Notes under the pieces: generated by a model
The model's database searches: none
Told to the model about the DNA's origin: nothing
What the model saw: only the letters and a program-made list of their open reading frames with translations
Translations under genes and position numbers: made by a program
Shown here: piece after piece, positions 1-64,000 of the stretch
Position numbering within the stretch: the first letter of the stretch is position 1
Layout of the letters: every line of letters starts with the position of its first letter
Assembly: GCA_902826025.1 (NCBI GenBank)
Contig: CADEDH010000012.1
Span: forward strand, 1-64,000
Reading direction: 5' to 3'
DNA length: 64,000 nt
Source of the DNA: an uncultured Actinomycetes bacterium
GTDB lineage: Bacteria > Actinomycetota > Acidimicrobiia > Acidimicrobiales > SZUA-35

Positions 1-284
1 TTGGCCACCAGCACGGTCTGGCGCTGGGGCAGGATCAGCACGGTGGTGACCAGCTCGATCCGCTCGGTGACGGCGGCGGCGAAGCCGAAGAAGGCGAACG
101 GCTCGTGGAACGCCGTGTCGGAGTCGTACGGGCCCTTGAACCCGCCCTCCCGTTTGACCCCCATCACGTGGTCGTAGATCAGGAGGTGGGACATCCCCAG
201 CTCCTCCACACCCTGGAGGTAAGCCTTGATGGCCCCCGGGTCGTTCCCGATCTCGGAGTGGGGTAGCACGGCGCCGATCTGCAT
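1..284 (-). CDS. LLM-class (luciferase-like) F420/FMN-dependent oxidoreductase, N-terminal fragment
   Basis: Only the first 94 codons are inside the window; the gene runs off the left edge. The translation begins MQIGAVLPHSEIG and continues with a helix and LLIYDHVMG, the opening strand and second strand of the bacterial luciferase TIM barrel. It ends in an ERIELVTTVLILPQR stretch, the third strand typical of F420-dependent family members. The ATG lies 6 nt after a TAGCCT box read on the minus strand (291-296) and has no Shine-Dalgarno, so a leaderless transcript is likely. It is divergent from the FAD monooxygenase at 401. The substrate cannot be told from the sequence. Confidence 0.85.
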   Translation of the reverse strand, partial: MQIGAVLPHSEIGNDPGAIKAYLQGVEELGMSHLLIYDHVMGVKREGGFKGPYDSDTAFHEPFAFFGFAAAVTERIELVTTVLILPQRQTVLVA

Positions 285-364
285 GGCCGCAGGCTAGAAC
301 AGGGCCGCCGGCCAGGCCACTGCGTGCGGCCGCAGGCTACGACAGCCCCGCCCGGGCGCAAAGC

Positions 365-392
365 TGAACAAGATCAGAACTACCGGTACTCT
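365..392 (+). promoter_or_regulatory. Putative leaderless promoter of the FAD monooxygenase gene
   Basis: A TGAACA -35-like box (365-370), a 16-nt spacer and a TACTCT -10 box (387-392) end 8 nt before the ATG at 401. No Shine-Dalgarno is present. The 8-bp palindrome TACCGGTA (381-388) overlaps the -10 and could be an operator half. This was read by eye only. Confidence 0.4.
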
Positions 393-400
393 GACCGGCC

Positions 401-1684
401 ATGACCGTGCTCATCTCCGGCGGGGGGATCGCCGGCCTCGCCGCCGCCCTCACCTGCCACCAGATCGGCGTGCCGGTGAAGGTGTTCGAGTCCGTCCGCC
501 AGCTCCAGCCCCTCGGCCTCGGCATCAACCTGCAGCCCAACGCCGTGCGGGAGCTGTTCGACCTCGGCCTGGCCGATGAGGTACCCGGTGTGGGCATCGA
601 GGCCCGGGAGTGGGCCCTCGTCGCCCCGAACGGGCGCGACGTCTACGCCGAGCCCCGGGGCCGCCTGGCCGGCTACCGCTGGCCCCAGTACTCGGTGCAT
701 CGGGGCGGGTTGCAGATGCTGCTCTACCGGGCCGTGCTCGACCGGCTCGGCCCCGACGCGGTGGTCACCGGGGCCCGGGTCGCTTCCTATCGAAACACCC
801 CCGACGGGGTGGTGGCCCGCATCGAGGCCCGGGACGGCACGGCCTGGGACGAGCCGGGTGACCTCCTGCTCGGGGCCGATGGCATCCGCTCCGCCGTTCG
901 GGCCCAGATGCACCCCGACCAGGGCCCGCCCCAGTGGGGGGGCGCCATCTTCTGGCGGGGCACGTCGTTGGGCGAGCCGATCCGCAGCGGGGCCTCGTTC
1001 ACCCTGATCGGCACGATGGACCACCGGTTCATCCACTACCCGATCTCCGAGGCCGACCCCGACACCGGCCTCCAGGTGCAGAACTGGATCGCCGAGATCA
1101 CCTACCCCGAGGACGAGCGGGCGGCCCGGGTGGCCGACATCGAAGCCGACTGGAACCAGCAGGTGCCGATCGAGAAGTTCGTGCATCTGTTCGAGCCGTG
1201 GCGGTTCGACTGGCTCGACGTGCCGGCTCTGATCCGCCGGGCCGAGGTGGTCTACGAGTATCCCTGTGTCGACCGGGACCCGGTGGACCGCTGGGTCGAC
1301 GGCCGGGCGGCTCTCATCGGCGACGCGGCCCACGTGATGTACCCCACGGGATCGAACGGGGCCAGCCAGGCCATCGTCGATGCCCGGGTGCTGGGGGCGA
1401 AGTTCCTGGCCCACGGGGTAGGGCCCGAAGCCCTGGCCGAGTACCAGGCCCAACTGCTGGAGCCGCTGTCGTCGCTCGTGCTGCGCAACCGGGGGGCCGG
1501 CCCCATCGCCATCCTGGGCCTGGTGGAGGAGCGTTGCGGGGGCGAGTTCGACGACATCGACGAGGTGCTGGCCCCGGCCGAGGTCGACGCCTTCATGGCC
1601 GGCTACAAGCAGGCCGCCGGCTTCGCCGTCGACACCCTCAACGCCGCCGACCCCATCATCGCTCCCGGCGCCAGCGTCACCTGA
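401..1684 (+). CDS. FAD-dependent aromatic-hydroxylase-type monooxygenase
   Basis: This 427-residue protein has the three landmarks of the p-hydroxybenzoate hydroxylase class. The N-terminal dinucleotide-binding motif is SGGGIAGLAAAL (residues 6-17), the DG motif is LLGADGIRSAVR (about 156-167), and the GD motif is ALIGDAAHVMYP (about 303-314). Such enzymes use NAD(P)H and O2 to hydroxylate or epoxidise ring compounds in the cytoplasm. Length is normal for the single-component group (salicylate or 3-hydroxybenzoate hydroxylase-like). It stands alone, followed by a convergent L,D-transpeptidase gene 15 bp away, so context does not give the substrate. Confidence 0.85.
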   Translation: MTVLISGGGIAGLAAALTCHQIGVPVKVFESVRQLQPLGLGINLQPNAVRELFDLGLADEVPGVGIEAREWALVAPNGRDVYAEPRGRLAGYRWPQYSVHRGGLQMLLYRAVLDRLGPDAVVTGARVASYRNTPDGVVARIEARDGTAWDEPGDLLLGADGIRSAVRAQMHPDQGPPQWGGAIFWRGTSLGEPIRSGASFTLIGTMDHRFIHYPISEADPDTGLQVQNWIAEITYPEDERAARVADIEADWNQQVPIEKFVHLFEPWRFDWLDVPALIRRAEVVYEYPCVDRDPVDRWVDGRAALIGDAAHVMYPTGSNGASQAIVDARVLGAKFLAHGVGPEALAEYQAQLLEPLSSLVLRNRGAGPIAILGLVEERCGGEFDDIDEVLAPAEVDAFMAGYKQAAGFAVDTLNAADPIIAPGASVT

Positions 1685-1699
1685 CCGGGGGCACCTCCG

Positions 1700-2599
1700 C
1701 TACGTGATGCGGACCGGCGTACCGAGGGGCACGGTGGTGGCTATCTCGGTGATCACCGAGTTGTCGACCCGGATGCAGCCGTGGCTCACATCGGTGCCCA
1801 GCGCCGAGGGATCGTTGGTGCCATGGATCCCGATCACGGCCGTGTCGGCCCCGGCGAAGCCGTCGAGCACCTCACTGAAGCCCGACAGGCCGAAGGCGTA
1901 GGGGCCGTAGTCGCCCTTGGGGTTGGGCGGCTTGAGCAGCTCCAGCAGGTAGAAGTCGCCCACCGGGGTGGGGGTGTCGCCCGTGCCCACCGCGATCGTG
2001 GCGTCGATCCACAGCTCGCCCTGGTCGTAGACCTGCAGCGAGTACGAGGCCCGGTCGACGTAGATCCGGTAGGGGGTGCTCGACAGCTGCACCTCGCTCT
2101 TGCGCACCCAGCCGGTGGTGCCGTTGGGCTCCACCGGGAGCTGCACTTCGAGCCACTCGCCGTCGGCCGAGCCGGACGAGCCGGGCACGACCTGCACCAC
2201 CAGGGGCGTTCCCGACGGGATCGGGTTGGCCAGCGACGCCACCGCCTCGGCCCCGTCGTCGGGCTCGGCCCGGGCCGTCAGCTTGGGCACGGTGGCCGTG
2301 CCCACCACGGTGACCGAGGCCGGCACGTCGGTGAGGACGGGGTGGGCGACGGCCGGCCCTCCGGTGGCGCCCGGGCCCGGAGCGGCGCCGTCACCGCCGG
2401 CGACGGTGGTGGAGCCGGCCGTGGGCGCGCCAGCGCCCGGCGCCGAATCGGAGCCGGGCGGGAGGATGACGACGCTGGCCGTGGGGGCGGTGGGCGCGAC
2501 TGTAGGGGCTGCGCTACCGCTCGACCCGCCGCCGCAGCCAGCCAAGGCCAGCACGGCGGCGACAGTCAGCGGGGAGAGCAGGGGCCGGGGGGAGCGCAC
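1700..2599 (-). CDS. Lipoprotein L,D-transpeptidase (YkuD domain) with SH3-like domain
   Basis: This 299-residue exported enzyme would form 3-3 cross-links in peptidoglycan or attach proteins to it. It starts with a lipoprotein signal whose lipobox LALAGC places the lipidated Cys at residue 22. A Ser/Thr/Pro/Gly-rich linker runs to about residue 85. An SH3b-like region follows (about 95-170). The YkuD catalytic domain (about 178-299) has the His and the SHGCIR motif with catalytic Cys275 and Arg277. It is co-directional with, and 20 bp downstream of, a secreted-protein gene. Actinobacteria commonly carry several such enzymes; the lipid anchor and linker fit periplasm-side action. Confidence 0.9.
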   Translation of the reverse strand: MRSPRPLLSPLTVAAVLALAGCGGGSSGSAAPTVAPTAPTASVVILPPGSDSAPGAGAPTAGSTTVAGGDGAAPGPGATGGPAVAHPVLTDVPASVTVVGTATVPKLTARAEPDDGAEAVASLANPIPSGTPLVVQVVPGSSGSADGEWLEVQLPVEPNGTTGWVRKSEVQLSSTPYRIYVDRASYSLQVYDQGELWIDATIAVGTGDTPTPVGDFYLLELLKPPNPKGDYGPYAFGLSGFSEVLDGFAGADTAVIGIHGTNDPSALGTDVSHGCIRVDNSVITEIATTVPLGTPVRIT

Positions 2600-2619
2600 C
2601 AGCTGCAGCCGGCGGTTGC

Positions 2620-3123
2620 TCAGCCGGTGAACTTGGGGGTTTCCTTCACCGGGGTGGGCGGAGGAGCCGGGGGCAGGGTTACGCAGGTGACCTTGAGATC
2701 CGACCCGATGCTCGACGTGCCTTCGGCCCCGAAGGTCAGCTTGATCTCGACCGTGCTGTCGAGGGTCAGCACACCGCCGCCCTTCACCGTGGTGTTAGGG
2801 GCCTCTTCCACCTTGTCGATCGTGACCGTGCTGGAGCCGCTGGAGATCGTGATGGAGTTGCCGGGGTGGACCGAGTCCTGGTTGATGATCTCGACCGCCA
2901 GGTTGCAGCTCTGGCCCTTGAGGGCCGCGGGCACGTTGGTTGACCCGAGGGTGGCCGAGGAACCGGCCGCACCCGAGAAGACCTGCGTGGCCACCTGGAC
3001 CTCGATGGTCTCAGCCGAGACCGGCGAGCCATGGAGACCGGTGAGCACCGCGGCCATGGTGACGGCACCGGCGGCGGCGAGCCGCCGTGATGCCTTGCGT
3101 GTGATGACCTGGGACATGTTCAT
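2620..3123 (-). CDS. Small secreted protein of unknown function
   Basis: This 167-residue protein has a clear Sec signal peptide: basic N-terminus (RKASRR), a hydrophobic stretch to about residue 32, and a likely cleavage after SPVSA. The mature part is rich in Ser, Thr, Val and Gly, with predicted beta strands (EIKLTFGAEG) and a Pro-rich tail. No family is recognised. It starts at 3123; a second ATG two codons later is possible. It probably forms an operon with the L,D-transpeptidase 20 bp downstream, which suggests a cell-envelope role by association only. Confidence 0.7.
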   Translation of the reverse strand: MNMSQVITRKASRRLAAAGAVTMAAVLTGLHGSPVSAETIEVQVATQVFSGAAGSSATLGSTNVPAALKGQSCNLAVEIINQDSVHPGNSITISSGSSTVTIDKVEEAPNTTVKGGGVLTLDSTVEIKLTFGAEGTSSIGSDLKVTCVTLPPAPPPTPVKETPKFTG

Positions 3124-3173
3124 AACTGGAGGCCCTCTCCCCTCGTCGGCCGCCCCGGCTGTCTAGGCGTAAT

Positions 3174-3202
3174 TGTCGACATCGTTGCAGATCACTGTCG
3201 AC
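3174..3202. promoter_or_regulatory. Direct repeat TGTCGAC x2 between divergent genes
   Basis: TGTCGAC occurs at 3174-3180 and again at 3196-3202, start-to-start spacing 22 bp (about two helical turns), each containing the palindrome GTCGAC. The pair lies between the secreted-protein gene (start 3123, minus) and the transporter gene (start 3255, plus). This geometry suits a regulator binding one face of the DNA; no binding protein is identified. Confidence 0.3.
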
Positions 3203-3254
3203 GCAGGCGGGATGCTACCTACCGGGACCGGGCCGCTCCTCTTTTCGGGCAGAA

Positions 3255-4577
3255 TTGCCAATCGCTCGCCGTGCCCCGCCTCCGTTCCGGCTCCGGGTCA
3301 GGCGTCCGGGCTGGCGACCGGTCCTGGATTCCCGGCTCCCCCGGCCCCGTCGCCTCACCCCCGCGCCCCGCCGCCTGCTGGCCCTGCTCGGCCCCGACGC
3401 CCGCAGCTCGGCCCAGAGCCTGGTGGCCCTCGGGCTCAACTCGCTCACCAGCCTGGTGGCCGGGGCTGTGCTCGGTTCGATCACCCAGACCCTCACGGAC
3501 TTCCCCGGCCTACTGGTGATGGTGCCGGCCGCCATCGGGCTGCGGGGCAACCTGTTCTCGGCCCTCGGTAGCCGTATCTCCACCTCGGTCCACCTGGGTG
3601 ACTACCGCCCCTCGCTGGCCCCCGGCACCGTGCTGGGCGACAACGTGGCCAGCTCCATGCTGCTCACCGCCGCCCTGGCCCCGATCCTGGCCCTGGTGGC
3701 CAAGGGCATGTCCACCGTCGGGCGGGTCGACGGGGCGGTGTCGGTGCTCGACTTGACCACGATCGCCCTGGTGGGCGGCCTGCTGGCCTCGGGCATCGTG
3801 CTGGTGGCCACCCTCACCCTGGTGGCCCTGGCCGTGCGCCAGGGCTGGGACCTCGACAACCTGGTGGCCCCGGCGGTGTCGACGCTGGGCGACGTGGTGA
3901 CCGTCCCCTGCCTGTGGGCCGTAACGTTCGTGGTGGGCCGCAGCTTCCCCACCGAGCTCGTGGCCCTGGCCGCTTCGGTGGTGGCCCTGGCCGCCGGGGT
4001 GCGGGGGCTGTGGTCGGCCCGACCCCGCCTGCGCCAGATCATGCGGGACTCGGTGCCGGTGCTGGCCCTGGCGGCGGTGCTGTCGAGCCTGGCCGGCGTC
4101 ACGCTGCAGCACCAACTGGAGACGTTCACGCGCTATCCAGCCCTGCTGGTGCTGCAGCCGGCCTTCGTATCCAGCGCCGGGGCCCTGGGCGGGCTGCTGT
4201 CGAACAGCTTGGCCACCAGCCTCCATCTGGGCATGGTCACACCGGGATGGAGGCCGGAGCGGGCCGTGCGGGAGGGCATGCGGCTGCTGGCCGTGCTGGC
4301 CGTGCCCGTCTACTGCTTCAACGGGCTGGGGGCCGATCTCGCCGCCCGCCTGCTGGGCCGGGACACGCCGGGGATACTGGCCATGACGGCGGTGTCGCTG
4401 GTGGGGGCGGTGGGGGCCGTGGTGTTCGTGCTGGCTCTGGCGTACTTCGGCACGATCGCCGCCGTGCGCTTCCGGGCCGACCCCGACACGGTGGGGGTGC
4501 CGCTGGTGACCTCCACCGTCGACTTCGTTGGGGCGGCAGCCCTGATCGCGGCGGTCAAGCTCCTGGGGATCGGCTGA
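3255..4577 (+). CDS. SLC41/MgtE-type divalent cation transporter, duplicated membrane domain
   Basis: This 440-residue integral membrane protein contains two copies of the MgtE/SLC41 transmembrane module. The first copy has FPGLLVMVPAAIGLRGNLFS and the second YPALLVLQPAFVSSAGALGG, each in the same place of a five-helix bundle. Family members carry Mg2+ or related divalent cations across the plasma membrane. The cytosolic N and CBS domains of true MgtE are absent, as in SLC41 proteins. The start is a TTG with no good ribosome site, so the N-terminus is uncertain; an Arg/Pro-rich leader precedes the first helix. The 3' end overlaps the convergent TetR gene by 23 bp. Confidence 0.8.
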   Translation: MPIARRAPPPFRLRVRRPGWRPVLDSRLPRPRRLTPAPRRLLALLGPDARSSAQSLVALGLNSLTSLVAGAVLGSITQTLTDFPGLLVMVPAAIGLRGNLFSALGSRISTSVHLGDYRPSLAPGTVLGDNVASSMLLTAALAPILALVAKGMSTVGRVDGAVSVLDLTTIALVGGLLASGIVLVATLTLVALAVRQGWDLDNLVAPAVSTLGDVVTVPCLWAVTFVVGRSFPTELVALAASVVALAAGVRGLWSARPRLRQIMRDSVPVLALAAVLSSLAGVTLQHQLETFTRYPALLVLQPAFVSSAGALGGLLSNSLATSLHLGMVTPGWRPERAVREGMRLLAVLAVPVYCFNGLGADLAARLLGRDTPGILAMTAVSLVGAVGAVVFVLALAYFGTIAAVRFRADPDTVGVPLVTSTVDFVGAAALIAAVKLLGIG

Positions 4578-5211
4578 GGCCCGTCAGGAGCAGGCGGCCG
4601 TAACGCGCCGCCCGATCCTGGATGCTCTCAGGCGTCCAGCCCTCGGCCCCGGCTTCGGTGGCGTGCTTGATCTCCCGCTCCACCATGCCCGGGTACAGCA
4701 CCACCAGGCCCTGCATGGTGGACCAGCACAGCCCGGCCGCCTCCTCGACGTCCAGGTCCGACTGTTCCTCGTCCCGTAGGGCCTCCAACCCCGACGCCAG
4801 CTCCCGATAGGCCTTGTCGCCCCATTCTCGGCAGCCTGGGTCGTCGCGGCGGATGAGGTCGGCCCGGAACATCACGGCGCAGTGGGCCGGGTGGTCGTGG
4901 GCCACCGACACGTAGGCCCGGGCGATGCGGATCAGGCGATCGGCGGCCGACGTGGCCTCCCGGTGCGATTCGACCAGGGCGTCGTACAGGTAGCGGAAGC
5001 CCTCTTCGGCCAGGGCGGTGAGCAGCCCGGCACTGTCGCCGAAGTGGTGGGTGGGGGCGGCATGGGAGACCCCGGCCCGGCGGGCGACCTCTCGGAGGGA
5101 GAACCCGGCAGCACCCTTCTCGGTGATCAGCTCCACGGCGGCGGCCTTGAGGGCACGCGGCAGGTCGCCGTGGTGGTAGCGGCTGGAGGCTTCGGAATCG
5201 TCGCCTGACAT
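4555..5211 (-). CDS. TetR-family transcriptional regulator
   Basis: This is a 218-residue protein. The N-terminal helix-turn-helix reads SLREVARRAGVSHAAPTHHF, followed by a ligand-binding helical domain with the WHG-type pattern GLCWSTMQGLVVLYPG. The ATG at 5211 was chosen because the DNA-binding domain begins about 13 residues later and the upstream extension is Ser/Cys-rich and unlike the family. It is transcribed divergently from the DHA2 exporter at 5339, with a perfect inverted repeat between them. It is probably a local repressor released by the exported compound. Its 3' end overlaps the cation transporter gene tail-to-tail. Confidence 0.9.
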   Translation of the reverse strand: MSGDDSEASSRYHHGDLPRALKAAAVELITEKGAAGFSLREVARRAGVSHAAPTHHFGDSAGLLTALAEEGFRYLYDALVESHREATSAADRLIRIARAYVSVAHDHPAHCAVMFRADLIRRDDPGCREWGDKAYRELASGLEALRDEEQSDLDVEEAAGLCWSTMQGLVVLYPGMVEREIKHATEAGAEGWTPESIQDRAARYGRLLLTGLSRSPGA

Positions 5212-5280
5212 CAGACACAAGTATGTCTCGGAACAGGACACAACCAGGAGGGGGAAATCCTCTGGTCCACAATCTTTCCG

Positions 5281-5308
5281 TTGACAACTTGTCATCGTCA
5301 ACTTTACA
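5281..5308 (+). promoter_or_regulatory. Promoter with TetR-type operator upstream of the DHA2 exporter
   Basis: TTGACA (5281-5286) matches the -35 consensus; TTTACA (5303-5308) 16 nt later is a plausible -10. Overlapping the -35 is a perfect inverted repeat TGACA-ACT-TGTCA (5282-5294). A second weaker dyad, AGACA (5213-5217) and TGTCT (5224-5228), lies at the TetR start codon. Binding at the first site would block the exporter promoter. Confidence 0.6.
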
Positions 5309-5338
5309 GTGGCAAGCACCGAAGGAAGGCAGGTTCCG

Positions 5339-6913
5339 ATGACCGGCACGCTCGCTCCCCCACCCTCCGCCCGCTTCCGACCCGGGCCAGCGGAGGGCAC
5401 CGCCGCCCATCCCCGACGGTGGGCCATCCTGGCCGTCCTGGCCCTCACCGTGTTCATCACGGTGGTGGACGGCACGATCGTCAACGTCGCCCTCCCCTCC
5501 CTGGCCCGGGAGCTCGACGCCACCACCCGGCAGCTCCAGTGGATCGTGGACGCCTACCTGGTGGTGTTCGCCGGCCTGCTCCTGGCCGCTGGCGGCCTGG
5601 GTGACCGCTACGGGCGCAAGCCGATGCTGATCGCCGGCCTGGCCGTCTTCGGCCTCACCTCCGCCCTGGCCGGGTCCATGGAGAGCGCCGGGAGCCTGAT
5701 CGGGGCCCGGGCCCTCATGGGGATCGGCGCCGCCATGGTGTTCCCCACCACGCTGGCCATCCTCACCAACGTCTTCACCGACCCCAGGGAGCGGGCGGCC
5801 GCCATCGGCATCTGGAGCGGGGTCAGCGGCCTGGCCGTGGCCACCGGACCCATCGCCGGGGGCTGGCTGCTGGAGCACTTCTGGTGGGGATCGGTGTTCT
5901 TCGTCAACGTGCCGGTGGTGATCGTGGCCATCGGGGCCGTCCTGGCCCTCGTGCCCAACTCCCGAGACGCCGAGGCCCCGGCGCTGGACACCGCCGGGCT
6001 CGTTCTGTCGATCGCCGCCATCGTCAGCCTGGTGTTCACGATCATCGAGGCCCCCGAGTGGGGCTGGCTCAGCCCCACCACCGCCGCCGGGTTCGCCGTG
6101 GCCGCCGCCTTCCTGGCCGCCTTCGTGTGGTGGGAGCGGCGGATGGCCGAGCCCATGCTCCCGGTACGGATCTTCGCCAACCGCCGCTTCAGCGCTGCCA
6201 GCGGAGCCGTCACCGCCGCCTTCTTCGCCCTGTTCGGCTTCGTGTTCCTCGTCACCCAGTACTTCCAGCTCGTGCGGGGCTACGACCCGCTGGAGGCTGG
6301 GCTGCGCACCCTCCCGGTGGCCCTGGCGATCGCCGCGGCCTCGGTGGCGGCCCCCTTCGTGGTACGGGGGCTCGGCACCACCAAGGTGGTGGCCACCGGC
6401 CTGGCCCTGATGGCGGCGGCGTTCGCCTGGATCTCCACCGGCTCGGCCGTCACCCCGTACATCGAGATCGTGGGTCAGATGCTGGTGCTGGGGGCGGGAC
6501 TCGGGCTCACCACCGCCCCCGCCACCGAGTCGATCATGGGGTCGCTCAGCACCGACAAGGCCGGCGTGGGCTCGGCCGTGAACGACACCACCCGGGAGCT
6601 CGGCGGCACGCTGGGGGTGGCCGTGCTGGGCAGCGTGTTCAACTCGATCTACGTGGGGGCCCTGGCCTCGGGGCCGGTGGTGTCGCAGCTGCCGATGGCG
6701 GCCCGGGCCGCCACCGAGGAGTCGGTGGGGGCGGCGGCCGCCGTGGCCCCCACGCTCGGGCCCCAGGCCGGGGCCTACCTGGCCGAGGTGAGCCAGGCCT
6801 TCCTCGACGGGTTCGCCGCCGCCTCGCTGGTGGCCGCCGGGGTGGCGGCGGTGGCCGCCGTGCTCGTGGCCTTCGCCCTCCCGGCCCAGGCCCGACAGCA
6901 GAGCCCCCAGTAG
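5339..6913 (+). CDS. MFS multidrug exporter, DHA2 (14-helix) family
   Basis: This 524-residue protein has 14 predicted membrane helices. The first is [20 protein letters not shown], the DHA2 signature ([12 protein letters not shown]). The loop after helix 2 holds motif A ([11 protein letters not shown]), and helix 5 has the antiporter motif GPIAGGWL. It would export a hydrophobic drug or metabolite in exchange for protons. ATG 5339 is preferred over a GTG at 5309 because GAAGGAAGG lies 9 nt upstream and the GTG falls inside the promoter. The divergent TetR gene and operator argue for substrate-induced expression. Confidence 0.9.
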
Positions 6914-6993
6914 GGTGGCCTGACGAGGGGCGAACGGTAGGGTTTGCAGCGAACCACTCCATCATTCGCGGCGATCGAGGAGATACGAACCCA

Positions 6994-7494
6994 ATGGCTC
7001 AGACTGCGCTCCGGGGCAACCCGGTGAACACCAGCGGCGACCTGCCCTCCGTCGGGGCCCAGGCTCCCGCCTTCACCCTCACCCAGAAGGACCTCAGCTC
7101 CATCTCCAACGGCGACCTGGCCGGCAAGAGCGTGGTGCTGAACATCTTCCCCTCGATCGACACCCCCACCTGCGCCACCAGCGTCCGCACCTTCAACGAA
7201 CGGGCCGCCGGGCTCGATAACACCGCCGTGGTGTGCGTCTCGGCCGACCTGCCCTTCGCCCAGGGCCGCTTCTGCGGGGCCGAGGGCATCGAGAACGTCA
7301 CCACCGCCTCCACCTTCAAGAATCCCGAGTTCCTCACGAACTACGGCGTGGGCATGGTCGACGGGCCCCTGGCCGGGCTGTGCGCCCGGGCGGTGGTGGT
7401 GATCGACGGTTCCGGCCAGGTGGCCTACACCGAGCTGGTGTCGGAGATCGCCCAGGAACCCGACTACGACGCCGCCCTCGCCGCCCTGGCCTGA
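6994..7494 (+). CDS. tpx: Thiol peroxidase (Tpx), atypical 2-Cys peroxiredoxin
   Basis: This 166-residue cytoplasmic peroxidase reduces H2O2 and alkyl hydroperoxides using thioredoxin. The peroxidatic Cys60 sits in the family motif [15 protein letters not shown] and the resolving Cys94 in GRFCGAEG, the Tpx spacing. The length is exact for the family. A GAGGAG ribosome site lies about 10 nt before the ATG. A hairpin at 7525-7549 follows the gene and probably ends transcription. Assignment is firm. Confidence 0.97.
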
Positions 7495-7524
7495 TCCACC
7501 GGCCATCCGCTGAGTAGTCTCGGT

Positions 7525-7549
7525 CCCGGTGGGCGCTGCGCCCGCCGGG
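7525..7549 (+). terminator. Hairpin after tpx, likely intrinsic terminator
   Basis: Arms CCCGGTGGGCG (7525-7535) and CGCCCGCCGGG (7539-7549) form an 11-bp stem with one T-G wobble and a 3-nt loop, followed by a short T-run within 15 nt. It lies between tpx and the SDR gene. Confidence 0.6.
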
Positions 7550-7580
7550 ATCTGCCGTTTTCCGGGGGGAGACCTACGCC

Positions 7581-8387
7581 ATGATCGATCTGGACCTGAG
7601 TGGCCGGCGGGCCGTGGTGACGGGCGCCAGCCTGGGAATCGGGGCGGCCGCGGTACGTATGTTGGCCGATCACGGGGCCAGCGTGGCCTTCTGCGCCCGC
7701 TCGCCCGAGGCGGTGGCCGAGCTGACCGCCTACGAGCCGACGGCCGCCCCCGGCACGGCGTCGCCCGGTCCGGTGCGGGGCTACGAGGCCGATATGGGCG
7801 ACGGGGCCGCCGTCGAGGCCTTCCTGGCCGCCGCCGAGACCGATCAGGGGCCGGCCGACATCCTGGTCAACAACGTCGGCGCCTCCCCATCGCGCAACTT
7901 CCTCTACATGAGCGACGACGACTGGCTGCGCCTGCTGGAGCTGAACCTGCTGTCGGCCGTGCGCTGCACCCGGCGATGCCTGCCCCACATGCGCTCCCAG
8001 CGGTGGGGTCGGGTGGTGATGGTAGCCAGCGGGGCGGCCTTCTACCCGGGCGCGGCCCTGATCGACTACGGGGCCTCGAAGGCGGCCATGGTGGCCACCG
8101 GCAAGGCCCTGGCCGGCAAGTACGGGGCCGACGGGGTGCTGGTGAACTCGGTGCTGCCCGGCCTCATCCACACCGCCATGTGGGACCGGGCGGCGGGCGA
8201 GGTGGCCCAGGCGTCGGGCACGACGGCCGAGGCCGTGCTGGAACGCAACGGGCAGACGGTACCGGTTGGCCGCTACGGCACGGCCGACGAGGTGGCGGCC
8301 GTGATCGCCTTCCTGTGCTCGCCGGCGGCGTCGTACGTGAACGGGGCCGCCTTAACGGTCGACGGCGGGCAGGGCGGGCACGTCTGA
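7581..8387 (+). CDS. Short-chain dehydrogenase/reductase (SDR)
   Basis: This is a 268-residue classical SDR. The cofactor loop TGASLGIG is at residues 14-21, NNVG follows strand 4, and the active site has Ser in VASGAAF and the YGASKAA motif (Tyr and Lys). The end AALTVDGGQGG is the usual family C-terminus. It would oxidise or reduce an alcohol/ketone with NAD(P)(H). A GGGGGGAG ribosome site precedes the ATG by about 10 nt. It stands between tpx and the lytic enzyme gene; the substrate is unknown. Confidence 0.9.
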   Translation: MIDLDLSGRRAVVTGASLGIGAAAVRMLADHGASVAFCARSPEAVAELTAYEPTAAPGTASPGPVRGYEADMGDGAAVEAFLAAAETDQGPADILVNNVGASPSRNFLYMSDDDWLRLLELNLLSAVRCTRRCLPHMRSQRWGRVVMVASGAAFYPGAALIDYGASKAAMVATGKALAGKYGADGVLVNSVLPGLIHTAMWDRAAGEVAQASGTTAEAVLERNGQTVPVGRYGTADEVAAVIAFLCSPAASYVNGAALTVDGGQGGHV

Positions 8388-8498
8388 ACTCCCGGCAAAA
8401 TCCCAAACAGAGTGTCATAGCCCTGTTCCACAATGGTGGAGCCGTGACGTAGAACCGGTAGCAGCACCAAGCGGGCAGACGGGGAGGAGGCGAGCGGT

Positions 8499-9656
8499 AT
8501 GACATCGGAGTTGTTACGGGCGGTTCGCACCCACGCCGACGCCGCACCCCACCTCAACCAGCTGCTGGCCACGAGTCGGCGCCATGACCTCAGTGCGGCC
8601 CAGACGGCCTACGTCCTGGCGCTGGCCCACCACGAGTCCCGCCTGGGCCTCCGCCTGGTCGACCCGGCCAGCGGATGGGGTTGGGAAGGCCAGGCTGAGC
8701 TGGGCAACGTGGAGGAGGGCGACGGTCCCCGGTTCCGGGGGCGAGGTTACGTGCCCATCGTCGGCCGCCTGGCCTACAGCCAGTGGGCCCAACACCTCGA
8801 CCTGCCGCTGGTGGACTGCCCCGAACTGGTCCAGTCGCCGGAGGTGGCAGCCGACATCCTGGTGCAGGGGGTGACGTTCGGTCGCTTCACCGGCCGGTCG
8901 CTCCCCGAGTTCGTCAACGATGTACGGGCCGACTACGTGGGGGCCCGCCGCACGGTGCCCCGGCGCGACCGGGCGGGGGTGGTGGCCGGGTACGCCCGGT
9001 CGTTCGCCTCGGCCCTGCGCCGGGAGCTACCGCCCGCACCGGCCAAGCCTCAGGTCCGCGACATACAGCGGTGGCTGCGGTCCTGTGGCTGGCCGGTCGG
9101 GACCGACGGGATCCTCGGCTCGATGACCCGCCGGGCGGTGGAGGACTTCCAGGCCGGCTACGCCTTCGAGGAGCTGGCCGTGGGGGCCTGGCCCGACCAG
9201 GCCACCATCGATGCCCTGCGCACCAGCGCGGCGGCCGGTGGCCTGGCCTCTCCCCACTTCCGGTTCCGTGAGTTCCGGGCGCTGGGCGGCCCTCACCTGA
9301 CGCTCACCAACCACGCCATCCGGGTCGACCGGCGCCTCCTGGTGGCACTGGAACGGTACCGGGAGGCAACGGGCCAGCCGGTCCGGGTGGGCGTCGGCTA
9401 CCGGCCGCCGGGCGATCCGGCCCACGCCCGGGCCCACCCGGTCCATCTCACCCATCCCACCCATCCGCTGGGGCGGGCGGTGGGCGAGCACGCCGCCGGG
9501 CTGGCCGTCGACGTGGCCAACCCGGTGCTCACCGGGGACGAGGCGGCGGCCCTCGGGCTGTTCGCCACGATCGGCACCTGCCAGGGCCGGGCCGTCCACC
9601 TCGGTCTGAGTGTCCGCGCCGGGGCTCCCGCCCCCCGTATCTTCGCTCTCGGTTGA
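8499..9656 (+). CDS. Endolysin-like protein: GH19-type lysozyme, peptidoglycan-binding and M15-type peptidase domains
   Basis: This 385-residue protein has three parts. Residues 1-170 resemble GH19 lytic enzymes, with AHHESRLG holding the likely catalytic Glu and the RFRGRGYVPIVGRLAYSQW substrate-cleft motif. Residues about 187-222 are a PG_binding_1 repeat (IQRWLRSCGWPVGTDGILG). Residues 248-385 resemble D-Ala-D-Ala peptidase M15, with HFRFREF, VGYRPPG, the EHAAGLAVDV zinc/active-site motif and a final His in AVHLGLS. No signal peptide is visible, so export would need a holin, an injection apparatus or lysis. A GGAGGAGG site supports the start. The three-domain order is typical of phage endolysins, yet no phage genes flank it. 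Confidence 0.75.
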   Translation: MTSELLRAVRTHADAAPHLNQLLATSRRHDLSAAQTAYVLALAHHESRLGLRLVDPASGWGWEGQAELGNVEEGDGPRFRGRGYVPIVGRLAYSQWAQHLDLPLVDCPELVQSPEVAADILVQGVTFGRFTGRSLPEFVNDVRADYVGARRTVPRRDRAGVVAGYARSFASALRRELPPAPAKPQVRDIQRWLRSCGWPVGTDGILGSMTRRAVEDFQAGYAFEELAVGAWPDQATIDALRTSAAAGGLASPHFRFREFRALGGPHLTLTNHAIRVDRRLLVALERYREATGQPVRVGVGYRPPGDPAHARAHPVHLTHPTHPLGRAVGEHAAGLAVDVANPVLTGDEAAALGLFATIGTCQGRAVHLGLSVRAGAPAPRIFALG

Positions 9657-9660
9657 GCGG

Positions 9661-10425
9661 ATGCCCCCTCCGCTGAGCCCGCCCCCCAGACCGGGTCTGC
9701 CCGAACGGGTGGGCCCGGCCCAGCGGCTGAGTTCCGAGCGGCGGCGCCGGCTCCAGCCGGCCCGCCCCATCCAGCCGGGGCGCCTCGGCCCGGCGCGACG
9801 CCGCGCCCCGGGCGGCTGGCGCAGTGACGGGCGGCCCCGCACCGACGCCGAGCAGCTGACCCGGGTGCTGCTGTTCGCTTCGGTGGCCTGTGCCGCCGCC
9901 ACCCTGAGCACAGCGTTCGTGACCCTGGCCCTGCGGGCAGGAGTGTCAGGCCTCGGTGTGGTGGCGGTGGCTGCCCCGGCGCCGGCCGCCGCCCTGGCCG
10001 TGGCCATCGGGATGACACGGTTCCGGCCGGTACGCCCGCCCGCCATCCTCCGCCCCCGCCCCGAGCCCGGCCCGTTGGCCGACCCCAACCCGGCCCCGGT
10101 GGTTCCGTGGTGGTGGAGCAGCACCAATCCCCGGCCTCACCAGCGGAGCCAGAGGGTCACCCAATCGTCGAGGTGGTGGCGGTGGACCGTGCGCAGCGGG
10201 GCCAGCGCCGCTTCCAACCGCGACACCTGGGCCACCGACAGGCCGCTCACGCCGAGAAGGCCCCCCGGCTCCCGGGGGTCGGGCCCCACGGCGGGGCGGG
10301 GCGGCGGCTCGGCAGCAGGTCCGGGCGCCTCGCCCCGTGGCGGTCGGGGCGGGTCGCCCCGGGCTCCGGGCTCGGCCGCCCGGGCGGTAGCGGGTCCAGC
10401 CGTGGCATCGGGCGCCGCCCGGTAG
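9661..10425 (+). CDS. Possible basic membrane protein, coupled to the endolysin-like gene (doubtful)
   Basis: The ATG follows the endolysin stop codon by 4 nt. The 254-residue translation has a very basic, Pro/Arg-rich N-terminal 65 residues, then two adjacent hydrophobic segments (LLFASVACAAATLSTAFVTL and GVVAVAAPAPAAALAVAIGM). That layout would suit a small membrane protein or holin. The last third lies antisense to the PrmA-like gene (from 10137) and looks like low-complexity shadow sequence, so either the gene ends in overlap or only the first 150 residues are meaningful. No family is recognised. Confidence 0.35.
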   Translation: MPPPLSPPPRPGLPERVGPAQRLSSERRRRLQPARPIQPGRLGPARRRAPGGWRSDGRPRTDAEQLTRVLLFASVACAAATLSTAFVTLALRAGVSGLGVVAVAAPAPAAALAVAIGMTRFRPVRPPAILRPRPEPGPLADPNPAPVVPWWWSSTNPRPHQRSQRVTQSSRWWRWTVRSGASAASNRDTWATDRPLTPRRPPGSRGSGPTAGRGGGSAAGPGASPRGGRGGSPRAPGSAARAVAGPAVASGAAR

Positions 10426-11261
10426 CGAGGCGGCCCGACCGGCTCGATGGGGGCGCCGGGCCGCACGACGAGACGGCGCAGGTCGGCGGCCATGGCCGTG
10501 AGCACGTCGGCGTGGATGTTCGCCAGCACCAGGTGGTAGGGGCCGGTGCAGCGGGCCAGGTCGGCGTCGACCAGGCGCACTCGGTCGGCCACCCCGTTGC
10601 GGGCGGCGTTGGCCCGGGTGGCGGCCAGGGCGGCGGGCGCGATATCGAGGGCGTCGACCGGATCCGCCCCCCGAAGCGCGGCGGCGATGGCCAGCACCCC
10701 GGTGCCGCACCCCACGTCGAGGACCCGCCGCCCGGTCAGATCGGCCAGGCCAGGATCAGCGTCGGCCAGGCCGGGATCGGGGCCACTGCGGGCGGCGCCG
10801 GCTGTTGCCGGGTCGACGAGGCCGGCCAGCAATCCCAGCGTGGTGGGATGGCCCCCGGCCCCGAACCCGGCGCCGGGGTCGATCTCCACTGTCAGCCGAG
10901 CCGCCTCCCGGTCGACGGGCGACCAGGGGAAGCACACGCACGCCCCCGGAGCGAACCACGAAGGGCCGTTGCGGCGGGCCCACACGGTGGTGTGGCCGGC
11001 GGTGGGCGGCCCGGCCAGCACGGCGAACCCCGCCCCCCGAAGCGCGGCCACCGCCTCGCCGATCTGGTCCCGGCCGGGGGCAGCGAGCTGGAGCAGCCAC
11101 CGGCCGTGACCGACGGGGTGACGGGACAGCTCCTTCACCCCCAGCTCGGCCGCGGCCCCCACCACGGCATCGGCCTCGGCCCGGTCGGCGGCCCCGGCCA
11201 CGATGGGGGCCGACACGTCCACGACGGGTGCCGGCGGCCCCGGTACCGGCGGCGACGCCAT
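10137..11261 (-). CDS. PrmA-like SAM-dependent methyltransferase with C-terminal insertion
   Basis: This 374-residue protein resembles ribosomal protein L11 methyltransferase. The core has the PrmA motif DPGAGFGAGGHPTT, SAM motif I (VLDVGCGTGVLAIAAALRGA) and the post-motif ANIHADVL, which matches the N-[IL] substrate loop of PrmA. PrmA trimethylates L11 in the cytoplasm. A Pro/Ala/Gly/Arg-rich insertion of about 70 residues breaks the C-terminal part before the final strands (HHLDDWVTLWLRW). Its ATG directly follows the TAG stop of the MFS gene, so translation is coupled. It could be a true PrmA or a paralogue acting on another protein. Confidence 0.75.
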   Translation of the reverse strand: MASPPVPGPPAPVVDVSAPIVAGAADRAEADAVVGAAAELGVKELSRHPVGHGRWLLQLAAPGRDQIGEAVAALRGAGFAVLAGPPTAGHTTVWARRNGPSWFAPGACVCFPWSPVDREAARLTVEIDPGAGFGAGGHPTTLGLLAGLVDPATAGAARSGPDPGLADADPGLADLTGRRVLDVGCGTGVLAIAAALRGADPVDALDIAPAALAATRANAARNGVADRVRLVDADLARCTGPYHLVLANIHADVLTAMAADLRRLVVRPGAPIEPVGPPRYRAAPDATAGPATARAAEPGARGDPPRPPRGEAPGPAAEPPPRPAVGPDPREPGGLLGVSGLSVAQVSRLEAALAPLRTVHRHHLDDWVTLWLRW

Positions 11262-12818
11262 CTACTCGGGCGGGGCGGCCGGGCCACCACCCAGGGCCGA
11301 GTTCGTGCGCAGCGGCGTCTCCTTGACCGTCAGCGCCACCAGCCATACCAACACCAGCAGGGGGATGGCCAGCGTGATCACCCCTACCACCGACGTGGCG
11401 ACGGCCTCGACCACGGCCCGGTGCAGCTCGACGGGCAGGTCCTGCACCACCCGGGGGGTTCGCACCAGGCCCTCGGCCCCACCCAGCTCGGCCAGGCGGG
11501 CCGCCCCCAGGCGTTGCACCAGCTCGTCGTCGAGCTTGTTGGTGAGCACGGCCCCCGAGGCGGCGGCTCCGAAGGCCCCGCCCATCGAGCGGAAGAAGTT
11601 CGACGTCGAGGTGGCGATCCCCAGGTCCTCCACCCCGGATGCGTTCTGCACCGCCAGCGTGAGGTTGGGGAAGATCAGGCCCAGGCCGGCGCCCATGATG
11701 AACAGGGTGGGGGCCAGGTCGAGGGCGCTGGTGTCGGGTCCGATGCGGGTCAGCAAGCCGAGCGATCCGGCCGCCATCGCCCCGCCCACCAGCATCGTCC
11801 ACTTGTAGCGGCCGGTGCGGGAGATGAGCAGGCCCCCGATGGTGGCCATGAGGCTGATGCCGATGCTCTGGGGCGTGAGCATGAGGCCGGACCGGGTGGC
11901 CGACACCCCCGTGGCCACCTGGAGGAACAGGGGCATGAAGGTCGACACCGACAGCAGCGACGCCATCAGGCAGAAGCCCATGATGAAGATGGCCACCACC
12001 GTGCGGTCGCGGAACAGGCGGAGGGGGATGATCGGCTCGACCGCCCGCCGTTCCTGCAGCACGAACAGCAACGTGCCCACCACGCCCACCGCTCCCGCCG
12101 TCAGCAGCTGCCAGCTCGTCCAGGCGTAGGCCTCGCCGCCCCAGATCGGCACCAGGATCAGGCCGGTGGAGGCCACCACCAGCAGGGCTATGCCGGCCCA
12201 GTCGATCGGGCGCTGGCGGGTGGCGAAGGGCAGCCGCAGGCCCCGGTTCGTCACGGCCAGGGCGATCAGCGACACCGGCACCACGGCCCAGAAGATCCAC
12301 CGCCAGCCCGGCCCGTCCACCAGCACCCCGCCCCACAGCGGGCCGGTGATGGCCGACACGGTGAACACGGTGGTGAACAGCCCGATCCAGCGGCCCCGCT
12401 CCCGGGGGGACACCACGTCACCCACGATCACGAAGGCCAGCGACATCAGCCCGCCGCCGCCCAGGCCCTGCACCGCCCGGGCCGCCACCAGCTGGTTGAT
12501 CGACTGGGACAGGGCACACAGGGCCGAGCCCACCACAAAGATCGCGATCGACGTCTGGTACACGATCCGGCGGCCGAAGAGGTCCGACATCTTGCCGTAG
12601 AGGGGGGTGGTGATGGTGGAGGTGAGGAGGTAGGCCGAGACCACCCAGGCGATCCGGCTGGCCGCCCCCAGCTCGCCGGCCATGGTGGGCAGGGCGGTGG
12701 CCACCACGCTCTGCTCGGTCGACGACAGGAACAGGCCGAGCAACAGCCCGCCCATCAGCCAGCTGAGCTGGGATCGGGAGAGGGAGCGGGCGTCGGTGGG
12801 GGAAGCCGTGGTTGCCAC
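11262..12818 (-). CDS. MFS multidrug exporter, DHA2 (14-helix) family
   Basis: This is about 518 residues from a GTG start. The first helix reads LLLGLFLSSTEQSVVATALP and the helix 2-3 loop KMSDLFGRRIVY matches motif A. Motif C-like GPLWGGVLVDG is in helix 5. Fourteen helices are predicted. The GTG was chosen because no ATG precedes the first helix at a sensible distance; the exact start is uncertain. The stop codon TAG abuts the ATG of the PrmA-like gene. It lies 47 bp downstream of a small membrane-protein gene and probably shares the promoter at 13301-13332. Confidence 0.88.
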   Translation of the reverse strand: MATTASPTDARSLSRSQLSWLMGGLLLGLFLSSTEQSVVATALPTMAGELGAASRIAWVVSAYLLTSTITTPLYGKMSDLFGRRIVYQTSIAIFVVGSALCALSQSINQLVAARAVQGLGGGGLMSLAFVIVGDVVSPRERGRWIGLFTTVFTVSAITGPLWGGVLVDGPGWRWIFWAVVPVSLIALAVTNRGLRLPFATRQRPIDWAGIALLVVASTGLILVPIWGGEAYAWTSWQLLTAGAVGVVGTLLFVLQERRAVEPIIPLRLFRDRTVVAIFIMGFCLMASLLSVSTFMPLFLQVATGVSATRSGLMLTPQSIGISLMATIGGLLISRTGRYKWTMLVGGAMAAGSLGLLTRIGPDTSALDLAPTLFIMGAGLGLIFPNLTLAVQNASGVEDLGIATSTSNFFRSMGGAFGAAASGAVLTNKLDDELVQRLGAARLAELGGAEGLVRTPRVVQDLPVELHRAVVEAVATSVVGVITLAIPLLVLVWLVALTVKETPLRTNSALGGGPAAPPE

Positions 12819-12865
12819 CTGGCCATCTTCGCCTGGAATGCCCTGGTGGGCCAGATGCCGGGCCG

Positions 12866-13261
12866 TCACCCGGCGGCCATCGCCCGGCGGAACCAGCGGC
12901 CGGCCACCCAGCCCACCAGCACGACGACGGGGCCGGTCACCAGGAACAACTCCTGGCTGAACACACCACCGGTCAAGAAGTAGGGCACGATCATCGACAG
13001 CGCCGATGCCGCCACGGGACCCAGCCGTTCGGCCCCCAGGCCGCCCAGGATCGAGCCGGCCAAGGCCCCGGCGACCGCGCCTCCCACCATGCCGTAGACC
13101 AGCCCTGCGCCCAGAGCCAGCCCCAGGTCGGGCGGCACGGCCTCCGGATACCGGTTCAGGGCAATCAGTATGGCGAGGGCCAGTACGAGCACCGCCGCCG
13201 ACACCGCTCCGGCACAACCACCGGCCACGATCCCCAACCCCAGGCCCCGGCCTGCTCGCAT
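12866..13261 (-). CDS. Small membrane protein, unknown function
   Basis: This 131-residue protein has about four hydrophobic helices with many small residues (GIVAGGCAGAVSAAVLVLAL; GAVAGALAGSILGGLGAE). The C-terminus is short and basic. The ATG has an AAAGG ribosome site. It is the first gene of a leftward unit with the DHA2 exporter and PrmA-like gene and lies directly behind an operator-containing promoter. No family is recognised; an accessory role in export is only a guess. Confidence 0.65.
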   Translation of the reverse strand: MRAGRGLGLGIVAGGCAGAVSAAVLVLALAILIALNRYPEAVPPDLGLALGAGLVYGMVGGAVAGALAGSILGGLGAERLGPVAASALSMIVPYFLTGGVFSQELFLVTGPVVVLVGWVAGRWFRRAMAAG

Positions 13262-13300
13262 CGTGCCGCCTTTCCGTGATCGGGCTCTACACCGTCCGTC

Positions 13301-13338
13301 TCATAATTAGTCGATCGATTGATTTTAGTCAATCGATC
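13301..13338 (-). promoter_or_regulatory. Promoter and 10-bp perfect dyad operator for the leftward exporter unit
   Basis: GATCGATTGA (13313-13322) and TCAATCGATC (13329-13338) form a perfect 10-bp inverted repeat around TTTTAG. On the minus strand TTGACT (13327-13332) and AATTAT 18 nt downstream make a -35/-10 pair leading to the gene starting at 13261. The AT-rich dyad stands out from the GC-rich surroundings and overlaps the -35, so a repressor is expected; none is adjacent. Confidence 0.55.
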
Positions 13339-13425
13339 AACTGCGCCGAAATCCTCCACCTGCACTAGCCTCGCTGGCCTGGGTCGCGCCGGGCGACCCA
13401 CCCGCAACCCGGTAGGGCCACCGAG

Positions 13426-15048
13426 ATGAGACCGATCAGCTCCCGTATCGACACCGGATCCGCCCTGTACGCCACGAACCGGGCTGCCAACGAGAAGTTG
13501 GTGGAGGTGCTGCGGGAGCGTATGCAGTGGGTGATCGACGGCGGTCAGGGCCGGGCGGTCTCGATCGAGCGCCACCTGGCCCGGGGCAAGATCATGGTGC
13601 GCGACCGGATCGACCACGTGGTCGACGCCGAGACCCCGGTGCTGGAGCTGTCGACCCTGTCGGGATGGGGCCAGTACGAGGACTCGGCGCCCGGGGCCGG
13701 CATCGTCACCGCCATCGGCGTGGTGCACGGCGTGCCCTACATGTTCATCGCCAACGACGCCACGGTGAAGGGCGGCTCCCTGCTGCCGGTGTCGATCAAG
13801 AAGCACGTGCGGGCCCAGCAGATCGCCGAGGAGAACGGCCTGGGCGTGATCTACCTGGTCGACTCGGGCGGCGCCTTCCTCCCCCTGCAGGACGACATCT
13901 TCCCCGACAAGGACCACTTCGGCGGCTCGTTCTACCGCCAGGCCCGCCTGTCGGGCATAGGCCTACCCCAGCTGTCGGTGGTGCTGGGCGGCTGCACGGC
14001 CGGCGGGGCCTACATCCCGGCCCTGTCCGACGAGGTGATCATGGTCGACGGGATCGGCCGCATCTACCTGGGCGGGCCCCCGATCGTGAAGGCCGCGTTG
14101 GGCGAGATCATCGAGCCCGACGACCTGGGCGGCGCCGTGCTCCACACCCGCGTCTCGGGGGTGAGCGACTACATCACGTCCACCGAGACCGAGGCCTACG
14201 GCCTGCTGCGGGACCTGTGCCAGAGCACCAACCAGCGCCGGATCGACGACCGCCAGGATTGGGCCAGCTGGGAGGAGCCCGAGCCCCCGGCCCACGACCC
14301 GGCCGAGCTGTACGGGATCGTGTCGGCCGACGACCGGATCCCGTTCGAGGCCAACGAGATCATCGCCCGCATCGTCGACGGCTCCCGCTTCGCCCCGTTC
14401 AAACCGGAGTGGGGCCCCTCGATCGTGTGCGGGTTCGCCCGGATCTGGGGCCACCTGGTGGGCATCGTCGCCAACAACGGGATCATCTTCAGCGAGTCGG
14501 CCCTCAAGGCCACCCACTTCATCGAGCTGTGTGAGCAACGCCGGGTGCCGCTGGTGTTCCTGCAGAACACCACCGGCTACATGGTGGGGCGGGATTCGGA
14601 GGCGGCCGGGATCGCCAAGCATGGGGCCAAGATGGTGGCCGCCGTGGCCAACGCCACGGTCCCCCGCTACACGGTGCTGGTTGGCGGCTCCTACGGGGCC
14701 GGCAACTACGGCATGTGCGGGCGGGGGTTCAACCCCCGGTTCCTCTTCTCCTGGCCCAACTCCCGCATCGCCACCATGTCGGCCGAGACGGCCCAGACGG
14801 TGCTGGTCGACATCCGCCTGGCCGGCCTGAAGGCCGACCAGACCACACCCGAGCAGGTGGCGGCCCTGCGGGCCGAGGTGGCCGAGCAGTACGAGACCCA
14901 GAGCGATCCGTACTACGCCACGTCCCGCCTGTGGGACGACGGCCTGATCGACCCGGTCGACACCCGCGACACGCTCGGCCTGTGCCTGGCCTTGGCCGCC
15001 CGCCAGGACGAGCCCGCCCTGGGCCGGGGCCTCGTCTACCGCATGTAG
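13426..15048 (+). CDS. Acyl-CoA carboxylase, carboxyltransferase (beta) subunit, MCC-like
   Basis: This 540-residue carboxyltransferase moves CO2 from biotin to an acyl-CoA. Family landmarks are VDSGGAFLPLQDDIFPDKDH, GGCTAGGAYIPALSDEVIMV and YLGGPPIVKAALGE in the N-terminal half, and KHGAKMVAAVA and GGSYGAGNYGMCGR in the C-terminal half. The pattern is closest to methylcrotonoyl-CoA carboxylase beta rather than propionyl-CoA carboxylase. It precedes the biotin-carrying alpha subunit with a 92-bp gap that holds a large palindrome and a separate promoter. A role in leucine, terpenoid or branched-acyl degradation is inferred. Confidence 0.9.
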   Translation: MRPISSRIDTGSALYATNRAANEKLVEVLRERMQWVIDGGQGRAVSIERHLARGKIMVRDRIDHVVDAETPVLELSTLSGWGQYEDSAPGAGIVTAIGVVHGVPYMFIANDATVKGGSLLPVSIKKHVRAQQIAEENGLGVIYLVDSGGAFLPLQDDIFPDKDHFGGSFYRQARLSGIGLPQLSVVLGGCTAGGAYIPALSDEVIMVDGIGRIYLGGPPIVKAALGEIIEPDDLGGAVLHTRVSGVSDYITSTETEAYGLLRDLCQSTNQRRIDDRQDWASWEEPEPPAHDPAELYGIVSADDRIPFEANEIIARIVDGSRFAPFKPEWGPSIVCGFARIWGHLVGIVANNGIIFSESALKATHFIELCEQRRVPLVFLQNTTGYMVGRDSEAAGIAKHGAKMVAAVANATVPRYTVLVGGSYGAGNYGMCGRGFNPRFLFSWPNSRIATMSAETAQTVLVDIRLAGLKADQTTPEQVAALRAEVAEQYETQSDPYYATSRLWDDGLIDPVDTRDTLGLCLALAARQDEPALGRGLVYRM

Positions 15049-15067
15049 CGGCCGGGCCGCCCGGGCC

Positions 15068-15116
15068 GAACCTTGTCGACTTGTACGGCGTGACGCCGTA
15101 GTTCTCGACAACGTTC
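15068..15116. repeat. 49-nt palindromic element (GAAC...GTTC ends) between carboxylase genes
   Basis: The element is exactly symmetrical about base 15092. Nested arms are GAAC (15068-15071)/GTTC (15113-15116), TTGTCGA (15073-15079)/TCGACAA (15105-15111) and TACGGCG (15084-15090)/CGCCGTA (15094-15100), with a TGA loop. It may be a regulatory dyad, since its right arm overlaps the -35 of the downstream gene, or a member of the same palindrome family as those at 20542, 39563, 48941 and 50310. Confidence 0.7.
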
Positions 15117-15132
15117 GACCGTGGGATACGCT
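15105..15132 (+). promoter_or_regulatory. Putative leaderless promoter of the biotin-carboxylase subunit gene
   Basis: TCGACA (15105-15110, 5 of 6 to TTGACA), a 16-nt spacer and TACGCT (15127-15132) end 8 nt before the ATG at 15141, which lacks a Shine-Dalgarno. The palindrome right arm covers the -35. Confidence 0.45.
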
Positions 15133-15140
15133 CCCCGGCC

Positions 15141-17093
15141 ATGAAGATCCTCGTCGCCAACCGGGGCGAGATCGCCCGCCGGGTGATGGCCACCGCCCGC
15201 CGCCTCGGCCACCAGACGGTGGCCGTCTACGCCGACCCCGACGCCGGGGCCCCGTTCGTGGCCGAGGCCGACGCCGCCGTGCGCCTGGGCCCGGCCGAGC
15301 TGGCCGCCTCCTACCTGAGCGTGCCCCGCCTGATAGCGGCGCTGGAGGCGTCGGGGGCCGACGCCGTGCACCCCGGCTACGGCTTCCTGGCCGAGAACGC
15401 CGCCTTCGCCCGGGCCGTCCAGGCCGCCGGGGCCACCTGGATCGGGCCCAAGCCGGAGGCCATCGAGGCCATGGGATCCAAGATCGAGGCCCGCCGCCTG
15501 GCGGCGGCGGCCGGGGTGCCCATCATCCCCGGGTTCGACACCTCCCAGGACCCGGCGGCCCTGGCCGACGCCGCCAGCGCCATCGGGTATCCCGTGCTGA
15601 TCAAGGCGGCGGCCGGCGGGGGCGGCAAGGGCATCCGCATCGTCCACGAGCCGGCCGGGTTCGCCGCCGCCCTGCGGGAGGCGTCGACCGAGGCCGAGCG
15701 GTCCTTCGGCGACGGGGCCGTGATCGTGGAGCGCTACATCCAGCGGCCCCGCCATGTGGAGGTGCAGGTGGTGGGCGACCGCTACGGCACCGTGATCCAC
15801 CTCGGCACCCGGGAGTGCTCGGTGCAGCGCCGCTACCAGAAGGTGCTGGAGGAGGCCCCGGCCCCCAACCTGCCCGACGCCACCCGGGCCGGGCTGCAGA
15901 CGGCGGCCGTGGAGCTGGCCCGCTCGATCGGCTACGACTCGGCCGGCACGATGGAATTCATCGTCGACGACGAGACCGGCGACTTCTTCTTCCTGGAGAT
16001 GAACACCCGGCTCCAGGTGGAGCACCCGGTCACCGAGTGCGTCACCGGACTCGACCTGGTGGAGCTGATGTTCCGTTCGGCCGCCGGCGAGCCGGTGGCC
16101 GTGGCCCAGGAGTCGGTCACGTTCTCCGGGCACGCCTTCGAGGCCCGGATCAACGCCGAGGACCCGGCCAACGGGTTCGCCCCCCAGATCGGCACCGTCA
16201 CCCACCTGCGGGTACCGGCCGGTGTGCGGTGGGACGCGGCGGTGGTGGAGGGCAGCGCCATCACCCCCTTCTACGACTCGATGGTGGCCAAGCTGATCAC
16301 CCACGGCCCCGACCGGGAGGCCGCCCGGCGCCAGCTGGCCACCGCCCTCGACGGCCTGGTGCTGGGCGGGCTGGTGACCAACACCGGCTTCCAGCGATGG
16401 CTGGTGGACCAGCCCCCGGTGGTGGCGGGCCGGGTGACCACCCGCTTCCTCGACGAGACGGCACTGCCCCCGACGCCACCACCGGCCCTCACCGAGGCGG
16501 CCCTGGCGTGGCGCACCACGACGGCCGACACCCGGGGGCCGGCCCCCTGGGCCGCCATGGGCTCGTTCCGCCTCACCCCCCACCGGCCCCGGCAGGTGGT
16601 GGCGCTGCGGGCGGCCGGAGCCGGCGGGGTGGGCGCCCCGGCGGAGACCCACGAGGTCGAGGTCGATGCCTCGGTGGCGGCCCGCTGGGAGGGCGTCGGG
16701 CGCCTGGAGATCGTCGACGACGGGGCCGACGCCGCCCGCCGGGTGGCGGCCTCGGTGGACCGCCCCGGCCGGTCGGTGGCAGTCAACGTGGGCGGCTACA
16801 CCCATAGCTTCGACGTGGTGAGCCGCAGCGAGCGGTGGGCCCCGGCGGCCGGAGCCGGCCACGGATCCGCCACCGCCATCACCGCCCCCTTCCCAGCGGC
16901 AGTGGCCGAGGTGCTGGTGACACCGGGCCAGGCGGTGGGGGGCGGCGACCCGGTGGTGGTGATCGAGGCCATGAAGATGCTGCACACCCTGTCGGCGGCC
17001 GGGGCCGGCACGGTGGACGAGGTGCGGGTGGCGGCCGGCGACCAGGTCCAGTCGAACCAGGTGCTCGTCACGTTCGCCGACCCGGAGAGCTGA
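15141..17093 (+). CDS. Acyl-CoA carboxylase, biotin carboxylase/biotin carrier (alpha) subunit
   Basis: This 650-residue two-function subunit first carboxylates biotin with ATP and bicarbonate, then carries it to the beta subunit. The biotin carboxylase N-domain opens with KILVANRGEIARRVM. The ATP-grasp glycine loop KAAAGGGGKGIRIVHE is at about residue 154. The C-terminal biotinyl domain has EAMKM at 609-613, with Lys612 the biotin site. MCC-type linker sequence joins them. It pairs with the beta subunit upstream and is followed after 14 bp by a PhyH-type gene. Confidence 0.95.
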   Translation: MKILVANRGEIARRVMATARRLGHQTVAVYADPDAGAPFVAEADAAVRLGPAELAASYLSVPRLIAALEASGADAVHPGYGFLAENAAFARAVQAAGATWIGPKPEAIEAMGSKIEARRLAAAAGVPIIPGFDTSQDPAALADAASAIGYPVLIKAAAGGGGKGIRIVHEPAGFAAALREASTEAERSFGDGAVIVERYIQRPRHVEVQVVGDRYGTVIHLGTRECSVQRRYQKVLEEAPAPNLPDATRAGLQTAAVELARSIGYDSAGTMEFIVDDETGDFFFLEMNTRLQVEHPVTECVTGLDLVELMFRSAAGEPVAVAQESVTFSGHAFEARINAEDPANGFAPQIGTVTHLRVPAGVRWDAAVVEGSAITPFYDSMVAKLITHGPDREAARRQLATALDGLVLGGLVTNTGFQRWLVDQPPVVAGRVTTRFLDETALPPTPPPALTEAALAWRTTTADTRGPAPWAAMGSFRLTPHRPRQVVALRAAGAGGVGAPAETHEVEVDASVAARWEGVGRLEIVDDGADAARRVAASVDRPGRSVAVNVGGYTHSFDVVSRSERWAPAAGAGHGSATAITAPFPAAVAEVLVTPGQAVGGGDPVVVIEAMKMLHTLSAAGAGTVDEVRVAAGDQVQSNQVLVTFADPES

Positions 17094-17107
17094 GCTAACG
17101 TTCGCCC

Positions 17108-18058
17108 ATGGCGGTGATGAACATCGAGGTGTCGGTCGACTCGATGGCCGGGGCCCTCCTGGCCGACGGGTACCTGATCGTGGAGGGCCTGGCCCCCGAC
17201 CTCACGGCCCGGGCCCGGGCCGAGCTGCAGGCCGACATCGACGCCGCCCCGGTGGGTCACACCGAGTTCCTGGGGGCCCGCACCAAGCGCCTGGGCGGGC
17301 TGCTCCGCCGCTCACCGGCCGTACACGAGCTGGTGATCCACCCCGTGGTGCTGGCCCTGGCCGACCGCATCCTCCAGCCCCACTGCGCCCGCTACCAGCT
17401 CAACTTCTCCGGCATCATGCACCTCCTGCCCGGGGCCACCGCCCAAGAGCTGCACCGCGACGGCGACATCTACCCCCTCCGCCACCCGGCGCCGCCCACC
17501 CTGATGCCGGTCATGTGGGCGCTCACCGACTTCACCGCCGTCAACGGCGGCACGCTGGTCGTGCCCGGCTCCCACCGGTGGGAGGAGGGCCGGGCCCCTA
17601 CCGCCGGCGAGGTGGTGCCGGCCGAGATGCCGGCCGGCTCCGCCCTCCTCTACCTCAGCGGCACGATCCACGGCGGCGGGGCCAACGTCTCCGACGGCGA
17701 GCGGACCGGCCTCGCCCTCCAGTATTCGCTGGGCTGGCTGCGCCAGGAGGAGAACCAGTACCTGGCCAACCCGCCGGAGGTGGCCCGCCACTACCCCGAG
17801 CGGCTCCAGCGCCTCATCGGCTACGACTACGGGGGCCCGTACCTGGGGTTCGTGAACGGCGACAGCCCCCAGCGGCTGCTCCAACCGGAGCACGACGGGC
17901 CCCGCAACCGCACCAGCCCCGAGGTCGACGCCCTGGCCGCCCGCATGCAGCGTCACCGCTGGGGGAACATCGAGCCGGTACCCACCCCGGCCCGATCCGA
18001 CGGCGACGACGTCGTCCAGCTCAACACCGGGCCGCTGGGTCAGCACGACACCCGCTGA
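17108..18058 (+). CDS. Phytanoyl-CoA dioxygenase (PhyH) family Fe(II)/2-oxoglutarate enzyme
   Basis: This 316-residue oxygenase has the metal triad as His116-x-Asp118 (QELHRDGDIY) and His188 (SGTIHGGGANVS). An Arg in ERTGLALQYSLGW probably binds 2-oxoglutarate. Family members hydroxylate fatty-acyl chains or natural products. The N-terminal 17 residues precede the DGYLIVEGL strand usual in PhyH. The ATG lies 6 nt after TAACGT, so it may have its own leaderless transcript despite lying 14 bp behind the carboxylase. Co-localisation suggests branched-chain lipid catabolism, by inference. Confidence 0.88.
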   Translation: MAVMNIEVSVDSMAGALLADGYLIVEGLAPDLTARARAELQADIDAAPVGHTEFLGARTKRLGGLLRRSPAVHELVIHPVVLALADRILQPHCARYQLNFSGIMHLLPGATAQELHRDGDIYPLRHPAPPTLMPVMWALTDFTAVNGGTLVVPGSHRWEEGRAPTAGEVVPAEMPAGSALLYLSGTIHGGGANVSDGERTGLALQYSLGWLRQEENQYLANPPEVARHYPERLQRLIGYDYGGPYLGFVNGDSPQRLLQPEHDGPRNRTSPEVDALAARMQRHRWGNIEPVPTPARSDGDDVVQLNTGPLGQHDTR

Positions 18059-18084
18059 GCCGGCCCAGCCGGGCCTGGAGCCGG

Positions 18085-18816
18085 TCAACCCCAGCCGGGA
18101 GAGGCGGGGACGGCGCCCGCTGAGCAGGTGAGACCCTCGCCGGCGGAACGACCGGTGGCCCAGGCCAGGATGTCGGCAGCCGAGCCTTCGATCACGGGGC
18201 CGCCCTCGGCCCCCGCAGTCCAGCTCCGACCCAGGTCGGTGGCCCGGACGGTGACCGGCGCCAGGTCCGAGCCGCCGAACCGGCCGGGGAGCTGGTCGAG
18301 CATCGACGCCAGCATCGGCGCCGGCGAGTGGGTCCACGTGTAGCCGAGCCCGAGGTCGATGTGGTGGGCCTCGACCTCCCGCATCCGCAGGCCGGGAAGG
18401 GCCGCCGCCGGGAGCCGAGGCTCGGCCGACGCCGGGGCGAAGGGGCTGATCGACGCCGTCCACGCCTCGGCCGGCATGGCCTCCAACTCGGCGGCCAGGC
18501 GCTCGGCTGCCGCCCGCACGTCGAGCAGGATCATGTCGGCCGGGCGGGTGGCCCCGGCGTCGATGTCGGCGTTGCGCAGGGGCCGCCCCGGGTACATGCC
18601 GAACGGGGCGCCGGTGCGGGCCGACAGGGCCAGGGTGCGGACCCCGTCGGCGTTGCGGGCCAGGTGGGTGAGCACGTGGCCCCGGCTCCACCCCGGTAGC
18701 ACCGAGGGGGCGGCCACGGCGGCGGCGTCGAGACCCTCCACGCTGGCCAGCAGCCGGTCGGTGGCTTCCCGGAGCAGGTCGAGATCGGTGCGGGCGGGCT
18801 CGGGTGCAGTGCTCAT
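18085..18816 (-). CDS. Maleylpyruvate isomerase-like (mycothiol-dependent, DinB fold) protein
   Basis: This 243-residue protein has the N-terminal MDMPI/DinB helical bundle with the metal-site motif GWSRGHVLTHLARNADG and a later HHIDLGLGYT motif carrying further histidines. Family members use mycothiol as cofactor or are thiol-dependent transferases; many in Actinobacteria are uncharacterised. The start at 18816 lies 7 nt after TAGCGT on the minus strand without a ribosome site. It is convergent with the PhyH gene (26 bp) and divergent from the stress protein. Confidence 0.8.
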   Translation of the reverse strand: MSTAPEPARTDLDLLREATDRLLASVEGLDAAAVAAPSVLPGWSRGHVLTHLARNADGVRTLALSARTGAPFGMYPGRPLRNADIDAGATRPADMILLDVRAAAERLAAELEAMPAEAWTASISPFAPASAEPRLPAAALPGLRMREVEAHHIDLGLGYTWTHSPAPMLASMLDQLPGRFGGSDLAPVTVRATDLGRSWTAGAEGGPVIEGSAADILAWATGRSAGEGLTCSAGAVPASPGWG

Positions 18817-18944
18817 GGCGCACACGCTAGGCCGGCGGGCCGGTGGGCGCCGCCCGGGCCGGCATCCGCGCTCGGCGCGCACCGCCGGGGCGCCCAGTGA
18901 CCTTGGACCCTGGGACCGTCACCGGGCCTCGCTACCCTGTGCCC

Positions 18945-19601
18945 ATGTACCGCTCGATCGTCGTCGGCACCGACGGCTCGGCCGGCGCCCGTCTCGCCCT
19001 GTTGCGAGCGGCCGCCGTGGCCGCCGCCGGCCACCAGCGGGCCGCCGTCCACGTGGTGAGCGCCTTCCAGCCGCTCACCGATGCCCAGGTCGCCCAGCTC
19101 CGCCAGGCCCTGCCTGCCCCCTTCCAACACGAGGTCCAGCCCGACATGGGGCCCCGGGCCGCTCTGGCCGAGGCGTCGGAGCTGTTGGCCGCGGCCGACA
19201 TCGAGTTCTTGGCCTACGACCCGCCTGGCCAGCCGGCCGAGGCCATCCTGGCCGTGGCGGCGGAGGTGGGCGCCGATCTGGTGCTCGTGGGCTCCCACGG
19301 CTTGAGCCGCAGCGCCGGCAACGGGTCCGGGTACGGCGCCGAGTCCGGGCTGTCCGGCCCCCCGATGGGGCAGGTGACGGCCCGGCTGGTGCTCGACTCG
19401 CCGGTCGACATCCTCGTCGTCCGTAACTCGATACCGGCCGAACCCGAGGGCGATCAGGCCGATGCCGACCACGATCACGAGACGGTCACCAGCGCCTTCG
19501 GCCGCCTGAGCGAGGCGGCCGGCAAGTTCGAGGCCGGCCACCCCGATCTGGTGCGCACGGTGAGCGACGTCAGCTACTACCTCAGCGGCCTGGGGCTCTG
19601 A
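18945..19601 (+). CDS. Universal stress protein fused to a DUF4404-like helical tail
   Basis: This is a 218-residue protein. Residues 1-155 are a UspA domain: MYRSIVVGTDGSAGARLAL, then the ATP-loop-like GSHGLSRSAGNGSG and the closing SPVDILVVR strand. Residues about 175-218 (SAFGRLSEAAGKFEAGHPDL ending YYLSGLGL) match the short DUF4404 family, which is usually a separate small protein. The domain pairing is unusual. The ATG follows TACCCT by 6 nt and is probably leaderless. USPs bind ATP and act in stress adaptation; what this one does is unknown. Confidence 0.85.
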   Translation: MYRSIVVGTDGSAGARLALLRAAAVAAAGHQRAAVHVVSAFQPLTDAQVAQLRQALPAPFQHEVQPDMGPRAALAEASELLAAADIEFLAYDPPGQPAEAILAVAAEVGADLVLVGSHGLSRSAGNGSGYGAESGLSGPPMGQVTARLVLDSPVDILVVRNSIPAEPEGDQADADHDHETVTSAFGRLSEAAGKFEAGHPDLVRTVSDVSYYLSGLGL

Positions 19602-19623
19602 GGGGCCCACGGCCCGCCCGCTG

Positions 19624-20511
19624 ATGGCCGCCCCGCTCCACACCGATCTGGCCACCGTGCTGGCCTGGGCCGAAGCCCCGGCGGCGGCCGACATCGAGGC
19701 CCGGGTGGCGGCGGCCACTGCTGCCGTGGCCGTCTCGGCCGCCACCGCCGACGAGCTGGCCCGCCTCGTGTCGTGCGTCGACCTCACCACGCTGGAGGGT
19801 TCCGACACCCCGGCCCGGGTGACGGCCCTGGGCCAGCGGGCCGTGCACCCCGACCCGGACGACCCGGCGCTGGCCCCCGTGGCCGCGGTGTGCGTGTACC
19901 CCAGCCTGGTGCCGGCCGCAGCGGCCGCCGTGGCCGGCTCGGGGGTGGAGGTGGCCAGCGTGGCCGGCGCCTTCCCCAGCGGGCAGTCGCCCCTCCCAGT
20001 CCGCCTGGCCGACATCACCGCCGCGGTGGAGGCGGGGGCCGACGAGATCGACATCGTGCTCAACCGGGGCGCCTTCCTGGCCGGCGATCTGGCCACGGCC
20101 CACGCCGACGTGGTGGCGTCGGTGGCGGCCGCCGGTGGGCGCCCGGTGAAGGTGATCCTGGAGACGGGCGAGTTGGGCGGCCCCGATGCCGTGGCCCGGG
20201 CAGCGATGCTGGCCATGGCCGCCGGGGCCGACTTCGTGAAGACGAGCACGGGCAAGATCGCCGTGTCGGCCACCCCTGAGTCGGTGGTCACGATGGCGCT
20301 GGCCGTGGCCCGCTTCGGCGCCGAAACCGGCCGCACCGTGGGCTTGAAGGTGGCCGGCGGGCTGCGCACGGTCGACGATGCCCGCCTCTACGCCGCTCTG
20401 GTGGCCGACATCCTCGGGCCCGACGCCGTGCAACCGTCCCGGTTCCGCATCGGCGCCTCCCGCCTGCTCGACGCCCTGGTCGAAGCCCGTGCCGCCGCCC
20501 AGGATCTCTGA
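19624..20511 (+). CDS. deoC: Deoxyribose-phosphate aldolase
   Basis: This 295-residue class I aldolase cleaves 2-deoxyribose 5-phosphate to glyceraldehyde 3-phosphate and acetaldehyde in nucleoside catabolism. The Schiff-base Lys206 is in DFVKTSTGK, the partner Lys242 in GLKVAGG and the Asp143 in EIDIVLNRG, matching the three catalytic residues of E. coli DeoC. The N-terminus is about 40 residues longer than the E. coli enzyme. It begins 22 bp after the stress-protein gene, likely co-transcribed. Its stop codon falls inside a GATCTCTGAC sequence identical to a repeat arm at 20603. Confidence 0.93.
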   Translation: MAAPLHTDLATVLAWAEAPAAADIEARVAAATAAVAVSAATADELARLVSCVDLTTLEGSDTPARVTALGQRAVHPDPDDPALAPVAAVCVYPSLVPAAAAAVAGSGVEVASVAGAFPSGQSPLPVRLADITAAVEAGADEIDIVLNRGAFLAGDLATAHADVVASVAAAGGRPVKVILETGELGGPDAVARAAMLAMAAGADFVKTSTGKIAVSATPESVVTMALAVARFGAETGRTVGLKVAGGLRTVDDARLYAALVADILGPDAVQPSRFRIGASRLLDALVEARAAAQDL

Positions 20512-20541
20512 CCCCGGCCGCTGAGCCAGCCCCCCAGCCCG

Positions 20542-20588
20542 GAACTCTGACGCTGGAGGCCACAAAACGGCACCCCCCGTCAGAGTTC
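20542..20588. repeat. 47-nt palindromic repeat, copy 1 of the CTCTGAC type
   Basis: Perfect 10-bp terminal inverted repeat GAACTCTGAC (20542-20551) and GTCAGAGTTC (20579-20588) around a 27-nt centre. Its centre shares CTGGAGGCCA and CGGCACCCCCC with the copy at 20603. An unpaired left arm (GATCTCTGAC, 20503-20512) overlaps the deoC stop codon. Confidence 0.85.
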
Positions 20589-20602
20589 ACCAGCGCGCCG
20601 GG

Positions 20603-20649
20603 GATCTCTGACCCTGGAGGCCATAATCCGGCACCCCCCGTCAGAGTTC
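20603..20649. repeat. 47-nt palindromic repeat, copy 2 of the CTCTGAC type
   Basis: GATCTCTGAC (20603-20612) and GTCAGAGTTC (20640-20649), one mismatch between the arms, same 47-nt length and almost the same centre as the copy at 20542. The two form a tandem pair in the deoC-sigma factor gap. Confidence 0.85.
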
Positions 20650-20697
20650 GCTGAGATGGGAGGGAACCGATCGGGCCGGCCGTCTGTCGGAGGGGTT

Positions 20698-21180
20698 GTG
20701 AGGACAGCAACCCCGACGACCGGCTCGGAAACCCCTCCGGGGTTCGACGAGTTCTTCGCCGCCGCCTGGCCCTTCGCCTACCGGCTGGCGGTGCTCGTCA
20801 CCCACGACCGGGCGGCCGGGGAAGACGTGGCTCAGGAGGCCATGACCCGCCTCTACGCCGGCTGGGCCACCATCGAGCGACCCGAGGCATACCTGCGCGC
20901 CACGATCGTCAACACCGCCATCAACTGGCGGCGCCGCCAGGCCACCAGCCGGGACAAGCTGCCGCTGGTCAGCCGGCCCGAGGCGGTCGACCTGGCCGCC
21001 GAGGAGTTGTCGGACGCCCTGGCCGGCCTGCCCGAGCGGCAGCGGGCGGTGCTCGTGCTCCGCTACTGGGCCGGGCTCAGCGAAGCCGAGATCGCCGACA
21101 CACTCGGCTGCCGGCCCGGCACGGTCAAGTCCCTCGCCTCCCGCGCCCTGCACCGACTGTCGAAGGAGCTCCCCCGATGA
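20698..21180 (+). CDS. ECF RNA polymerase sigma factor, SigE-like
   Basis: This is about 160 residues from a GTG with GGAGGGG just upstream; an ATG at 20656 in the same frame is the alternative. Region 2 includes FDEFFAAAWPFAYRLAVLV and AGEDVAQEAMTRLYAGW. Region 4 includes LPERQRAVLVLRYWAGLSEA and a GCRPGTVKSLASRAL helix-turn-helix. This is the compact SigE-family pattern common in Actinobacteria. Its last codons overlap (ATGA) the next gene, which has one membrane helix and may encode its anti-sigma factor. Confidence 0.92.
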   Translation: MRTATPTTGSETPPGFDEFFAAAWPFAYRLAVLVTHDRAAGEDVAQEAMTRLYAGWATIERPEAYLRATIVNTAINWRRRQATSRDKLPLVSRPEAVDLAAEELSDALAGLPERQRAVLVLRYWAGLSEAEIADTLGCRPGTVKSLASRALHRLSKELPR

Positions 21181-22253
21181 CCATTTCCCTGGAAGACCGC
21201 CTCAGCGACGTGCTCGACCGCCAGGCCCGGGCCCTGGAGCCGCCGGCCTGGCACCCGGCCGACGGTCGGCGGCGGCCGCTGGTCACCACCGTGCCGGCCG
21301 TGACCGATCTGTCCGCCCGGCGATCGGCCCGTCTGGGGCGGGACCGGCGCCGGCTGTGGCTGGCCACGGCGGCCGCCGTCGCCCTGACCGGCGGGGCCGT
21401 GGCCGTGCTGGCCCCCCGCCCCGACCTCGGCACCGGTCCGCCGGCCGACGGCAACGGGCCAGGGCCAGCCGGGGCGGTGGCGCCGTTCGTGTTCGAGACG
21501 CCGCAGGTGCGCCTGGAGGCGGACGCCATCACGGTCGAGGCCGACGGCCGCACGTTCACTCCCGCCGTCGACGTCGACGTGAGCGGCGACCCCGGCGTTC
21601 CGGAGGAGTACACCACGCTGGAGCTGACGTGGCGGGAGCAGGGGGTGGAGATGCGGATCAACCTCTACTTCAGCTCCGACGGCAGCGACTGGTGGCTGAG
21701 CGAAGCCCGCGTCTACAACGGACGGGATCCGGGCGACTGGCAGGAGGAGCAGATGGGTCCCTTCCTGCAGACCCCACTGGGCCAGGCCTACGAGGGCGAC
21801 GTCGATCTCGGGCCGCTCCACCTGGGCGGCCTGCGGCTCGAAGCGTTCCCGGCCGACGAGCGGTGCCTCACCACCGACCAGAGCGGCACCGAGCCCGATC
21901 CCGAACGGATCCCGCAGCTGGTGGAGGCGGGAACGCTGCGGCTTGTCTCGACCGCGTCGAATATCGAGATCCCGGACGGGGCGTCGGGCTACGGCTACCG
22001 GGTTCTGCTCCTCGACCTGGAACGGTGCACCCAGCTCTCGGTCGACGGTACGGGAGTGTCGATCGAGGCCACGGTGGCCGACCCAGACATGCTCGCCAGC
22101 GATCCCGTGGTCAGCGGAGGCCACATCGACCTGTCGATAGATCGCGGGCCGGTGGCCGCCGGCACCACGTCGCTCCATGTGGTGGCCCGGCTCGACGCCA
22201 CCGGCCAGGAGATCGACGCCATCGACGTGCCGATCGTGATCGACGGCCCCTGA
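21177..22253 (+). CDS. Single-span membrane protein coupled to the sigma factor (candidate anti-sigma or sensor)
   Basis: This 358-residue protein has a 60-residue cytoplasmic part (LEDRLSDVLDRQARAL), one membrane helix (about 61-79, WLATAAAVALTGGAVAVLAP) and an external beta-rich domain of about 275 residues. The layout and the 4-bp overlap with the sigma gene fit an anti-sigma factor or a surface protein made under that sigma. No zinc-binding anti-sigma motif (HxxxCxxC) is present. The external domain is rich in Asp/Glu and Thr and matches no family I can name. Confidence 0.7.
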   Translation: MTISLEDRLSDVLDRQARALEPPAWHPADGRRRPLVTTVPAVTDLSARRSARLGRDRRRLWLATAAAVALTGGAVAVLAPRPDLGTGPPADGNGPGPAGAVAPFVFETPQVRLEADAITVEADGRTFTPAVDVDVSGDPGVPEEYTTLELTWREQGVEMRINLYFSSDGSDWWLSEARVYNGRDPGDWQEEQMGPFLQTPLGQAYEGDVDLGPLHLGGLRLEAFPADERCLTTDQSGTEPDPERIPQLVEAGTLRLVSTASNIEIPDGASGYGYRVLLLDLERCTQLSVDGTGVSIEATVADPDMLASDPVVSGGHIDLSIDRGPVAAGTTSLHVVARLDATGQEIDAIDVPIVIDGP

Positions 22254-22351
22254 CCCCGGTCAGGGCTCGGGGAGGCCCCGGGCGAGGCGGCCGGCTGGGC
22301 AACCGCCGCCAGATCGGGCGGCAGCGGTCCGATCCGTGACATCGTGCAGCG

Positions 22352-23659
22352 ATGACGCAGGCCGATACGACCGACTCGCCCGGCCCGGGGTCGCACCCCG
22401 GACCGGGTCCTGCCGATACCCCCACCCCCACCCGTGAGCGCTCCTGGCGCCACGACGGGGCCATCGCCGGCGCCGGGTTCGCAGTGGAGGCGGTCCTGTT
22501 CGGCGTGCTCTACACCTTCGGGGTGGTGCTCGACCCGATCCGCGACGACCTCGGGGCCAGTCGGTCGGTGGTGGCCCTCATGCCGGCCATCAGCGCCTTT
22601 CTGCTGTTCTTCGTCGGCCCCTTCACCGGCTGGTTGGCCGACCGGTTCGGCACCCACCGCACGGTGGCCGCCGGGGGCGTGATCCTGGCCGCCGGGCTGG
22701 CGCTGGCCAGCGTGGCCCCGTCGCTGTGGCTGGTGGTGCTGGCCTACGGGGTGCTGGGCGGCCTGGCCGCCAGCCTGGCCTACGTGCCGGTGGTGGCCCA
22801 TATCGCCGCCCTGCCCAGCCGCCGGGCCCCGGCCCTGGTCGGCATCGTGGTGGCCGGGGTGGGGATCGGCACGGCCGTCGCCTCCCCGCTCATGGAGTGG
22901 TCGGTGCGAACCAACGGCTGGCGGGCCACCTACCGGGGCTACGCCGTGCTGGCCCTGGTGGTGCTGGGACTGGGATCGTTGGTGTTCGGCCGCCAGCCCC
23001 GCCACGGCGGCCCGGTGGCGCGGTCGATGCTGGCCACCCTGCGGCCGGTGGCGGCCAGCGCCGGCTTCACCCGGCTGTACCTGGCCCTGCTGCTGGTGTG
23101 CCCGGCCATCTACGTGGGGCTCATCTTCCTACCCGGCTACATCACCGACGAGGGCCTGTCGGCTAGCCGGGCCGCCTTCGCCGCCTCGCTGCTGGGGATC
23201 TTCTCGGCCGCCGGCCGGGTGCTGCTGAGCGCCCTGGGGCGCCGGCTGGGCTCGGGCGTGCTGTTCCGTCTCAGCCTCGGGTTCCTGGCCGCCAGCCTCG
23301 GGCTGTGGCTGGTGGCCGGCGGCTCCTATCCGGCGCTGCTGGTCTACGCCGCCCTGGCCGGCACCGGCTACGGGGGCACGATCGGGCTCGCCCCCACCGT
23401 GGCCGCCCAGCGGTTCGGCCCCACCGGGCTCGGCTCGATCCTGGGTGGGCTCTACACCTCGTTGGGGGCGGCGGCGCTGCTCACCGGGCCGGCCGCCGGG
23501 GCCGTGATCGACCGCTGGGGCTACCGGCCGGCCTTCGTGGCCATCGGGCTGATGGCGGTGGTGGCCACGGTGCTCGTCCCGTCCGCCGCCCCGGCCGCCG
23601 CCCCGTCGGTCCCGGTGGCCCCCACCGCTGTCGGTACCGCCCGACCGACGACGCGGTAA
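22352..23659 (+). CDS. MFS transporter, monocarboxylate/oxalate-formate antiporter type (12 helices)
   Basis: This 435-residue protein begins with a 30-residue Pro/Thr-rich tail, then 12 helices. WLADRFGTHRTVAAGGVILA after helix 2 is motif A. The DPIRDDLGASRSVVALMPAI stretch between helices 1 and 2 is typical of the MCT/OFA group. It probably carries small organic acids across the plasma membrane. The gene starts 98 bp after the sigma-linked gene and runs convergently into the next MFS gene with a 19-bp gap. Confidence 0.85.
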   Translation: MTQADTTDSPGPGSHPGPGPADTPTPTRERSWRHDGAIAGAGFAVEAVLFGVLYTFGVVLDPIRDDLGASRSVVALMPAISAFLLFFVGPFTGWLADRFGTHRTVAAGGVILAAGLALASVAPSLWLVVLAYGVLGGLAASLAYVPVVAHIAALPSRRAPALVGIVVAGVGIGTAVASPLMEWSVRTNGWRATYRGYAVLALVVLGLGSLVFGRQPRHGGPVARSMLATLRPVAASAGFTRLYLALLLVCPAIYVGLIFLPGYITDEGLSASRAAFAASLLGIFSAAGRVLLSALGRRLGSGVLFRLSLGFLAASLGLWLVAGGSYPALLVYAALAGTGYGGTIGLAPTVAAQRFGPTGLGSILGGLYTSLGAAALLTGPAAGAVIDRWGYRPAFVAIGLMAVVATVLVPSAAPAAAPSVPVAPTAVGTARPTTR

Positions 23660-23678
23660 CCGCGCCGTTGGTCGGCTA

Positions 23679-25115
23679 TCAATCGGTCATGGTCGAAGAC
23701 ACGCTGGCCGTCGTCGGCACCAGGAGCCACACCACCGCCGCCATCACCAGCATCGACAGCACGTAGAACAGCCACAGTGGCTCGAACGCACCAGCCGCCC
23801 CGGCCCCGGTGGCCTCCCCCACCAGGGCCACGGCCACGGCGATGCCGAGGGCGGCGGCCACGTTGCGCACCGTGTTGAAGCTGGCGTTGGCCTGGCCCCA
23901 GTAGTTGGGGTGGATGTGCTTCAGCAGGGCCCCGTTGAGCTGGGGCGACACCATGGCCCAGCCAGTGCCCATGCAGGCGATCGAGGGGAACAGGGCCACC
24001 CAGTAGTTGGCGTCGGGGCCGATGGCGTACCACTCCCAGGCGAACCCGGCCACCAGCAGGGCCGAGCCGATGCGCAGCAGCCAGGTGTAGCCGTAGCGGT
24101 CCGACAGCCGGCCGGCCACGGTGGTGGTGACGCCGGAGAAGATCGGCCCGGGGGTGAGGGCGACACCGATCGTGAACTTGTCCCAACCCCACACCCGGCC
24201 CATGTACAGCGGCCACATCAGCCACGACGACATACCGGCCACGTGGATCAAGAAGTTGGCCAGGTTGGCCGTCCACACCGGCTTCTCGGTGAACAGCGTG
24301 AGGTTGAGCAGGGGCGACGGATGATGGTGTGACTGCCAGACGAACAGTGGGAACAGCACCCCCGCCCCCGCCAGCGAGGCCAGCACGGCGGGGCTGGTCC
24401 ACCCCCAGGCCGGTCCCTGCGACACGGCGAACACCAGCAGGGTGATGGCCGCCGTCCCCGACAGCACACCCACCAGGTCGAGGCGGCCGGGCTCGGTGTC
24501 GGACTTCGACTCCCGCAGCAGGCGCCAGCCGGCGGCCAGGGCGATGGTGGCGATGGGGGCCGTGAGGAAGTACAGCCACCGCCAGGAGGCGAATTCGAGC
24601 ATGGCGGCGGCCACGCTGGGAGCGAAGGCGGAGGCGATGGGTGAGGTGGCGGCCCACACCCCCACCGCCGTGCCGTGCCGCTCCCGGGGGAACTCGGGCA
24701 GGATCATGGCCAGCGACGCCGGCAGCACGAAGGCCCCGGCGATGGCCTGCAGCACCCGGGCCCCGATCAGGATTCCGAGGGTCGGAGCGGCGGCCGACAG
24801 CAGGGCCGACAGGATGAAACCGATCATGCCCAGCCGGAAGATGCGGCGCCGGCCGCTGCGGTCGGCCAGCCGCCCGCCCACCAGCATGAACCCGGCCAGA
24901 CCGATGAAGTAGCCCGACGAGGTCCAGGCCACCACGCTCTGGCCGGCTCCGGGGAACGAGCGGGTGAGATCGTCGAAGGCGATGTTGGTGGCGGTGGAGT
25001 TGAACGACACCAGAACCGAGCCGGCCGAGCTGACGGCCAGCGCCTTCCAGGCCCGGGCCGGTATCACCGGCACCACCGGCGTCCGGGCGGCGTCGTCGTC
25101 GATGGGCCGGGTCAT
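23679..25115 (-). CDS. MFS exporter, DHA2-like family
   Basis: This is 478 residues from ATG 25115. The first helix includes SVLVSFNSTATNIAFDDL, motif A is GGRLADRSGRRRIFRLGMIG and 14 helices are predicted. In-frame starts at 25190 and 25235 would add a 25- or 40-residue hydrophilic leader; 25115 leaves a normal 22-residue N-terminus. The replacement of the usual [10 protein letters not shown] by NSTATNIAF marks it as a divergent branch of DHA2. It follows the serine-hydrolase gene on the same strand at 156 bp. Confidence 0.83.
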   Translation of the reverse strand: MTRPIDDDAARTPVVPVIPARAWKALAVSSAGSVLVSFNSTATNIAFDDLTRSFPGAGQSVVAWTSSGYFIGLAGFMLVGGRLADRSGRRRIFRLGMIGFILSALLSAAAPTLGILIGARVLQAIAGAFVLPASLAMILPEFPRERHGTAVGVWAATSPIASAFAPSVAAAMLEFASWRWLYFLTAPIATIALAAGWRLLRESKSDTEPGRLDLVGVLSGTAAITLLVFAVSQGPAWGWTSPAVLASLAGAGVLFPLFVWQSHHHPSPLLNLTLFTEKPVWTANLANFLIHVAGMSSWLMWPLYMGRVWGWDKFTIGVALTPGPIFSGVTTTVAGRLSDRYGYTWLLRIGSALLVAGFAWEWYAIGPDANYWVALFPSIACMGTGWAMVSPQLNGALLKHIHPNYWGQANASFNTVRNVAAALGIAVAVALVGEATGAGAAGAFEPLWLFYVLSMLVMAAVVWLLVPTTASVSSTMTD

Positions 25116-25271
25116 GGCCCCGGCCCCGCCGACGCCGGGAGACCCTGCCACCCTCGCCATGCGGCTGGCGGCCATCGCTCCTCGCAGCATGTCGGTCACC
25201 GCCCCAGCCTGACCGGGTGGGGGTCGCCGGCACAAGACGACCCGCCCGGCCCAGGGCCAAACGTGACCAGG

Positions 25272-26675
25272 TCAGGGGCCGGCGACGTCGGCCCCGGCCG
25301 GTGGTGACGGGTCGCCGAGCTCGTACCACTGGATCCGGCGCCCGGCCTCGCCGCTCAGCATCAGGCTGAGGGTGAGCGGCCGTCCCCGCCGGTCGACCAC
25401 CTCCACATCGGCCTCGGCCCGGTTCAGGGCCGTGACCTGACGTACTTCCAGCGCTCCGTGGGCGGCCAGGCGCTCGGCCGCCTGCTGCCGGCGGCGCTCC
25501 AACGGCTCGTCGAGGTCGACGTTGAAGGCGAACAGTTCGGCGGCCCGGGCCCCCTCCCATCGGTTGAGCAACGCCACCAGGGCCTCGGCCGCCCCGGCCA
25601 GTTCCGGCGGTACGGGCACCGGCCCCGGCCGATCGGGGATGACCCCGGCCCCGGCCAGCAGGTCGAGGGCGTCGAGCGTGAGATGACGGGCCGGGGCGTA
25701 GCGCAGGTTGGCCAGCGCCACCGCCGCCACCCCCCGATCGGGCAGCCAGCGCATGTTCGACCCGTAGCCGGGCAGACCGCCGCTGTGCTGCACCATGAAC
25801 CCGAGGCGGGAATCGACGGCCACGTTCAGCCCGTAGCCGTAGCCGCCGGCCAGCACCCGGGTGGCGCCGACATCGTCGGTGGTGATCTGGGGCGGCCAGG
25901 CCGTGACCACCTGCTGCATCTCCCGCCGGGAAGCCCGGGACAGAACCGGATCGTCGGGGTCGTTCCGGGCGGGAAAGGCGTCGGCCAGCCACCCGGCCCA
26001 GCGAGCGATGTCGGCCGCCGTGCTCCACAGGCCCCCCATGGCAGCGAACCCACCGTCGGCCAGAACCGGCTCGGCCACCAGCTGCCCGTCGACCACCCAG
26101 CACGCCGGCGCCACCCCACCGAGACCGCCCGACGGCGGTGGGGCCACCCACCCGGTGCCGGTGAGCCCCAGCGGTTCGAGCAGCTCGGCGGTGATGTGCT
26201 CCTGGAAGGGGCGCCCGGTGACGGCCGTGATCACCCGGCCCAACATGGCGTAGCCGTAGTTGGAGTAGACGAAGGCGGTACCGGGGGTGGTGGCGAAGGT
26301 GGCGCCGGAGCGGAACAGGGCGTCCATGAGGGCGTCGTCGGCGTCGAGCAGGCGGTCGGCCCAGGGGTCGTCGCTGGCCAGACCGCCGGCCATCGACGCC
26401 AACCGGCGCACGGTGACAGCCGGGCTGTCGGCCGTCGGCCCGGTGAGGCCGGCCAGCTCGGGCACATGGTCGGCCACGGGGTCGTCGAAGCCGAGCCGGC
26501 CCCGGTCCCGCAGCTGGAGCAGAGCGGCCGCCGTGAACGACTTGGTCATGGAGGCGACGCGGTAGACGGTGTCGGGGCCGGGGGCCGGATGGTGGGCGGC
26601 CACCGTGCCGCCGAGCGACGGGTGGGTGACACCGGAGACGTGCACGAGGCCACCACCGGCAGCGATGGCCAACAC
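25272..26675 (-). CDS. Serine beta-lactamase-fold hydrolase (class C/esterase-like); coding extends upstream of the GTG
   Basis: This is 467 residues from the first conventional start, a GTG at 26675. The active site SMTK follows YRVA, the YSNYGYAML motif supplies the Tyr and HSGGLPGYGSN the third motif. Members are esterases, D-aminopeptidases or beta-lactamase relatives. The family's first helix (LDDLAEAFRARHDAPST) lies in frame upstream of that GTG, but the frame has no ATG, GTG or TTG back to a TAG at 26790-26792, which is the stop of the preceding MFS gene. The true start is thus non-standard, or this is a split fusion. Confidence 0.8.
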   Translation of the reverse strand: MLAIAAGGGLVHVSGVTHPSLGGTVAAHHPAPGPDTVYRVASMTKSFTAAALLQLRDRGRLGFDDPVADHVPELAGLTGPTADSPAVTVRRLASMAGGLASDDPWADRLLDADDALMDALFRSGATFATTPGTAFVYSNYGYAMLGRVITAVTGRPFQEHITAELLEPLGLTGTGWVAPPPSGGLGGVAPACWVVDGQLVAEPVLADGGFAAMGGLWSTAADIARWAGWLADAFPARNDPDDPVLSRASRREMQQVVTAWPPQITTDDVGATRVLAGGYGYGLNVAVDSRLGFMVQHSGGLPGYGSNMRWLPDRGVAAVALANLRYAPARHLTLDALDLLAGAGVIPDRPGPVPVPPELAGAAEALVALLNRWEGARAAELFAFNVDLDEPLERRRQQAAERLAAHGALEVRQVTALNRAEADVEVVDRRGRPLTLSLMLSGEAGRRIQWYELGDPSPPAGADVAGP

Positions 26676-26789
26676 GGTGGACGGGGCGTCGTGGCGGGCC
26701 CGGAACGCCTCGGCCAGATCGTCGAGGGTGGCTGTCAGCTCGGCCGGCAGGGCGGCCTGGGGGTGGGAGCGGGCGTCGATCGGTGGAGA

Positions 26790-28052
26790 CTACAACCTGC
26801 GCACGGCCGGGGTGCTGGCGATTCCGGTGGAGATGAGCGCCACCCCGCACCCCACCACCACCAGCCCGTCGTGGGCCGGCAGGGCCTTGGTGAGGAACAG
26901 CAGGCCGAGCGATGCCACCGGCAGCGTGCCCCGGCTGAACAGGTGGACCACGCTCATCACGCGGCCCATCATCTCCTGGCTCGTCGCCTCCTGGGTGAGC
27001 TGGCGCAGCAGGGTGGCCATGAAGCCCATCGGCACCCCCCAGAACAGCACGTTGCCCAGGGTCAGCCAGTAGCTCTTGGACAGACCGCTGATCACCATCA
27101 GGGGCACCACCGAGAACAACCCCACGATGGCCAGGCGGCCCCGGCCCCCGAGACCCGGCTTCGACGCCAGCCAGAAGGTGGTGATCACCATGCCGGGGAT
27201 GATCCCGGCCACCAGGGCCGAGGCGGCGAAGGCGCCCTTGCCCAGCTCGTCCCGGGCCACCTCGGGCAACAGGATGGCGGTGGACGCGCTCACCAGCCCG
27301 ATCACGAAGTTGGCGATGGCCAGGCTCCGTAGCGGCTGGTGGCGCAGGGTGTAGGACAGCCCGTCGCTGATCGAGCGGCGCAGCGTGGGCCGGGCGGCGC
27401 CCGGGCCGGGAGCGGCGGAGTCGGCCGCCCGGAACCGGATGGGCAGCATGAACAGGCCGCTGGCGGCCTGGAGAGCGGCCAGGATCAGGAACGTGGCCGC
27501 CGCCCCGGTGAGCTGGATCAGGGCCCCGGTCACCAGCGAGCCCACGAAGAACGACGACTGCAACGACAGGTTCTGCAGGGCGATCCCGGTGAGGTGGAGC
27601 CGGGGCGGGACGAGCTGGGGCACCATCGCCGTCTGCACCGGCTGCACGATCGACACGGTTATGCCCAGGGCGAAGGCGGTGACCAGGGCGGCCATCAGGG
27701 TCAGGCGGTCGACGGCGGCCAGGGCGGCGGCGACCATCAGCACGGCGGTGGCGAAAGCCGACGCCGCCAGCACCATGCGGCGCCGGTCGAACCGGTCGGC
27801 GTAGGCCCCGGCGGGCAGGCTGAACAGCAGGTTGGGCAGGCCGAGGGCGATGCCCCCGGCCAGAGCGGCGTCGGCGGCGGAGTCGGTGGCCTCCAGCACC
27901 ACCCAGACCCAGGCGAAGCGGGCCCCGCCGAAGATGATCGACGACAGGAACGACGACAGCCAGAACGCCCGGTACGACGGGTCGGCCATCACCTCGGCGA
28001 TCGGGTGGCGGGTTCTGACGACGGCGGCCGGGGGGTTGCCGCCGTCCGTCAT
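26790..28052 (-). CDS. MFS transporter, EntS/MFS_3-like
   Basis: This 420-residue protein opens with ADPSYRAFWLSSFLSSIIFG, the EntS-type first helix, and carries motif A as AGAYADRFDRRRMVLAASAF. Twelve helices are predicted. Such carriers export siderophores or other small molecules. The ATG overlaps the stop of the upstream LLM gene (ATGA). Its TAG stop is followed in the same frame by the serine-hydrolase sequence, an unusual arrangement. Confidence 0.87.
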   Translation of the reverse strand: MTDGGNPPAAVVRTRHPIAEVMADPSYRAFWLSSFLSSIIFGGARFAWVWVVLEATDSAADAALAGGIALGLPNLLFSLPAGAYADRFDRRRMVLAASAFATAVLMVAAALAAVDRLTLMAALVTAFALGITVSIVQPVQTAMVPQLVPPRLHLTGIALQNLSLQSSFFVGSLVTGALIQLTGAAATFLILAALQAASGLFMLPIRFRAADSAAPGPGAARPTLRRSISDGLSYTLRHQPLRSLAIANFVIGLVSASTAILLPEVARDELGKGAFAASALVAGIIPGMVITTFWLASKPGLGGRGRLAIVGLFSVVPLMVISGLSKSYWLTLGNVLFWGVPMGFMATLLRQLTQEATSQEMMGRVMSVVHLFSRGTLPVASLGLLFLTKALPAHDGLVVVGCGVALISTGIASTPAVRRL

Positions 28053-28912
28053 GCCAACTCGGCGATGGCGGGGGCGTAGCGGTCGAGGAACGGGACGGCC
28101 TTGTCCTCCCGGTGCAGGGCAGGGTGTCCGGTACCGAGCACCACCCGAACCGCCCCGGCCTCCTTGTACGCCACGAGCTTCTCCATCGGGGGCTGGCCGG
28201 TGACGAAGACCGTGATGGGCAGGGTGGCGGGGTCACGCCCGGCATCGGCGCACTGCTGGCGGAACGTCTGCAAGCCGGCCACGGGGTCGTCGAAGAAGGA
28301 GTCGACCGGGCCCCACTCGTCGGCGTACTCGATCACGTGGCGCAGGCCAACGGCCCCCCAGTTGCCCAGCATCACCGGCGGGTGGGGGGTCTGGACCGGC
28401 TTGGGGTAGCTGAGGATGGGGTCGAAGTTCACGTGGGTGCCGTGGTACTCCGCCTCGTCTTCGGTCCACAGGGCCTTGAGGGCGGCCACTCGTTCCCGCA
28501 TGGCGCCGTAGCGGTGGGTGAAGCGGAGGTCGGGCTGGTGGTTGCGCAGCTCCTCCACGTTCCAGCCGCAGCCGACGCCGAGGATCAGGCGGCCGTTGCT
28601 CAGCCGGTCGAGGGTGGCGGTCTCCTTGGCCGTGGCGATCAGGTCGCGCTCCAGGATGAGGCACACGCCGGTACCGAGCTTGAGCGTGGGGGCAACGGCC
28701 CCGGCGGCCATGAGCGACACGAACGGGTCGGCCATCCGGGTGTAGGCCTCGGGCAGATCACCCCCGCCGGGGTACGGGGTCTCCTGGCGCACCGGGATGT
28801 GGCTGTGCTCCCCAACCCACAGCGACTCGTAGCCCCGGGCCTCGAGTTCTCGGGCCAACCGGTCGATGGCGATCGACCGGTCGGTGTTCATGGTGAAGAA
28901 GCCGACGTCCAT
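28049..28912 (-). CDS. LLM-class F420-dependent oxidoreductase
   Basis: This 287-residue luciferase-like TIM barrel matches the probable F420-dependent group: MDVGFFTMNTDRS, YESLWVGEHSHIP, LKLGTGVCLILERD, LILGVGCGWNVEEL and PVMLGNWGAVGL. The cofactor is probably F420H2, judged from family resemblance only. It overlaps the MFS gene downstream by 4 bp, so the two are translated together; the enzyme may modify the compound the MFS exports. Confidence 0.9.
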   Translation of the reverse strand: MDVGFFTMNTDRSIAIDRLARELEARGYESLWVGEHSHIPVRQETPYPGGGDLPEAYTRMADPFVSLMAAGAVAPTLKLGTGVCLILERDLIATAKETATLDRLSNGRLILGVGCGWNVEELRNHQPDLRFTHRYGAMRERVAALKALWTEDEAEYHGTHVNFDPILSYPKPVQTPHPPVMLGNWGAVGLRHVIEYADEWGPVDSFFDDPVAGLQTFRQQCADAGRDPATLPITVFVTGQPPMEKLVAYKEAGAVRVVLGTGHPALHREDKAVPFLDRYAPAIAELA

Positions 28913-28973
28913 CGGGTCATCCTGGCACGCCGGCCCCGGTCGGTCCCAGGTGACGGCTCCGGCGACCGAGGGT

Positions 28974-29708
28974 TCACACGGTCACGCCCCCGTCGACCGG
29001 GACGTGGGCCCCGGTCATGTACGACGCCTCGTCGCTCGCCAGGAACAGGGCCACCCGGGCGATCTCCATCGGCTCGCCCATGCGTCGCAGCGGGGTGCCC
29101 TTGAGCATGCCGGCCGTCATCTCCGGCGTGTTGGACCCGAGCATCGGCGTGTCGACCAGGCCGGGGTGGATCGAGTTGACCCGGATGTTGTGGCGGGCCA
29201 GCTCCAGGGCGGCGCAGGCCGTCATCCCGGTGACGGCGTACTTGGTGGCGGCGTAGCCGATCAGGTACTTGGTGGCCCGCAGGCCGGCGCCGGAGGAGAT
29301 GTTGACGATCGAGCCGCCGCCGGCCGCCGTCATCGGGGCGATCACGGCCTTGGTGCCGAGGAACACGCCCACCTGGTTCACGGCCACCAGGCGCTCGAAA
29401 TCCTCCAGGGAGTGCTGGGCTATGGGCGCGCCGTGGGCGATGCCGGCGTTGTTGACCAGGACCGTGGGCGGCCCGAACCGCTCGGTGGCGAAGGCCACGG
29501 CGGCGTCCCACTCCTCCTCCTGCGACACGTCGTGGCGGAAGAAGGCCGCGCTGTCGCCCAGCTCGTCGGCCAGGGCCTGGCCCAGATCCGCCCGCACGTC
29601 CGACACCACCACCTTGGCCCCCTCGGCGGCGAACAGCCGCACCTCGGCCTCGCCCTGACCCCGGGCCCCGCCGGTCACGATCGCCACCTTGCCGTCCAAC
29701 CGTCCCAT
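28974..29708 (-). CDS. Short-chain dehydrogenase, hydroxysteroid/FabG-like
   Basis: This 244-residue classical SDR has TGGARGQGEAE as the cofactor loop, NNAGI after strand 4, catalytic Ser in NISSGAG and Tyr/Lys in GYAATKYAV. The sequence resembles 3-alpha/20-beta-hydroxysteroid dehydrogenases of Actinobacteria. A GAGGAG site precedes the ATG by 7 nt. It lies 61 bp upstream of the LLM oxidoreductase on the same strand and probably starts a three-gene unit (SDR, LLM, MFS). Confidence 0.9.
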   Translation of the reverse strand: MGRLDGKVAIVTGGARGQGEAEVRLFAAEGAKVVVSDVRADLGQALADELGDSAAFFRHDVSQEEEWDAAVAFATERFGPPTVLVNNAGIAHGAPIAQHSLEDFERLVAVNQVGVFLGTKAVIAPMTAAGGGSIVNISSGAGLRATKYLIGYAATKYAVTGMTACAALELARHNIRVNSIHPGLVDTPMLGSNTPEMTAGMLKGTPLRRMGEPMEIARVALFLASDEASYMTGAHVPVDGGVTV

Positions 29709-29795
29709 CGTGTGCTCCTCGTCGTCGTCGGGCGCTGCTCTCGGCCGTGAGGCTAGGGCAGGGCGCCGGCCGGCTCCCAACGCGATCGGGCGGCC

Positions 29796-29831
29796 TTGAC
29801 AAGCCCCCACGATAGTTCTAGTTGTACTAGA
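29796..29831 (+). promoter_or_regulatory. Promoter with GntR-type operator before a leaderless regulator gene
   Basis: TTGACA (29796-29801) is followed 17 nt later by TAGTTG as possible -10. The 15-bp dyad TCTAGT-TGT-ACTAGA (29817-29831) covers the -10 and ends 3 nt before the ATG at 29835. Autorepression by the encoded GntR protein is likely, and the transcript would be leaderless. Confidence 0.6.
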
Positions 29832-29834
29832 GCA

Positions 29835-30182
29835 ATGCTCATTCAGATCGACACGACGAACCCCGAGCCGATCTACCGGCAGATCGCGGCCCAGATCCGG
29901 CGGGCGGTGGCGACGGGCGAGGTGGGACCGGGCGACAAGCTGCCGGCGGCCCGGGACCTGGCCGCCAGCCTGGAGGTCAACATGCACACCGTGCGCCAGG
30001 CCTACACCGAGCTCCAACGGGACGGCCTGGTGGACGTGCGCCGGGGCCGGGGCGTCACCGTGCTGGCCACCGCCCCGGGACGGGCCGGGGCCCACACCCT
30101 GGCGCTGGCCCTGGTGGCCGAGGCCCGCCGCCACGGCCTCACCAACACCGAGATCCTGCACCTGGTGGAGGGACACCTGTGA
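29835..30182 (+). CDS. GntR-family regulator, short YtrA-type
   Basis: This is a 115-residue protein. The winged helix has PIYRQIAAQIRRAVATGEV, GDKLPAARDLAASLEVNMHT and the DGLVDVRRGRGVTV wing. Only about 40 residues follow it, as in the YtrA subfamily, which controls transporter or membrane-protein operons and usually its own gene. A TTG at 29796 in the same frame belongs to the -35 box and is not the start. It overlaps the following membrane-protein gene by 4 bp (GTGA). Confidence 0.92.
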   Translation: MLIQIDTTNPEPIYRQIAAQIRRAVATGEVGPGDKLPAARDLAASLEVNMHTVRQAYTELQRDGLVDVRRGRGVTVLATAPGRAGAHTLALALVAEARRHGLTNTEILHLVEGHL

Positions 30183-31207
30183 ACCCTGACGCTGTGAAAC
30201 CCGACCCGGGCCCCGGGCCCGATCCGGCGGCCGGCTGGCACCTGTCGGCCGGCCGGGGCCTGGCCGTGGTGCTGTTCCCCGCCCTGGCGCTGGTGGCCGT
30301 CGGCCCGCTACCGCTGCTGGTCTGGGCCGACCGCTTGCCCGATCCCCTGGCGTCGCACTGGAGCGGGTCGGGCGGCCCCGACGGCTCGATGAGCGTCCGG
30401 GCGCTGCTGATCATGACCGTGGCGGTGATCGCCGTGGCCGTGGCCAGTACCGGATGGGTGGCCCTCAGCCGGCGCCGACGGGACCCGTTCGTCTACCCCT
30501 TCGTGGTGTTCCTGGTGCTGGTGGTGGCGGGCATCATCTGCGCCGCCGCCGCCTCCATGGTGGCCGTCAACCTCGACAACGCCAGCTGGCACGACGCCGG
30601 CCCCCTGCCGGGGTGGCACCTGCTCCTGGTGGTGGCCGGGCCGCTGGCCCTGGCCGCCGCCGGGGCCCGGGCCCTTCCTCCGATGCCGCCTGATCCGCAC
30701 CCCGCCGGGCCGGCGTCCCGGCCGCTGGCCCCCGGCGAGCGGGCGGTGTGGGTGGGGTCGCTGACCAACCGGTGGTTGTTGGTGCCGTCGGCCGGGCTGT
30801 GCGTGCTGGGCCTGGTGTGGCTGGTGGTGGGCCCCGGGCGGTGGATCGGTCTCACCTTCCTACCTGTGGGCCTGGCCACCTCCGTGCTGGCCACCGTGCG
30901 AGTGACGGTTGATCACCGGGGTCTGCAGGTGGCCTACGGCCCTCTCCACTGGCCCCGTACCCGGATCGGGGCCGACCAGATCGAGTCGGCCGACGTGATC
31001 GACGTCCATCCCACCCAGTGGGGCGGGTGGGGCTACCGGGGGTCGATCCGGCTGATGAAGCGGGCGGCCGTGGTGCTGCGCCGGGGGCCGGGCCTCCATC
31101 TACGGTTGCGCGACGGTTCCGAGTTCGCCGTCACCGTCGACCATCCCGAGCCCGGGGCCGACCTCCTCAACCGGATCCTGGCTGCCACCGGGCCGGCGCG
31201 CCCTTAG
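30179..31207 (+). CDS. DUF1648-domain multi-span membrane protein
   Basis: This 342-residue protein has about six helices. The DUF1648 signature LPDPLASHWSGSGGPDGSMS sits between helices 1 and 2. The C-terminal 110 residues form a cytoplasmic PH-like beta domain (VTVDHRGLQVAYGPLHWPRT). Coupling to a YtrA-type GntR gene is a common pairing in Firmicutes and Actinobacteria. It is likely involved in envelope stress, but no biochemical role can be stated. Confidence 0.82.
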   Translation: MNPDAVKPDPGPGPDPAAGWHLSAGRGLAVVLFPALALVAVGPLPLLVWADRLPDPLASHWSGSGGPDGSMSVRALLIMTVAVIAVAVASTGWVALSRRRRDPFVYPFVVFLVLVVAGIICAAAASMVAVNLDNASWHDAGPLPGWHLLLVVAGPLALAAAGARALPPMPPDPHPAGPASRPLAPGERAVWVGSLTNRWLLVPSAGLCVLGLVWLVVGPGRWIGLTFLPVGLATSVLATVRVTVDHRGLQVAYGPLHWPRTRIGADQIESADVIDVHPTQWGGWGYRGSIRLMKRAAVVLRRGPGLHLRLRDGSEFAVTVDHPEPGADLLNRILAATGPARP

Positions 31208-31264
31208 AGCGTCCTTTCGGGACCTCGAGTGTCGCCTACGGTGAAACGTCTACAGTCGACCGGC

Positions 31265-32185
31265 GTGCCGTACCAGGAGCCCGACTACCTGCCGTGGGAC
31301 GGTCGGCGAGTGCCGATCACGTTCGTGGGCGGCTACCTGGGGGCCGGCAAGACCACCGCCATCAACGCCGTGCTGGCCCAGGCCGATCGGCCGGTGGCTG
31401 TGATCGTGAACGATGTCGGAGCGGTCAACATCGACGCCGCCCTCATCCGCCGCCGCCACGGCGACACCATCGAGCTGACCAACGGCTGCATCTGCTGCTC
31501 CTCGATCGAGGAGATGGGGGCGGCCTTCGATTTGCTCCGGTCCCGCCCCACCCCGCCCGATCACGTGCTGGTGGAGCTGAGCGGCGTGGCCGAACCAGAT
31601 CGCATGCTGCCCTGGGGGGCCAGCGCCGGCTTCGCCCTCGACGGACTGGTGGCGGTGGTCGGCGCCGACCAGCTCACCAGTGAGGACCTGCCAGCCTGGA
31701 TCCAGGTCCACCTGCGCAACCAGGTGGCCGCCGCCGACCTTCTGATCCTGACCCGGACCGACCTGGTCGACCCGGCGCGGGCCGACCGGGCCCGGGGCGA
31801 GCTGGGCCGGTTGGCGCCCGGGACACCGGTCTACCCGGCCGGTCCCGACCGGTTGGGCACCGGCGCGCTCGGCCGGTTCCTGGCCCTCGGGGGACGGGCT
31901 CCCCACGGCGAGCCGGCGCCGGCCCAGCCCAGCCTGTTCGACGCCCACCAGACCCGCCTGGTGCCGATGCCGGCCGGGCTCAGCCGGGCCGGGCTGGACG
32001 CCTGGCTGGAGGCCGAGATGGCCGGCGCCACCGGCACCGTGGTGAGGGCCAAGGGCGTAGCCCTCACCGTCGACGTCGGCCCGGTGCTGATCCAGGTGGT
32101 CGGCCGGCGCCGGGAGCTCAGCCCCCTCCCCGGGCCCGAACGGCAGCCAGCCACCGATCTGGTGCTGATCACCCTGCCTCAGTGA
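31265..32185 (+). CDS. CobW/COG0523-family GTPase (metal chaperone type)
   Basis: This 306-residue protein has Walker A FVGGYLGAGKTTAINAVLAQ, the metal-binding GCICCS motif, the ELSGVAEPD strand and TRTDLVD as the guanine-specificity motif. COG0523 GTPases insert Zn, Co or other metals into target proteins. GTG 31265 was chosen over GTGs at 31229 and 31241 because TACAGT (31251-31256) ends 8 nt before it, a leaderless geometry. The C-terminal CobW_C domain is short. No zinc-uptake genes are adjacent. Confidence 0.88.
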   Translation: MPYQEPDYLPWDGRRVPITFVGGYLGAGKTTAINAVLAQADRPVAVIVNDVGAVNIDAALIRRRHGDTIELTNGCICCSSIEEMGAAFDLLRSRPTPPDHVLVELSGVAEPDRMLPWGASAGFALDGLVAVVGADQLTSEDLPAWIQVHLRNQVAAADLLILTRTDLVDPARADRARGELGRLAPGTPVYPAGPDRLGTGALGRFLALGGRAPHGEPAPAQPSLFDAHQTRLVPMPAGLSRAGLDAWLEAEMAGATGTVVRAKGVALTVDVGPVLIQVVGRRRELSPLPGPERQPATDLVLITLPQ

Positions 32186-32278
32186 CGCCATGGTCCGACC
32201 GCCTTTGCCGGCGGCAGCGCAGCCGGTTTAGCGTCAGGCCCACTCACCGACCAAGCAGAGCACGAGGGGGTTCGACCG

Positions 32279-33187
32279 ATGGAGACCATGGCCGAGGGAC
32301 TGGATTTCCCCGAGGGACCGATCGCCATGCCCGACGGCAGCGTGATCCTGGTGGAAATCGCCCGGGGCACGGTGAGCCGGGTGGGCACCGACGGCTCGAT
32401 CACGGTGGTGGCCGACACCGGCGGGGGCCCCAACGGCATCGCCTTCGGCCCCGACGGCCGGATCTACGTGTGCAACAACGGGGGATTCGACACCCGCAAG
32501 GGCCCCGACGGCCGCACCCAGATCCTGGAGACCAACGACAGCTACGTCGGCGGCTCGATCCAGGCCGTCGACCCTGAGACGGGCACGGTGGAGACGCTGT
32601 ACACCGAGGCCAACGGGCACAAGCTGTCGGCCCCCAACGACATCGTGTTCGACGCCACCGGCGGGTTCTGGTTCACCGACCACGGCAAGCAGTGGGACCG
32701 CCAGCGAGACCACGGTGGCATCTACTACGCCAAGCCCGACGGCTCGTTCATCGAGGAGGCCATCTACCCGGTGGAGGCCCCCAACGGGATCGGCCTGTCG
32801 CCCGACGACAGCCGCCTCTACGTGGCCGAGACCCACACCGGCCGGGTGCGGGTGTTCGACATCGAGTCGCCGGGCCAGCTGGTTCGGCCCTACGGGCGGC
32901 GCACCCGGGGCCGGTTGCTGGTGGGCCTGGAGGGCGAGCAGCTGCTCGACTCGCTGGCCGTGGATTCCGAGGACCATGTGTGCGTGGCCACCATCCGCAA
33001 CGGCGGCGTCACCGATATCGCGCCGGACGGCACCACCACCCACGTGCCCTCGGGCGACGGGCTCACCACCAATGTGTGCTTCGGCGGGCCCGACATGCGC
33101 ACGGCCTACGTGACCTGTTCCAAGACCGGCACGCTCAAGACCACCACCTGGCCCCGCCCCGGCCACCGCCTCCACTTCCAGCCCTGA
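32279..33187 (+). CDS. SMP-30/gluconolactonase/strictosidine-synthase-like beta-propeller
   Basis: This is a 302-residue six-bladed propeller. Repeated blades include GLDFPEGPIAMPDGSVILVE, APNDIVFDATGGFWFTDHGK and PNGIGLSPDDSRLYVAETHT. Glu, Asn and Asp residues in these motifs bind a divalent metal in the lactonase family. It would hydrolyse a sugar or other lactone. No signal peptide is seen. GAGGGGG lies 9 nt before the ATG. It is convergent with a GH32 gene behind a strong hairpin, so a sugar-use role is possible. Confidence 0.88.
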   Translation: METMAEGLDFPEGPIAMPDGSVILVEIARGTVSRVGTDGSITVVADTGGGPNGIAFGPDGRIYVCNNGGFDTRKGPDGRTQILETNDSYVGGSIQAVDPETGTVETLYTEANGHKLSAPNDIVFDATGGFWFTDHGKQWDRQRDHGGIYYAKPDGSFIEEAIYPVEAPNGIGLSPDDSRLYVAETHTGRVRVFDIESPGQLVRPYGRRTRGRLLVGLEGEQLLDSLAVDSEDHVCVATIRNGGVTDIAPDGTTTHVPSGDGLTTNVCFGGPDMRTAYVTCSKTGTLKTTTWPRPGHRLHFQP

Positions 33188-33206
33188 CCGTCACGCTCCC
33201 CCGAAA

Positions 33207-34724
33207 CTAGGAGCCTGAGCCGCGCTGAGCGCGGTTCAGGCTCCTCAGAACGGCGGAGGTTCCGGGCGAGACCGCCAGCCGCCACGGCCCCGACAGGAAC
33301 ACCAGCTCGGTGAGTACCACCCGTCCCCCGGCGGCGAACACCTCGACGATCGAATGGTCGACGATCACCCGCACCCCGGTATCGATGCCGGGCCCCACCG
33401 GGAGCGGCGCCTCGTCGAGCGAGGGGAACGCCGGATCGAACGGTTCACCCCCGCCGCCCCCGTGGCGCCGGTCGACCCATACCCGCCCGCCGTCGGCGTC
33501 GGCCCCGATCTCCACCCATTCCTCCGGCCCGACGACGAGCCGCACCCAGCACGGCCCGGCGCCGGCCGGCGCCTCGAACCGGACGTCGGCCGCCAGCATC
33601 GCCCCGTCGCCGGCCCCGTCGGCCCTGGCGCCTGGGGCCCCGGGGCCGTTTACCACCACCGGCGGACCGGCGGCGACGGTCAGGGCCGCCTCCACCGGTT
33701 GGGCCGGAGCCTGGCCCAGCACGAGGGTGCCGGTGCCGTCGTCCTCCAACCAGAGCCGGCGGGGCAGGGCCATGGCGCCCCGCCAGCCGGGAGCCGGGGT
33801 GGCCTTGGCGTAGGCCCAGTTGGATGCCCAGCCGACCATGACCGGCGCGGCCCCGGCGGGCAGACCGTGGTAGGTGACACCGGCGAAGAAGTCCTTCCCG
33901 TGCTCGACGGGCCGGGCGCCGGCACCGTCGGCCACGAAGCGGTGGCCGTCGAAGTCGCCCACCCAATACGTCATCCCCGTGTAGGGCCGGCCCGCCGGGT
34001 GGGCGCCCGACACCACCAGCACCCACCGGCTCCCCCCGGCGCCGCCCGATCCGCCGGGCCTCCGCACCGGCACCTCGAACAGGTCGGGGCACTCCCACAG
34101 CCACGAGCCCTCGGCCGGGTCGGCGAAGGCCGACACCTCTTCCCACTCCAGCCCGTCGGCCGAGCGGTACACCAGCACCCGCCGCTCGGCGGCCGCCCCG
34201 ATCACCAGCACCCACGCCCCGCCGTCGGCCTCACCGTCGCGTTGGTGGCGGAACACCTTGGGGTCCCGGAAGTCCACCTGGCCCCGGTCGATCAGGGGCC
34301 CACCGGGGTGGCGGACCCAGGTCCGGCCTCCGTCGGCCGAACGGGCCAGGGCCACCGACTCGTTGAGCGGTTCGTCGCCCCGGCGCTCGTGGGCCGTGTA
34401 GTAGGCCCACAGCTCACCCGCCCCATCGTCGCCGACGCCCCCATGGCGGGCCACCACCGAGCCGGAGAACACCAGCGTGGTGGCGTCCGGCACCCGGGCC
34501 GGGTACGGCTCCAACGCCAACGGCAGGGGCTCCCACGTCACCAGGTCCCGGCTCACAGCGTGACCCCAGGCGATGTCGCCCCAGTGGCACGCCGCCGGGT
34601 TGGCCTGGAAATGCAGGTGCCACTCGCCATCCACCAGCACGAGCCCGTTGGGGTCGTTCATCCACCCCTGAGGCGGCGTGTGGTGGAAGGCGGGGCGGAG
34701 GTGATCGTTGTCAGCGGGGAGCAC
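33207..34724 (-). CDS. Glycoside hydrolase family 32 (beta-fructosidase / sucrose hydrolase)
   Basis: This 505-residue enzyme lacks a signal peptide and so is probably cytoplasmic. The nucleophile Asp24 is in WMNDPNG, the transition-state stabiliser in VDFRDPKVFRH and the acid/base Glu in LWECPDLFE. The N-terminal propeller is followed by a C-terminal beta-sandwich from about residue 340. It would hydrolyse sucrose or fructans. The start is GTG, 6 bp after the stop of an LLM gene on the same strand. No PTS or sugar ABC genes are nearby. Confidence 0.92.
   Translation of the reverse strand: MLPADNDHLRPAFHHTPPQGWMNDPNGLVLVDGEWHLHFQANPAACHWGDIAWGHAVSRDLVTWEPLPLALEPYPARVPDATTLVFSGSVVARHGGVGDDGAGELWAYYTAHERRGDEPLNESVALARSADGGRTWVRHPGGPLIDRGQVDFRDPKVFRHQRDGEADGGAWVLVIGAAAERRVLVYRSADGLEWEEVSAFADPAEGSWLWECPDLFEVPVRRPGGSGGAGGSRWVLVVSGAHPAGRPYTGMTYWVGDFDGHRFVADGAGARPVEHGKDFFAGVTYHGLPAGAAPVMVGWASNWAYAKATPAPGWRGAMALPRRLWLEDDGTGTLVLGQAPAQPVEAALTVAAGPPVVVNGPGAPGARADGAGDGAMLAADVRFEAPAGAGPCWVRLVVGPEEWVEIGADADGGRVWVDRRHGGGGGEPFDPAFPSLDEAPLPVGPGIDTGVRVIVDHSIVEVFAAGGRVVLTELVFLSGPWRLAVSPGTSAVLRSLNRAQRGSGS
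33209..33245. terminator. Bidirectional hairpin between SMP-30 and GH32 genes
   Basis: A 17-bp stem with one G-T wobble and a TGA loop: left arm AGGAGCCTGAGCCGCGC (33209-33225), right arm GCGCGGTTCAGGCTCCT (33229-33245). It overlaps the last codons of the GH32 gene. On the minus strand a short TTTC run follows; it can serve both converging genes. Confidence 0.65.
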
Positions 34725-34730
34725 CGGACT

Positions 34731-35645
34731 TCACCCGAGCTGGGGGCGTACCTCCTCGGCGAACCGCTGGATGGCTTCCAGCCGGGCCTCCACCCCGCCC
34801 CGCTGGAGGAAGAAGACGGCCATGTGGCTCACACCAAGCGCGGCGTATTCGCCGATCTGGTCGACGATGCGATCGACGGACCCGCTGATCGCGCCGTCGG
34901 CCTCGTGGTCGAACAGCACCCGGTGCAGCATGGTGCGCTCCACCTCGGCTGGGTTGCGGTCGATGGCTTCGCACTCGGCGGCCACCGCGTCGAACATGGC
35001 GGCCAGCTCGGCCGGTGGGGTGAACGCGGCGTGGAAGGCATCGCCGTAGCGGGCGGTGCGGCGGAACGCCGGGCGGGTGTGGCCGCCCACCCACACCGGG
35101 ATGCGGCCGTTGACCGGCTTGGGAGAGAACCCGATCGGGCCGAACTGGTCGAACCGTCCCTCGTGGGTGACGCGCTCGTCGGCCCACAGCTTCTCGAACA
35201 CCTCGAGGAACTCGTCGGCCCGGGCCCCCCGCTCGTCCCACGGCATGCCGATCGCCTCGAACTCCTCTTTCATCCAGCCCACGCCCACCCCCAGGATGGC
35301 CCGCCCGCCCGACAGCACGTCGAGGGTGGCCCACGCCTTGGCCTGCTGGATGGCGGGCCGGTAGCCGATGATCAACACCGTGGTGCCGAGCCGTACCCGC
35401 TCGGTGGCGGCGGCGGCGAAGGTGAGCGAACCGATGCAGTCGAGCCAGGGGCTGCCCGGTGACGGGAACCCCGAGTTGTCGCCGTAGGGATACTGGGACG
35501 AGATCGATGCCACGTCGGGCCAGGCGATGTGGTCGCTGGCCCACACCGACTCGTACCCGTGATCCTCGGCCGCCCGGCAGTAGGCCAGGAACGGCTCCCG
35601 CTGGGCCATGCCCCCGGCGTCGGGCAGGTGCACTCCGAACTCCAT
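34731..35645 (-). CDS. LLM-class F420-dependent oxidoreductase
   Basis: This 304-residue luciferase-like barrel has MEFGVHLPDAGGMAQ, YESVWASDHIAWP, VRLGTTVLIIGYRP, AILGVGVGWMKEEFEAIG and RIPVWVGGHTRPAF. It belongs to the probable F420-dependent subgroup. It ends 6 bp before the GH32 start and is divergent from the OafA-like acyltransferase gene. The enzyme and the sugar hydrolase are probably co-transcribed, which gives no obvious shared pathway. Confidence 0.9.
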   Translation of the reverse strand: MEFGVHLPDAGGMAQREPFLAYCRAAEDHGYESVWASDHIAWPDVASISSQYPYGDNSGFPSPGSPWLDCIGSLTFAAAATERVRLGTTVLIIGYRPAIQQAKAWATLDVLSGGRAILGVGVGWMKEEFEAIGMPWDERGARADEFLEVFEKLWADERVTHEGRFDQFGPIGFSPKPVNGRIPVWVGGHTRPAFRRTARYGDAFHAAFTPPAELAAMFDAVAAECEAIDRNPAEVERTMLHRVLFDHEADGAISGSVDRIVDQIGEYAALGVSHMAVFFLQRGGVEARLEAIQRFAEEVRPQLG

Positions 35646-35826
35646 GGCTGATCTGTCCCCCTCGTGGTCGGCTCAGCGGCCGCTGGAGCCGCACCCTAGC
35701 CGCCGCTCCCCGGGCTCCGCCCGCCCGCGCCCAACGGCGGCAGGGCCCAGCACTACACTGCCGGCCGGCGACGCGCGGTTGGATCTCGATGGTGAGCTCT
35801 GGCCTCCGCCGCCGGGGAGGCTGCGG

Positions 35827-37875
35827 GTGAGCGAGATGGCCACGACGGTGAAACCGTCCAGCGACGTGCCCACCGCGTCGGATGCCCCCGCCGGCGGGCA
35901 TCGGACCGACATCGACGCCCTCCGGGCCCTGGCCGTGGGGCTGGTGGTCCTGTTCCACATGCAGGCGCCCCGGTTCGAGGCCGGTTTCGTGGGCGTCGAC
36001 GTGTTCTTCGTGCTCTCGGGATTCCTCATCACCGGCGTGCTGCTCGACGAGCTGGGTGGACCGACGGGGCGGGTGCGCCTGGGCCGGTTCTGGGCCCGCC
36101 GCATCCGCCGCCTGCTCCCCGCCTCGGCTCTGGTGGTGGTGGCGGTGCTCGCCGTCAGCTGGGTGGCCGGCTCGCCCCTGCGGTGGTCGTACCTGAGCCG
36201 CACGGCGGCGGCCACCTCCCTCTACGGGGCGAACATCTTCTTCGCCGCCCAGGCCAACGACTACTTCGCCGCCGACGTGCGCTCGAACCCCCTGCTCCAC
36301 TACTGGTCGCTGTCGGTCGAGGAGCAGTTCTACGTGGTGTGGCCACTGCTGTTCGCCGGGTTGGCCTGGGCCACCCGCCGCCACGGCCGAGAGCGGGGCC
36401 GGCGCCTGGTGCCGGTGGTGATCGGGGCCGTGGTGGTGGCCTCGCTCGGCTACTCGGCCTGGGTCAGCGCCCACGCCGCCACCACCGCCTACTACTCCAC
36501 TGTGTCGCGGGCCTGGGAGTTCGGAGCGGGGGCCCTGCTGGTGAGCGTGGCCCGCCTCCGGCCCGGCGGCCTGGCCCGCTCCTGGCCCGATCCGGCCCGC
36601 CTGGCGGTGGCTGCGCTGGGCCTGGTGATCATCCTGGCCAGCCTGCTGGTGATCGAGCCGGCGTCGGCTTTCCCCGTCCCCTACGGACTGTTTCCGGTCG
36701 TGGGTACGGTGCTGTTCCTGGCGGCGGAGGTGCGGCCGGCGTCGGTGGGGGGCCGCCTGCTGGGCCTGGCCCCCGTGCAGTACATCGGCCGACTGTCGTA
36801 CGGCTGGTATCTGTGGCACTGGCCGTTCCTGGTCCTGGGCCAGGAGCTGCGCCGGTCCACCTCGTCGGCCACGCGCCTGGGCCTGGTGGTGGTCAGCCTG
36901 GGGGCGGCGGCCGTCACCCACCATCTGGTGGAGAACCCGGTGCGCTACGCCCCCCGGTTCCGGCCCAACCCGGCCAGCTACCGTCTGGGGGCCGCCGTCA
37001 CCGCGGTGGCGCTGGCGGGAGCGCTGGGGCTGGGCCTGGCCAGCCGGGCCGAGGCCGACGATCCCCGCCTGGCCAACCTCCGGACCGCCACCGACGCCTG
37101 GTACGTGAAGCCGCTGGCCGGGTTCCACTGCGCCAGCGACGACCTCGCCCTCCTCCAGGAAGACTGCACCTTCGGCGACAAGACAGCGCCGCGCCGCATC
37201 CTGGTGCTGGGCGACTCCCACGGCGAGCACTGGCTCCCGGCGCTCGACCGGATCGGTAAGGAACGGGGTTACGCCGTGACCCTGCGGTCACGGGGCGGGT
37301 GCCCGCTGCCGGCCGTGCAGGCCGTCGGGGTCATCGACAGCGAGGCCTGCACCCGGTTCCGCGACGGCACCCGGGCGGCGATCGACGCCTTCCACCCCGA
37401 CCTGATCCTGGTGGCCATGGCGGCCCACTACGCCGACACCATCCTGGAGCCGGGCGGGGCCGCCGCCAGCGTCGAGCAGCGGAGGGCCCTGTGGGCGGCC
37501 GCCACCGAGGACGTGCTGCGCAACGTGACCGCCGGCTACCCGACGGCGTGGATCCATCCCCTGCCGGTACAGGAGAGCGACCCGGTCAACTGCCTGGCCC
37601 GCGGCAGCGAGGCCGATTGCGTCACCCCCTACGCCGACGCCACCCGGGCCCCCGACGACCAGCGGATCTGGACCCAGGAGGCGTTCGCCGCTGTGCCGGC
37701 CGAGCTGCGCCCGGCCGAGTTGAACCTGATTCCGCTGCTGTGCCCCAACCAGGCCTGCCCCCTCCTGGAGCCCGACGGCACCGTGATCTGGCGCGACGAC
37801 AGCCACCTCACGGTGGCGGCGGCCGAGCGCCTGACCCCCGAGCTCGACGCCTTCCTCGCCCCCCTGCTCTCCTGA
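35827..37875 (+). CDS. OafA/YrhL-type acyltransferase with SGNH C-terminal domain
   Basis: This is a 682-residue two-domain membrane enzyme. Residues about 20-400 form the Acyl_transf_3 domain: DIDALRALAVGLVVLFH at the start, GFVGVDVFFVLSGFLIT, RRLLPA and HYWSLSVEEQFYVVWPLLF, with ten or so helices. The C-terminal SGNH domain has VLGDSHGEHW (nucleophile Ser) and DDSHLT (Asp/His). Such proteins O-acetylate cell-wall polymers or surface glycans. GTG 35827 was chosen over ATG 35836 because GGGGAGG is 6 nt upstream. It ends 4 bp from the convergent thiolase gene. Confidence 0.9.
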   Translation: MSEMATTVKPSSDVPTASDAPAGGHRTDIDALRALAVGLVVLFHMQAPRFEAGFVGVDVFFVLSGFLITGVLLDELGGPTGRVRLGRFWARRIRRLLPASALVVVAVLAVSWVAGSPLRWSYLSRTAAATSLYGANIFFAAQANDYFAADVRSNPLLHYWSLSVEEQFYVVWPLLFAGLAWATRRHGRERGRRLVPVVIGAVVVASLGYSAWVSAHAATTAYYSTVSRAWEFGAGALLVSVARLRPGGLARSWPDPARLAVAALGLVIILASLLVIEPASAFPVPYGLFPVVGTVLFLAAEVRPASVGGRLLGLAPVQYIGRLSYGWYLWHWPFLVLGQELRRSTSSATRLGLVVVSLGAAAVTHHLVENPVRYAPRFRPNPASYRLGAAVTAVALAGALGLGLASRAEADDPRLANLRTATDAWYVKPLAGFHCASDDLALLQEDCTFGDKTAPRRILVLGDSHGEHWLPALDRIGKERGYAVTLRSRGGCPLPAVQAVGVIDSEACTRFRDGTRAAIDAFHPDLILVAMAAHYADTILEPGGAAASVEQRRALWAAATEDVLRNVTAGYPTAWIHPLPVQESDPVNCLARGSEADCVTPYADATRAPDDQRIWTQEAFAAVPAELRPAELNLIPLLCPNQACPLLEPDGTVIWRDDSHLTVAAAERLTPELDAFLAPLLS

Positions 37876-37879
37876 CTGC

Positions 37880-39034
37880 CTACCCCCTCGGGCTTTCGAG
37901 CACGTGGACCACGCACACGGCGCCCACGCCCACCATGTGGGTCAGGCCGAGGTGGGCGCCGGGCTGTTGGCGATCACCGGCCTCACCGCGGAGCTGGCGG
38001 GTCACCTCGGCCACCTGGCCGGTGCCGGTGGGCCCGATCGGATGGCCCATGGCCAGGAGCCCGCCCGACGGGCTGACGGCGCACCGGCCACCGAGATCGA
38101 AGTGGCCCGACTCCACCAGGAACGCCGCCTGTCCCGGCTCACAGAACCCGAGGGCCTCGGTGTAGAGGAGCTCTTCGATGCTGAAGGCGTCGTGCACCTC
38201 GAGCACATCCATGTCGAGCGGGCCCACACCGGCCTGGTCGAAGGCGGCCTGGGCCGTCTCCACCGTGAGGGCAGCGTCGATCCCGACCCCAGGCGGGTAC
38301 AGGCCCTCGCTGCGGGTGGCCGAGGCCAGCACCCGCACGGCCCGGCTGCGGTCGATGCCGAGACGGTCGATGCCCTCGTCGGAGGCGATGATCACGGCCG
38401 ACGCCCCTTCGCCCACCGGGCAGCATTGGAGGCGGCTCATCGACCCGGAGATCGGGTCGGCCATGATCTCCTCCATCGAGCGCTCCTGCTGGCGCTGGGC
38501 GAACGGGTTGCGGGCCCCGTTGCGGTGGTTCTTCAGCGCCACACCGGCCACCTGCTCGGCGGTGACCCCGTGGGCCGCCATGTACTCGCTGGCCAGCAGG
38601 GCGAAGTGAGTGAACGGCACCACGGTGCCGCCCTCCAGGTTGGAGATCCCGGCCTCGGATGGGGCCATGGGCAGCCCGCCCCGGGGCTTGTCGACCCCGA
38701 GGGCCAGGGCCACGTCGGTGCGGCCGGAGGCCACGTCGAGGCAGGCCTGGGCCACGGCGGTGGACCCCGAGGCCGAGGCGTTCTCCACCTGGGCCATGGG
38801 GATGCCGGTGGCCCCCAGGCGGCTCAGCATGATCCGGCTCGCCCCCATGCCCAGCAGGGCGGTGCCGGTGTAGGCCGTCTCCACGTCGGGCCAGGTGATG
38901 CCGGCGTCGGCCAGCGCCGCCCGTACGGCGGTGAGCCCGAGCTGCACGTAGGTGGTGTCGGTCTTGTGCTGGTAGCGGTGGAGGCCGATCCCCACCACGT
39001 AGGTCGGCCGTTCGGCCAGCAGGTTGCGTCCCAT
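37880..39034 (-). CDS. Thiolase-fold lipid-transfer-like protein, probable aldolase partner of DUF35
   Basis: This 384-residue thiolase homologue is of the SCP2/Ltp type. The closing motif GGLLAMGHPIGPTGTGQVAE is intact, and NHRNGARNPFAQ and EVHDAFSIEE are typical Ltp motifs. The nucleophilic Cys expected in NxxCSxGS is replaced: the sequence reads ENASASGSTA. This loss is known in Ltp2-type retro-aldolases, which work with a DUF35 protein on CoA-linked side chains. The DUF35 gene lies 8 bp upstream on the same strand, supporting a heteromeric aldolase. A role in sterol or similar side-chain cleavage is inferred. Confidence 0.82.
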   Translation of the reverse strand: MGRNLLAERPTYVVGIGLHRYQHKTDTTYVQLGLTAVRAALADAGITWPDVETAYTGTALLGMGASRIMLSRLGATGIPMAQVENASASGSTAVAQACLDVASGRTDVALALGVDKPRGGLPMAPSEAGISNLEGGTVVPFTHFALLASEYMAAHGVTAEQVAGVALKNHRNGARNPFAQRQQERSMEEIMADPISGSMSRLQCCPVGEGASAVIIASDEGIDRLGIDRSRAVRVLASATRSEGLYPPGVGIDAALTVETAQAAFDQAGVGPLDMDVLEVHDAFSIEELLYTEALGFCEPGQAAFLVESGHFDLGGRCAVSPSGGLLAMGHPIGPTGTGQVAEVTRQLRGEAGDRQQPGAHLGLTHMVGVGAVCVVHVLESPRG

Positions 39035-39042
39035 TCCGGTTC

Positions 39043-39468
39043 CTACCCTTCCCCGCCCACGGTCTCGAAGCGGAGGTCGACCACCTCGGTGCCATCGTCG
39101 TCGGTGTCCCACGGCACGGTGACCCCCCGCACCCGGCTGCCCACCCCCACGGCCGACGTGTCGCCGGTGAGCACGCCCTTGAGCGTCACGCCGTCGTCGA
39201 GCACGATCGTGGCCACGGTGAACGGGGTCTCGGGCCGGGGGTGGTGATGGCGGTGGACGGTGGCCACGGCGTGGATCACGCCGACGGCGGCCAGCTCGGT
39301 GGAGGTAAGGCGGTCCACCGCGGCCCCGCACGCCTCGCAGCCGTAGGGGTCGGGTGGGAACGAGCGACGGCCGCAGGCCCCGCAGGCCTGGCCGATGATC
39401 ACCGGTGGGTCGTCGGCGGTGGAGCCGAGGCGGATCAGCTCCGGGTAACGGGCACGCACGTCAGGCAC
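39043..39468 (-). CDS. DUF35 (Zn-ribbon / OB-fold) acyl-CoA-binding partner protein
   Basis: This 141-residue protein has four cysteines in CGACGRRSFPPDPYGCEACG forming the rubredoxin-like zinc ribbon, followed by the OB-fold with GVIHAVATVHR and DGVTLKGVLTG. DUF35 proteins bind CoA thioesters and pair with thiolase homologues such as Ltp2. The start is a GTG 6 nt after TAGTGT on the minus strand, probably leaderless. It is the first gene of a two-gene unit. Confidence 0.9.
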   Translation of the reverse strand: MPDVRARYPELIRLGSTADDPPVIIGQACGACGRRSFPPDPYGCEACGAAVDRLTSTELAAVGVIHAVATVHRHHHPRPETPFTVATIVLDDGVTLKGVLTGDTSAVGVGSRVRGVTVPWDTDDDGTEVVDLRFETVGGEG

Positions 39469-39562
39469 GGCCCGACACTACCGAACCCCGCCCCGGTGAT
39501 CGAACGGAGGCCGGGCGGTGGCCTGCCCGGCCCCGGACGATTGACCAAAACGCGACCCGCAA

Positions 39563-39614
39563 CCGAACCTGGTGGACTTTGGGCGCATAGTGACCACAAC
39601 GCTGCCAGGTTCGG
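39563..39614. repeat. Palindromic element, CCGAACCTGG ... CCAGGTTCGG
   Basis: A perfect 10-bp inverted repeat (39563-39572 and 39605-39614) with a 32-nt centre, in the 167-bp gap between the DUF35 gene and an LLM gene. Measured between its GAAC and GTTC ends it is 48 nt, close to the 47- and 49-nt elements elsewhere. Nothing else is seen in this gap. Confidence 0.65.
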
Positions 39615-39635
39615 GTCCGGGCGGGTCGGGGCGGG

Positions 39636-40475
39636 TCAGCGGGAGAGTAGGGCGGCGTGGCGGTCCATGCCGGCCAGCATCTTGTCGCGCCCGGCCACCG
39701 GCAGACCCAGCCCCACCCGCTGGACCCCAGCCGCCTCCAACGCCTCCAGGTTGGCCGGCGACGGGTCGGCGCCGAACACGGTGATCTGCAGGGCGGCCGG
39801 GTCGCGCCCGGCGGCGGCCCACGCCTCCCGCAACGCCGGCAGCTCCGGCACGATCTCGTTGCGGCCCTGGATCGGGCCCCAGCCGTCGGCGTAGTCGGCC
39901 ACCGCCGCCCGCAGCTTGGGCCCGGCCCCGGCGGCGATCAGGATCGGTGGACCGCCGGGCTGCACCGGCTTGGGGAACGCCCGGGACGGGCCGAAGCTCG
40001 TCCACCGGCCCTCGAAGCTGACGATCTCGTCGGGGGCCCACAGGGCACGCATGGCGGCGATGTGCTCGCTGGTCATGTCCCGCCGGTCGGCGAACACCAC
40101 CCCGTGGTTGGCCAGCTCCGGTTTGTTCCATCCGAACCCGATGCCGAACACGAACCGACCGTTCGAGAGGTGGTCGATCGTGGCCACCTGGCGGGCCAGC
40201 CAGATGGCGTCGTGCTGGGGGACGAGGCAGATCCCGCTCCCCAGCTTGATCCGGCTGGTGACGGCGGCCGCCGCTCCCAGAGCGGCGAACAGGTCGAGCC
40301 CGTGGGCGTAGTGGTCGGGGATCACCGGCCCGCCGGGCCACGGCCCGGAGTCGACCGGGAGGTGGCTGTGCTCGGGGTAGAAGATCGATTCGAAGCCCCG
40401 GTCCTCGGCCTCCCGGGCCAGCTCGGCCGGGTGCATGGTGATGTCGGAGGGGAACGCCAGCAGTCCGATGTCCAT
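39636..40475 (-). CDS. LLM-class F420-dependent oxidoreductase
   Basis: This 279-residue barrel has MDIGLLAFPSDITMHPAELA, FESIFYPEHSHLPV, IKLGSGICLVPQHD, FVFGIGFGWNKPEL and PILIAAGAGPKLR. It is close in pattern to the enzyme at 28049. The ATG lies 8 nt after TAGTGT (minus strand, 40484-40489), a box that overlaps the stop codon of the upstream amidohydrolase, so it can be transcribed alone or with that gene (11-bp gap). Confidence 0.9.
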   Translation of the reverse strand: MDIGLLAFPSDITMHPAELAREAEDRGFESIFYPEHSHLPVDSGPWPGGPVIPDHYAHGLDLFAALGAAAAVTSRIKLGSGICLVPQHDAIWLARQVATIDHLSNGRFVFGIGFGWNKPELANHGVVFADRRDMTSEHIAAMRALWAPDEIVSFEGRWTSFGPSRAFPKPVQPGGPPILIAAGAGPKLRAAVADYADGWGPIQGRNEIVPELPALREAWAAAGRDPAALQITVFGADPSPANLEALEAAGVQRVGLGLPVAGRDKMLAGMDRHAALLSR

Positions 40476-40486
40476 GGGGCCCGACA

Positions 40487-41941
40487 CTAGGGCGCGGCCA
40501 GCACCGCTGCCGCCTCGGCTTCCACCGACGTGCCCTCGAAGAACCGGGGGTTGCCGCCGCCGAAGAACCGCACGGTGTTGGTGAAGGCGAAGCGGCGGAA
40601 GTCGTCGGGCGTCATCAACCCGTCCTCCACCAGCTCGTAGGCTTCGGGGATCACGCGGGCCATGTCGCTCACGTCGAAGTGGCCGATGTCGGACCCCAGT
40701 GTGGCGTTGAGCTTCGACTCCAGCGGGAGGTAGTCGCTCTTGAAGGCAAACGTGCTCAGCCGATCCTCGGCCTCGCAGCCGAACCAGAACGGCTCCACGA
40801 ACCGCTGGCGGATGTCCTCCACGGTGGTGATGCCGCAGGCGGCGAAGTCGTCGGGGGCGGGGCGCCCGCCCACCAGCCCGGCCTTCTCGCTCGGCGGGCG
40901 GCCCATGCGGGCGGCCAGCGCCTGTTGCATGTCGGGGGTGCCGTAGCGCTGGCCCAGGTCGTTGAGCTGGTTGTGGTCGAGCCGACGGGGGTCGAGGCGG
41001 GCGAGGGCGTCGGCATTGCGCAGCTCCCAGTGCTCGACGATGTCGTTGAGGAGCTGGCAGGCCCAGGCCACGCCGCCTTCCAGGAAGGCGAAGCGGAGAT
41101 CGGGGAACCGGTGGGTGACCCCGCCGAAGAACAGGGCCTTGCACACCGCCTCGCCGGCAGCGGCGAAGTGGCCGATGTGGTTGTAGGTGAAGTTCGACGG
41201 GGCGGCCCGCAGGCCGAACCCGACGCCCCGCCCGTTGGCGTGGAACGACGGCGAGACGCCCAGCTCCTGGCACCGCTGCCACACCGGGTCGTAGTCGTGG
41301 GCCGAGTCGAGGCCGAGCACGTCGAGCCACACGCTCTCCACCGGCCCCCCGTCGGCCCCATCGAACGATGGCCCCAGCGGGCGGGGGATCATCGAGCCGA
41401 ACATGGCGGCCTTCAGCCCCAACTCGCCGACGGCGTGGTCGAGCTCGGCGATGGCCTCCTCCGGGGTGTACATGGGGATGACGGCGGCCGGGGTCATCCG
41501 CCGCGTGAAGGGGGCGAAGTACTCGGCGGTGAACGTGTTGTAGGCCCGGCAGGCGGCCCGGCGCATGTCGTCGTCGACGCGGATGTTGACGATGCCGAGG
41601 CCCTGGGTGGGGTAGAGCACGGTGAAGTCGATGCCGAGCTCGTCGAGCCGGTCGTCGAGCAGGGCCGGCATCATGGCCGTGGCCCGGTCGAGGGTGTTGG
41701 CCGTGGGCACGGCCCAGAACGCCTCGTGGCCGAGGTTGCGGGCCCGGCGTTGGGCGGTGGTGAGGGCCACGTTGTCGCCGATCATCCGGCCGAAGCGGGT
41801 GAAGCCCTCGGCGGCGATGTCGCCCCCGATACGGCGCATGGCCTCCATCACCACCGGCTGGTACTCCACCCAGTGACCGTCGCCGTCGACGATGGGATGG
41901 TCGAGCCCGGCCCGCACGTCGGCCGCCGTCCTGCTGCTCAT
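40487..41941 (-). CDS. Amidohydrolase family 2 (ACMSD-like metal-dependent hydrolase/decarboxylase)
   Basis: This 484-residue protein has the family opening PIVDGDGHWVEY and later metal or active-site His/Asp in SPSFHANGRG, YNHIGHFAAAGEAVCK, RFAFLEGGVAWACQ and GSDIGHFDVSD. These TIM-barrel enzymes hydrolyse or decarboxylate ring-cleavage products. The upstream in-frame extension beyond ATG 41941 is Arg/Pro-rich and was rejected; AGGCAGG lies before this ATG. Adjacent LLM and BVMO genes suggest xenobiotic or natural-product breakdown. Confidence 0.85.
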   Translation of the reverse strand: MSSRTAADVRAGLDHPIVDGDGHWVEYQPVVMEAMRRIGGDIAAEGFTRFGRMIGDNVALTTAQRRARNLGHEAFWAVPTANTLDRATAMMPALLDDRLDELGIDFTVLYPTQGLGIVNIRVDDDMRRAACRAYNTFTAEYFAPFTRRMTPAAVIPMYTPEEAIAELDHAVGELGLKAAMFGSMIPRPLGPSFDGADGGPVESVWLDVLGLDSAHDYDPVWQRCQELGVSPSFHANGRGVGFGLRAAPSNFTYNHIGHFAAAGEAVCKALFFGGVTHRFPDLRFAFLEGGVAWACQLLNDIVEHWELRNADALARLDPRRLDHNQLNDLGQRYGTPDMQQALAARMGRPPSEKAGLVGGRPAPDDFAACGITTVEDIRQRFVEPFWFGCEAEDRLSTFAFKSDYLPLESKLNATLGSDIGHFDVSDMARVIPEAYELVEDGLMTPDDFRRFAFTNTVRFFGGGNPRFFEGTSVEAEAAAVLAAP

Positions 41942-41975
41942 ACCTGCCTGCTCCGTTTCCGACCGGGCCCCGGGA

Positions 41976-42443
41976 TCAGCCGGGAGCCGGGTCGTCGTAC
42001 TGCTGGCCCCGGGTGGCCACGTTCGAGGTCCAATTCTGGCCGTCGTGCCAGCGGTGCTCGAATCGACCCGATGGGTCGGGGTGCCACCCCGGGGCCGCGG
42101 TCGGGGTCGGAGGGGCAGCCTGGGCGGGAGTGGGCGCCGGAGCGGGGGCACCGCCCGCCAGCGGCTGGGGCTCGTCCAGCGCCCGGTAACGGAACAGGAC
42201 CACCAGGTCGTTGCCCACCGTGAAGAAGTTGAGGAAGAAGCTGACGAAGCCCCACCACCCCTCGATGAGCGTCTTGCGTAGGTAGGTGTTGGTGACCTCG
42301 ATGCCGTGCTCCCGGCACAGGGGCTGCTTGAGCTTCACGAAGCGCTGCATCACGATCATGCCGACGTGGCGGCGGATCGACTCGGCCCGGGTAGGTACCC
42401 GCCCGCACACCACGCAGGGTGTCGTCGTCGACGGTTCAGCCAT
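41976..42443 (-). CDS. DUF2510-containing protein with Cys-rich N-terminus
   Basis: This is a 155-residue protein. The N-terminal CVVCGRVPTRAES with a later CREHG looks like a small metal-binding motif. A hydrophobic stretch WWGFVSFFLNFFTVGNDLVV is membrane-associated. A Pro/Ala linker leads to the C-terminal DUF2510 motif APGWHPDPSGRFEHRWHDGQ, common in actinobacterial membrane proteins. ATG 42443 has GAGAGGAGAGGG upstream; an ATG 24 bp earlier is less likely. Function unknown. Confidence 0.78.
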   Translation of the reverse strand: MAEPSTTTPCVVCGRVPTRAESIRRHVGMIVMQRFVKLKQPLCREHGIEVTNTYLRKTLIEGWWGFVSFFLNFFTVGNDLVVLFRYRALDEPQPLAGGAPAPAPTPAQAAPPTPTAAPGWHPDPSGRFEHRWHDGQNWTSNVATRGQQYDDPAPG

Positions 42444-42577
42444 GGACACCCTCTCCTCTCCGGCCACCCGACCGGGCGCCCGGAAGGCCGGAGACTAGCG
42501 CGCCAGGGCGAGCCCCCACGGGCGGCTGAGGGCCAGCCCCCATTCAGGCCTACCGATCGCGGGCCGACACTGGTGCC

Positions 42578-42970
42578 ATGGCCAGCGACCTCCCACCGTT
42601 CACCCTTGTTCCGCCCGGGGCCGACGCGCCCGCCGGTCAGCCTCGGCGGCACCCGGTGCTGGCCCAGCTCGGCGCCGTGCTGGCGTTCACCCTCGCCACA
42701 CTCGTGGCGTTCGTCGCCGTCCTGTACCTCAGCTTTGTGCTGGCATCGAGCTGCGGCGACCCGGTCGACCGCGGCGCTACTCTGCTCCTGAAGGCCGGTG
42801 TGGGGGTCGTCGGCGTGCTGTGGACCGCGATGGCCGCTCTCATCGCCCGCCTGAGCCGGCCGGTCCACGCCGCCCTGAACGTGGCCTGGCTCGTGGTGGC
42901 GGCGCTGGCCACACTAGTGACGCTGGCAATGGTGGGGATGGCCCAAGCCAGCCCCCTGCTCTGCTTCTGA
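42578..42970 (+). CDS. Small three-helix membrane protein, unknown
   Basis: This 130-residue protein has a Pro-rich N-terminus and three helices (LGAVLAFTLATLVAFVAVLY; GVGVVGVLWTAMAALIARL; VAWLVVAALATLVTLAMVGM). A Cys near the second residue from the end and another in SSCGD recall the two larger membrane proteins at 47070 and 48011, but relatedness is not certain. It is divergent from the DUF2510 gene. Confidence 0.65.
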   Translation: MASDLPPFTLVPPGADAPAGQPRRHPVLAQLGAVLAFTLATLVAFVAVLYLSFVLASSCGDPVDRGATLLLKAGVGVVGVLWTAMAALIARLSRPVHAALNVAWLVVAALATLVTLAMVGMAQASPLLCF

Positions 42971-43056
42971 CGGGAGCCGCCGACCTGGAAGCGGGTTTCG
43001 GCCCGGGCGGCCGCCTCGGGTAGAACTGGGGCGCACACTCCAAAGGGGACAGCGCC

Positions 43057-44877
43057 ATGCCCGACTTCACGCTCGACGAGATCCTGGCCCACGCCGACCG
43101 GCGGACCCTGGCCGCCGTCGTCACCCACCTGGCCGGCGACCCGAACGCCGTGCCCGACCTGCGCGACCGGGAGCAGATCGAGGCCAAGGCGTCCGAGGTG
43201 CTGCCCCCCTACCTGTCGGGGGAGAAGACGCCCCAGCCCCCCACCGACGAAGTGCTGCAGGCGGCCATGAACCACGCCGTGGGGGCCGAGGTGCCGGCCG
43301 CCTACCGGCCGCTGGCCCGGGAGCAGGCCGGTGTCGGGCCGGTGGAGCCGCCGGCGCCGCTCAGCCCGCCCGCCGGGTTCCACGTGCTGATCATCGGGGC
43401 CGGGGTCACCGGGGTGCTGATGGCCCGGGTGCTGAACCAGCTCGGCCTCACCAACTTCACCGTGGTGGAGCGCAACGCCGAACCCGGGGGCACGTGGTAC
43501 GTGAACCAGTATCCGGGGTGCCGGGTCGACACTCCGAGCATGCTCTATTCCTACTCGTTCGATCCCGACCCGGAGTGGCCCGAGCACTTCAGCCATCAGC
43601 CCGAGCTGCTGCGCTACGTGAAGCAGACGGCGGAGCAGAGCGGGCTCAACGACCGGCTGCGGCTCAACACCGAGGTCGACTCGATGACGTGGGACGAGGC
43701 GGCCGGGGCGTGGCAGGTGGCGGTGCACAATACGGTCACCGGAGCCGCCGAGCGGCTCACGGCCCACGCCGTGGTGGCGGCCATGGGCATCCTGCGGGTG
43801 CCCATGCTGCCCGCCATCGCAGGGCGCGAGACGTTCGCCGGCCCGGCCCTGCACACCGCGCTGTGGGACAAGAGCGTGGACCTCACCGGCAAGCGGGTGG
43901 GCGTGATCGGCACCGGGGCCAGCGCCAACCAGGTGGTGCCGGCCATCTCCCCCATCGTCGAGGAGCTGGTGGTGTACCAGCGCAGCGCCCACTGGATGAT
44001 GTCCCACCCCAAGTACGGCAAGTTCCTGGAGGGCATCGAGAAGGCCCTGTTCCAGGTGCCCATGTACCGGGAGTGGCACCGGTTCAGCGAGGGCTGGAAG
44101 TTCGGCGACGGGGTGACCCCGATGGTCACCGTCGATCCCGAGTGGCCCCATCTCGACCGCTCGGTCAACGCCGCAAACGACCGGTTCCGGGCCCAGCTCA
44201 CCGAGTACCTGGAGAGCCAGGTGGGCGACCGGCCCGACCTGATGGCCAAGTGCCTGCCCAACTTCCCGCCCTACGGCAAGCGGCTGATCGTCGACAACGG
44301 GTGGTACCAGGCCCTGCGCCGGCCCAACGTGCGGCTGGAGACGTCACCCATCGTGGGGATCGACGAGGGCGGGGTGCGCACCCGGGCCGGCCACGACGAC
44401 CTCGACGTGCTGGTGTTCGCCACCGGCTTCCAGGCCGACAAGGTGCTGTGGCCGATCCAGGTGACCGGCTCCGGCGGGGTGGACGTCACGGCCCGGATGG
44501 AAGCCGAGCCCGAGGCCTACCTGGGGGTGGCGGCGGCCGACGCCCCCAACCTGTTCATCACCCCGGGACCCAACGGGATCCTGGGCCACGGCGGCAACGG
44601 CATGCTGTTCGCCGAATGCCATGTGCGGTACATCGTGGAGTCGTTGCGGCTGCTGTTCGAGCGGGGGGCCACGGCGATGACGGTGACGCCGGAGGCGCTG
44701 TCGGCCTACCAGCAGGACCTGCTGGAGCGGCTGCCCCACTTCGTGCAGAGCCTCACCACGTTCGACAACTGGTACCGGGGCGACCGGGACCGGGTGATCG
44801 CCATCGCGCCCAAGTCGCTCCTCGAGTTCTGGAACGACACCCGGGCCCCCGACCCCGCCGCCTACGCCTTCACCTGA
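43057..44877 (+). CDS. Type I Baeyer-Villiger monooxygenase (FAD/NADPH) with N-terminal extension
   Basis: This is a 606-residue flavoprotein. The FAD Rossmann motif VLIIGAGVTGVLMARVLNQL starts at about residue 109, after a 100-residue helical N-terminal domain like that of 4-hydroxyacetophenone monooxygenase. GGTWYVNQYPGCRVDTPS follows. The BVMO fingerprint FAGPALHTALWDK and the NADPH motif VGVIGTGASANQVVPAI are intact. It would turn ketones into esters or lactones. AAAGGGGA precedes the ATG. It ends 3 bp from the convergent VapC gene. Confidence 0.93.
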   Translation: MPDFTLDEILAHADRRTLAAVVTHLAGDPNAVPDLRDREQIEAKASEVLPPYLSGEKTPQPPTDEVLQAAMNHAVGAEVPAAYRPLAREQAGVGPVEPPAPLSPPAGFHVLIIGAGVTGVLMARVLNQLGLTNFTVVERNAEPGGTWYVNQYPGCRVDTPSMLYSYSFDPDPEWPEHFSHQPELLRYVKQTAEQSGLNDRLRLNTEVDSMTWDEAAGAWQVAVHNTVTGAAERLTAHAVVAAMGILRVPMLPAIAGRETFAGPALHTALWDKSVDLTGKRVGVIGTGASANQVVPAISPIVEELVVYQRSAHWMMSHPKYGKFLEGIEKALFQVPMYREWHRFSEGWKFGDGVTPMVTVDPEWPHLDRSVNAANDRFRAQLTEYLESQVGDRPDLMAKCLPNFPPYGKRLIVDNGWYQALRRPNVRLETSPIVGIDEGGVRTRAGHDDLDVLVFATGFQADKVLWPIQVTGSGGVDVTARMEAEPEAYLGVAAADAPNLFITPGPNGILGHGGNGMLFAECHVRYIVESLRLLFERGATAMTVTPEALSAYQQDLLERLPHFVQSLTTFDNWYRGDRDRVIAIAPKSLLEFWNDTRAPDPAAYAFT

Positions 44878-44880
44878 GCC

Positions 44881-45249
44881 TCAGCGGATGGCGGTGACCT
44901 GAGCCGCCGCCTCGCGGGCCGACTCGGCCGTCACCAGCGGGGCGCCGAGGCGGCCGGCTAGGGCCAGCGACAGCAGATCGGACAGCGACAGTCCGTCGTC
45001 GGGGCGCCAGCGGCGGGCGGCCCAGTCGGCGTCCTCCGGGCCCACCGGCACGACCGACAGCCGGTAGGTACCGAACAGGGCCCGCACCAACTCCCAGTCC
45101 CGTCCCCGGGCCACCACCCGCTGGGCCACCTCGGCCCAGGCCAGGGCCCCGCAGACCGAGCCGTCCACCAGCTCCGCCTCCACCAGGGCGGCCCCCGGCT
45201 CCCCCTGGAGGAAGGCCAGCAGGGCCGAAGCGTCGAGCACCGCGCTCAT
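44881..45249 (-). CDS. vapC: PIN-domain toxin (VapC-type ribonuclease)
   Basis: This 122-residue PIN domain has the acidic sites Asp in VLDASALLA, Glu in ALAWAEVAQRV and Asp in LSLSDLLSLALAGRLG, with PLVTAE before the last strand. VapC toxins cleave specific RNAs when freed from the antitoxin. The gene starts 13 bp after the stop of the AbrB-type antitoxin gene, the usual antitoxin-toxin order. Confidence 0.88.
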   Translation of the reverse strand: MSAVLDASALLAFLQGEPGAALVEAELVDGSVCGALAWAEVAQRVVARGRDWELVRALFGTYRLSVVPVGPEDADWAARRWRPDDGLSLSDLLSLALAGRLGAPLVTAESAREAAAQVTAIR

Positions 45250-45262
45250 GGCGTCGACCGCC

Positions 45263-45505
45263 TCAGGCCGCTTCGTGTTGGCCGGCGGTGCGGCGCTCGG
45301 TCAGCAGGTCGCCGACCAGATCCAGCCCCTCGAGCTCGCGTCTCACCCGCTCCAGGAGCTGGTCCCGGGTGAGCAGCACGATCCCGTTGGACGTCTCCAG
45401 CAGCACGAGGGTGGCGCCCTCGTGCAGGCCGGCTCGTTCCCGGACGCTCTCGGGCACCTCGATGTGCCCGTGCGCCCCCATCGTCACGGTGTAGGTCCCC
45501 TTCAT
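45263..45505 (-). CDS. AbrB/MazE-type (SpoVT-AbrB) antitoxin of the VapC toxin
   Basis: This 80-residue protein opens with a swapped-hairpin DNA-binding domain: YTVTMGAHGHIEVPESVRER, then GLHEGATLVLLETSNGIVLL. A charged helical tail (LLERVRRELEGLDLVGDLLT) would wrap and inhibit the PIN toxin. Such antitoxins bind their own promoter together with the toxin. The start at 45505 is supported by family length. Located 13 bp upstream of vapC. Confidence 0.88.
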   Translation of the reverse strand: MKGTYTVTMGAHGHIEVPESVRERAGLHEGATLVLLETSNGIVLLTRDQLLERVRRELEGLDLVGDLLTERRTAGQHEAA

Positions 45506-45552
45506 ACATCCATGGTGCCACAGCCCTCCCGTCACCAGCCAAGGCGCCCCAC

Positions 45553-46986
45553 TCACGTCAGGTACTGGGACAGGCCGCGGGTGAGGTAGCGGCCGTGGCC
45601 GGCCCGGCCGTGGTAGGCGCCGCCGGCGATGATCGTGCGGCCCCGGCTGATCACGGTGTCGACCCGGCCCTGCACCACCGTGCCCTCGTAGGCCGAGTAA
45701 TCCATGTTCATGTGGTGGGTGGCGACCCCGATCGTGGTGGTGCCGTTCGGGTCGTAGAGCACGATGTCGGCGTCGGCCCCGGGGGCGATCACACCCTTGC
45801 GACCGTAGAGGCCGAACATGCGGGCCGGGGTGGTGGAGCACACCTCCACCCACCGCTCCACGGTCAGCTCGCCCGCCACCACGCCCTGCCAGATCAGGTC
45901 CATGCGGTGCTCGACGCCGCCGATGCCGTTGGGGATGTCGCGGAAATCCTGGAGGCCGAGGTCCTTCTGGTCCTTGAAGCAGAACGGGCAGTGGTCGGTG
46001 GCCACCACGGCCAGGTTGTTGGTGCGCAGACCCTGCCACAGGTCGCGCTGGTGGGGGCCGTGCTTCGAGCGCAGGGGGGTGGAGCACACGTATTTGGCCC
46101 CCTCGAACCCGGGGGCGCCGAGGTGGTCCTCCAGGTTGAGGTAGAGGTACTGGGGGCAGGTCTCGGCGAACACGTTGCGGCCGTGGTGGCGGGCGGCGGC
46201 CACCGCCTCCAGGGCCTCGGCCGCCGACAGGTGCACGATGTAGAGGGGGGCGCCGGCCACCTTGGCCAGCTGGATGGCCCGGAACGTGGCCTCGGCTTCG
46301 AGCTCGGCCCGGCGCACGTAGCCGTGGTTGATGGGGGCGGTGTCACCCCGGGCCGCCGCCTGCTCGGCCAGCACGTCGATGGCGATGCCGTTCTCGGCGT
46401 GCATCATGATCATGGCCCCGTTCCCGGCGGCGGTCTGCATGGCCCGTAGCAGCTGGCCGTCGTCGGCGTAGTAGACCCCGGGGTAGGCCATGAACAGCTT
46501 GAAGCTGGTGATGCCCTCGTCGACCAGGGCATCCATGGTCTTGAGGGAGCCCTCGGTGACGTCGCCCACGATCATGTGGAAGGCGTAGTCGATGGCGCAC
46601 TGGCCGTCGGCCTTGGCCAGCCACGTCTCCAGGCAGGGCCGGATCTCCTGGCCCTTCATCTGGGTGGCGAAGTCGATGATGGTGGTGGTGCCACCCCAGG
46701 CCGCGGCCCGGGTGCCGGTCTCGAACGTGTCGGAGGCGGTGGTGACGCCGAACGGCACCTCCATATGGGTGTGGGCGTCGATCCCGCCCGGGACCACGAG
46801 CTTTCCGGTGGCGTCGATCACGGCGCCGGCCCCCCGCTCAGCGGCCAGGGCCAGCTCGGTGCCGGGGGCCAGGAGGGCCACGATCGTCTCGCCGTCGATC
46901 AGCACCTCGGTGAGGGTCTGGCCGGTGGGGCTCACCACCGTGCCGCCCGTGATCAGTGTGGTCCCGGTGCCCGGTGTGCCAGCCAT
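45553..46986 (-). CDS. Dihydropyrimidinase / hydantoinase
   Basis: This 477-residue cyclic amidohydrolase opens dihydropyrimidine or hydantoin rings. The binuclear site is shown by GGIDAHTHMEVPFG, the lysine to be carboxylated in TSFKLFMAYPG, His in MMHAENG and IVHLSAAEAL, and Asp in ATDHCPF. Length is exact for the family. The ATG follows TAGGTT by 6 nt on the minus strand (46993-46998), probably leaderless. No dihydropyrimidine dehydrogenase is adjacent; the role may be pyrimidine or hydantoin catabolism. Confidence 0.93.
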   Translation of the reverse strand: MAGTPGTGTTLITGGTVVSPTGQTLTEVLIDGETIVALLAPGTELALAAERGAGAVIDATGKLVVPGGIDAHTHMEVPFGVTTASDTFETGTRAAAWGGTTTIIDFATQMKGQEIRPCLETWLAKADGQCAIDYAFHMIVGDVTEGSLKTMDALVDEGITSFKLFMAYPGVYYADDGQLLRAMQTAAGNGAMIMMHAENGIAIDVLAEQAAARGDTAPINHGYVRRAELEAEATFRAIQLAKVAGAPLYIVHLSAAEALEAVAAARHHGRNVFAETCPQYLYLNLEDHLGAPGFEGAKYVCSTPLRSKHGPHQRDLWQGLRTNNLAVVATDHCPFCFKDQKDLGLQDFRDIPNGIGGVEHRMDLIWQGVVAGELTVERWVEVCSTTPARMFGLYGRKGVIAPGADADIVLYDPNGTTTIGVATHHMNMDYSAYEGTVVQGRVDTVISRGRTIIAGGAYHGRAGHGRYLTRGLSQYLT

Positions 46987-47069
46987 CGGCTGAACCTACC
47001 GGCCGGGGCGGGGACCGACAAGGGTTGGCCGGCCGCCCGACACCGGGCTCCGTGACGGGATCGAACGGC

Positions 47070-48023
47070 TCAGCAGTCGGTGCCGGTGCCGACGCCGTAG
47101 CCGGCGGTGGCCACCAGCAACAGGAGGAACACCGCCAACAGATGGGCGAAGGCCACGAGGGCCATCGTGCCGAAGGCGACGGCCGGGCCGCGCTGAGCCT
47201 GGGCCGGCACCCCGGGCGAACCCGCGGTGTCAACGGTTGGCGAACGCCGGCGCCGATCGAGCACGGCACCGATGGCGGGGAGACCGCCGAGCGCCGCCAC
47301 GATGGTCAGCATCGTCAGGTAGAGCACGACCCCGTCGCCCCCGCAGGCGGCCATGATCAGCATGAGCAGCCCCTCCGCCACCAGCAGCGGCCCGGCCAGC
47401 ACGAGGGCGACGACGAGGTGGCTCCACCGCAGCAGGAAGCCCGGGCCGGTCGGCTGCCCCGGCCCACCCGGCACCGGAGCCGCCACGCCGGCCGGGTCGG
47501 GACGAGCGGCCGCCAGCGACGGGCGCGAGCGCAGGCGGTACAGGGCGGCGGCGGCCAGGGCGCCCTGCCACAAGGCGGCGATGGCCACCTGGGTGCTCAC
47601 CGCCACGTGGTTGAAGGGCTCGCCGCCGAAGCTCCAGGTTTCGCCCGTGAACACCAGGACCACGGCCGACAGCAGCGCCACCCCGGCCACCCGGGCCCCC
47701 GCCTCGAACCAGGACGACGCCGGGTAGCGGACGTCGAATCCCCCGGCCGTGAGGTAGGCCGCCGCCGTGGCCACCACGATGAGTAGCACGACGCGGACCA
47801 GCGACTCGACCCAGCCCTCGTTCCGGTTGAGGGCGAAGGCGACGATGTACAACGGAGCAATCGGGCCGACGATGGCGCACACGAGGAGGCGATGACGGAG
47901 CCGTTCGACCAGGGGAATCGGAGCGAGGTTGATGGCGATGGTCGGCCATGGTGCCCCGCTGCGATCCCGAGGGCAAGGCACCCCCGGTATGGCCCGGGCC
48001 CGGCTCCGTTTCAGTTGAAGCAC
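47070..48023 (-). CDS. Multi-span membrane protein, paralogue A of a tandem pair
   Basis: This 317-residue protein has about eight helices. It is clearly related to the upstream gene: WPTI...RHRL before helix 1, AGGFDVRYPASS, GETWSFGGE and the end AVAFGTMALVAFAHLLAVFL have close matches there. A Pro/Arg-rich loop divides two helix groups, and a Cys is the last residue. The GTG start at 48023 overlaps the upstream gene by 13 bp. No family is recognised. Confidence 0.7.
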   Translation of the reverse strand: MLQLKRSRARAIPGVPCPRDRSGAPWPTIAINLAPIPLVERLRHRLLVCAIVGPIAPLYIVAFALNRNEGWVESLVRVVLLIVVATAAAYLTAGGFDVRYPASSWFEAGARVAGVALLSAVVLVFTGETWSFGGEPFNHVAVSTQVAIAALWQGALAAAALYRLRSRPSLAAARPDPAGVAAPVPGGPGQPTGPGFLLRWSHLVVALVLAGPLLVAEGLLMLIMAACGGDGVVLYLTMLTIVAALGGLPAIGAVLDRRRRSPTVDTAGSPGVPAQAQRGPAVAFGTMALVAFAHLLAVFLLLLVATAGYGVGTGTDC

Positions 48024-48772
48024 TGGCGGGGCCCGTCGGCCCCGATGGAGGCCAAGACCAGGAGCCCGATCAGGAGAGCCAGATGGGCGATGGCGACCAG
48101 CACCATCGTGCCGAAGGCGACGGCGAACCCGGGGTGCGCAACGGGGCCTCCACCGGCGGCGGCGGTTTCGAGGCGGCGCTGCACCTGCCGGTCACGCAAC
48201 ACGCCGATGCCGGGAAGCCCGATCGGCACCATGAGCACCAGCAGTGCCGCCAGGTTCACGGGGGTCCCATCGATCCCGCAGAGGCCGAACACGGCCACGA
48301 TGGCCTCGACCATGATCAGAGGGCCGACCAGGGCCACGGCCGTGATGAGGTGGGGCCAACGGCGCACCGTGGCGCCGAAACCGCTGCGGGGTGCCGGCCC
48401 CGACACGGCGACCCCGGCGGGGGGCGGCCCGGTCGGCGCACCGACCGGGGGCCAGCGGTGCCAATAGACGAAGGCGGCACCGAGGGCGGCCAGCCACAGG
48501 CCGGCGATCACCGCCTGCTCCCCGGCGCTCACGGCGCTCCCAGCCTCACCGGCGAACACCCAGGGGTCGCCGGTGGCGAACAGGGCGATGGCCACCACCA
48601 CCGTCACGCCCACCAGGCGGACGAGCACCAGGAGCGGCTTGGAGGCCGGGTGGCGGGCATCGAACCCGGCCGCCACCAGCCACACCGCGCCCAGGGCCAC
48701 GGCCAGCAGGAGGACCAGGCGGATCATGAGCTCCCCCTGGCCGTCGTCGCCGTTGACGGCGAAGCCCACCAC
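48011..48772 (-). CDS. Multi-span membrane protein, paralogue B; first helix lies upstream of any standard start
   Basis: From GTG 48772 this encodes 253 residues with about seven helices and AAGFDARHPASK, GDPWVFAGE and AVAFGTMVLVAIAHLALLIG matching paralogue A. The in-frame sequence upstream (WPTITPDLATTPLP and ARHRLAVAALAVPIALWAVV) is homologous to the N-terminus of paralogue A, including helix 1. That frame has no ATG, GTG or TTG before a TGA near 48909. Either a rare start is used or the first helix has been lost by mutation. Confidence 0.65.
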   Translation of the reverse strand: MVGFAVNGDDGQGELMIRLVLLLAVALGAVWLVAAGFDARHPASKPLLVLVRLVGVTVVVAIALFATGDPWVFAGEAGSAVSAGEQAVIAGLWLAALGAAFVYWHRWPPVGAPTGPPPAGVAVSGPAPRSGFGATVRRWPHLITAVALVGPLIMVEAIVAVFGLCGIDGTPVNLAALLVLMVPIGLPGIGVLRDRQVQRRLETAAAGGGPVAHPGFAVAFGTMVLVAIAHLALLIGLLVLASIGADGPRQCFN

Positions 48773-48940
48773 CGCCCACAGCGCAATCGGGACGGCCAGG
48801 GCGGCGACGGCCAGACGGTGCCGGGCCCGCGCCGCGAACGGAAGCGGCAGAGGGGTGGTGGCGAGGTCAGGGGTGATGGTCGGCCATCGTGGCCGGTGGA
48901 AGCGCCTCGTTCAAGGCACCCCCCTCGGCCGTCGTACCAG

Positions 48941-48987
48941 GAACTGTGGCGCCAGGCGCTGCCGTTTGCGCGCTGGCGCCACAGTTC
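48941..48987. repeat. 47-nt palindromic element with 14-bp perfect arms downstream of rtcB
   Basis: GAACTGTGGCGCCA (48941-48954) and TGGCGCCACAGTTC (48974-48987) are perfect inverted repeats around 19 nt. It begins 6 nt beyond the rtcB stop codon and could act as its terminator, though no T-run follows. The same length and GAAC/GTTC-type ends recur in other gaps, and the same core flanks rtcB on the other side at 50310. Confidence 0.85.
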
Positions 48988-48993
48988 GGCCGG

Positions 48994-50154
48994 TCAAACC
49001 CCCTTGTAGTTGAGGATCTGGTGCAGGGTGTGTAGGACGTCCACCAGGTCGGTCTGGTCGGCCATGACCTGATCGATGTCCTTGTAGGCGCTGGGGATCT
49101 CGTCGAGGAGGGCCTCGGCCCGGGCGGCCAGCCACACCTTGCCTTCCATCTGGTGGGCCAGATCGTCGGTGGTGAACAGCTTCTTGGCCTTCGTCCGGCT
49201 GTGCCGACGGCCGGCGCCGTGCGAGCACGACTCCCAACTCGCCGGGTTGCCTCGGCCCCGCACGATGTAGCTCCGGGTGCCCATCGACCCCGGGATCACC
49301 CCCAGGTCGTCGGCCCCGGCCTTGATGGCCCCCTTGCGGGTGATCCACAGATCCCGCCCACCGTGCGTCTCACGCTGGGTGAAGTTGTGATGGCAGTTGA
49401 CCCGGCGGGTCTCCCGCCCGAACCCGAGGAAGGTGGTGACCTCCACCAGAGCCCGGTCCATCATCTGCTCCCGGTTGGCCCGGGCGTAGTCCTGGGCCCA
49501 CAGCATGTCGCCGATGTAGGCCGTGAACTCCGGCGTACCGTCGGTCAGGTAGGCGAGGTCGATGTCTTCCAGCTTTACCTCGAGCTGGCGGGCCAGCTGC
49601 TTGGCCCCGGCGATGTGCATCTGAGCCAGCTGGTTGCCGATGCCCCGGCTGCCCGAGTGCAGCACCACCCATACCCGGCCCCGCTCATCAAGGCACACTT
49701 CGACGAAGTGGTTGCCGGAACCGAGGGTGCCGAACTGGGTGGCGGCCGTGGTCACCTGCTTGCTGGCCAGCTCGGTGGCCGGCTTGTTGACCCGCAGCCA
49801 GGTGTCGGCCCGGTTGCCGACCTGGCCGTGGCCCCGTCCCACGCCCGCCGGGATGGCCCGCTCGATCCGGCCCAGCAACGGCTCGATCGTGTCGGGGAGC
49901 TGGTGGTCGTGCACGTCGAGCTCGGCTGCGATCATGCCGCATCCGATGTCGACGCCGACGGCCGAGGGGATCACGGCGTCCCGGGTGGGGATGACCGAGC
50001 CGACGGTGGCGCCGAGGCCGAGGTGGGCGTCGGGCATGAGGGCCACGTGCCCTTCCACGATGGGGAGGCGGGCCGCCTTCTCCGCTTGCCGGATCGTCTC
50101 GTCGTCGATGTCGCTGGCCCAGGAGATGAGCCGGTCGTTGATCGTGGTGGGCAT
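48994..50154 (-). CDS. rtcB: RNA-splicing ligase RtcB
   Basis: This 386-residue ligase joins 2',3'-cyclic phosphate (or 3'-phosphate) and 5'-OH RNA ends using GTP and Mn2+. Landmarks are VGVDIGCGMIA (metal Cys), GTLGSGNHFVEV, LHSGSRGIGNQLAQMH, RVNCHHNFTQRE and CSHGAGRRHSRT, which holds the guanylylated His near residue 312. Length is near the short bacterial subgroup. GGGAGGG precedes the ATG. No archease, RtcA or RtcR is in the window, so regulation is not the E. coli type. Palindromic elements flank it on both sides. Confidence 0.96.
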   Translation of the reverse strand: MPTTINDRLISWASDIDDETIRQAEKAARLPIVEGHVALMPDAHLGLGATVGSVIPTRDAVIPSAVGVDIGCGMIAAELDVHDHQLPDTIEPLLGRIERAIPAGVGRGHGQVGNRADTWLRVNKPATELASKQVTTAATQFGTLGSGNHFVEVCLDERGRVWVVLHSGSRGIGNQLAQMHIAGAKQLARQLEVKLEDIDLAYLTDGTPEFTAYIGDMLWAQDYARANREQMMDRALVEVTTFLGFGRETRRVNCHHNFTQRETHGGRDLWITRKGAIKAGADDLGVIPGSMGTRSYIVRGRGNPASWESCSHGAGRRHSRTKAKKLFTTDDLAHQMEGKVWLAARAEALLDEIPSAYKDIDQVMADQTDLVDVLHTLHQILNYKGV

Positions 50155-50309
50155 GTCACCCTCCCTTCGGGGTTCTGAGGTGGTTGGCGTCTGGACCGCT
50201 CCCCGGCCGGCCGTGAGTCTTGCTCGGCGCTCGGCCGGCCGGGGCGGCGCACCATGATGACGGGTGGCCCGATGGGCCGCAGGGATTTTCAGGCGACCGG
50301 CACCACGTC

Positions 50310-50356
50310 GAACTTTGGCGCCAGCGCGCAAGATCAAGCACGACGCGCCACAGATC
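50310..50356. repeat. 47-nt degenerate palindromic element upstream of rtcB
   Basis: It begins GAACTTTGGCGCCAGCGCGC and ends GCGCCACAGATC, the same length as the element at 48941 and sharing its TGGCGCCA-type core, with mismatches between arms. It sits in the 225-bp gap between the CoA-transferase and rtcB; apart from this element and the rtcB ribosome site, nothing else is seen there. Confidence 0.6.
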
Positions 50357-50379
50357 GAGCTCGGGGGGAGCGGCGGCGC

Positions 50380-51219
50380 CTATCGACGCAGCGCGCCCCG
50401 CTCGTCGGCCCGGGTGCGCAGGATGTGGAGCTGCTCCGGATCAGGCACGGGGGTGGTGGGGATCTCGCCGGACGGGATCACCAGCTCGAAGCCGGTGTTG
50501 GCCACCACCTCGTCCACGCTCACTCCGGGGTGGACCGACTTGAGCCGCAGGTGCTTGGTGTCGTCGGTGAAGTCCATCACGCACAGGGGGGTGACGCAGT
50601 ATTTCGGCCCACCTCCGGGCAGGCCCAGCCGGCGCCGGGCCTCGGGGTGGCCGTCGCCCCAGCCGAAGGCGCTCACGTAATCGCACCGGGGCACGAACGT
50701 GCGGGCCGAGTGGGAGTTGAGCACGATGTAGTAGCGGCCCACGAGCGTGCTGAGGGTCGACGTGCCCACCGAGCCGGGGCCCCGGAACCGCAGGTGGCGG
50801 TGGTCGTCGCCCACCCCGATCAGGTTGGTGTTGCCGTGGGGATCGACCTGTACCCCGCCGATGAAGAACACCCGGTTGCCCCAGTCTTTCACCCGGTCGA
50901 AGCGGTGGCCGGTGTCCCAGTACGACTCGGCCCATCGCACCGTGCGGCGGTCCCACCCGAACTCCGGGGTGGGCAGGGTGTGAAGGTGGGCCACGTTCAT
51001 CCGGGACCCGATGAAGATCAGCTCCATGTTCGGCCCGTGATGGAAATGGGCCAGGCGAACCGCCACCTCGCCCACCGGCATGGCCGCCCCCACCTGGAGG
51101 ATCTCGCCGTCGGCGATGTCGTTGGCCAGGAAGGCGGCCATCACCTCCTGGCGGGTGACGGGGTGATCGAGGATCGTCATGCTGTCGTCGGCTGTGTTGT
51201 CGGCTGCGTTGTTTGACAT
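50380..51219 (-). CDS. CoA-transferase/hydrolase family subunit B (IpdB/GctB-like)
   Basis: This 279-residue subunit has the fold of glutaconate CoA-transferase B. It shows VGAAMPVGEVAVRLAHFHHG, NRVFFIGGVQVDPHGNTNLI, GPGSVGTSTLS and the late SVHPGVSVDEV and EQLHILR motifs, resembling actinobacterial IpdB. IpdAB opens the last steroid ring as a CoA-thioester hydrolase. It lies 20 bp behind subunit A. ATG 51219 has GAGGAG upstream; a second ATG 13 codons later is possible. Confidence 0.85.
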   Translation of the reverse strand: MSNNAADNTADDSMTILDHPVTRQEVMAAFLANDIADGEILQVGAAMPVGEVAVRLAHFHHGPNMELIFIGSRMNVAHLHTLPTPEFGWDRRTVRWAESYWDTGHRFDRVKDWGNRVFFIGGVQVDPHGNTNLIGVGDDHRHLRFRGPGSVGTSTLSTLVGRYYIVLNSHSARTFVPRCDYVSAFGWGDGHPEARRRLGLPGGGPKYCVTPLCVMDFTDDTKHLRLKSVHPGVSVDEVVANTGFELVIPSGEIPTTPVPDPEQLHILRTRADERGALRR

Positions 51220-51239
51220 GGCGGCCGGGCTCCTCGGGC

Positions 51240-52124
51240 TCAGTACTCGTGCAGGGTGAGCAGCTGGCGGACGCCCACCCGCTCCAGGTAGTCGGCGTGG
51301 GTCTCGGGCTCGATGCAGTACGTCGTCAGGAAGGCCTCCAGCGGACCCCGGTCGCCGTGCTGGGCGGCGGCGGTGGCGGCGTCGACGTAGAGGCGGGTGA
51401 AGGCCCGATCCTGCACGTACCAACCCCGGCTGTAGAACGGGTGGGCACCCCACGGGGCGCGGATCACACCGTCGACCCCGGCGATGGTGGTGGCCGCTGG
51501 GTTGGCCCGGACGTCTTCGTTGGCCACGATCTTCTCCACCTGCACGGCGCACCGGTCGGCCGCCCGGTACAGGAACAGGTCGAGCCAGCCGGGGCCGCCG
51601 ATGTGCTGGACGTTCCCGTAGGCGTCGGCGTGGGCGGCATGGAGGAAGGCCACGTCGACCTCGATGGCGGGCACGGCGATCAGCGTCTCGCCCCGGATGG
51701 GGTCGGTCATCAGCTTGAGGTCGGGGTTGACGTCGGGCAGCGAGGTGCCGAGCCCGCCCCGCCAGGGCAGGAAGGGCAGACCCTGGGCGGCGGCCCGCAG
51801 CCCGGCGGCCACGATCCCCTCCTCGCACTCCCACACCTCGATCTCGCCCGCCTCGGCCGCCCGTCGGAACGACGGAGCCACGGCACCCCCGGCCCCGCCG
51901 CCCACGTAGTAGGCGATCGTCTTGCGTACACAGCCGGCGGCGATCAGGAGGTCGAGGGCCACACCGCTACCCACCACGGTCAGGTCCTTCACCCCCCGCC
52001 GCACGAGTTGGCGGATCACGGCCATCGGGCCCGGCTCGCCGATGGCGATCGTCATCCCGTCCGACACCCAGGAGGCGGCCTCCGCCTCGCTGACGATGCG
52101 CTCCCTGCGCTGGGGGTGGCTCAC
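51240..52124 (-). CDS. CoA-transferase/hydrolase family subunit A (IpdA/GctA-like)
   Basis: This is a 294-residue subunit starting at GTG 52124 with GGAAGG 7 nt upstream. Motifs are DGMTIAIGEPGPMAVIRQLV, GLRAAAQGLPFLPWRGGLGT, ETLIAVPAIEVDVAFLHA, DAYGNVQHIG and IVANEDVRANP, in the order seen in IpdA and glutaconate CoA-transferase A. It forms a two-gene unit with subunit B. No steroid-ring genes are adjacent, so the substrate could be another acyl-CoA. Confidence 0.87.
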   Translation of the reverse strand: MSHPQRRERIVSEAEAASWVSDGMTIAIGEPGPMAVIRQLVRRGVKDLTVVGSGVALDLLIAAGCVRKTIAYYVGGGAGGAVAPSFRRAAEAGEIEVWECEEGIVAAGLRAAAQGLPFLPWRGGLGTSLPDVNPDLKLMTDPIRGETLIAVPAIEVDVAFLHAAHADAYGNVQHIGGPGWLDLFLYRAADRCAVQVEKIVANEDVRANPAATTIAGVDGVIRAPWGAHPFYSRGWYVQDRAFTRLYVDAATAAAQHGDRGPLEAFLTTYCIEPETHADYLERVGVRQLLTLHEY

Positions 52125-52183
52125 GGGCCGATCCTTCCCGGGCCCCGCCGCCCGGGTCAACTTTTCACCGCCGGCGCCACCGG

Positions 52184-53809
52184 TCAGCGGGTGCCGACCA
52201 GGGCTCCGTCGGCCCCGGCCCCGGCCCCGGCGGCGACCGGCTTGGGGCTGCGGGGCGACGTGATCAGGAGGAGCACCACGCCACCCACGGCGATGGCGGC
52301 GGCCACCCACATGGTCTGGTGCCACCCGTCGACGAACGCCTGACGGGCCGCGCCCACCACGGTCGGGGCCTGGTCGCCCAGGGAGGGGGCGACGGCCAGG
52401 GCGGTGCCGATCCCGTCCTCCACCGGCTGGCGCACCGGGTCGGGCAGGGTGGCGGCCACCCCGGCGATGCTGGAGCCGTAGCCGCTCGACAGCACCGACC
52501 CGAGCAGGGCCACGCCGATGGCGCCGCCCACCTCCCGCACGGTGTCGTTGAGGGCCGAGGCCACGCCCTGCTTCTCCACCGGCAACGACTCGGTGATGGC
52601 CACCGTGGACGGCGTCATCACCAGACCCATGCCGGCGCCGATGATCATCAGGCCGGGCAGGACCGACAGGTAGCCGCCCTCGATGGTGGGCACGGCCGCC
52701 ATCCACACCAGGCCGGCGGCCACCGTGGTGGTGCCGCCCAACAGAAGGGGCCGGGTACCGGTCCGCTGGGCGATCCGGGGGGCCGTGCTCGACAGCGGCA
52801 TCAGCAGCGCCGCCATCGGCAACAGGCCGGCCGCCGCCTTGAGCGCGCTGTACCCCAGCACGGCCTGGAGGAACTGCACCAGCACCAGGAACAGGGCGAA
52901 CATCACGGCGAACACGATCAGCAGGTTGAGCGAGCCGCTGGCCAGGGCCCGGTTGCGGAACAGGCGGACGTCGAGCAGAGGCTGGGGGTGGCGCAGCTCC
53001 CACAGCACGAAGGCCACAGCGCCGAGCACGGCGGCTGCCGCCCCGGCCAGGGTCAGCGGCTCGGCCCAGCCGTGTTCCGGGCCTTCATGGAAGGCGAGCA
53101 CGGCGCCGCCGATGGCGATGGCCGACAACACGCCGCCCAACACGTCGAAGCTGTGCTCCTGCGTCTCCCGGGAGTTGCCGACGGCCACCAGGCTGAGCAC
53201 GAACCCGACGACGCACAGCACGAGCGGCATGGCGAACACCCAGCGCCAGGTCACCCAGTCCACCATGGCGGCCGAGAAGAAGAGGCCGAGGATGCCGCCG
53301 GCCCCGGCGAAACCGGCCCAGATCCCGATGGCGTTGGCCCGCTTGTCGGCCGGGAACGACGAGGTGACCACCGACAGGGTGACCGGCATGATCATGGCCG
53401 CCCCGGCCCCGGCCAGGAGGCGGGCCAGCAGGATCACGGTGGCCGAGCCGGCGGTGGCGGCGGCCACGCTGGCCACGGCGAAGGTGGCGAGGCCGGTGAG
53501 CAGCACCGGCTTGCGGCCCCAGCGGTCGCCGATGGCCCCGATCGGCAGCAGGAGCGAGGCCAGCACCATCGTGTAGCCGTTGATGACCCACAGGAGCATG
53601 TTCTGGCTGGCGCCGAGGTCGGCCGCCAGCTGCTGCTGGGCCACGTTGAGGCCCGACATGGAGGCGATCACGGCCACCAGCGAGGTGATCATGGCCAGCA
53701 GGATGAGGCGGAGCCGACGGGGGTCGTGGACGATGAACTCCTCAACGGCGGGGTCGTCCAGCTGATGGTCGCCCGGATAGGCGTCGGTGGGTGGGTGCTC
53801 AGGGGTCAT
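52184..53809 (-). CDS. MFS multidrug exporter, DHA2 (14-helix) family
   Basis: This is 541 residues from ATG 53809. Helix 1 reads LILLAMITSLVAVIASMSGL with the DHA2 variant NVAQQQLAADLG after it; motif A is GAIGDRWGRKPVLLTGLATF. Fourteen helices are predicted. The longer frame to 53902 would start inside the operator region, so ATG 53809 is preferred. It is transcribed divergently from a TetR gene across a TACAGT/ACTGTA operator. The unit follows a TetR/exporter plan like that at 4555-6913. Confidence 0.88.
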   Translation of the reverse strand: MTPEHPPTDAYPGDHQLDDPAVEEFIVHDPRRLRLILLAMITSLVAVIASMSGLNVAQQQLAADLGASQNMLLWVINGYTMVLASLLLPIGAIGDRWGRKPVLLTGLATFAVASVAAATAGSATVILLARLLAGAGAAMIMPVTLSVVTSSFPADKRANAIGIWAGFAGAGGILGLFFSAAMVDWVTWRWVFAMPLVLCVVGFVLSLVAVGNSRETQEHSFDVLGGVLSAIAIGGAVLAFHEGPEHGWAEPLTLAGAAAAVLGAVAFVLWELRHPQPLLDVRLFRNRALASGSLNLLIVFAVMFALFLVLVQFLQAVLGYSALKAAAGLLPMAALLMPLSSTAPRIAQRTGTRPLLLGGTTTVAAGLVWMAAVPTIEGGYLSVLPGLMIIGAGMGLVMTPSTVAITESLPVEKQGVASALNDTVREVGGAIGVALLGSVLSSGYGSSIAGVAATLPDPVRQPVEDGIGTALAVAPSLGDQAPTVVGAARQAFVDGWHQTMWVAAAIAVGGVVLLLITSPRSPKPVAAGAGAGADGALVGTR

Positions 53810-53863
53810 GGTGGGGCTCACTCGGGGTCGGTCGGCCCGGGTTTCAGTACGGGCCCGTAGCGA

Positions 53864-53880
53864 TACAGTACTGTACTGTA
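53864..53880. promoter_or_regulatory. TetR operator between divergent MFS and TetR genes
   Basis: TACAGT (53864-53869) and ACTGTA (53875-53880) are inverted around 5 nt, and the nested 12-bp palindrome TACAGTACTGTA (53864-53875) is perfect. The cluster is AT-rich against its surroundings and placed to control both genes. Confidence 0.6.
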
Positions 53881-53965
53881 CGATTTCTCCAGAGAAGCGC
53901 AAGAGGAGACCGTGAGACGGTTGTCACCGGGCAGAGGGGGTGGAGGCGCTAGCGTCGGAGTCGGG

Positions 53966-54550
53966 ATGGGCACGACGGACCCTCGCATCGCCCGCACCCG
54001 GGCCACGGTGCTCGACACCGCCGCGGCCATCGTGGTGGAGCAGGGCACAGCCGCCCTCACCGTCGATGCCGTGGTGGCGCGGTCGGGGGTGGCCCGGTCG
54101 ACCATCTACCGCCATTGGCCCACCCGGGACGACCTGCTGGTCGACGTGTTCGAGTACTGCGTGCCGTCGCTCGACACACCGCCCCCGGAGCTCGGGTTCG
54201 AGGCGGCCATGCGGCAGTTCCTGCACGCCGTCGTCGGCCACCTGGCCGATGAGAAGTGGAACCGGATGCTGCCGGCTCTGATGGCGTTGAAGGCCTACGA
54301 GCCGACCCTGGCCCGGGTGGAGGAGCGGATGGAGCAGCGCCAGGGCAAGATCTCGGCTGACCTGTTCACAAGGGGTGAGCACGAGGGCCTGTTCGGGCCG
54401 GAGCTGGACCCGTCCCGGGCCATCGCCCTGCTGGTGGGGCCGCTGGTGTTCGCCGCCCTCAGCGGCGAGACCCCGATCACCCCGGAGCTGGCCGACGCGT
54501 CCCTCGCCAACTTCCTGGCCGGCCTGTCGCGCCCCGATCCCGCCCGGTAG
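53966..54550 (+). CDS. TetR-family transcriptional regulator
   Basis: This is 194 residues from ATG 53966, which has GGAG 5 nt upstream; a GTG at 53912 preceded by GAGGAG would add 18 Gly-rich residues. The helix-turn-helix reads LTVDAVVARSGVARSTIYRH, followed by WPTRDDLLVDVFEY. The C-terminal half is helical and includes LMALKAYEPTLARVEERMEQ. It most likely represses the divergent DHA2 gene through the adjacent operator. A downstream alpha/beta hydrolase gene starts 11 bp later and may share regulation. Confidence 0.9.
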   Translation: MGTTDPRIARTRATVLDTAAAIVVEQGTAALTVDAVVARSGVARSTIYRHWPTRDDLLVDVFEYCVPSLDTPPPELGFEAAMRQFLHAVVGHLADEKWNRMLPALMALKAYEPTLARVEERMEQRQGKISADLFTRGEHEGLFGPELDPSRAIALLVGPLVFAALSGETPITPELADASLANFLAGLSRPDPAR

Positions 54551-54561
54551 CGTCGGCGGCC

Positions 54562-55443
54562 ATGACGACAGGGGGAACCGGCCAGCCGTCGGATGACGGT
54601 CTGCGTCGGGTCACGGCATCCGATGAGCAGCTACTGGCCTACGAGGTGGGCGGGCCGGCCGAGCCCGATCCGGCCGACGGCCCGCCGGTGGTGTTCCTCC
54701 ACGGGACGGTGGCCAACCGCTTCGCCTTCCGCAAGGTGCGGCCCTGGTTCGACGAGCGGCGGCGGGTGGTGTTCACCGTGCTGCGGGGCCACGGCGACGG
54801 CGAGGATCGCACGCTGCCGGCCGATTACGGTCTGGCCACCACCGAGGTGGCCGACCTGCTCACCGTGCTCGACGCCGAGGGCCTGGCCCGGGTCGATCTG
54901 TTCGCCCACTCCACCGGCGGCTCGATCGCGGTGGCCCTGGCCGCCCGCCACCCCGACCGGGTGCGCCGGATGGTGCTGGTCGAGCCGACACTGCTGCCCC
55001 TCCTGCCCCTGGTCGACCCGGCCATGGCCGATCGGGTGGCGGCCGACATCGCCGCCCTCCTGGCCGCGGCCGACAGCGGCGATCACCCCCGGGCCTTGCG
55101 CCACCTGCTCGACTTCATCGGCGGCACCACCTGGCACGCCTCCGACGCCAACCACGCCCGGGTGTTCGAGCAGCTCAGCCCGCTGGCCGAGCTGACCGGC
55201 CCCCATGCTTCGGCCCTGGCCGGCCTCGACGTGAGCGAGGCCGACGTCCGAGGCCTGGCCGCCCCAGCGCTCTTGTTCTACGGGCAGGAGAGCGCCTACT
55301 TCGAGCTCACCCTCGCCGCCATGCTGGCCCGGCTGCGGCCCGACCTGGAGCAGATCCACGTGGAGGGGGCCGGCCACAACAGCCACCTGGAGCGCCCCGA
55401 CGTCGTCGGTCCCCCGGCCGCCGCCTTCCTCGTCGGCGCCTGA
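54562..55443 (+). CDS. Alpha/beta hydrolase
   Basis: This 293-residue protein has the oxyanion motif FLHGTV, the nucleophile elbow LFAHSTGGS (A-H-S-T-G in place of GxSxG), a late Asp in the ALLFYGQESAYFE region and catalytic His in GAGHNSHLERP. It is a cytoplasmic esterase or related hydrolase of unknown substrate. The ATG lies 8 nt after TAGCGT (54548-54553), a box overlapping the stop codon of the TetR gene; no ribosome site is seen. Confidence 0.87.
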   Translation: MTTGGTGQPSDDGLRRVTASDEQLLAYEVGGPAEPDPADGPPVVFLHGTVANRFAFRKVRPWFDERRRVVFTVLRGHGDGEDRTLPADYGLATTEVADLLTVLDAEGLARVDLFAHSTGGSIAVALAARHPDRVRRMVLVEPTLLPLLPLVDPAMADRVAADIAALLAAADSGDHPRALRHLLDFIGGTTWHASDANHARVFEQLSPLAELTGPHASALAGLDVSEADVRGLAAPALLFYGQESAYFELTLAAMLARLRPDLEQIHVEGAGHNSHLERPDVVGPPAAAFLVGA

Positions 55444-55484
55444 GCCCGCTCGGCGTCAGTAGGCGCCTCGGCCTCGTCGGCGCC

Positions 55485-55537
55485 GGTCCGGACCAGTCAC
55501 CGTGTCCGGAGGACCGGACAATTGCATAGCCGGCTAT
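55485..55537 (+). promoter_or_regulatory. Cluster of three palindromes upstream of an MFS gene
   Basis: GGTCCGGACC (55485-55494), TGTCCGG-AGGA-CCGGACA (55503-55520) and ATAGCCGGCTAT (55526-55537) are all exact dyads and the first two share TCCGG. They lie 87-139 bp before the MFS start at 55624 and probably form a multi-site operator. Confidence 0.5.
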
Positions 55538-55623
55538 TGCGACGGACACTAGGGTGAGCGCATGCCGGCCGGCGGTGCAGCCGGGCGCCCGGTCCAGCCG
55601 GAGTGTGGGAGGTTCGAGCCAGC

Positions 55624-56898
55624 ATGAGCGTCAACGGCGCCGCCGAACCGAGCGAGGCCGAGCTGGTGGCCCGGCGGCGCCAGCTGATCGTCCTGGCCGC
55701 CGCCCTGGTGCTGGCGATGTCGACCTGGTTCTCCACCGCCGCCGTGCTCTCCCAGCTCAAGACGGCCTGGCAGCTCTCGGCATCGGCCGGAAGCTGGCTC
55801 ACGATCATGGTGCAGCTCGGGTTCGTGGCCGGCGCTGCGCTGTCGGCCGCCACCAACCTGGCTGATCGCGTCCCACCCCGCCGCCTCATCCTGGTGGGGA
55901 CGATCGGGGCGGCCGCGGCCAACGCCGTCGTGGCGATGGCCGACGCCTACCCCGTGGCCATCGCCGCCCGTTTTGCAACGGGGGCGTGCCTGGCCGCCGT
56001 GTACCCGCCCTCGCTCAAGGCCATGTCGAGCTGGTACCGCACGGGGCGGGGTTTCGCCTTGGGGGTGATGATCGGGGCCCTCACCGTCGGCTCCGCCCTC
56101 CCCCACCTGATCAACGCACTGGGCGGCCTCCCCTGGCGCCTCACCCTGGCCATCGCCTCGGTGTTCACCGTACTGGGCGGCCTCATCGCCGAGCGGTTGG
56201 GGGCCGACGGACCCTACGCCACCCGGGGCGCCGCCTTCGACCCCTCGCAGCTCCGGGCGATCGTGGCCGACCGCCGCTTCCGCCTGGCCAGCGCCGGCTA
56301 CTTCGGCCACATGTGGGAGCTGTACGCCATGTGGGCCTGGGCCGCCGCCTTCTACCGCGACGCCTTCACCTCCCCCCGTCTGGCCAGCCTGGCCGCCTTT
56401 GCCGTGATCGCGGCCGGGGCGGGCGGATCGATCTACGCCGGGCTGCTGAGCGACCGGGTGTCCCGCACGGAGGCGGCGGGGCGGGCCCTGCGCTCCTCAG
56501 CGGCGGTGGCCCTGGTGGCCGGCTTCCTGCTCGACGCCCCCGCCCCCATCGTGGTGGGCGCCGGGCTGGTATGGGGGTTCTGGGTGGTGGCCGACTCGGC
56601 CCAGTTCTCCACCATCGTCACCGAGGTGACCAACGCGGTGTACGTGGGCACGGCGCTCACCGTGCAGCTCGCCATCGGCTTCACCCTCACCGTGTTCACC
56701 ATCTTCCTGGTCCCGGTGGTCCGAGACTCGGCCGGGTGGGGCTGGGCCTTCCTCCTCCTCGCCCCCGGCCCCCTGCTCGGCGCCTGGGCCATGCGGGCCC
56801 TGGAGCGGGAACTGGCGGCTGAGGCCGAGACCGTCGCCACTCCAGCCGCGGCGCCGCCCCTCGCCCCGACGCCGGTGTTCGTCAGCCCGTTCTTCTGA
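55624..56898 (+). CDS. MFS transporter (12 helices), sugar/metabolite family
   Basis: This is 424 residues from ATG 55624, with GGGAGG 11 nt upstream; a GTG at 55603 overlaps that site. Helix 1 is LIVLAAALVLAMSTWFSTAA, the motif A loop is TNLADRVPPRRLILVGTIGA, and the mid-loop carries SRTEAAGRALRSS. About 12 helices are predicted. It resembles uncharacterised actinobacterial MFS proteins with an STWFSTAAV first helix; the substrate is unknown. It is convergent with LLM genes 4 bp away. Confidence 0.83.
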   Translation: MSVNGAAEPSEAELVARRRQLIVLAAALVLAMSTWFSTAAVLSQLKTAWQLSASAGSWLTIMVQLGFVAGAALSAATNLADRVPPRRLILVGTIGAAAANAVVAMADAYPVAIAARFATGACLAAVYPPSLKAMSSWYRTGRGFALGVMIGALTVGSALPHLINALGGLPWRLTLAIASVFTVLGGLIAERLGADGPYATRGAAFDPSQLRAIVADRRFRLASAGYFGHMWELYAMWAWAAAFYRDAFTSPRLASLAAFAVIAAGAGGSIYAGLLSDRVSRTEAAGRALRSSAAVALVAGFLLDAPAPIVVGAGLVWGFWVVADSAQFSTIVTEVTNAVYVGTALTVQLAIGFTLTVFTIFLVPVVRDSAGWGWAFLLLAPGPLLGAWAMRALERELAAEAETVATPAAAPPLAPTPVFVSPFF

Positions 56899-56902
56899 GC
56901 TG

Positions 56903-57910
56903 TCAGGTCAGCGCCGGCAGCACCTCGCCGGCCAGGATCTCCTGGGTTTCAGGGGAGGTGGCCACGACGATGAACCAGCTCACGCCGTCTTCGTCGGCCC
57001 GGCGGCCGAGCTCGTCGATGGCCTGCTCCGGCGTGCCGATGAGGGCCACCGGCGAAGCCTGGGCCGAGGCCAGGTCGGCGAAGCCGAGGCGGCGGGCCAG
57101 CCGCTCGAACACCGGATGGGTCGGGTCGTGCGACAGGTTGGCCAGGGCGAAGCCGCTGATCTCGATCGAGCCCGGATCCCGACCGTGCTCCTCGGCCAGG
57201 GCCCGCAGCTGGCCGACCCGCTGGCGGAGGCGGACCCGGTCGAACCGGACGGTGGCCTCGGCGTCTTTGATGAAGTCCTTCCCGTGGGCGGTGGGTGGGA
57301 TCAGGTTCACCACGTCGGCGTGGCGGGCGGCGATCGACAGCAGGTGATCGCTCGACCCGCCCACCATGATCGGCGGGGCCGGCTGTTGGGCCGGGCGGGG
57401 CAGGGTGGACGCCTCCTCGATGTCGAAGAACCGGCCGTGCCAGGTGGCGGGCGCGGTGTCGCTGCTGGCCCCCACGCCCCACATGGCCTTGACCACCTCG
57501 ATCGTCTCCTCCAGCCGGTCGAGGCGTTCGGTGGCGTCGGGGAAGGGGTAGCCGTGGGCCGTGTATTCGGCCACGTTCCACCCCGAGCCGATGCCCAGGG
57601 TGAAGCGGCCGCCCGAGATCTGGTCGATCGTGGCCGTGGCCTTGGCCAGCATGGCCGGGGTGCGGTACGAGGCGGCCAACACGGTGGGCACGAGCCGGAC
57701 CCGGCTGGTGATGGCGGCCGCCGCCGTCATCACCGACAGGCACTCCAACTGAGGGGCGCCGGCCCCGCCGTCCTGGGACACGAAATGGTCGTTGAGCGAG
57801 ACGGAGTGGAAGCCGTGCTCGTCGGCGAAGCGGGCCGCCTCGGCCACCGACGCCCAATCCCGCGTGGGCAGGAACAGGCCGATCTTCACCCCACCCGTGG
57901 ACTCCCCCAT
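56903..57910 (-). CDS. LLM-class flavin/F420-dependent oxidoreductase
   Basis: This 335-residue luciferase-like barrel has GVKIGLFLPTRDWASVAEAA, FHSVSLNDHFVSQ, VRLVPTVLAASYRTPAMLAK, FTLGIGSGWNVAEY and PIMVGGSSDHLLS. The C-terminal ALIGTPEQAIDELGRRADED helix is typical of F420 and some FMN members. Its ATG overlaps by one base (TGATG) the stop of the second LLM gene upstream, so the two are translated together and may form a two-component oxidoreductase. Confidence 0.9.
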   Translation of the reverse strand: MGESTGGVKIGLFLPTRDWASVAEAARFADEHGFHSVSLNDHFVSQDGGAGAPQLECLSVMTAAAAITSRVRLVPTVLAASYRTPAMLAKATATIDQISGGRFTLGIGSGWNVAEYTAHGYPFPDATERLDRLEETIEVVKAMWGVGASSDTAPATWHGRFFDIEEASTLPRPAQQPAPPIMVGGSSDHLLSIAARHADVVNLIPPTAHGKDFIKDAEATVRFDRVRLRQRVGQLRALAEEHGRDPGSIEISGFALANLSHDPTHPVFERLARRLGFADLASAQASPVALIGTPEQAIDELGRRADEDGVSWFIVVATSPETQEILAGEVLPALT

Positions 57911-59088
57911 CAGCCGATCGCCCCGCCCATGGCCCCCGACTCGTGGAGCGACTCGGGGTCGCCGAGGGAGTGCTCGTGAATGGGTGTTGCCATCTCGTGC
58001 ACCGCCGGCAGCACCTCCTTGGCGAACAGCTCCAGGCTGGCCCGGGCCTCGGCCGGCGGCTTCGACCCGTGCTGGGGGTGGACGATGAGGTACTCCAGGC
58101 TGATCTTCTCCTGGGTGCGCTGGATCTTGGCGATCAGCTCGTCGGGGGTGCCGATCAGGTGGCCGTCCTCGCCCACGATGGCGTGTTCTTCCTCCAGCTC
58201 CCGGCCCTGGGCGAACACCTTGGCGTAGTCCTCGTAGCCGGGGACACCGGCGAAGCTGGGCGAGTTCCACACGGCGTAGTGGTTACGGGCGGCCCAGGCC
58301 TGCTCACCGGCGTAGCGCTTGCCCTGCTCGATCGAATCCCGGTCGGCCGAGCAGTGGAGGTACATCATCGTGGTGGGCTGGTTGGGCGGCAGACCCTTGG
58401 TGGCCCGGATGGCGTTGAACTTGCCCACCGCCTTGGCCATCACGTCGAGCGGGACGGCGGTGACGAACAGCTGGCCCAGGCCGAGGTCGGCGGCGATCTC
58501 CATCGACGACGGCGTGTTGAAGGCGGCCTTCATGTTGTCGAACAGGGAACCCCGGTGCAGGGCCTGGGGCCGGACGGTGAGCTCGGGTACGTCATAAGCG
58601 TGGCCGTGGAACTCGAAGCGGTTCGTCTCGGACCGGCGGAGGATCTCGATCATCTCGGCGAAGCGGACCCGGGACTCCTCCCGGTCCACGTTGAAGGCGT
58701 CGTACTCGTGGGCCGAGATGCCCCGACCGATGCCGATGTGGAGGCGGCGCCCGTCGAGCAGGAGGTCGAGCATGGCGATTTCATGGGCCAGCTTCACCGG
58801 CTGCCACCACGGGGCCACGATCACGGCCGTGCCCATGTCGATCCGCTGGGTGCGGCCGGCCCAGAACGCCAGCCACTGGAGCGGATTGCCCTGCATGGAG
58901 TAGGCCGATCCGTAGTGCTCGGCGCACCAGATGGCGTCGAAGCCGAGGGGTTCCACCATGTCGCCCAGCTTCATCGTCTCCCGGTGGATGGCCACGTCGG
59001 GGGTGACAGGGTCGGTGCCGTAGTCTCCGGCCAGGAGCCGGTCCCAGTCCCGGTGGTTGTAGCTGGTCACCATCACGCCGACCTGCAT
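57910..59088 (-). CDS. LLM-class flavin-dependent monooxygenase (luciferase-like)
   Basis: This is a 392-residue protein, longer than the other LLM genes here. Motifs are MQVGVMVTSYNHRDWDRLLA, FDAIWCAEHYGSAYSMQGNP, IDMGTAVIVAPWWQPVKLAH, LHIGIGRGISAHEY and VGEDGHLIGTPDELI. It resembles the bacterial luciferase/alkanal monooxygenase branch, which uses reduced FMN and O2. A GAGGAGG site precedes the ATG. It is coupled to the LLM gene downstream. Confidence 0.88.
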   Translation of the reverse strand: MQVGVMVTSYNHRDWDRLLAGDYGTDPVTPDVAIHRETMKLGDMVEPLGFDAIWCAEHYGSAYSMQGNPLQWLAFWAGRTQRIDMGTAVIVAPWWQPVKLAHEIAMLDLLLDGRRLHIGIGRGISAHEYDAFNVDREESRVRFAEMIEILRRSETNRFEFHGHAYDVPELTVRPQALHRGSLFDNMKAAFNTPSSMEIAADLGLGQLFVTAVPLDVMAKAVGKFNAIRATKGLPPNQPTTMMYLHCSADRDSIEQGKRYAGEQAWAARNHYAVWNSPSFAGVPGYEDYAKVFAQGRELEEEHAIVGEDGHLIGTPDELIAKIQRTQEKISLEYLIVHPQHGSKPPAEARASLELFAKEVLPAVHEMATPIHEHSLGDPESLHESGAMGGAIG

Positions 59089-59201
59089 GGCCGCCTCCTC
59101 GGTCGCCTGATCCGCTTGCCTCCTCCGACACTAGATGGGGGTGTGACTGCGGACCAACGACGGACTTCGCGGGACGAACGGGAAGTGCACCAAAAGGAGG
59201 G

Positions 59202-61892
59202 TCAGCAGCGGCCGATGGCGACGAAGGAGGCGGCCGTGGCGGCCTGGACGTCGTCGAGGGTTCTGGCCAGCTCCTGGCGGGCCCCCACCAGGGCGGCGGC
59301 GGGGGCCGCGCCGGCCCTGATCAGCCGATGCAGCTCCTCCATCAGGGGCGGGACCACGCTGGCGTCGGGCACCACCGTCACCGGCGCGATCACGGTGCGC
59401 ACCCCCACCTGGAGGAGGGCGGCGGCCGTACCCAGCAACTCGTCGCCGTGGCGCACCGAGGCCCGCCCGGCGTCGCACGCCGGGAGGATCACGGTGGTGG
59501 GAGCCGGCGACAGCGACTCCAGGTCGTAGACGGTGAGGGGCCCGTCGTGGAGTCCGAGGGCGGAGAACATGGGGTTGTCGGCGCGGAACGACCCGTGGGC
59601 GGCCAGATGGACCAGATCGGCCTCGGCCATGGCCCGGGTGACGGCGGGCACCGTGGCCTGCTCCCCGGTGAGGACGGTGGCCCCAGTGTGGATGCTCCGC
59701 AACCGCTCGATCTCGTCCTCGCCCCCCGGCACCCCTGCCCCGCAGACCAGCAGCGCCCGTCCCGACCCGACCATCTCGTGACCCCCGCCGTCACCGGAAC
59801 GGGAGCCGGTCCCCGCCCACAGGCACCCGCTGGGACTCACGGTCACCGTCCGGTGGGCCAACGACGGCAGCACCGGCCAGGGCAGTCCCTGTAGCGGCCC
59901 GGTGGGCACCACCACCACGTCGACCGCCGGCGGCAGGCCGAGCTTGGCCACCAGGCGCTCGTCGAGCGCGGTGGCGATGGCATCCAGGGCGTCACGGGTG
60001 GCCCGCAGGGCATCGTCGCTCCCCTGCCCGTAGGCCAGGCGGGCCAGCGTGGCCCCGATCCGGCGGACCGCGTCATCCACCTCGTCGAGCCGGCCCAGCC
60101 AGTGCAGCCGGACGGCGGCCGCCGCCGAGCCGCCCCCGTCGCCACCCGTGCCCTCGACCACCACGGCGTGGAGCTCGCCCGCCACCGAGAAGTACTCCAC
60201 CAGCACCCCGGAACCCAGCGAGCGCCGCAACGTCGGCAGATCGGCCTCCACCGTCCGGGCGCCGACCTTCGACGGCCGGCCACCGGCCGCCGAGCGGCTG
60301 AGATCGCGAATCCGGCGCTCCAGGCCGGCGATGCGATGGTCGGGGTCGACGTCGTCGAACGGGTCGGCCGTGCCCGTCATCACCGACACGTGCACCTCCC
60401 GCAGCTCGGTGAGGGCCCGGGCCAGCGGGCTGTCGGGCTCGGGCCGAACGGGAGCGGCCGACAACGCCCCGGCGTGCCACCGCTCGGCCCAGGCCAGGGT
60501 CTCCAGCGGGTCGCCGTCCTCGGTGGCCAGCTGCAACCCCAGCTCGGCCAGCTCGGCGGCGTTGATCGACACGTGGGCCCGCAGCTCTGTGGACCCGAGC
60601 GTGGCCCGGTGCTCCTCTACCACCGCCATGCCGGCCGACAGGGCGGCCTTGGCCGCGGCCCGGTCGCCGTCGGCCAGGCGGAGGGCGGCGGTGGCCAGCC
60701 AGGCCGTGGCCCGCAGGGCGGCCGAGCCGTCGGCCACCTCCCCGGCCAGGGGGGCGAGCTGGGCCCGGGCTTCGTCGATGAGCCCCAGGGCGAGCGCTGT
60801 GCGCCCGGCGAAGGTCCGCACCTCCAACGCCTCGCGCCGCCAGCCGCTGGCCGTGAGGTGCTCGGCCGAGGCCACGGCCCGGCGCAGCAGCGACTCGCTG
60901 GGCGGTGACCGACGGGCGGCGGCGGTGAGGCCCACGTGCTCGGCCAGGGCCACCCACGGGGCCCGCTCCGAATCCCGGAACAGGGCCGCCGCCGCCTCCG
61001 CCTCCCGCTCCCCCTCGGCCAGATCCCCCCCGGCGAGATGGGCCCGAGCCGCCAGCAGCCGGGCCTCGGCCTCGTCGAGCCGGTTCCCGGTGGCAGTGGC
61101 GAGGGCAACGGCCCGACCGGCGGCCACTGCGGCGTCGGCGTAGAGGCCGCCGGCCAGCAGCACGTTGCAGGTGTCGATCTCCAGCGTCCCTATTAACCGG
61201 GGCGGGGAGCCGAGCACCCGGTATCGCTGGCGTGCGTCGTCGAACCACCGCAGCGCTGCCGGCAGGTCGCCCCGACGGCTGGCGGCGAACCCGAGGTTCT
61301 GGGTGGCACCGGCGGCCAGCATCTGCTGACCCAGACCATTCGCCAGGTCGAGCGCGGTGGCGAAATCGGCCTCTCCATGGGCCACCAGGCCCTGCATAGT
61401 CTTGGCGATGCCCCGATTGAGCAGGAGGCGGACCCGGCCCAGATCGTCAGCCCCTCCAGCCAACATCGGCTCGGCCTCGTCGAACCAGCTGGCCGCCTCG
61501 GCCATCGCCCCCTGGTGCATGGCCAGGAAACCCCGCTGCATGACCAACCGGCCCCGGGAGCCGGGCATCTCGAGGTGCGGCTCGGCCAGCTCGAGCTGAT
61601 GATGGGCTGCCGCCGTGTCGCCAGTGAGGAGAAGGCAGGTGGCGAGGCTCAGGCGGATCTCGGCCTCGAGCACGGTCAGCCCGTGGCGGCCGGCCAGCCC
61701 GATGCCCTGGTCCAGGGTGTGCAGCGCCTGATCCAGGTGGCCGGTCTCGGCGTGGGCCCGGCCCAGCGCCCACGTGGCGGTCACCTGCTCCACCGGCGTG
61801 ACGTCGGGTTCGGCCAGTAGCTCCTGGGACCAGCGCAGAGCATCGCCGGGGCGGCTCTGTACGCAGTCGAGGGCGCGTTGGGCCCGGTTCAC
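59202..61892 (-). CDS. TPR-CHAT protein (caspase/separase-like protease domain)
   Basis: This 896-residue protein has about 450 N-terminal residues of TPR-like helical repeats (GHLDQALHTLDQGIGLAGRH; GDTAAAHHQLELAEPHLEM), a linker, and a C-terminal CHAT domain. The catalytic His766 is in LVHLAAHGSF and Cys806 in ILPACDAGRA, the expected dyad order and spacing. GTG 61892 has GGGAGG about 9 nt upstream. It is divergent from an S8 protease gene and near an ECF sigma factor gene. TPR-CHAT proteases act as triggered peptidases in stress or defence; the trigger here is unknown. Confidence 0.9.
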   Translation of the reverse strand: MNRAQRALDCVQSRPGDALRWSQELLAEPDVTPVEQVTATWALGRAHAETGHLDQALHTLDQGIGLAGRHGLTVLEAEIRLSLATCLLLTGDTAAAHHQLELAEPHLEMPGSRGRLVMQRGFLAMHQGAMAEAASWFDEAEPMLAGGADDLGRVRLLLNRGIAKTMQGLVAHGEADFATALDLANGLGQQMLAAGATQNLGFAASRRGDLPAALRWFDDARQRYRVLGSPPRLIGTLEIDTCNVLLAGGLYADAAVAAGRAVALATATGNRLDEAEARLLAARAHLAGGDLAEGEREAEAAAALFRDSERAPWVALAEHVGLTAAARRSPPSESLLRRAVASAEHLTASGWRREALEVRTFAGRTALALGLIDEARAQLAPLAGEVADGSAALRATAWLATAALRLADGDRAAAKAALSAGMAVVEEHRATLGSTELRAHVSINAAELAELGLQLATEDGDPLETLAWAERWHAGALSAAPVRPEPDSPLARALTELREVHVSVMTGTADPFDDVDPDHRIAGLERRIRDLSRSAAGGRPSKVGARTVEADLPTLRRSLGSGVLVEYFSVAGELHAVVVEGTGGDGGGSAAAAVRLHWLGRLDEVDDAVRRIGATLARLAYGQGSDDALRATRDALDAIATALDERLVAKLGLPPAVDVVVVPTGPLQGLPWPVLPSLAHRTVTVSPSGCLWAGTGSRSGDGGGHEMVGSGRALLVCGAGVPGGEDEIERLRSIHTGATVLTGEQATVPAVTRAMAEADLVHLAAHGSFRADNPMFSALGLHDGPLTVYDLESLSPAPTTVILPACDAGRASVRHGDELLGTAAALLQVGVRTVIAPVTVVPDASVVPPLMEELHRLIRAGAAPAAALVGARQELARTLDDVQAATAASFVAIGRC

Positions 61893-62048
61893 CGGAACGG
61901 ACCTCCCGAACGACTAGAAAGGCTTGACAGGCAGAGCGGCGACACCTCCATGTTGCCTGTGGGTGATCAGGATTCCACGTATTTCCGGCCGACCGGCGCG
62001 CTCGTCTTCTTGCCGCCGGTTGATCGCGAGCTGTGCACGAGAGGGAGT

Positions 62049-63491
62049 ATGAACGACTTTCCAGAAGGTTGGGAACTCTACGATCCAGTTCCACGCAACC
62101 CCGAGGGCCGTGGGTTCTGGCTCGACCGGGTGGTGTTCGACACCGACAGCAACGGCCGTCCGTGCATCTATGAGCCCGGCGAGCTGATCGTCTCCCAGTC
62201 GACGCTCGAGACCAAGCGGACCCGGGACCGCATCGGCTGGTTTCGGGGCGAGCACAGGCTGTTCGGCGACCTGGTGCTGCTCACCGAGGTCGATAATGTG
62301 GTGGCCCGGGCCAGAGACATACGGGCTGCTGGCGGCCAGGCGCAACCCAACCACGTGCTCTTCGCCGACTCCTTCACCGGGGGATGGGTGCACGGCAACC
62401 CTGCCTCGTTCGGCAACCCTGCCTCGTTCGGCAACCCTGCCTCGTTCGGCAACCCCGCCTCGTTCGGCAACCCCGCCTCGTTCGGCAACCCCGCCTCGTT
62501 CGGCAACCCCTTGGGCTACCCCGGCCTGGGCGGCGGCTGTTGCTCGGACTGCTACGGAACCTGGCAGCCGCCGGTGGGACCGGCCGACGTCCCCCGCAAG
62601 TCGCTGGCGCTGGCCGTCCCGCCCCCGCCGGCCCCCACGGTCGACCCAGGGGTCGGCAAAGGGGTGAGCGTCCGGATCATCGACACCGGGCTCGCTACCG
62701 ACGACTACCGGCCCGCCTTCCTCACCAACGACGAATGCGCCTATTCCGACAGGGTCGACGTCCCGAACACCGACGACGACGGTTGCATCGACACCACCGC
62801 CGGCCATGGCACCTTCATCGCCGGGATCATCGACCGCATGGCGCCTGCCGCCAACGTGCGTATCGACCGGATGCTCGACACGTTCGGCGTCGGCAACGAC
62901 GCCGACATCGGCTACCTCATCGCCAAGATCGCGCTCGAAGGCCCGCCCGACCTGCTCAACCTGTCCCTGAGCGGGTACACCGAGGACGATCAGCCCCCGA
63001 TGGTGATGACGGAGGCCATCCGGCTCCTGACCGGCCGGGGCGGGCGGTCCCGGCTAGGCGGGTACGGCTCGCGCTCCATCGTGGTGGCGTCGGCCGGCAA
63101 CAGCTCGTCGTGCCGGAAGGCCTGGCCGGCTGCGCTGCCCGATGTGATCTCGGTCGGCGCCCTGAGCCCAACCGGACCGGCCTGGTTCACCAACTTCGGA
63201 CCGTGGGTGAAGGCTTGTGCACCCGGGGTCGACATCGTCAGCCGCTTCTTCGAACGGGACCCGTCGCTGCCCGAGCCTCCGGAGCACATCCCGCGGGATT
63301 CGACCGGCTCTCCGTTCGAGGGTTGGGCGTCGTGGAGCGGTACCTCCTTCAGCGCCCCCATCGTGGTGGGCGCGCTCATCCAGCGCCACCACCTCGGGGA
63401 GCCGCTGGGCAAGGCCGTCCGCTCTCTGATCTACGACCCCCGACTCACCCGCATGCCCGGGCTGGGGGCGATCGTCAACGTCCACCCGTGA
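62049..63491 (+). CDS. S8 (subtilisin-like) serine protease with hexapeptide-repeat linker
   Basis: This is 480 residues from ATG 62049 (GAGGGAG just upstream); ATG 61950 would add 33 residues. An N-terminal domain of about 115 residues (EGWELYDPVPRNPEGRGFWL; CIYEPGELIVSQSTL) precedes six NPASFG repeats (about 117-152) and a GGCCSDCYG cysteine motif. The subtilase domain has catalytic Asp212 (RIIDTGLA), His253 (AGHGTFIAG), the oxyanion Asn in VVASAGNSS and Ser433 (GTSFSAPIV). No signal peptide is visible, so a cytoplasmic role is possible. It lies between the CHAT and sigma genes. Confidence 0.9.
   Translation: MNDFPEGWELYDPVPRNPEGRGFWLDRVVFDTDSNGRPCIYEPGELIVSQSTLETKRTRDRIGWFRGEHRLFGDLVLLTEVDNVVARARDIRAAGGQAQPNHVLFADSFTGGWVHGNPASFGNPASFGNPASFGNPASFGNPASFGNPASFGNPLGYPGLGGGCCSDCYGTWQPPVGPADVPRKSLALAVPPPPAPTVDPGVGKGVSVRIIDTGLATDDYRPAFLTNDECAYSDRVDVPNTDDDGCIDTTAGHGTFIAGIIDRMAPAANVRIDRMLDTFGVGNDADIGYLIAKIALEGPPDLLNLSLSGYTEDDQPPMVMTEAIRLLTGRGGRSRLGGYGSRSIVVASAGNSSSCRKAWPAALPDVISVGALSPTGPAWFTNFGPWVKACAPGVDIVSRFFERDPSLPEPPEHIPRDSTGSPFEGWASWSGTSFSAPIVVGALIQRHHLGEPLGKAVRSLIYDPRLTRMPGLGAIVNVHP
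62394..62510 (+). repeat. 18-bp tandem repeat inside the S8 protease gene
   Basis: Six complete 18-bp units (GGCAACCCNGCCTCGTTC) run from 62394 to 62501, followed by a 9-bp partial unit to 62510. The first three have T at the N position and the last three C, so a three-unit block seems to have been duplicated. They encode GNPASF repeats. Confidence 0.95.
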
Positions 63492-63529
63492 TACCGCCCC
63501 CACCACCTTCGCCACGAGGACCGTACCTG

Positions 63530-64000
63530 ATGATCCCGCCTAGGCTGACTGACGTGAAGCCCGATCTCCCCCGGCTCGTCGCCGCCGCCCAGCAGGGCGA
63601 AGCGGAGGCGTGGAACGCACTGGTGGAGCAGTTCGCCGGTCTGGTGTGGCACGTGATCCGGGGGTTCCGGCTCTCGAACGCCGCGGCCGAAGACGTGTAC
63701 CAGACCACCTGGCTCCGACTGGCCGAGCACCTCGACCGGATCCGTCAACCCGAGAGCCTCGGGGGCTGGCTGGCCCGCACGGCCCGCAACGAATGCCTGC
63801 GGGCGGTGAAGCTGGGGGGCCGGGAGGATCTGCGGAGCGATCTCGATGTCGATCTGGTGGACCGGACGGCCGCCCCAGTCGACCGGGCGTCGGAGACCGA
63901 AGTGGCCAACGAGATCCTGTGGCGGGCCTTCGCCACCTTGTCGCAGGCCTGCCAGCAGCTCCTGCGCCTTCTGATCGCCGAGCCGCCCCTGCCCTACGAC
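63530..64000 (+). CDS. ECF RNA polymerase sigma factor, 3'-truncated by the window edge
   Basis: 157 codons are present before the edge. Region 2 reads AWNALVEQFAGLVWHVIRGF, then AAEDVYQTTWLRLAEHLDRI and SLGGWLARTARNECLRAV. Region 4 begins AFATLSQACQQLLRLLIAEP. ACGAGGA lies about 10 nt before ATG 63530; an in-frame GTG at 63554 is an alternative. It begins 38 bp after the S8 protease stop on the same strand, so the two are probably co-transcribed. The TPR-CHAT gene is just beyond, which suggests proteolytic control of this sigma factor, by inference. Confidence 0.9.
   Translation, partial: MIPPRLTDVKPDLPRLVAAAQQGEAEAWNALVEQFAGLVWHVIRGFRLSNAAAEDVYQTTWLRLAEHLDRIRQPESLGGWLARTARNECLRAVKLGGREDLRSDLDVDLVDRTAAPVDRASETEVANEILWRAFATLSQACQQLLRLLIAEPPLPYD

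Follow-up and report, generated by a model that had tools for sequence, protein, structure and literature searches.

Palindromic elements in the window

The window, that is, the whole stretch of 64,000 nucleotides analysed here, is the stretch 1-64000 on contig 12. The genome, presumably actinobacterial, comprises 6.87 Mb distributed over 162 contigs, and the window has a GC content of 72.5%. Six palindromic elements had been predicted in it, and all of them are present with the positions and lengths proposed. They are given below with the evidence for each (R1, covariance-model score), together with a half-element at 20503 that is additional to those six.

15068-15116, no strand assigned: C-type element (GAACCTTGTCGACTT...), 49 nt; sequence, R1 38.1 bits
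20503-20541, + strand: B-type half-element (GATCTCTGACCCCGG...), right arm absent, immediately 5' of 20542; unpaired arm
20542-20588, no strand assigned: B-type element, 47 nt; sequence and genome pattern search, R1 42.1 bits
20603-20649, no strand assigned: B-type element, 47 nt; sequence and genome pattern search
39565-39612, no strand assigned: C-like element, 48 nt (GAACCTGGTGGAC...GCTGCCAGGTTC); sequence and flanks, R1 32.5 bits
48941-48987, no strand assigned: A-type element, 47 nt; sequence and pattern search, R1 41.5 bits
50310-50356, no strand assigned: A-type element, 47 nt, with one mismatch (GAACTTTGG); sequence and arm-mismatch scan

According to their arms, the elements at 48941 and 50310 belong to subtype A, those at 20542 and 20603 to subtype B, and those at 15068 and 39565 are C-like. 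The two B elements form a tandem pair with a period of 61 bp and a spacer of 14 nt. The element at 15068 lies about 20 nt past the stop codon of a gene on the + strand (13426-15048), and those at 48941 and 50310 lie 6 nt and about 24 nt, respectively, past the stop codons of genes on the - strand (48994-50154 and 50380-51219).

A genome-wide family of fixed length

When the whole 6.87-Mb genome is searched with the A/B pattern GAWCTSTGRC-N27-GYCASAGWTC, 130 places are found with at most one mismatch and 132 with at most two, all of exactly 47 nt, against none for the reversed pattern used as a control, which rules out a chance-level count. The predicted length peak at 47-49 nt is likewise recovered: among intergenic GAWC...GWTC palindromes in 1.66 Mb, 42 measure 47 nt, 11 measure 49 nt, two 50 nt and one 48 nt, while each remaining length between 24 and 89 nt is represented by 0-2 of them. 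A scan of 2.06 Mb without bias towards particular ends shows that the 47/49-nt peak is dominated by the GAAC/GATC classes (48 elements). The original prediction, in which elements start with GAAC or GATC and end with GTTC or GATC, describes the dominant classes; the terminal motif is GWWC, and copies of the form GTTC...GAAC also occur.

Several subtypes with differing inner arms can be distinguished, as had been claimed, of which A, B and C-like members are found in the window and D and others elsewhere. These include subtypes A (GAWCTGTGGC...) and B (GAWCTCTGAC...), both of 47 nt, subtype C (GAACCTTGTC..., 48-49 nt) and subtype D (GWWCTGCGTC..., 49-50 nt). Subtypes C and D have their length peak at 49 nt, and rarer subtypes besides A-D exist elsewhere in the genome.

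Constraint on the arms and freedom of the interior

Over the 20 arm positions of the A/B copies in 860 kb, 25 copies carry no mismatch, two carry one, and none carries two or three. The arms of B copies are 99.5% identical, whereas their interior segments reach 44%, 52% and 29%, and D copies show the same contrast (91% in the arms against 57% in the interior). Constant length combined with a variable interior, one of the features first noticed, is therefore confirmed, with a fixed 47 nt in subtypes A and B. Old insertions under neutral decay would be expected to leave many copies with damaged ends, but decayed copies are nearly absent.

Individual positions behave differently from one another. 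Base 6 is symmetric across the arms in 41 of 41 copies and base 9 in 40 of 41, while base 3 may be A or T independently on each side, is unpaired in 17 of the 41 copies and shows no convincing covariation with other positions. Arm changes run in step from subtype to subtype, pairing in the interior of subtypes A and B barely exceeds that of shuffled partners, and the inner block in B reads GTNCCG. Because base 3 varies independently on both sides, the pattern would be better explained by half-sites in double-stranded DNA, recognised by paralogous proteins, than by a selected hairpin. The invariant arms, the fixed spacing, the free interior and the independent base 3 strongly favour the earlier suggestion that one protein binds these sites by reading their ends, with the amendment that the single protein is probably a set of paralogs, each with its own arms.

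Genomic position and tandem copies

Placement was assessed for 57 placeable elements in 2.06 Mb, with genes defined by a simple codon-usage caller. Convergent gaps contain 29 of them against 8.3 expected (p=1e-10) and divergent gaps only 4 against 20 expected (p=6e-7), and the typical element lies about 20 nt 3' of a stop codon. The upstream flank is C-rich, the base directly outside the element is G or C in 94% of cases, and the flank base profile otherwise shows only a mild rise of A/T 5-9 nt out. No target-site duplication is apparent, direct repeats at the element edges being as frequent as in shuffled sequence. Insertion into terminator loops was also considered and rejected, since the apparent complementarity of the flanks failed within every subtype; it had arisen from subtype D, the flanks of which are further half-sites. 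Copies of this subtype lie within a larger array, in which each end of the core has an outer half-site at a distance of about 31 bp. Tandem copies have periods of 61 or 72 bp in this genome, and in the single-contig genome G240 the period is 62 bp, at about ten loci; all of these lie near a whole number of helical turns.

Distribution in other genomes

The A/B arms were absent from every one of 60 relatives, among them a genome of the same genus, and database searches returned only four scattered matches in GTDB r220 and two in IMG/VR. A wider search, first with an element covariance model and afterwards with a degenerate pattern of 49 nt (control usually 0-1), detected elements that share the geometry but differ in their arms. 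Genomes that carry them are scattered over the order, for example G219 with 46 copies, G393 with 23, G331 with 22 and G240 with 17, and a few belong to other parts of the phylum (39 copies in G592 and 15 in G581). Several of those examined also sit shortly past a stop codon.

Presence or absence at orthologous positions, proposed beforehand as a check, is indeed polymorphic at one locus in a pair of genomes that are 95-96% identical: G331 carries an element there, and G169 a shortened gap free of it. Another copy is shared by both at the same place, with 92% identity. No element is present in the corresponding gap of G001, a fragmented genome of the same genus in which the neighbours differ.

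Comparison with known repeat families

REP sequences with their RAYT (TnpA-REP) partners, also as REPINs, are similar in many respects, being short intergenic palindromes in about 100 or more copies, located behind genes, in convergent gaps and in tandem clusters, with a gene flanked by its own repeats. They are defined, however, by an unpaired GTAG or CGTC tetranucleotide at one end (PMC3733652), in contrast to the GWWC found here at both ends and mostly paired. Location and copy number fit a REP, but the fixed 47-50 bp falls outside the range of 20-40 bp, and hardly any copies are decayed, unlike in REP/REPIN populations. The partner of GTAG-class REPs, a Y1 HuH transposase (PF01797), is absent from this genome and encoded in just four of ten relatives that carry elements, which excludes the REP-associated tyrosine transposase once proposed for these elements. 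The relatives' Y1 genes that were examined are not flanked by these elements, some having other palindromes instead, and mobilisation by RAYT/Y1 was rejected on both grounds. The candidate partner here is an AbiEi-DUF559 protein, described below.

MITEs such as Nezha, RUP and NEMIS are also non-coding, dispersed and delimited by inverted ends. They differ in their described size of 70-300 bp, the present elements being shorter, without target duplication and with no cognate DDE transposase found; a DDE-type MITE with target duplication was rejected on the edge repeats. No transposase flanked by elements was seen in 2.06 Mb, nor were unpaired arms around a transposase in the sampled DNA (30% of the genome). 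Integron attC sites were set aside, as their R-box pattern presumably does not fit. The original description as small mobile palindromes thus stands in its REP-like aspects (dispersal, genome-specific arms, presence/absence) and falls for a strict MITE, given the missing target-site duplication. The system would be REPtron-like in its workings, yet it lacks the tag and the RAYT of a REP and the target duplication of a MITE.

A candidate partner protein

No gene family with three or more members near elements is significantly enriched there. Inspection of genes lying between closely spaced elements revealed a candidate family. It encodes proteins of about 310 aa with an N-terminal AbiEi-type part (PADLOC AbiEi, E=4e-14; Pfam AbiEi_4) and a C-terminal DUF559 domain (Pfam, E=1e-6), and a profile search against the PDB returned weak matches (E 0.003-0.26) to one endonuclease-like chain and two AbiEi-type chains. 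Four paralogs were counted in the 30% of the genome that was read:

C1:28828-29763: AbiEi-DUF559 paralog flanked by A elements at C1:28739 and 29787
C3:16732-17664: AbiEi-DUF559 paralog flanked by C elements at C3:16665 and 17782
C3:114148-115092: AbiEi-DUF559 paralog flanked by D-like elements, both degenerate (C3:113982 and ~115117, the latter, downstream one identified by eye)
C6: frameshifted AbiEi-DUF559 paralog, preceded at about 15 nt by a 41-nt palindrome that is of a different kind (C6:28406)

Only 5 of 1800 genes are flanked by elements on both sides; two of these come from the four-member AbiEi-DUF559 family (p=4e-5) and the remaining three are unrelated to it. Three of the four paralogs have an element within 130 nt upstream (p=1e-5). 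Both probabilities overstate the link, because the C1 gene prompted the test, and without that gene they become about 0.007 for flanking on both sides and about 6e-4 for the upstream position. In another genus of the same family, genome G002 has a homologous gene between two elements that bear its own arms (L174), and in G286 a palindrome lies about 14 nt 5' of an AbiEi-DUF559 start codon (L220), so that the association comprises six genes in all. Element pairs spaced by about 1 kb, a distance suited to such a gene, also occur at G262:C115, G333:C19, G135:C42 and near 1.724 Mb in G240. No partner gene for subtype B was seen in the 30% of the genome read, and searches of plasmids and IMG/VR for the AbiEi-DUF559 protein itself returned nothing.

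The AbiEi-type DNA-binding part is not, to our knowledge, a part of Vsr. A described role for AbiEi-DUF559 proteins was not found in the literature, and the closest comparison is with Vsr-like DUF559 endonucleases such as Caulobacter VsrA, for which a role in mismatch repair has been proposed. They share the DUF559 domain of PD-(D/E)XK type, DUF559 being known from Vsr-like PD-(D/E)XK endonucleases (PMC12907096), while the AbiEi-type part is a feature of the protein found here.

Geometry of AbiEi operators

In S. agalactiae, AbiEi recognises its own promoter through a pair of 23-bp inverted repeats with 3 bp between them, where two monomers bind cooperatively and bend the DNA; the target of Rv2827c in M. 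tuberculosis consists of 23-bp repeats in two pairs (PMC7319586). The inverted pairs observed here span 47-50 bp, as expected for two repeats of 23 bp with a gap of 1-4 bp. This geometry would account jointly for the fixed length and the strict arms, for the greater freedom of the interior with its inner block, and for the behaviour of base 3. The likeness to the operators PabiE and Prv2827c extends to the 49-bp paired repeats upstream of an AbiEi-type gene, a position occupied in three of the four own-genome paralogs, in G002 and in G286, and in the case of Prv2827c to repeat arrays. One of the three own-genome upstream sites is degenerate, and most element copies lie away from AbiEi-family genes. 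Unlike these operators, the candidate sites occur at more than 100 places, mainly behind unrelated genes, and unlike AbiEi antitoxins the protein bears a nuclease-like DUF559 domain.

Interpretation of the elements

The position of the elements shortly past stop codons and in convergent gaps, their palindromic arms, the paired changes between subtypes and a C-rich upstream flank reminiscent of Rho-dependent ends could all be understood if they acted as RNA, as REP-like hairpins that form 3'-end stem-loops or terminators, protect transcripts and are kept for their structure. This is nevertheless improbable: base 3 lacks a complementary partner in 41% of copies and the interior of A and B pairs hardly better than shuffled partners, on which grounds an RNA hairpin was rejected as the main constraint; moreover, a terminator requires neither an exact length nor GWWC ends, and the elements have no match in Rfam and no consistent U-tract. 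We consider equally improbable a population of non-autonomous mobile elements without host function, mobilised by some unknown transposase such as a Y1/RAYT that has been lost or is missing from the assembly. Dispersed copies, arms specific to each genome, the locus polymorphic between genomes 95-96% identical and the resemblance of D-type copies to multi-site transposon ends speak for it, but it must contend with the lack of Y1 and of target duplications, with the near absence of decayed copies despite diverged interiors, and with 2.06 Mb in which no transposase is flanked by elements. Least probable are ordinary, non-mobile regulon sites of a host regulator unconnected to the AbiEi-DUF559 genes, in spite of the symmetric sites and the operator-like conservation of arms and spacing, as the sites lie behind genes rather than at promoters, avoid divergent gaps, have A/B arms absent from all 60 relatives (one of the same genus) and are carried by the AbiEi-DUF559 genes themselves.

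The elements are instead probably a dispersed, REP-like population of putative binding sites for AbiEi-DUF559 proteins. Each would consist of two inverted half-sites of about 23 bp on double-stranded DNA, 1-4 bp apart and 47-50 bp in total, with an outer block SGWWCTSTGRC and an inner block such as GTNCCG. The putative reader would combine an AbiEi-type winged-helix region with a C-terminal, nuclease-like DUF559 domain (Vsr-like, PD-(D/E)XK), with one arm sequence for each paralog. Each paralog gene would have its own site in front, comparable to AbiEi antitoxin autoregulation, and usually another behind. Sites may have spread across the genome and settled behind genes, and bound copies would stay intact, since binding would need arms and spacing and dispense with the interior. 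That the DUF559 nuclease domain drives this spread is a tentative proposal. More tentative still is the general form of the idea, by which AbiEi-DUF559 nucleases might spread and maintain their own 2x23-bp operator in actinobacterial genomes as a REPtron independent of HuH enzymes. Locally, a bound site might act as a roadblock, as an insulator of convergent transcription or as a 3'-end element.

REP-like repeats are widespread and their origin outside the RAYT class is unexplained; the CGTC class "apparently lacks a dedicated transposase" (PMC3733652). No described repeat family matching the elements was found in the literature, searched mostly outside subscription journals, and they appear to form a large, undescribed class with a concrete partner candidate in the AbiEi-DUF559 proteins. 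As their geometry is that of a characterised AbiEi operator, the proposal is directly testable.

Other palindromes and transposase genes

Distinct from the 47-50-nt family, the window holds a near-perfect palindrome of 37 nt. Palindromes related to it, 35-41 nt long with the core GCGCTSAGCGC, are found elsewhere in the source genome (G000), and one of them immediately precedes the frameshifted paralog of AbiEi-DUF559, the candidate partner protein of the main family.

Further palindromes (contig:position in G000)
Window 33209-33245: AGGAGCCTGAGCCGCGCTGAGCGCGGTTCAGGCTCCT, 37 nt
GCGCTSAGCGC core: C8:18493, C6:110749, C6:28406, C11:60161, C2:115209, C8:30341, C2:97379
48 nt, termini GATCTGGTGTCC or GCACCCGGTGC: contig 9, 75524 and 39693; contig 11, 61125

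The 48-nt elements are additional palindromes of fixed length. Within the main family, the subtype D cores of G000 are surrounded by a longer symmetric array (e.g. C13:38886 and C8:23967), with outer half-sites ~31 bp off either core end.

The 2.06 Mb of G000 that were read showed only three near-identical gene pairs and no insertion-sequence genes in multiple copies, although such insertion-sequence genes may have been lost through the fragmented assembly. In relatives G396 and G411 (loci L193, L195 and L196), Y1 transposase genes are flanked by 29-44-nt palindromes of their own, some of which end GAAC...GTTC (GAACCTGGTACC..., GAACAGTTAGGGAC...).

At two Promicromonospora loci (L164, L165), perfect or near-perfect 47-nt palindromes adjoin nested copies of the GGCGAGATAGAACC / GGCGAAGTAGAACC repeats, and their match to the A/B pattern of the main family is probably due to chance.
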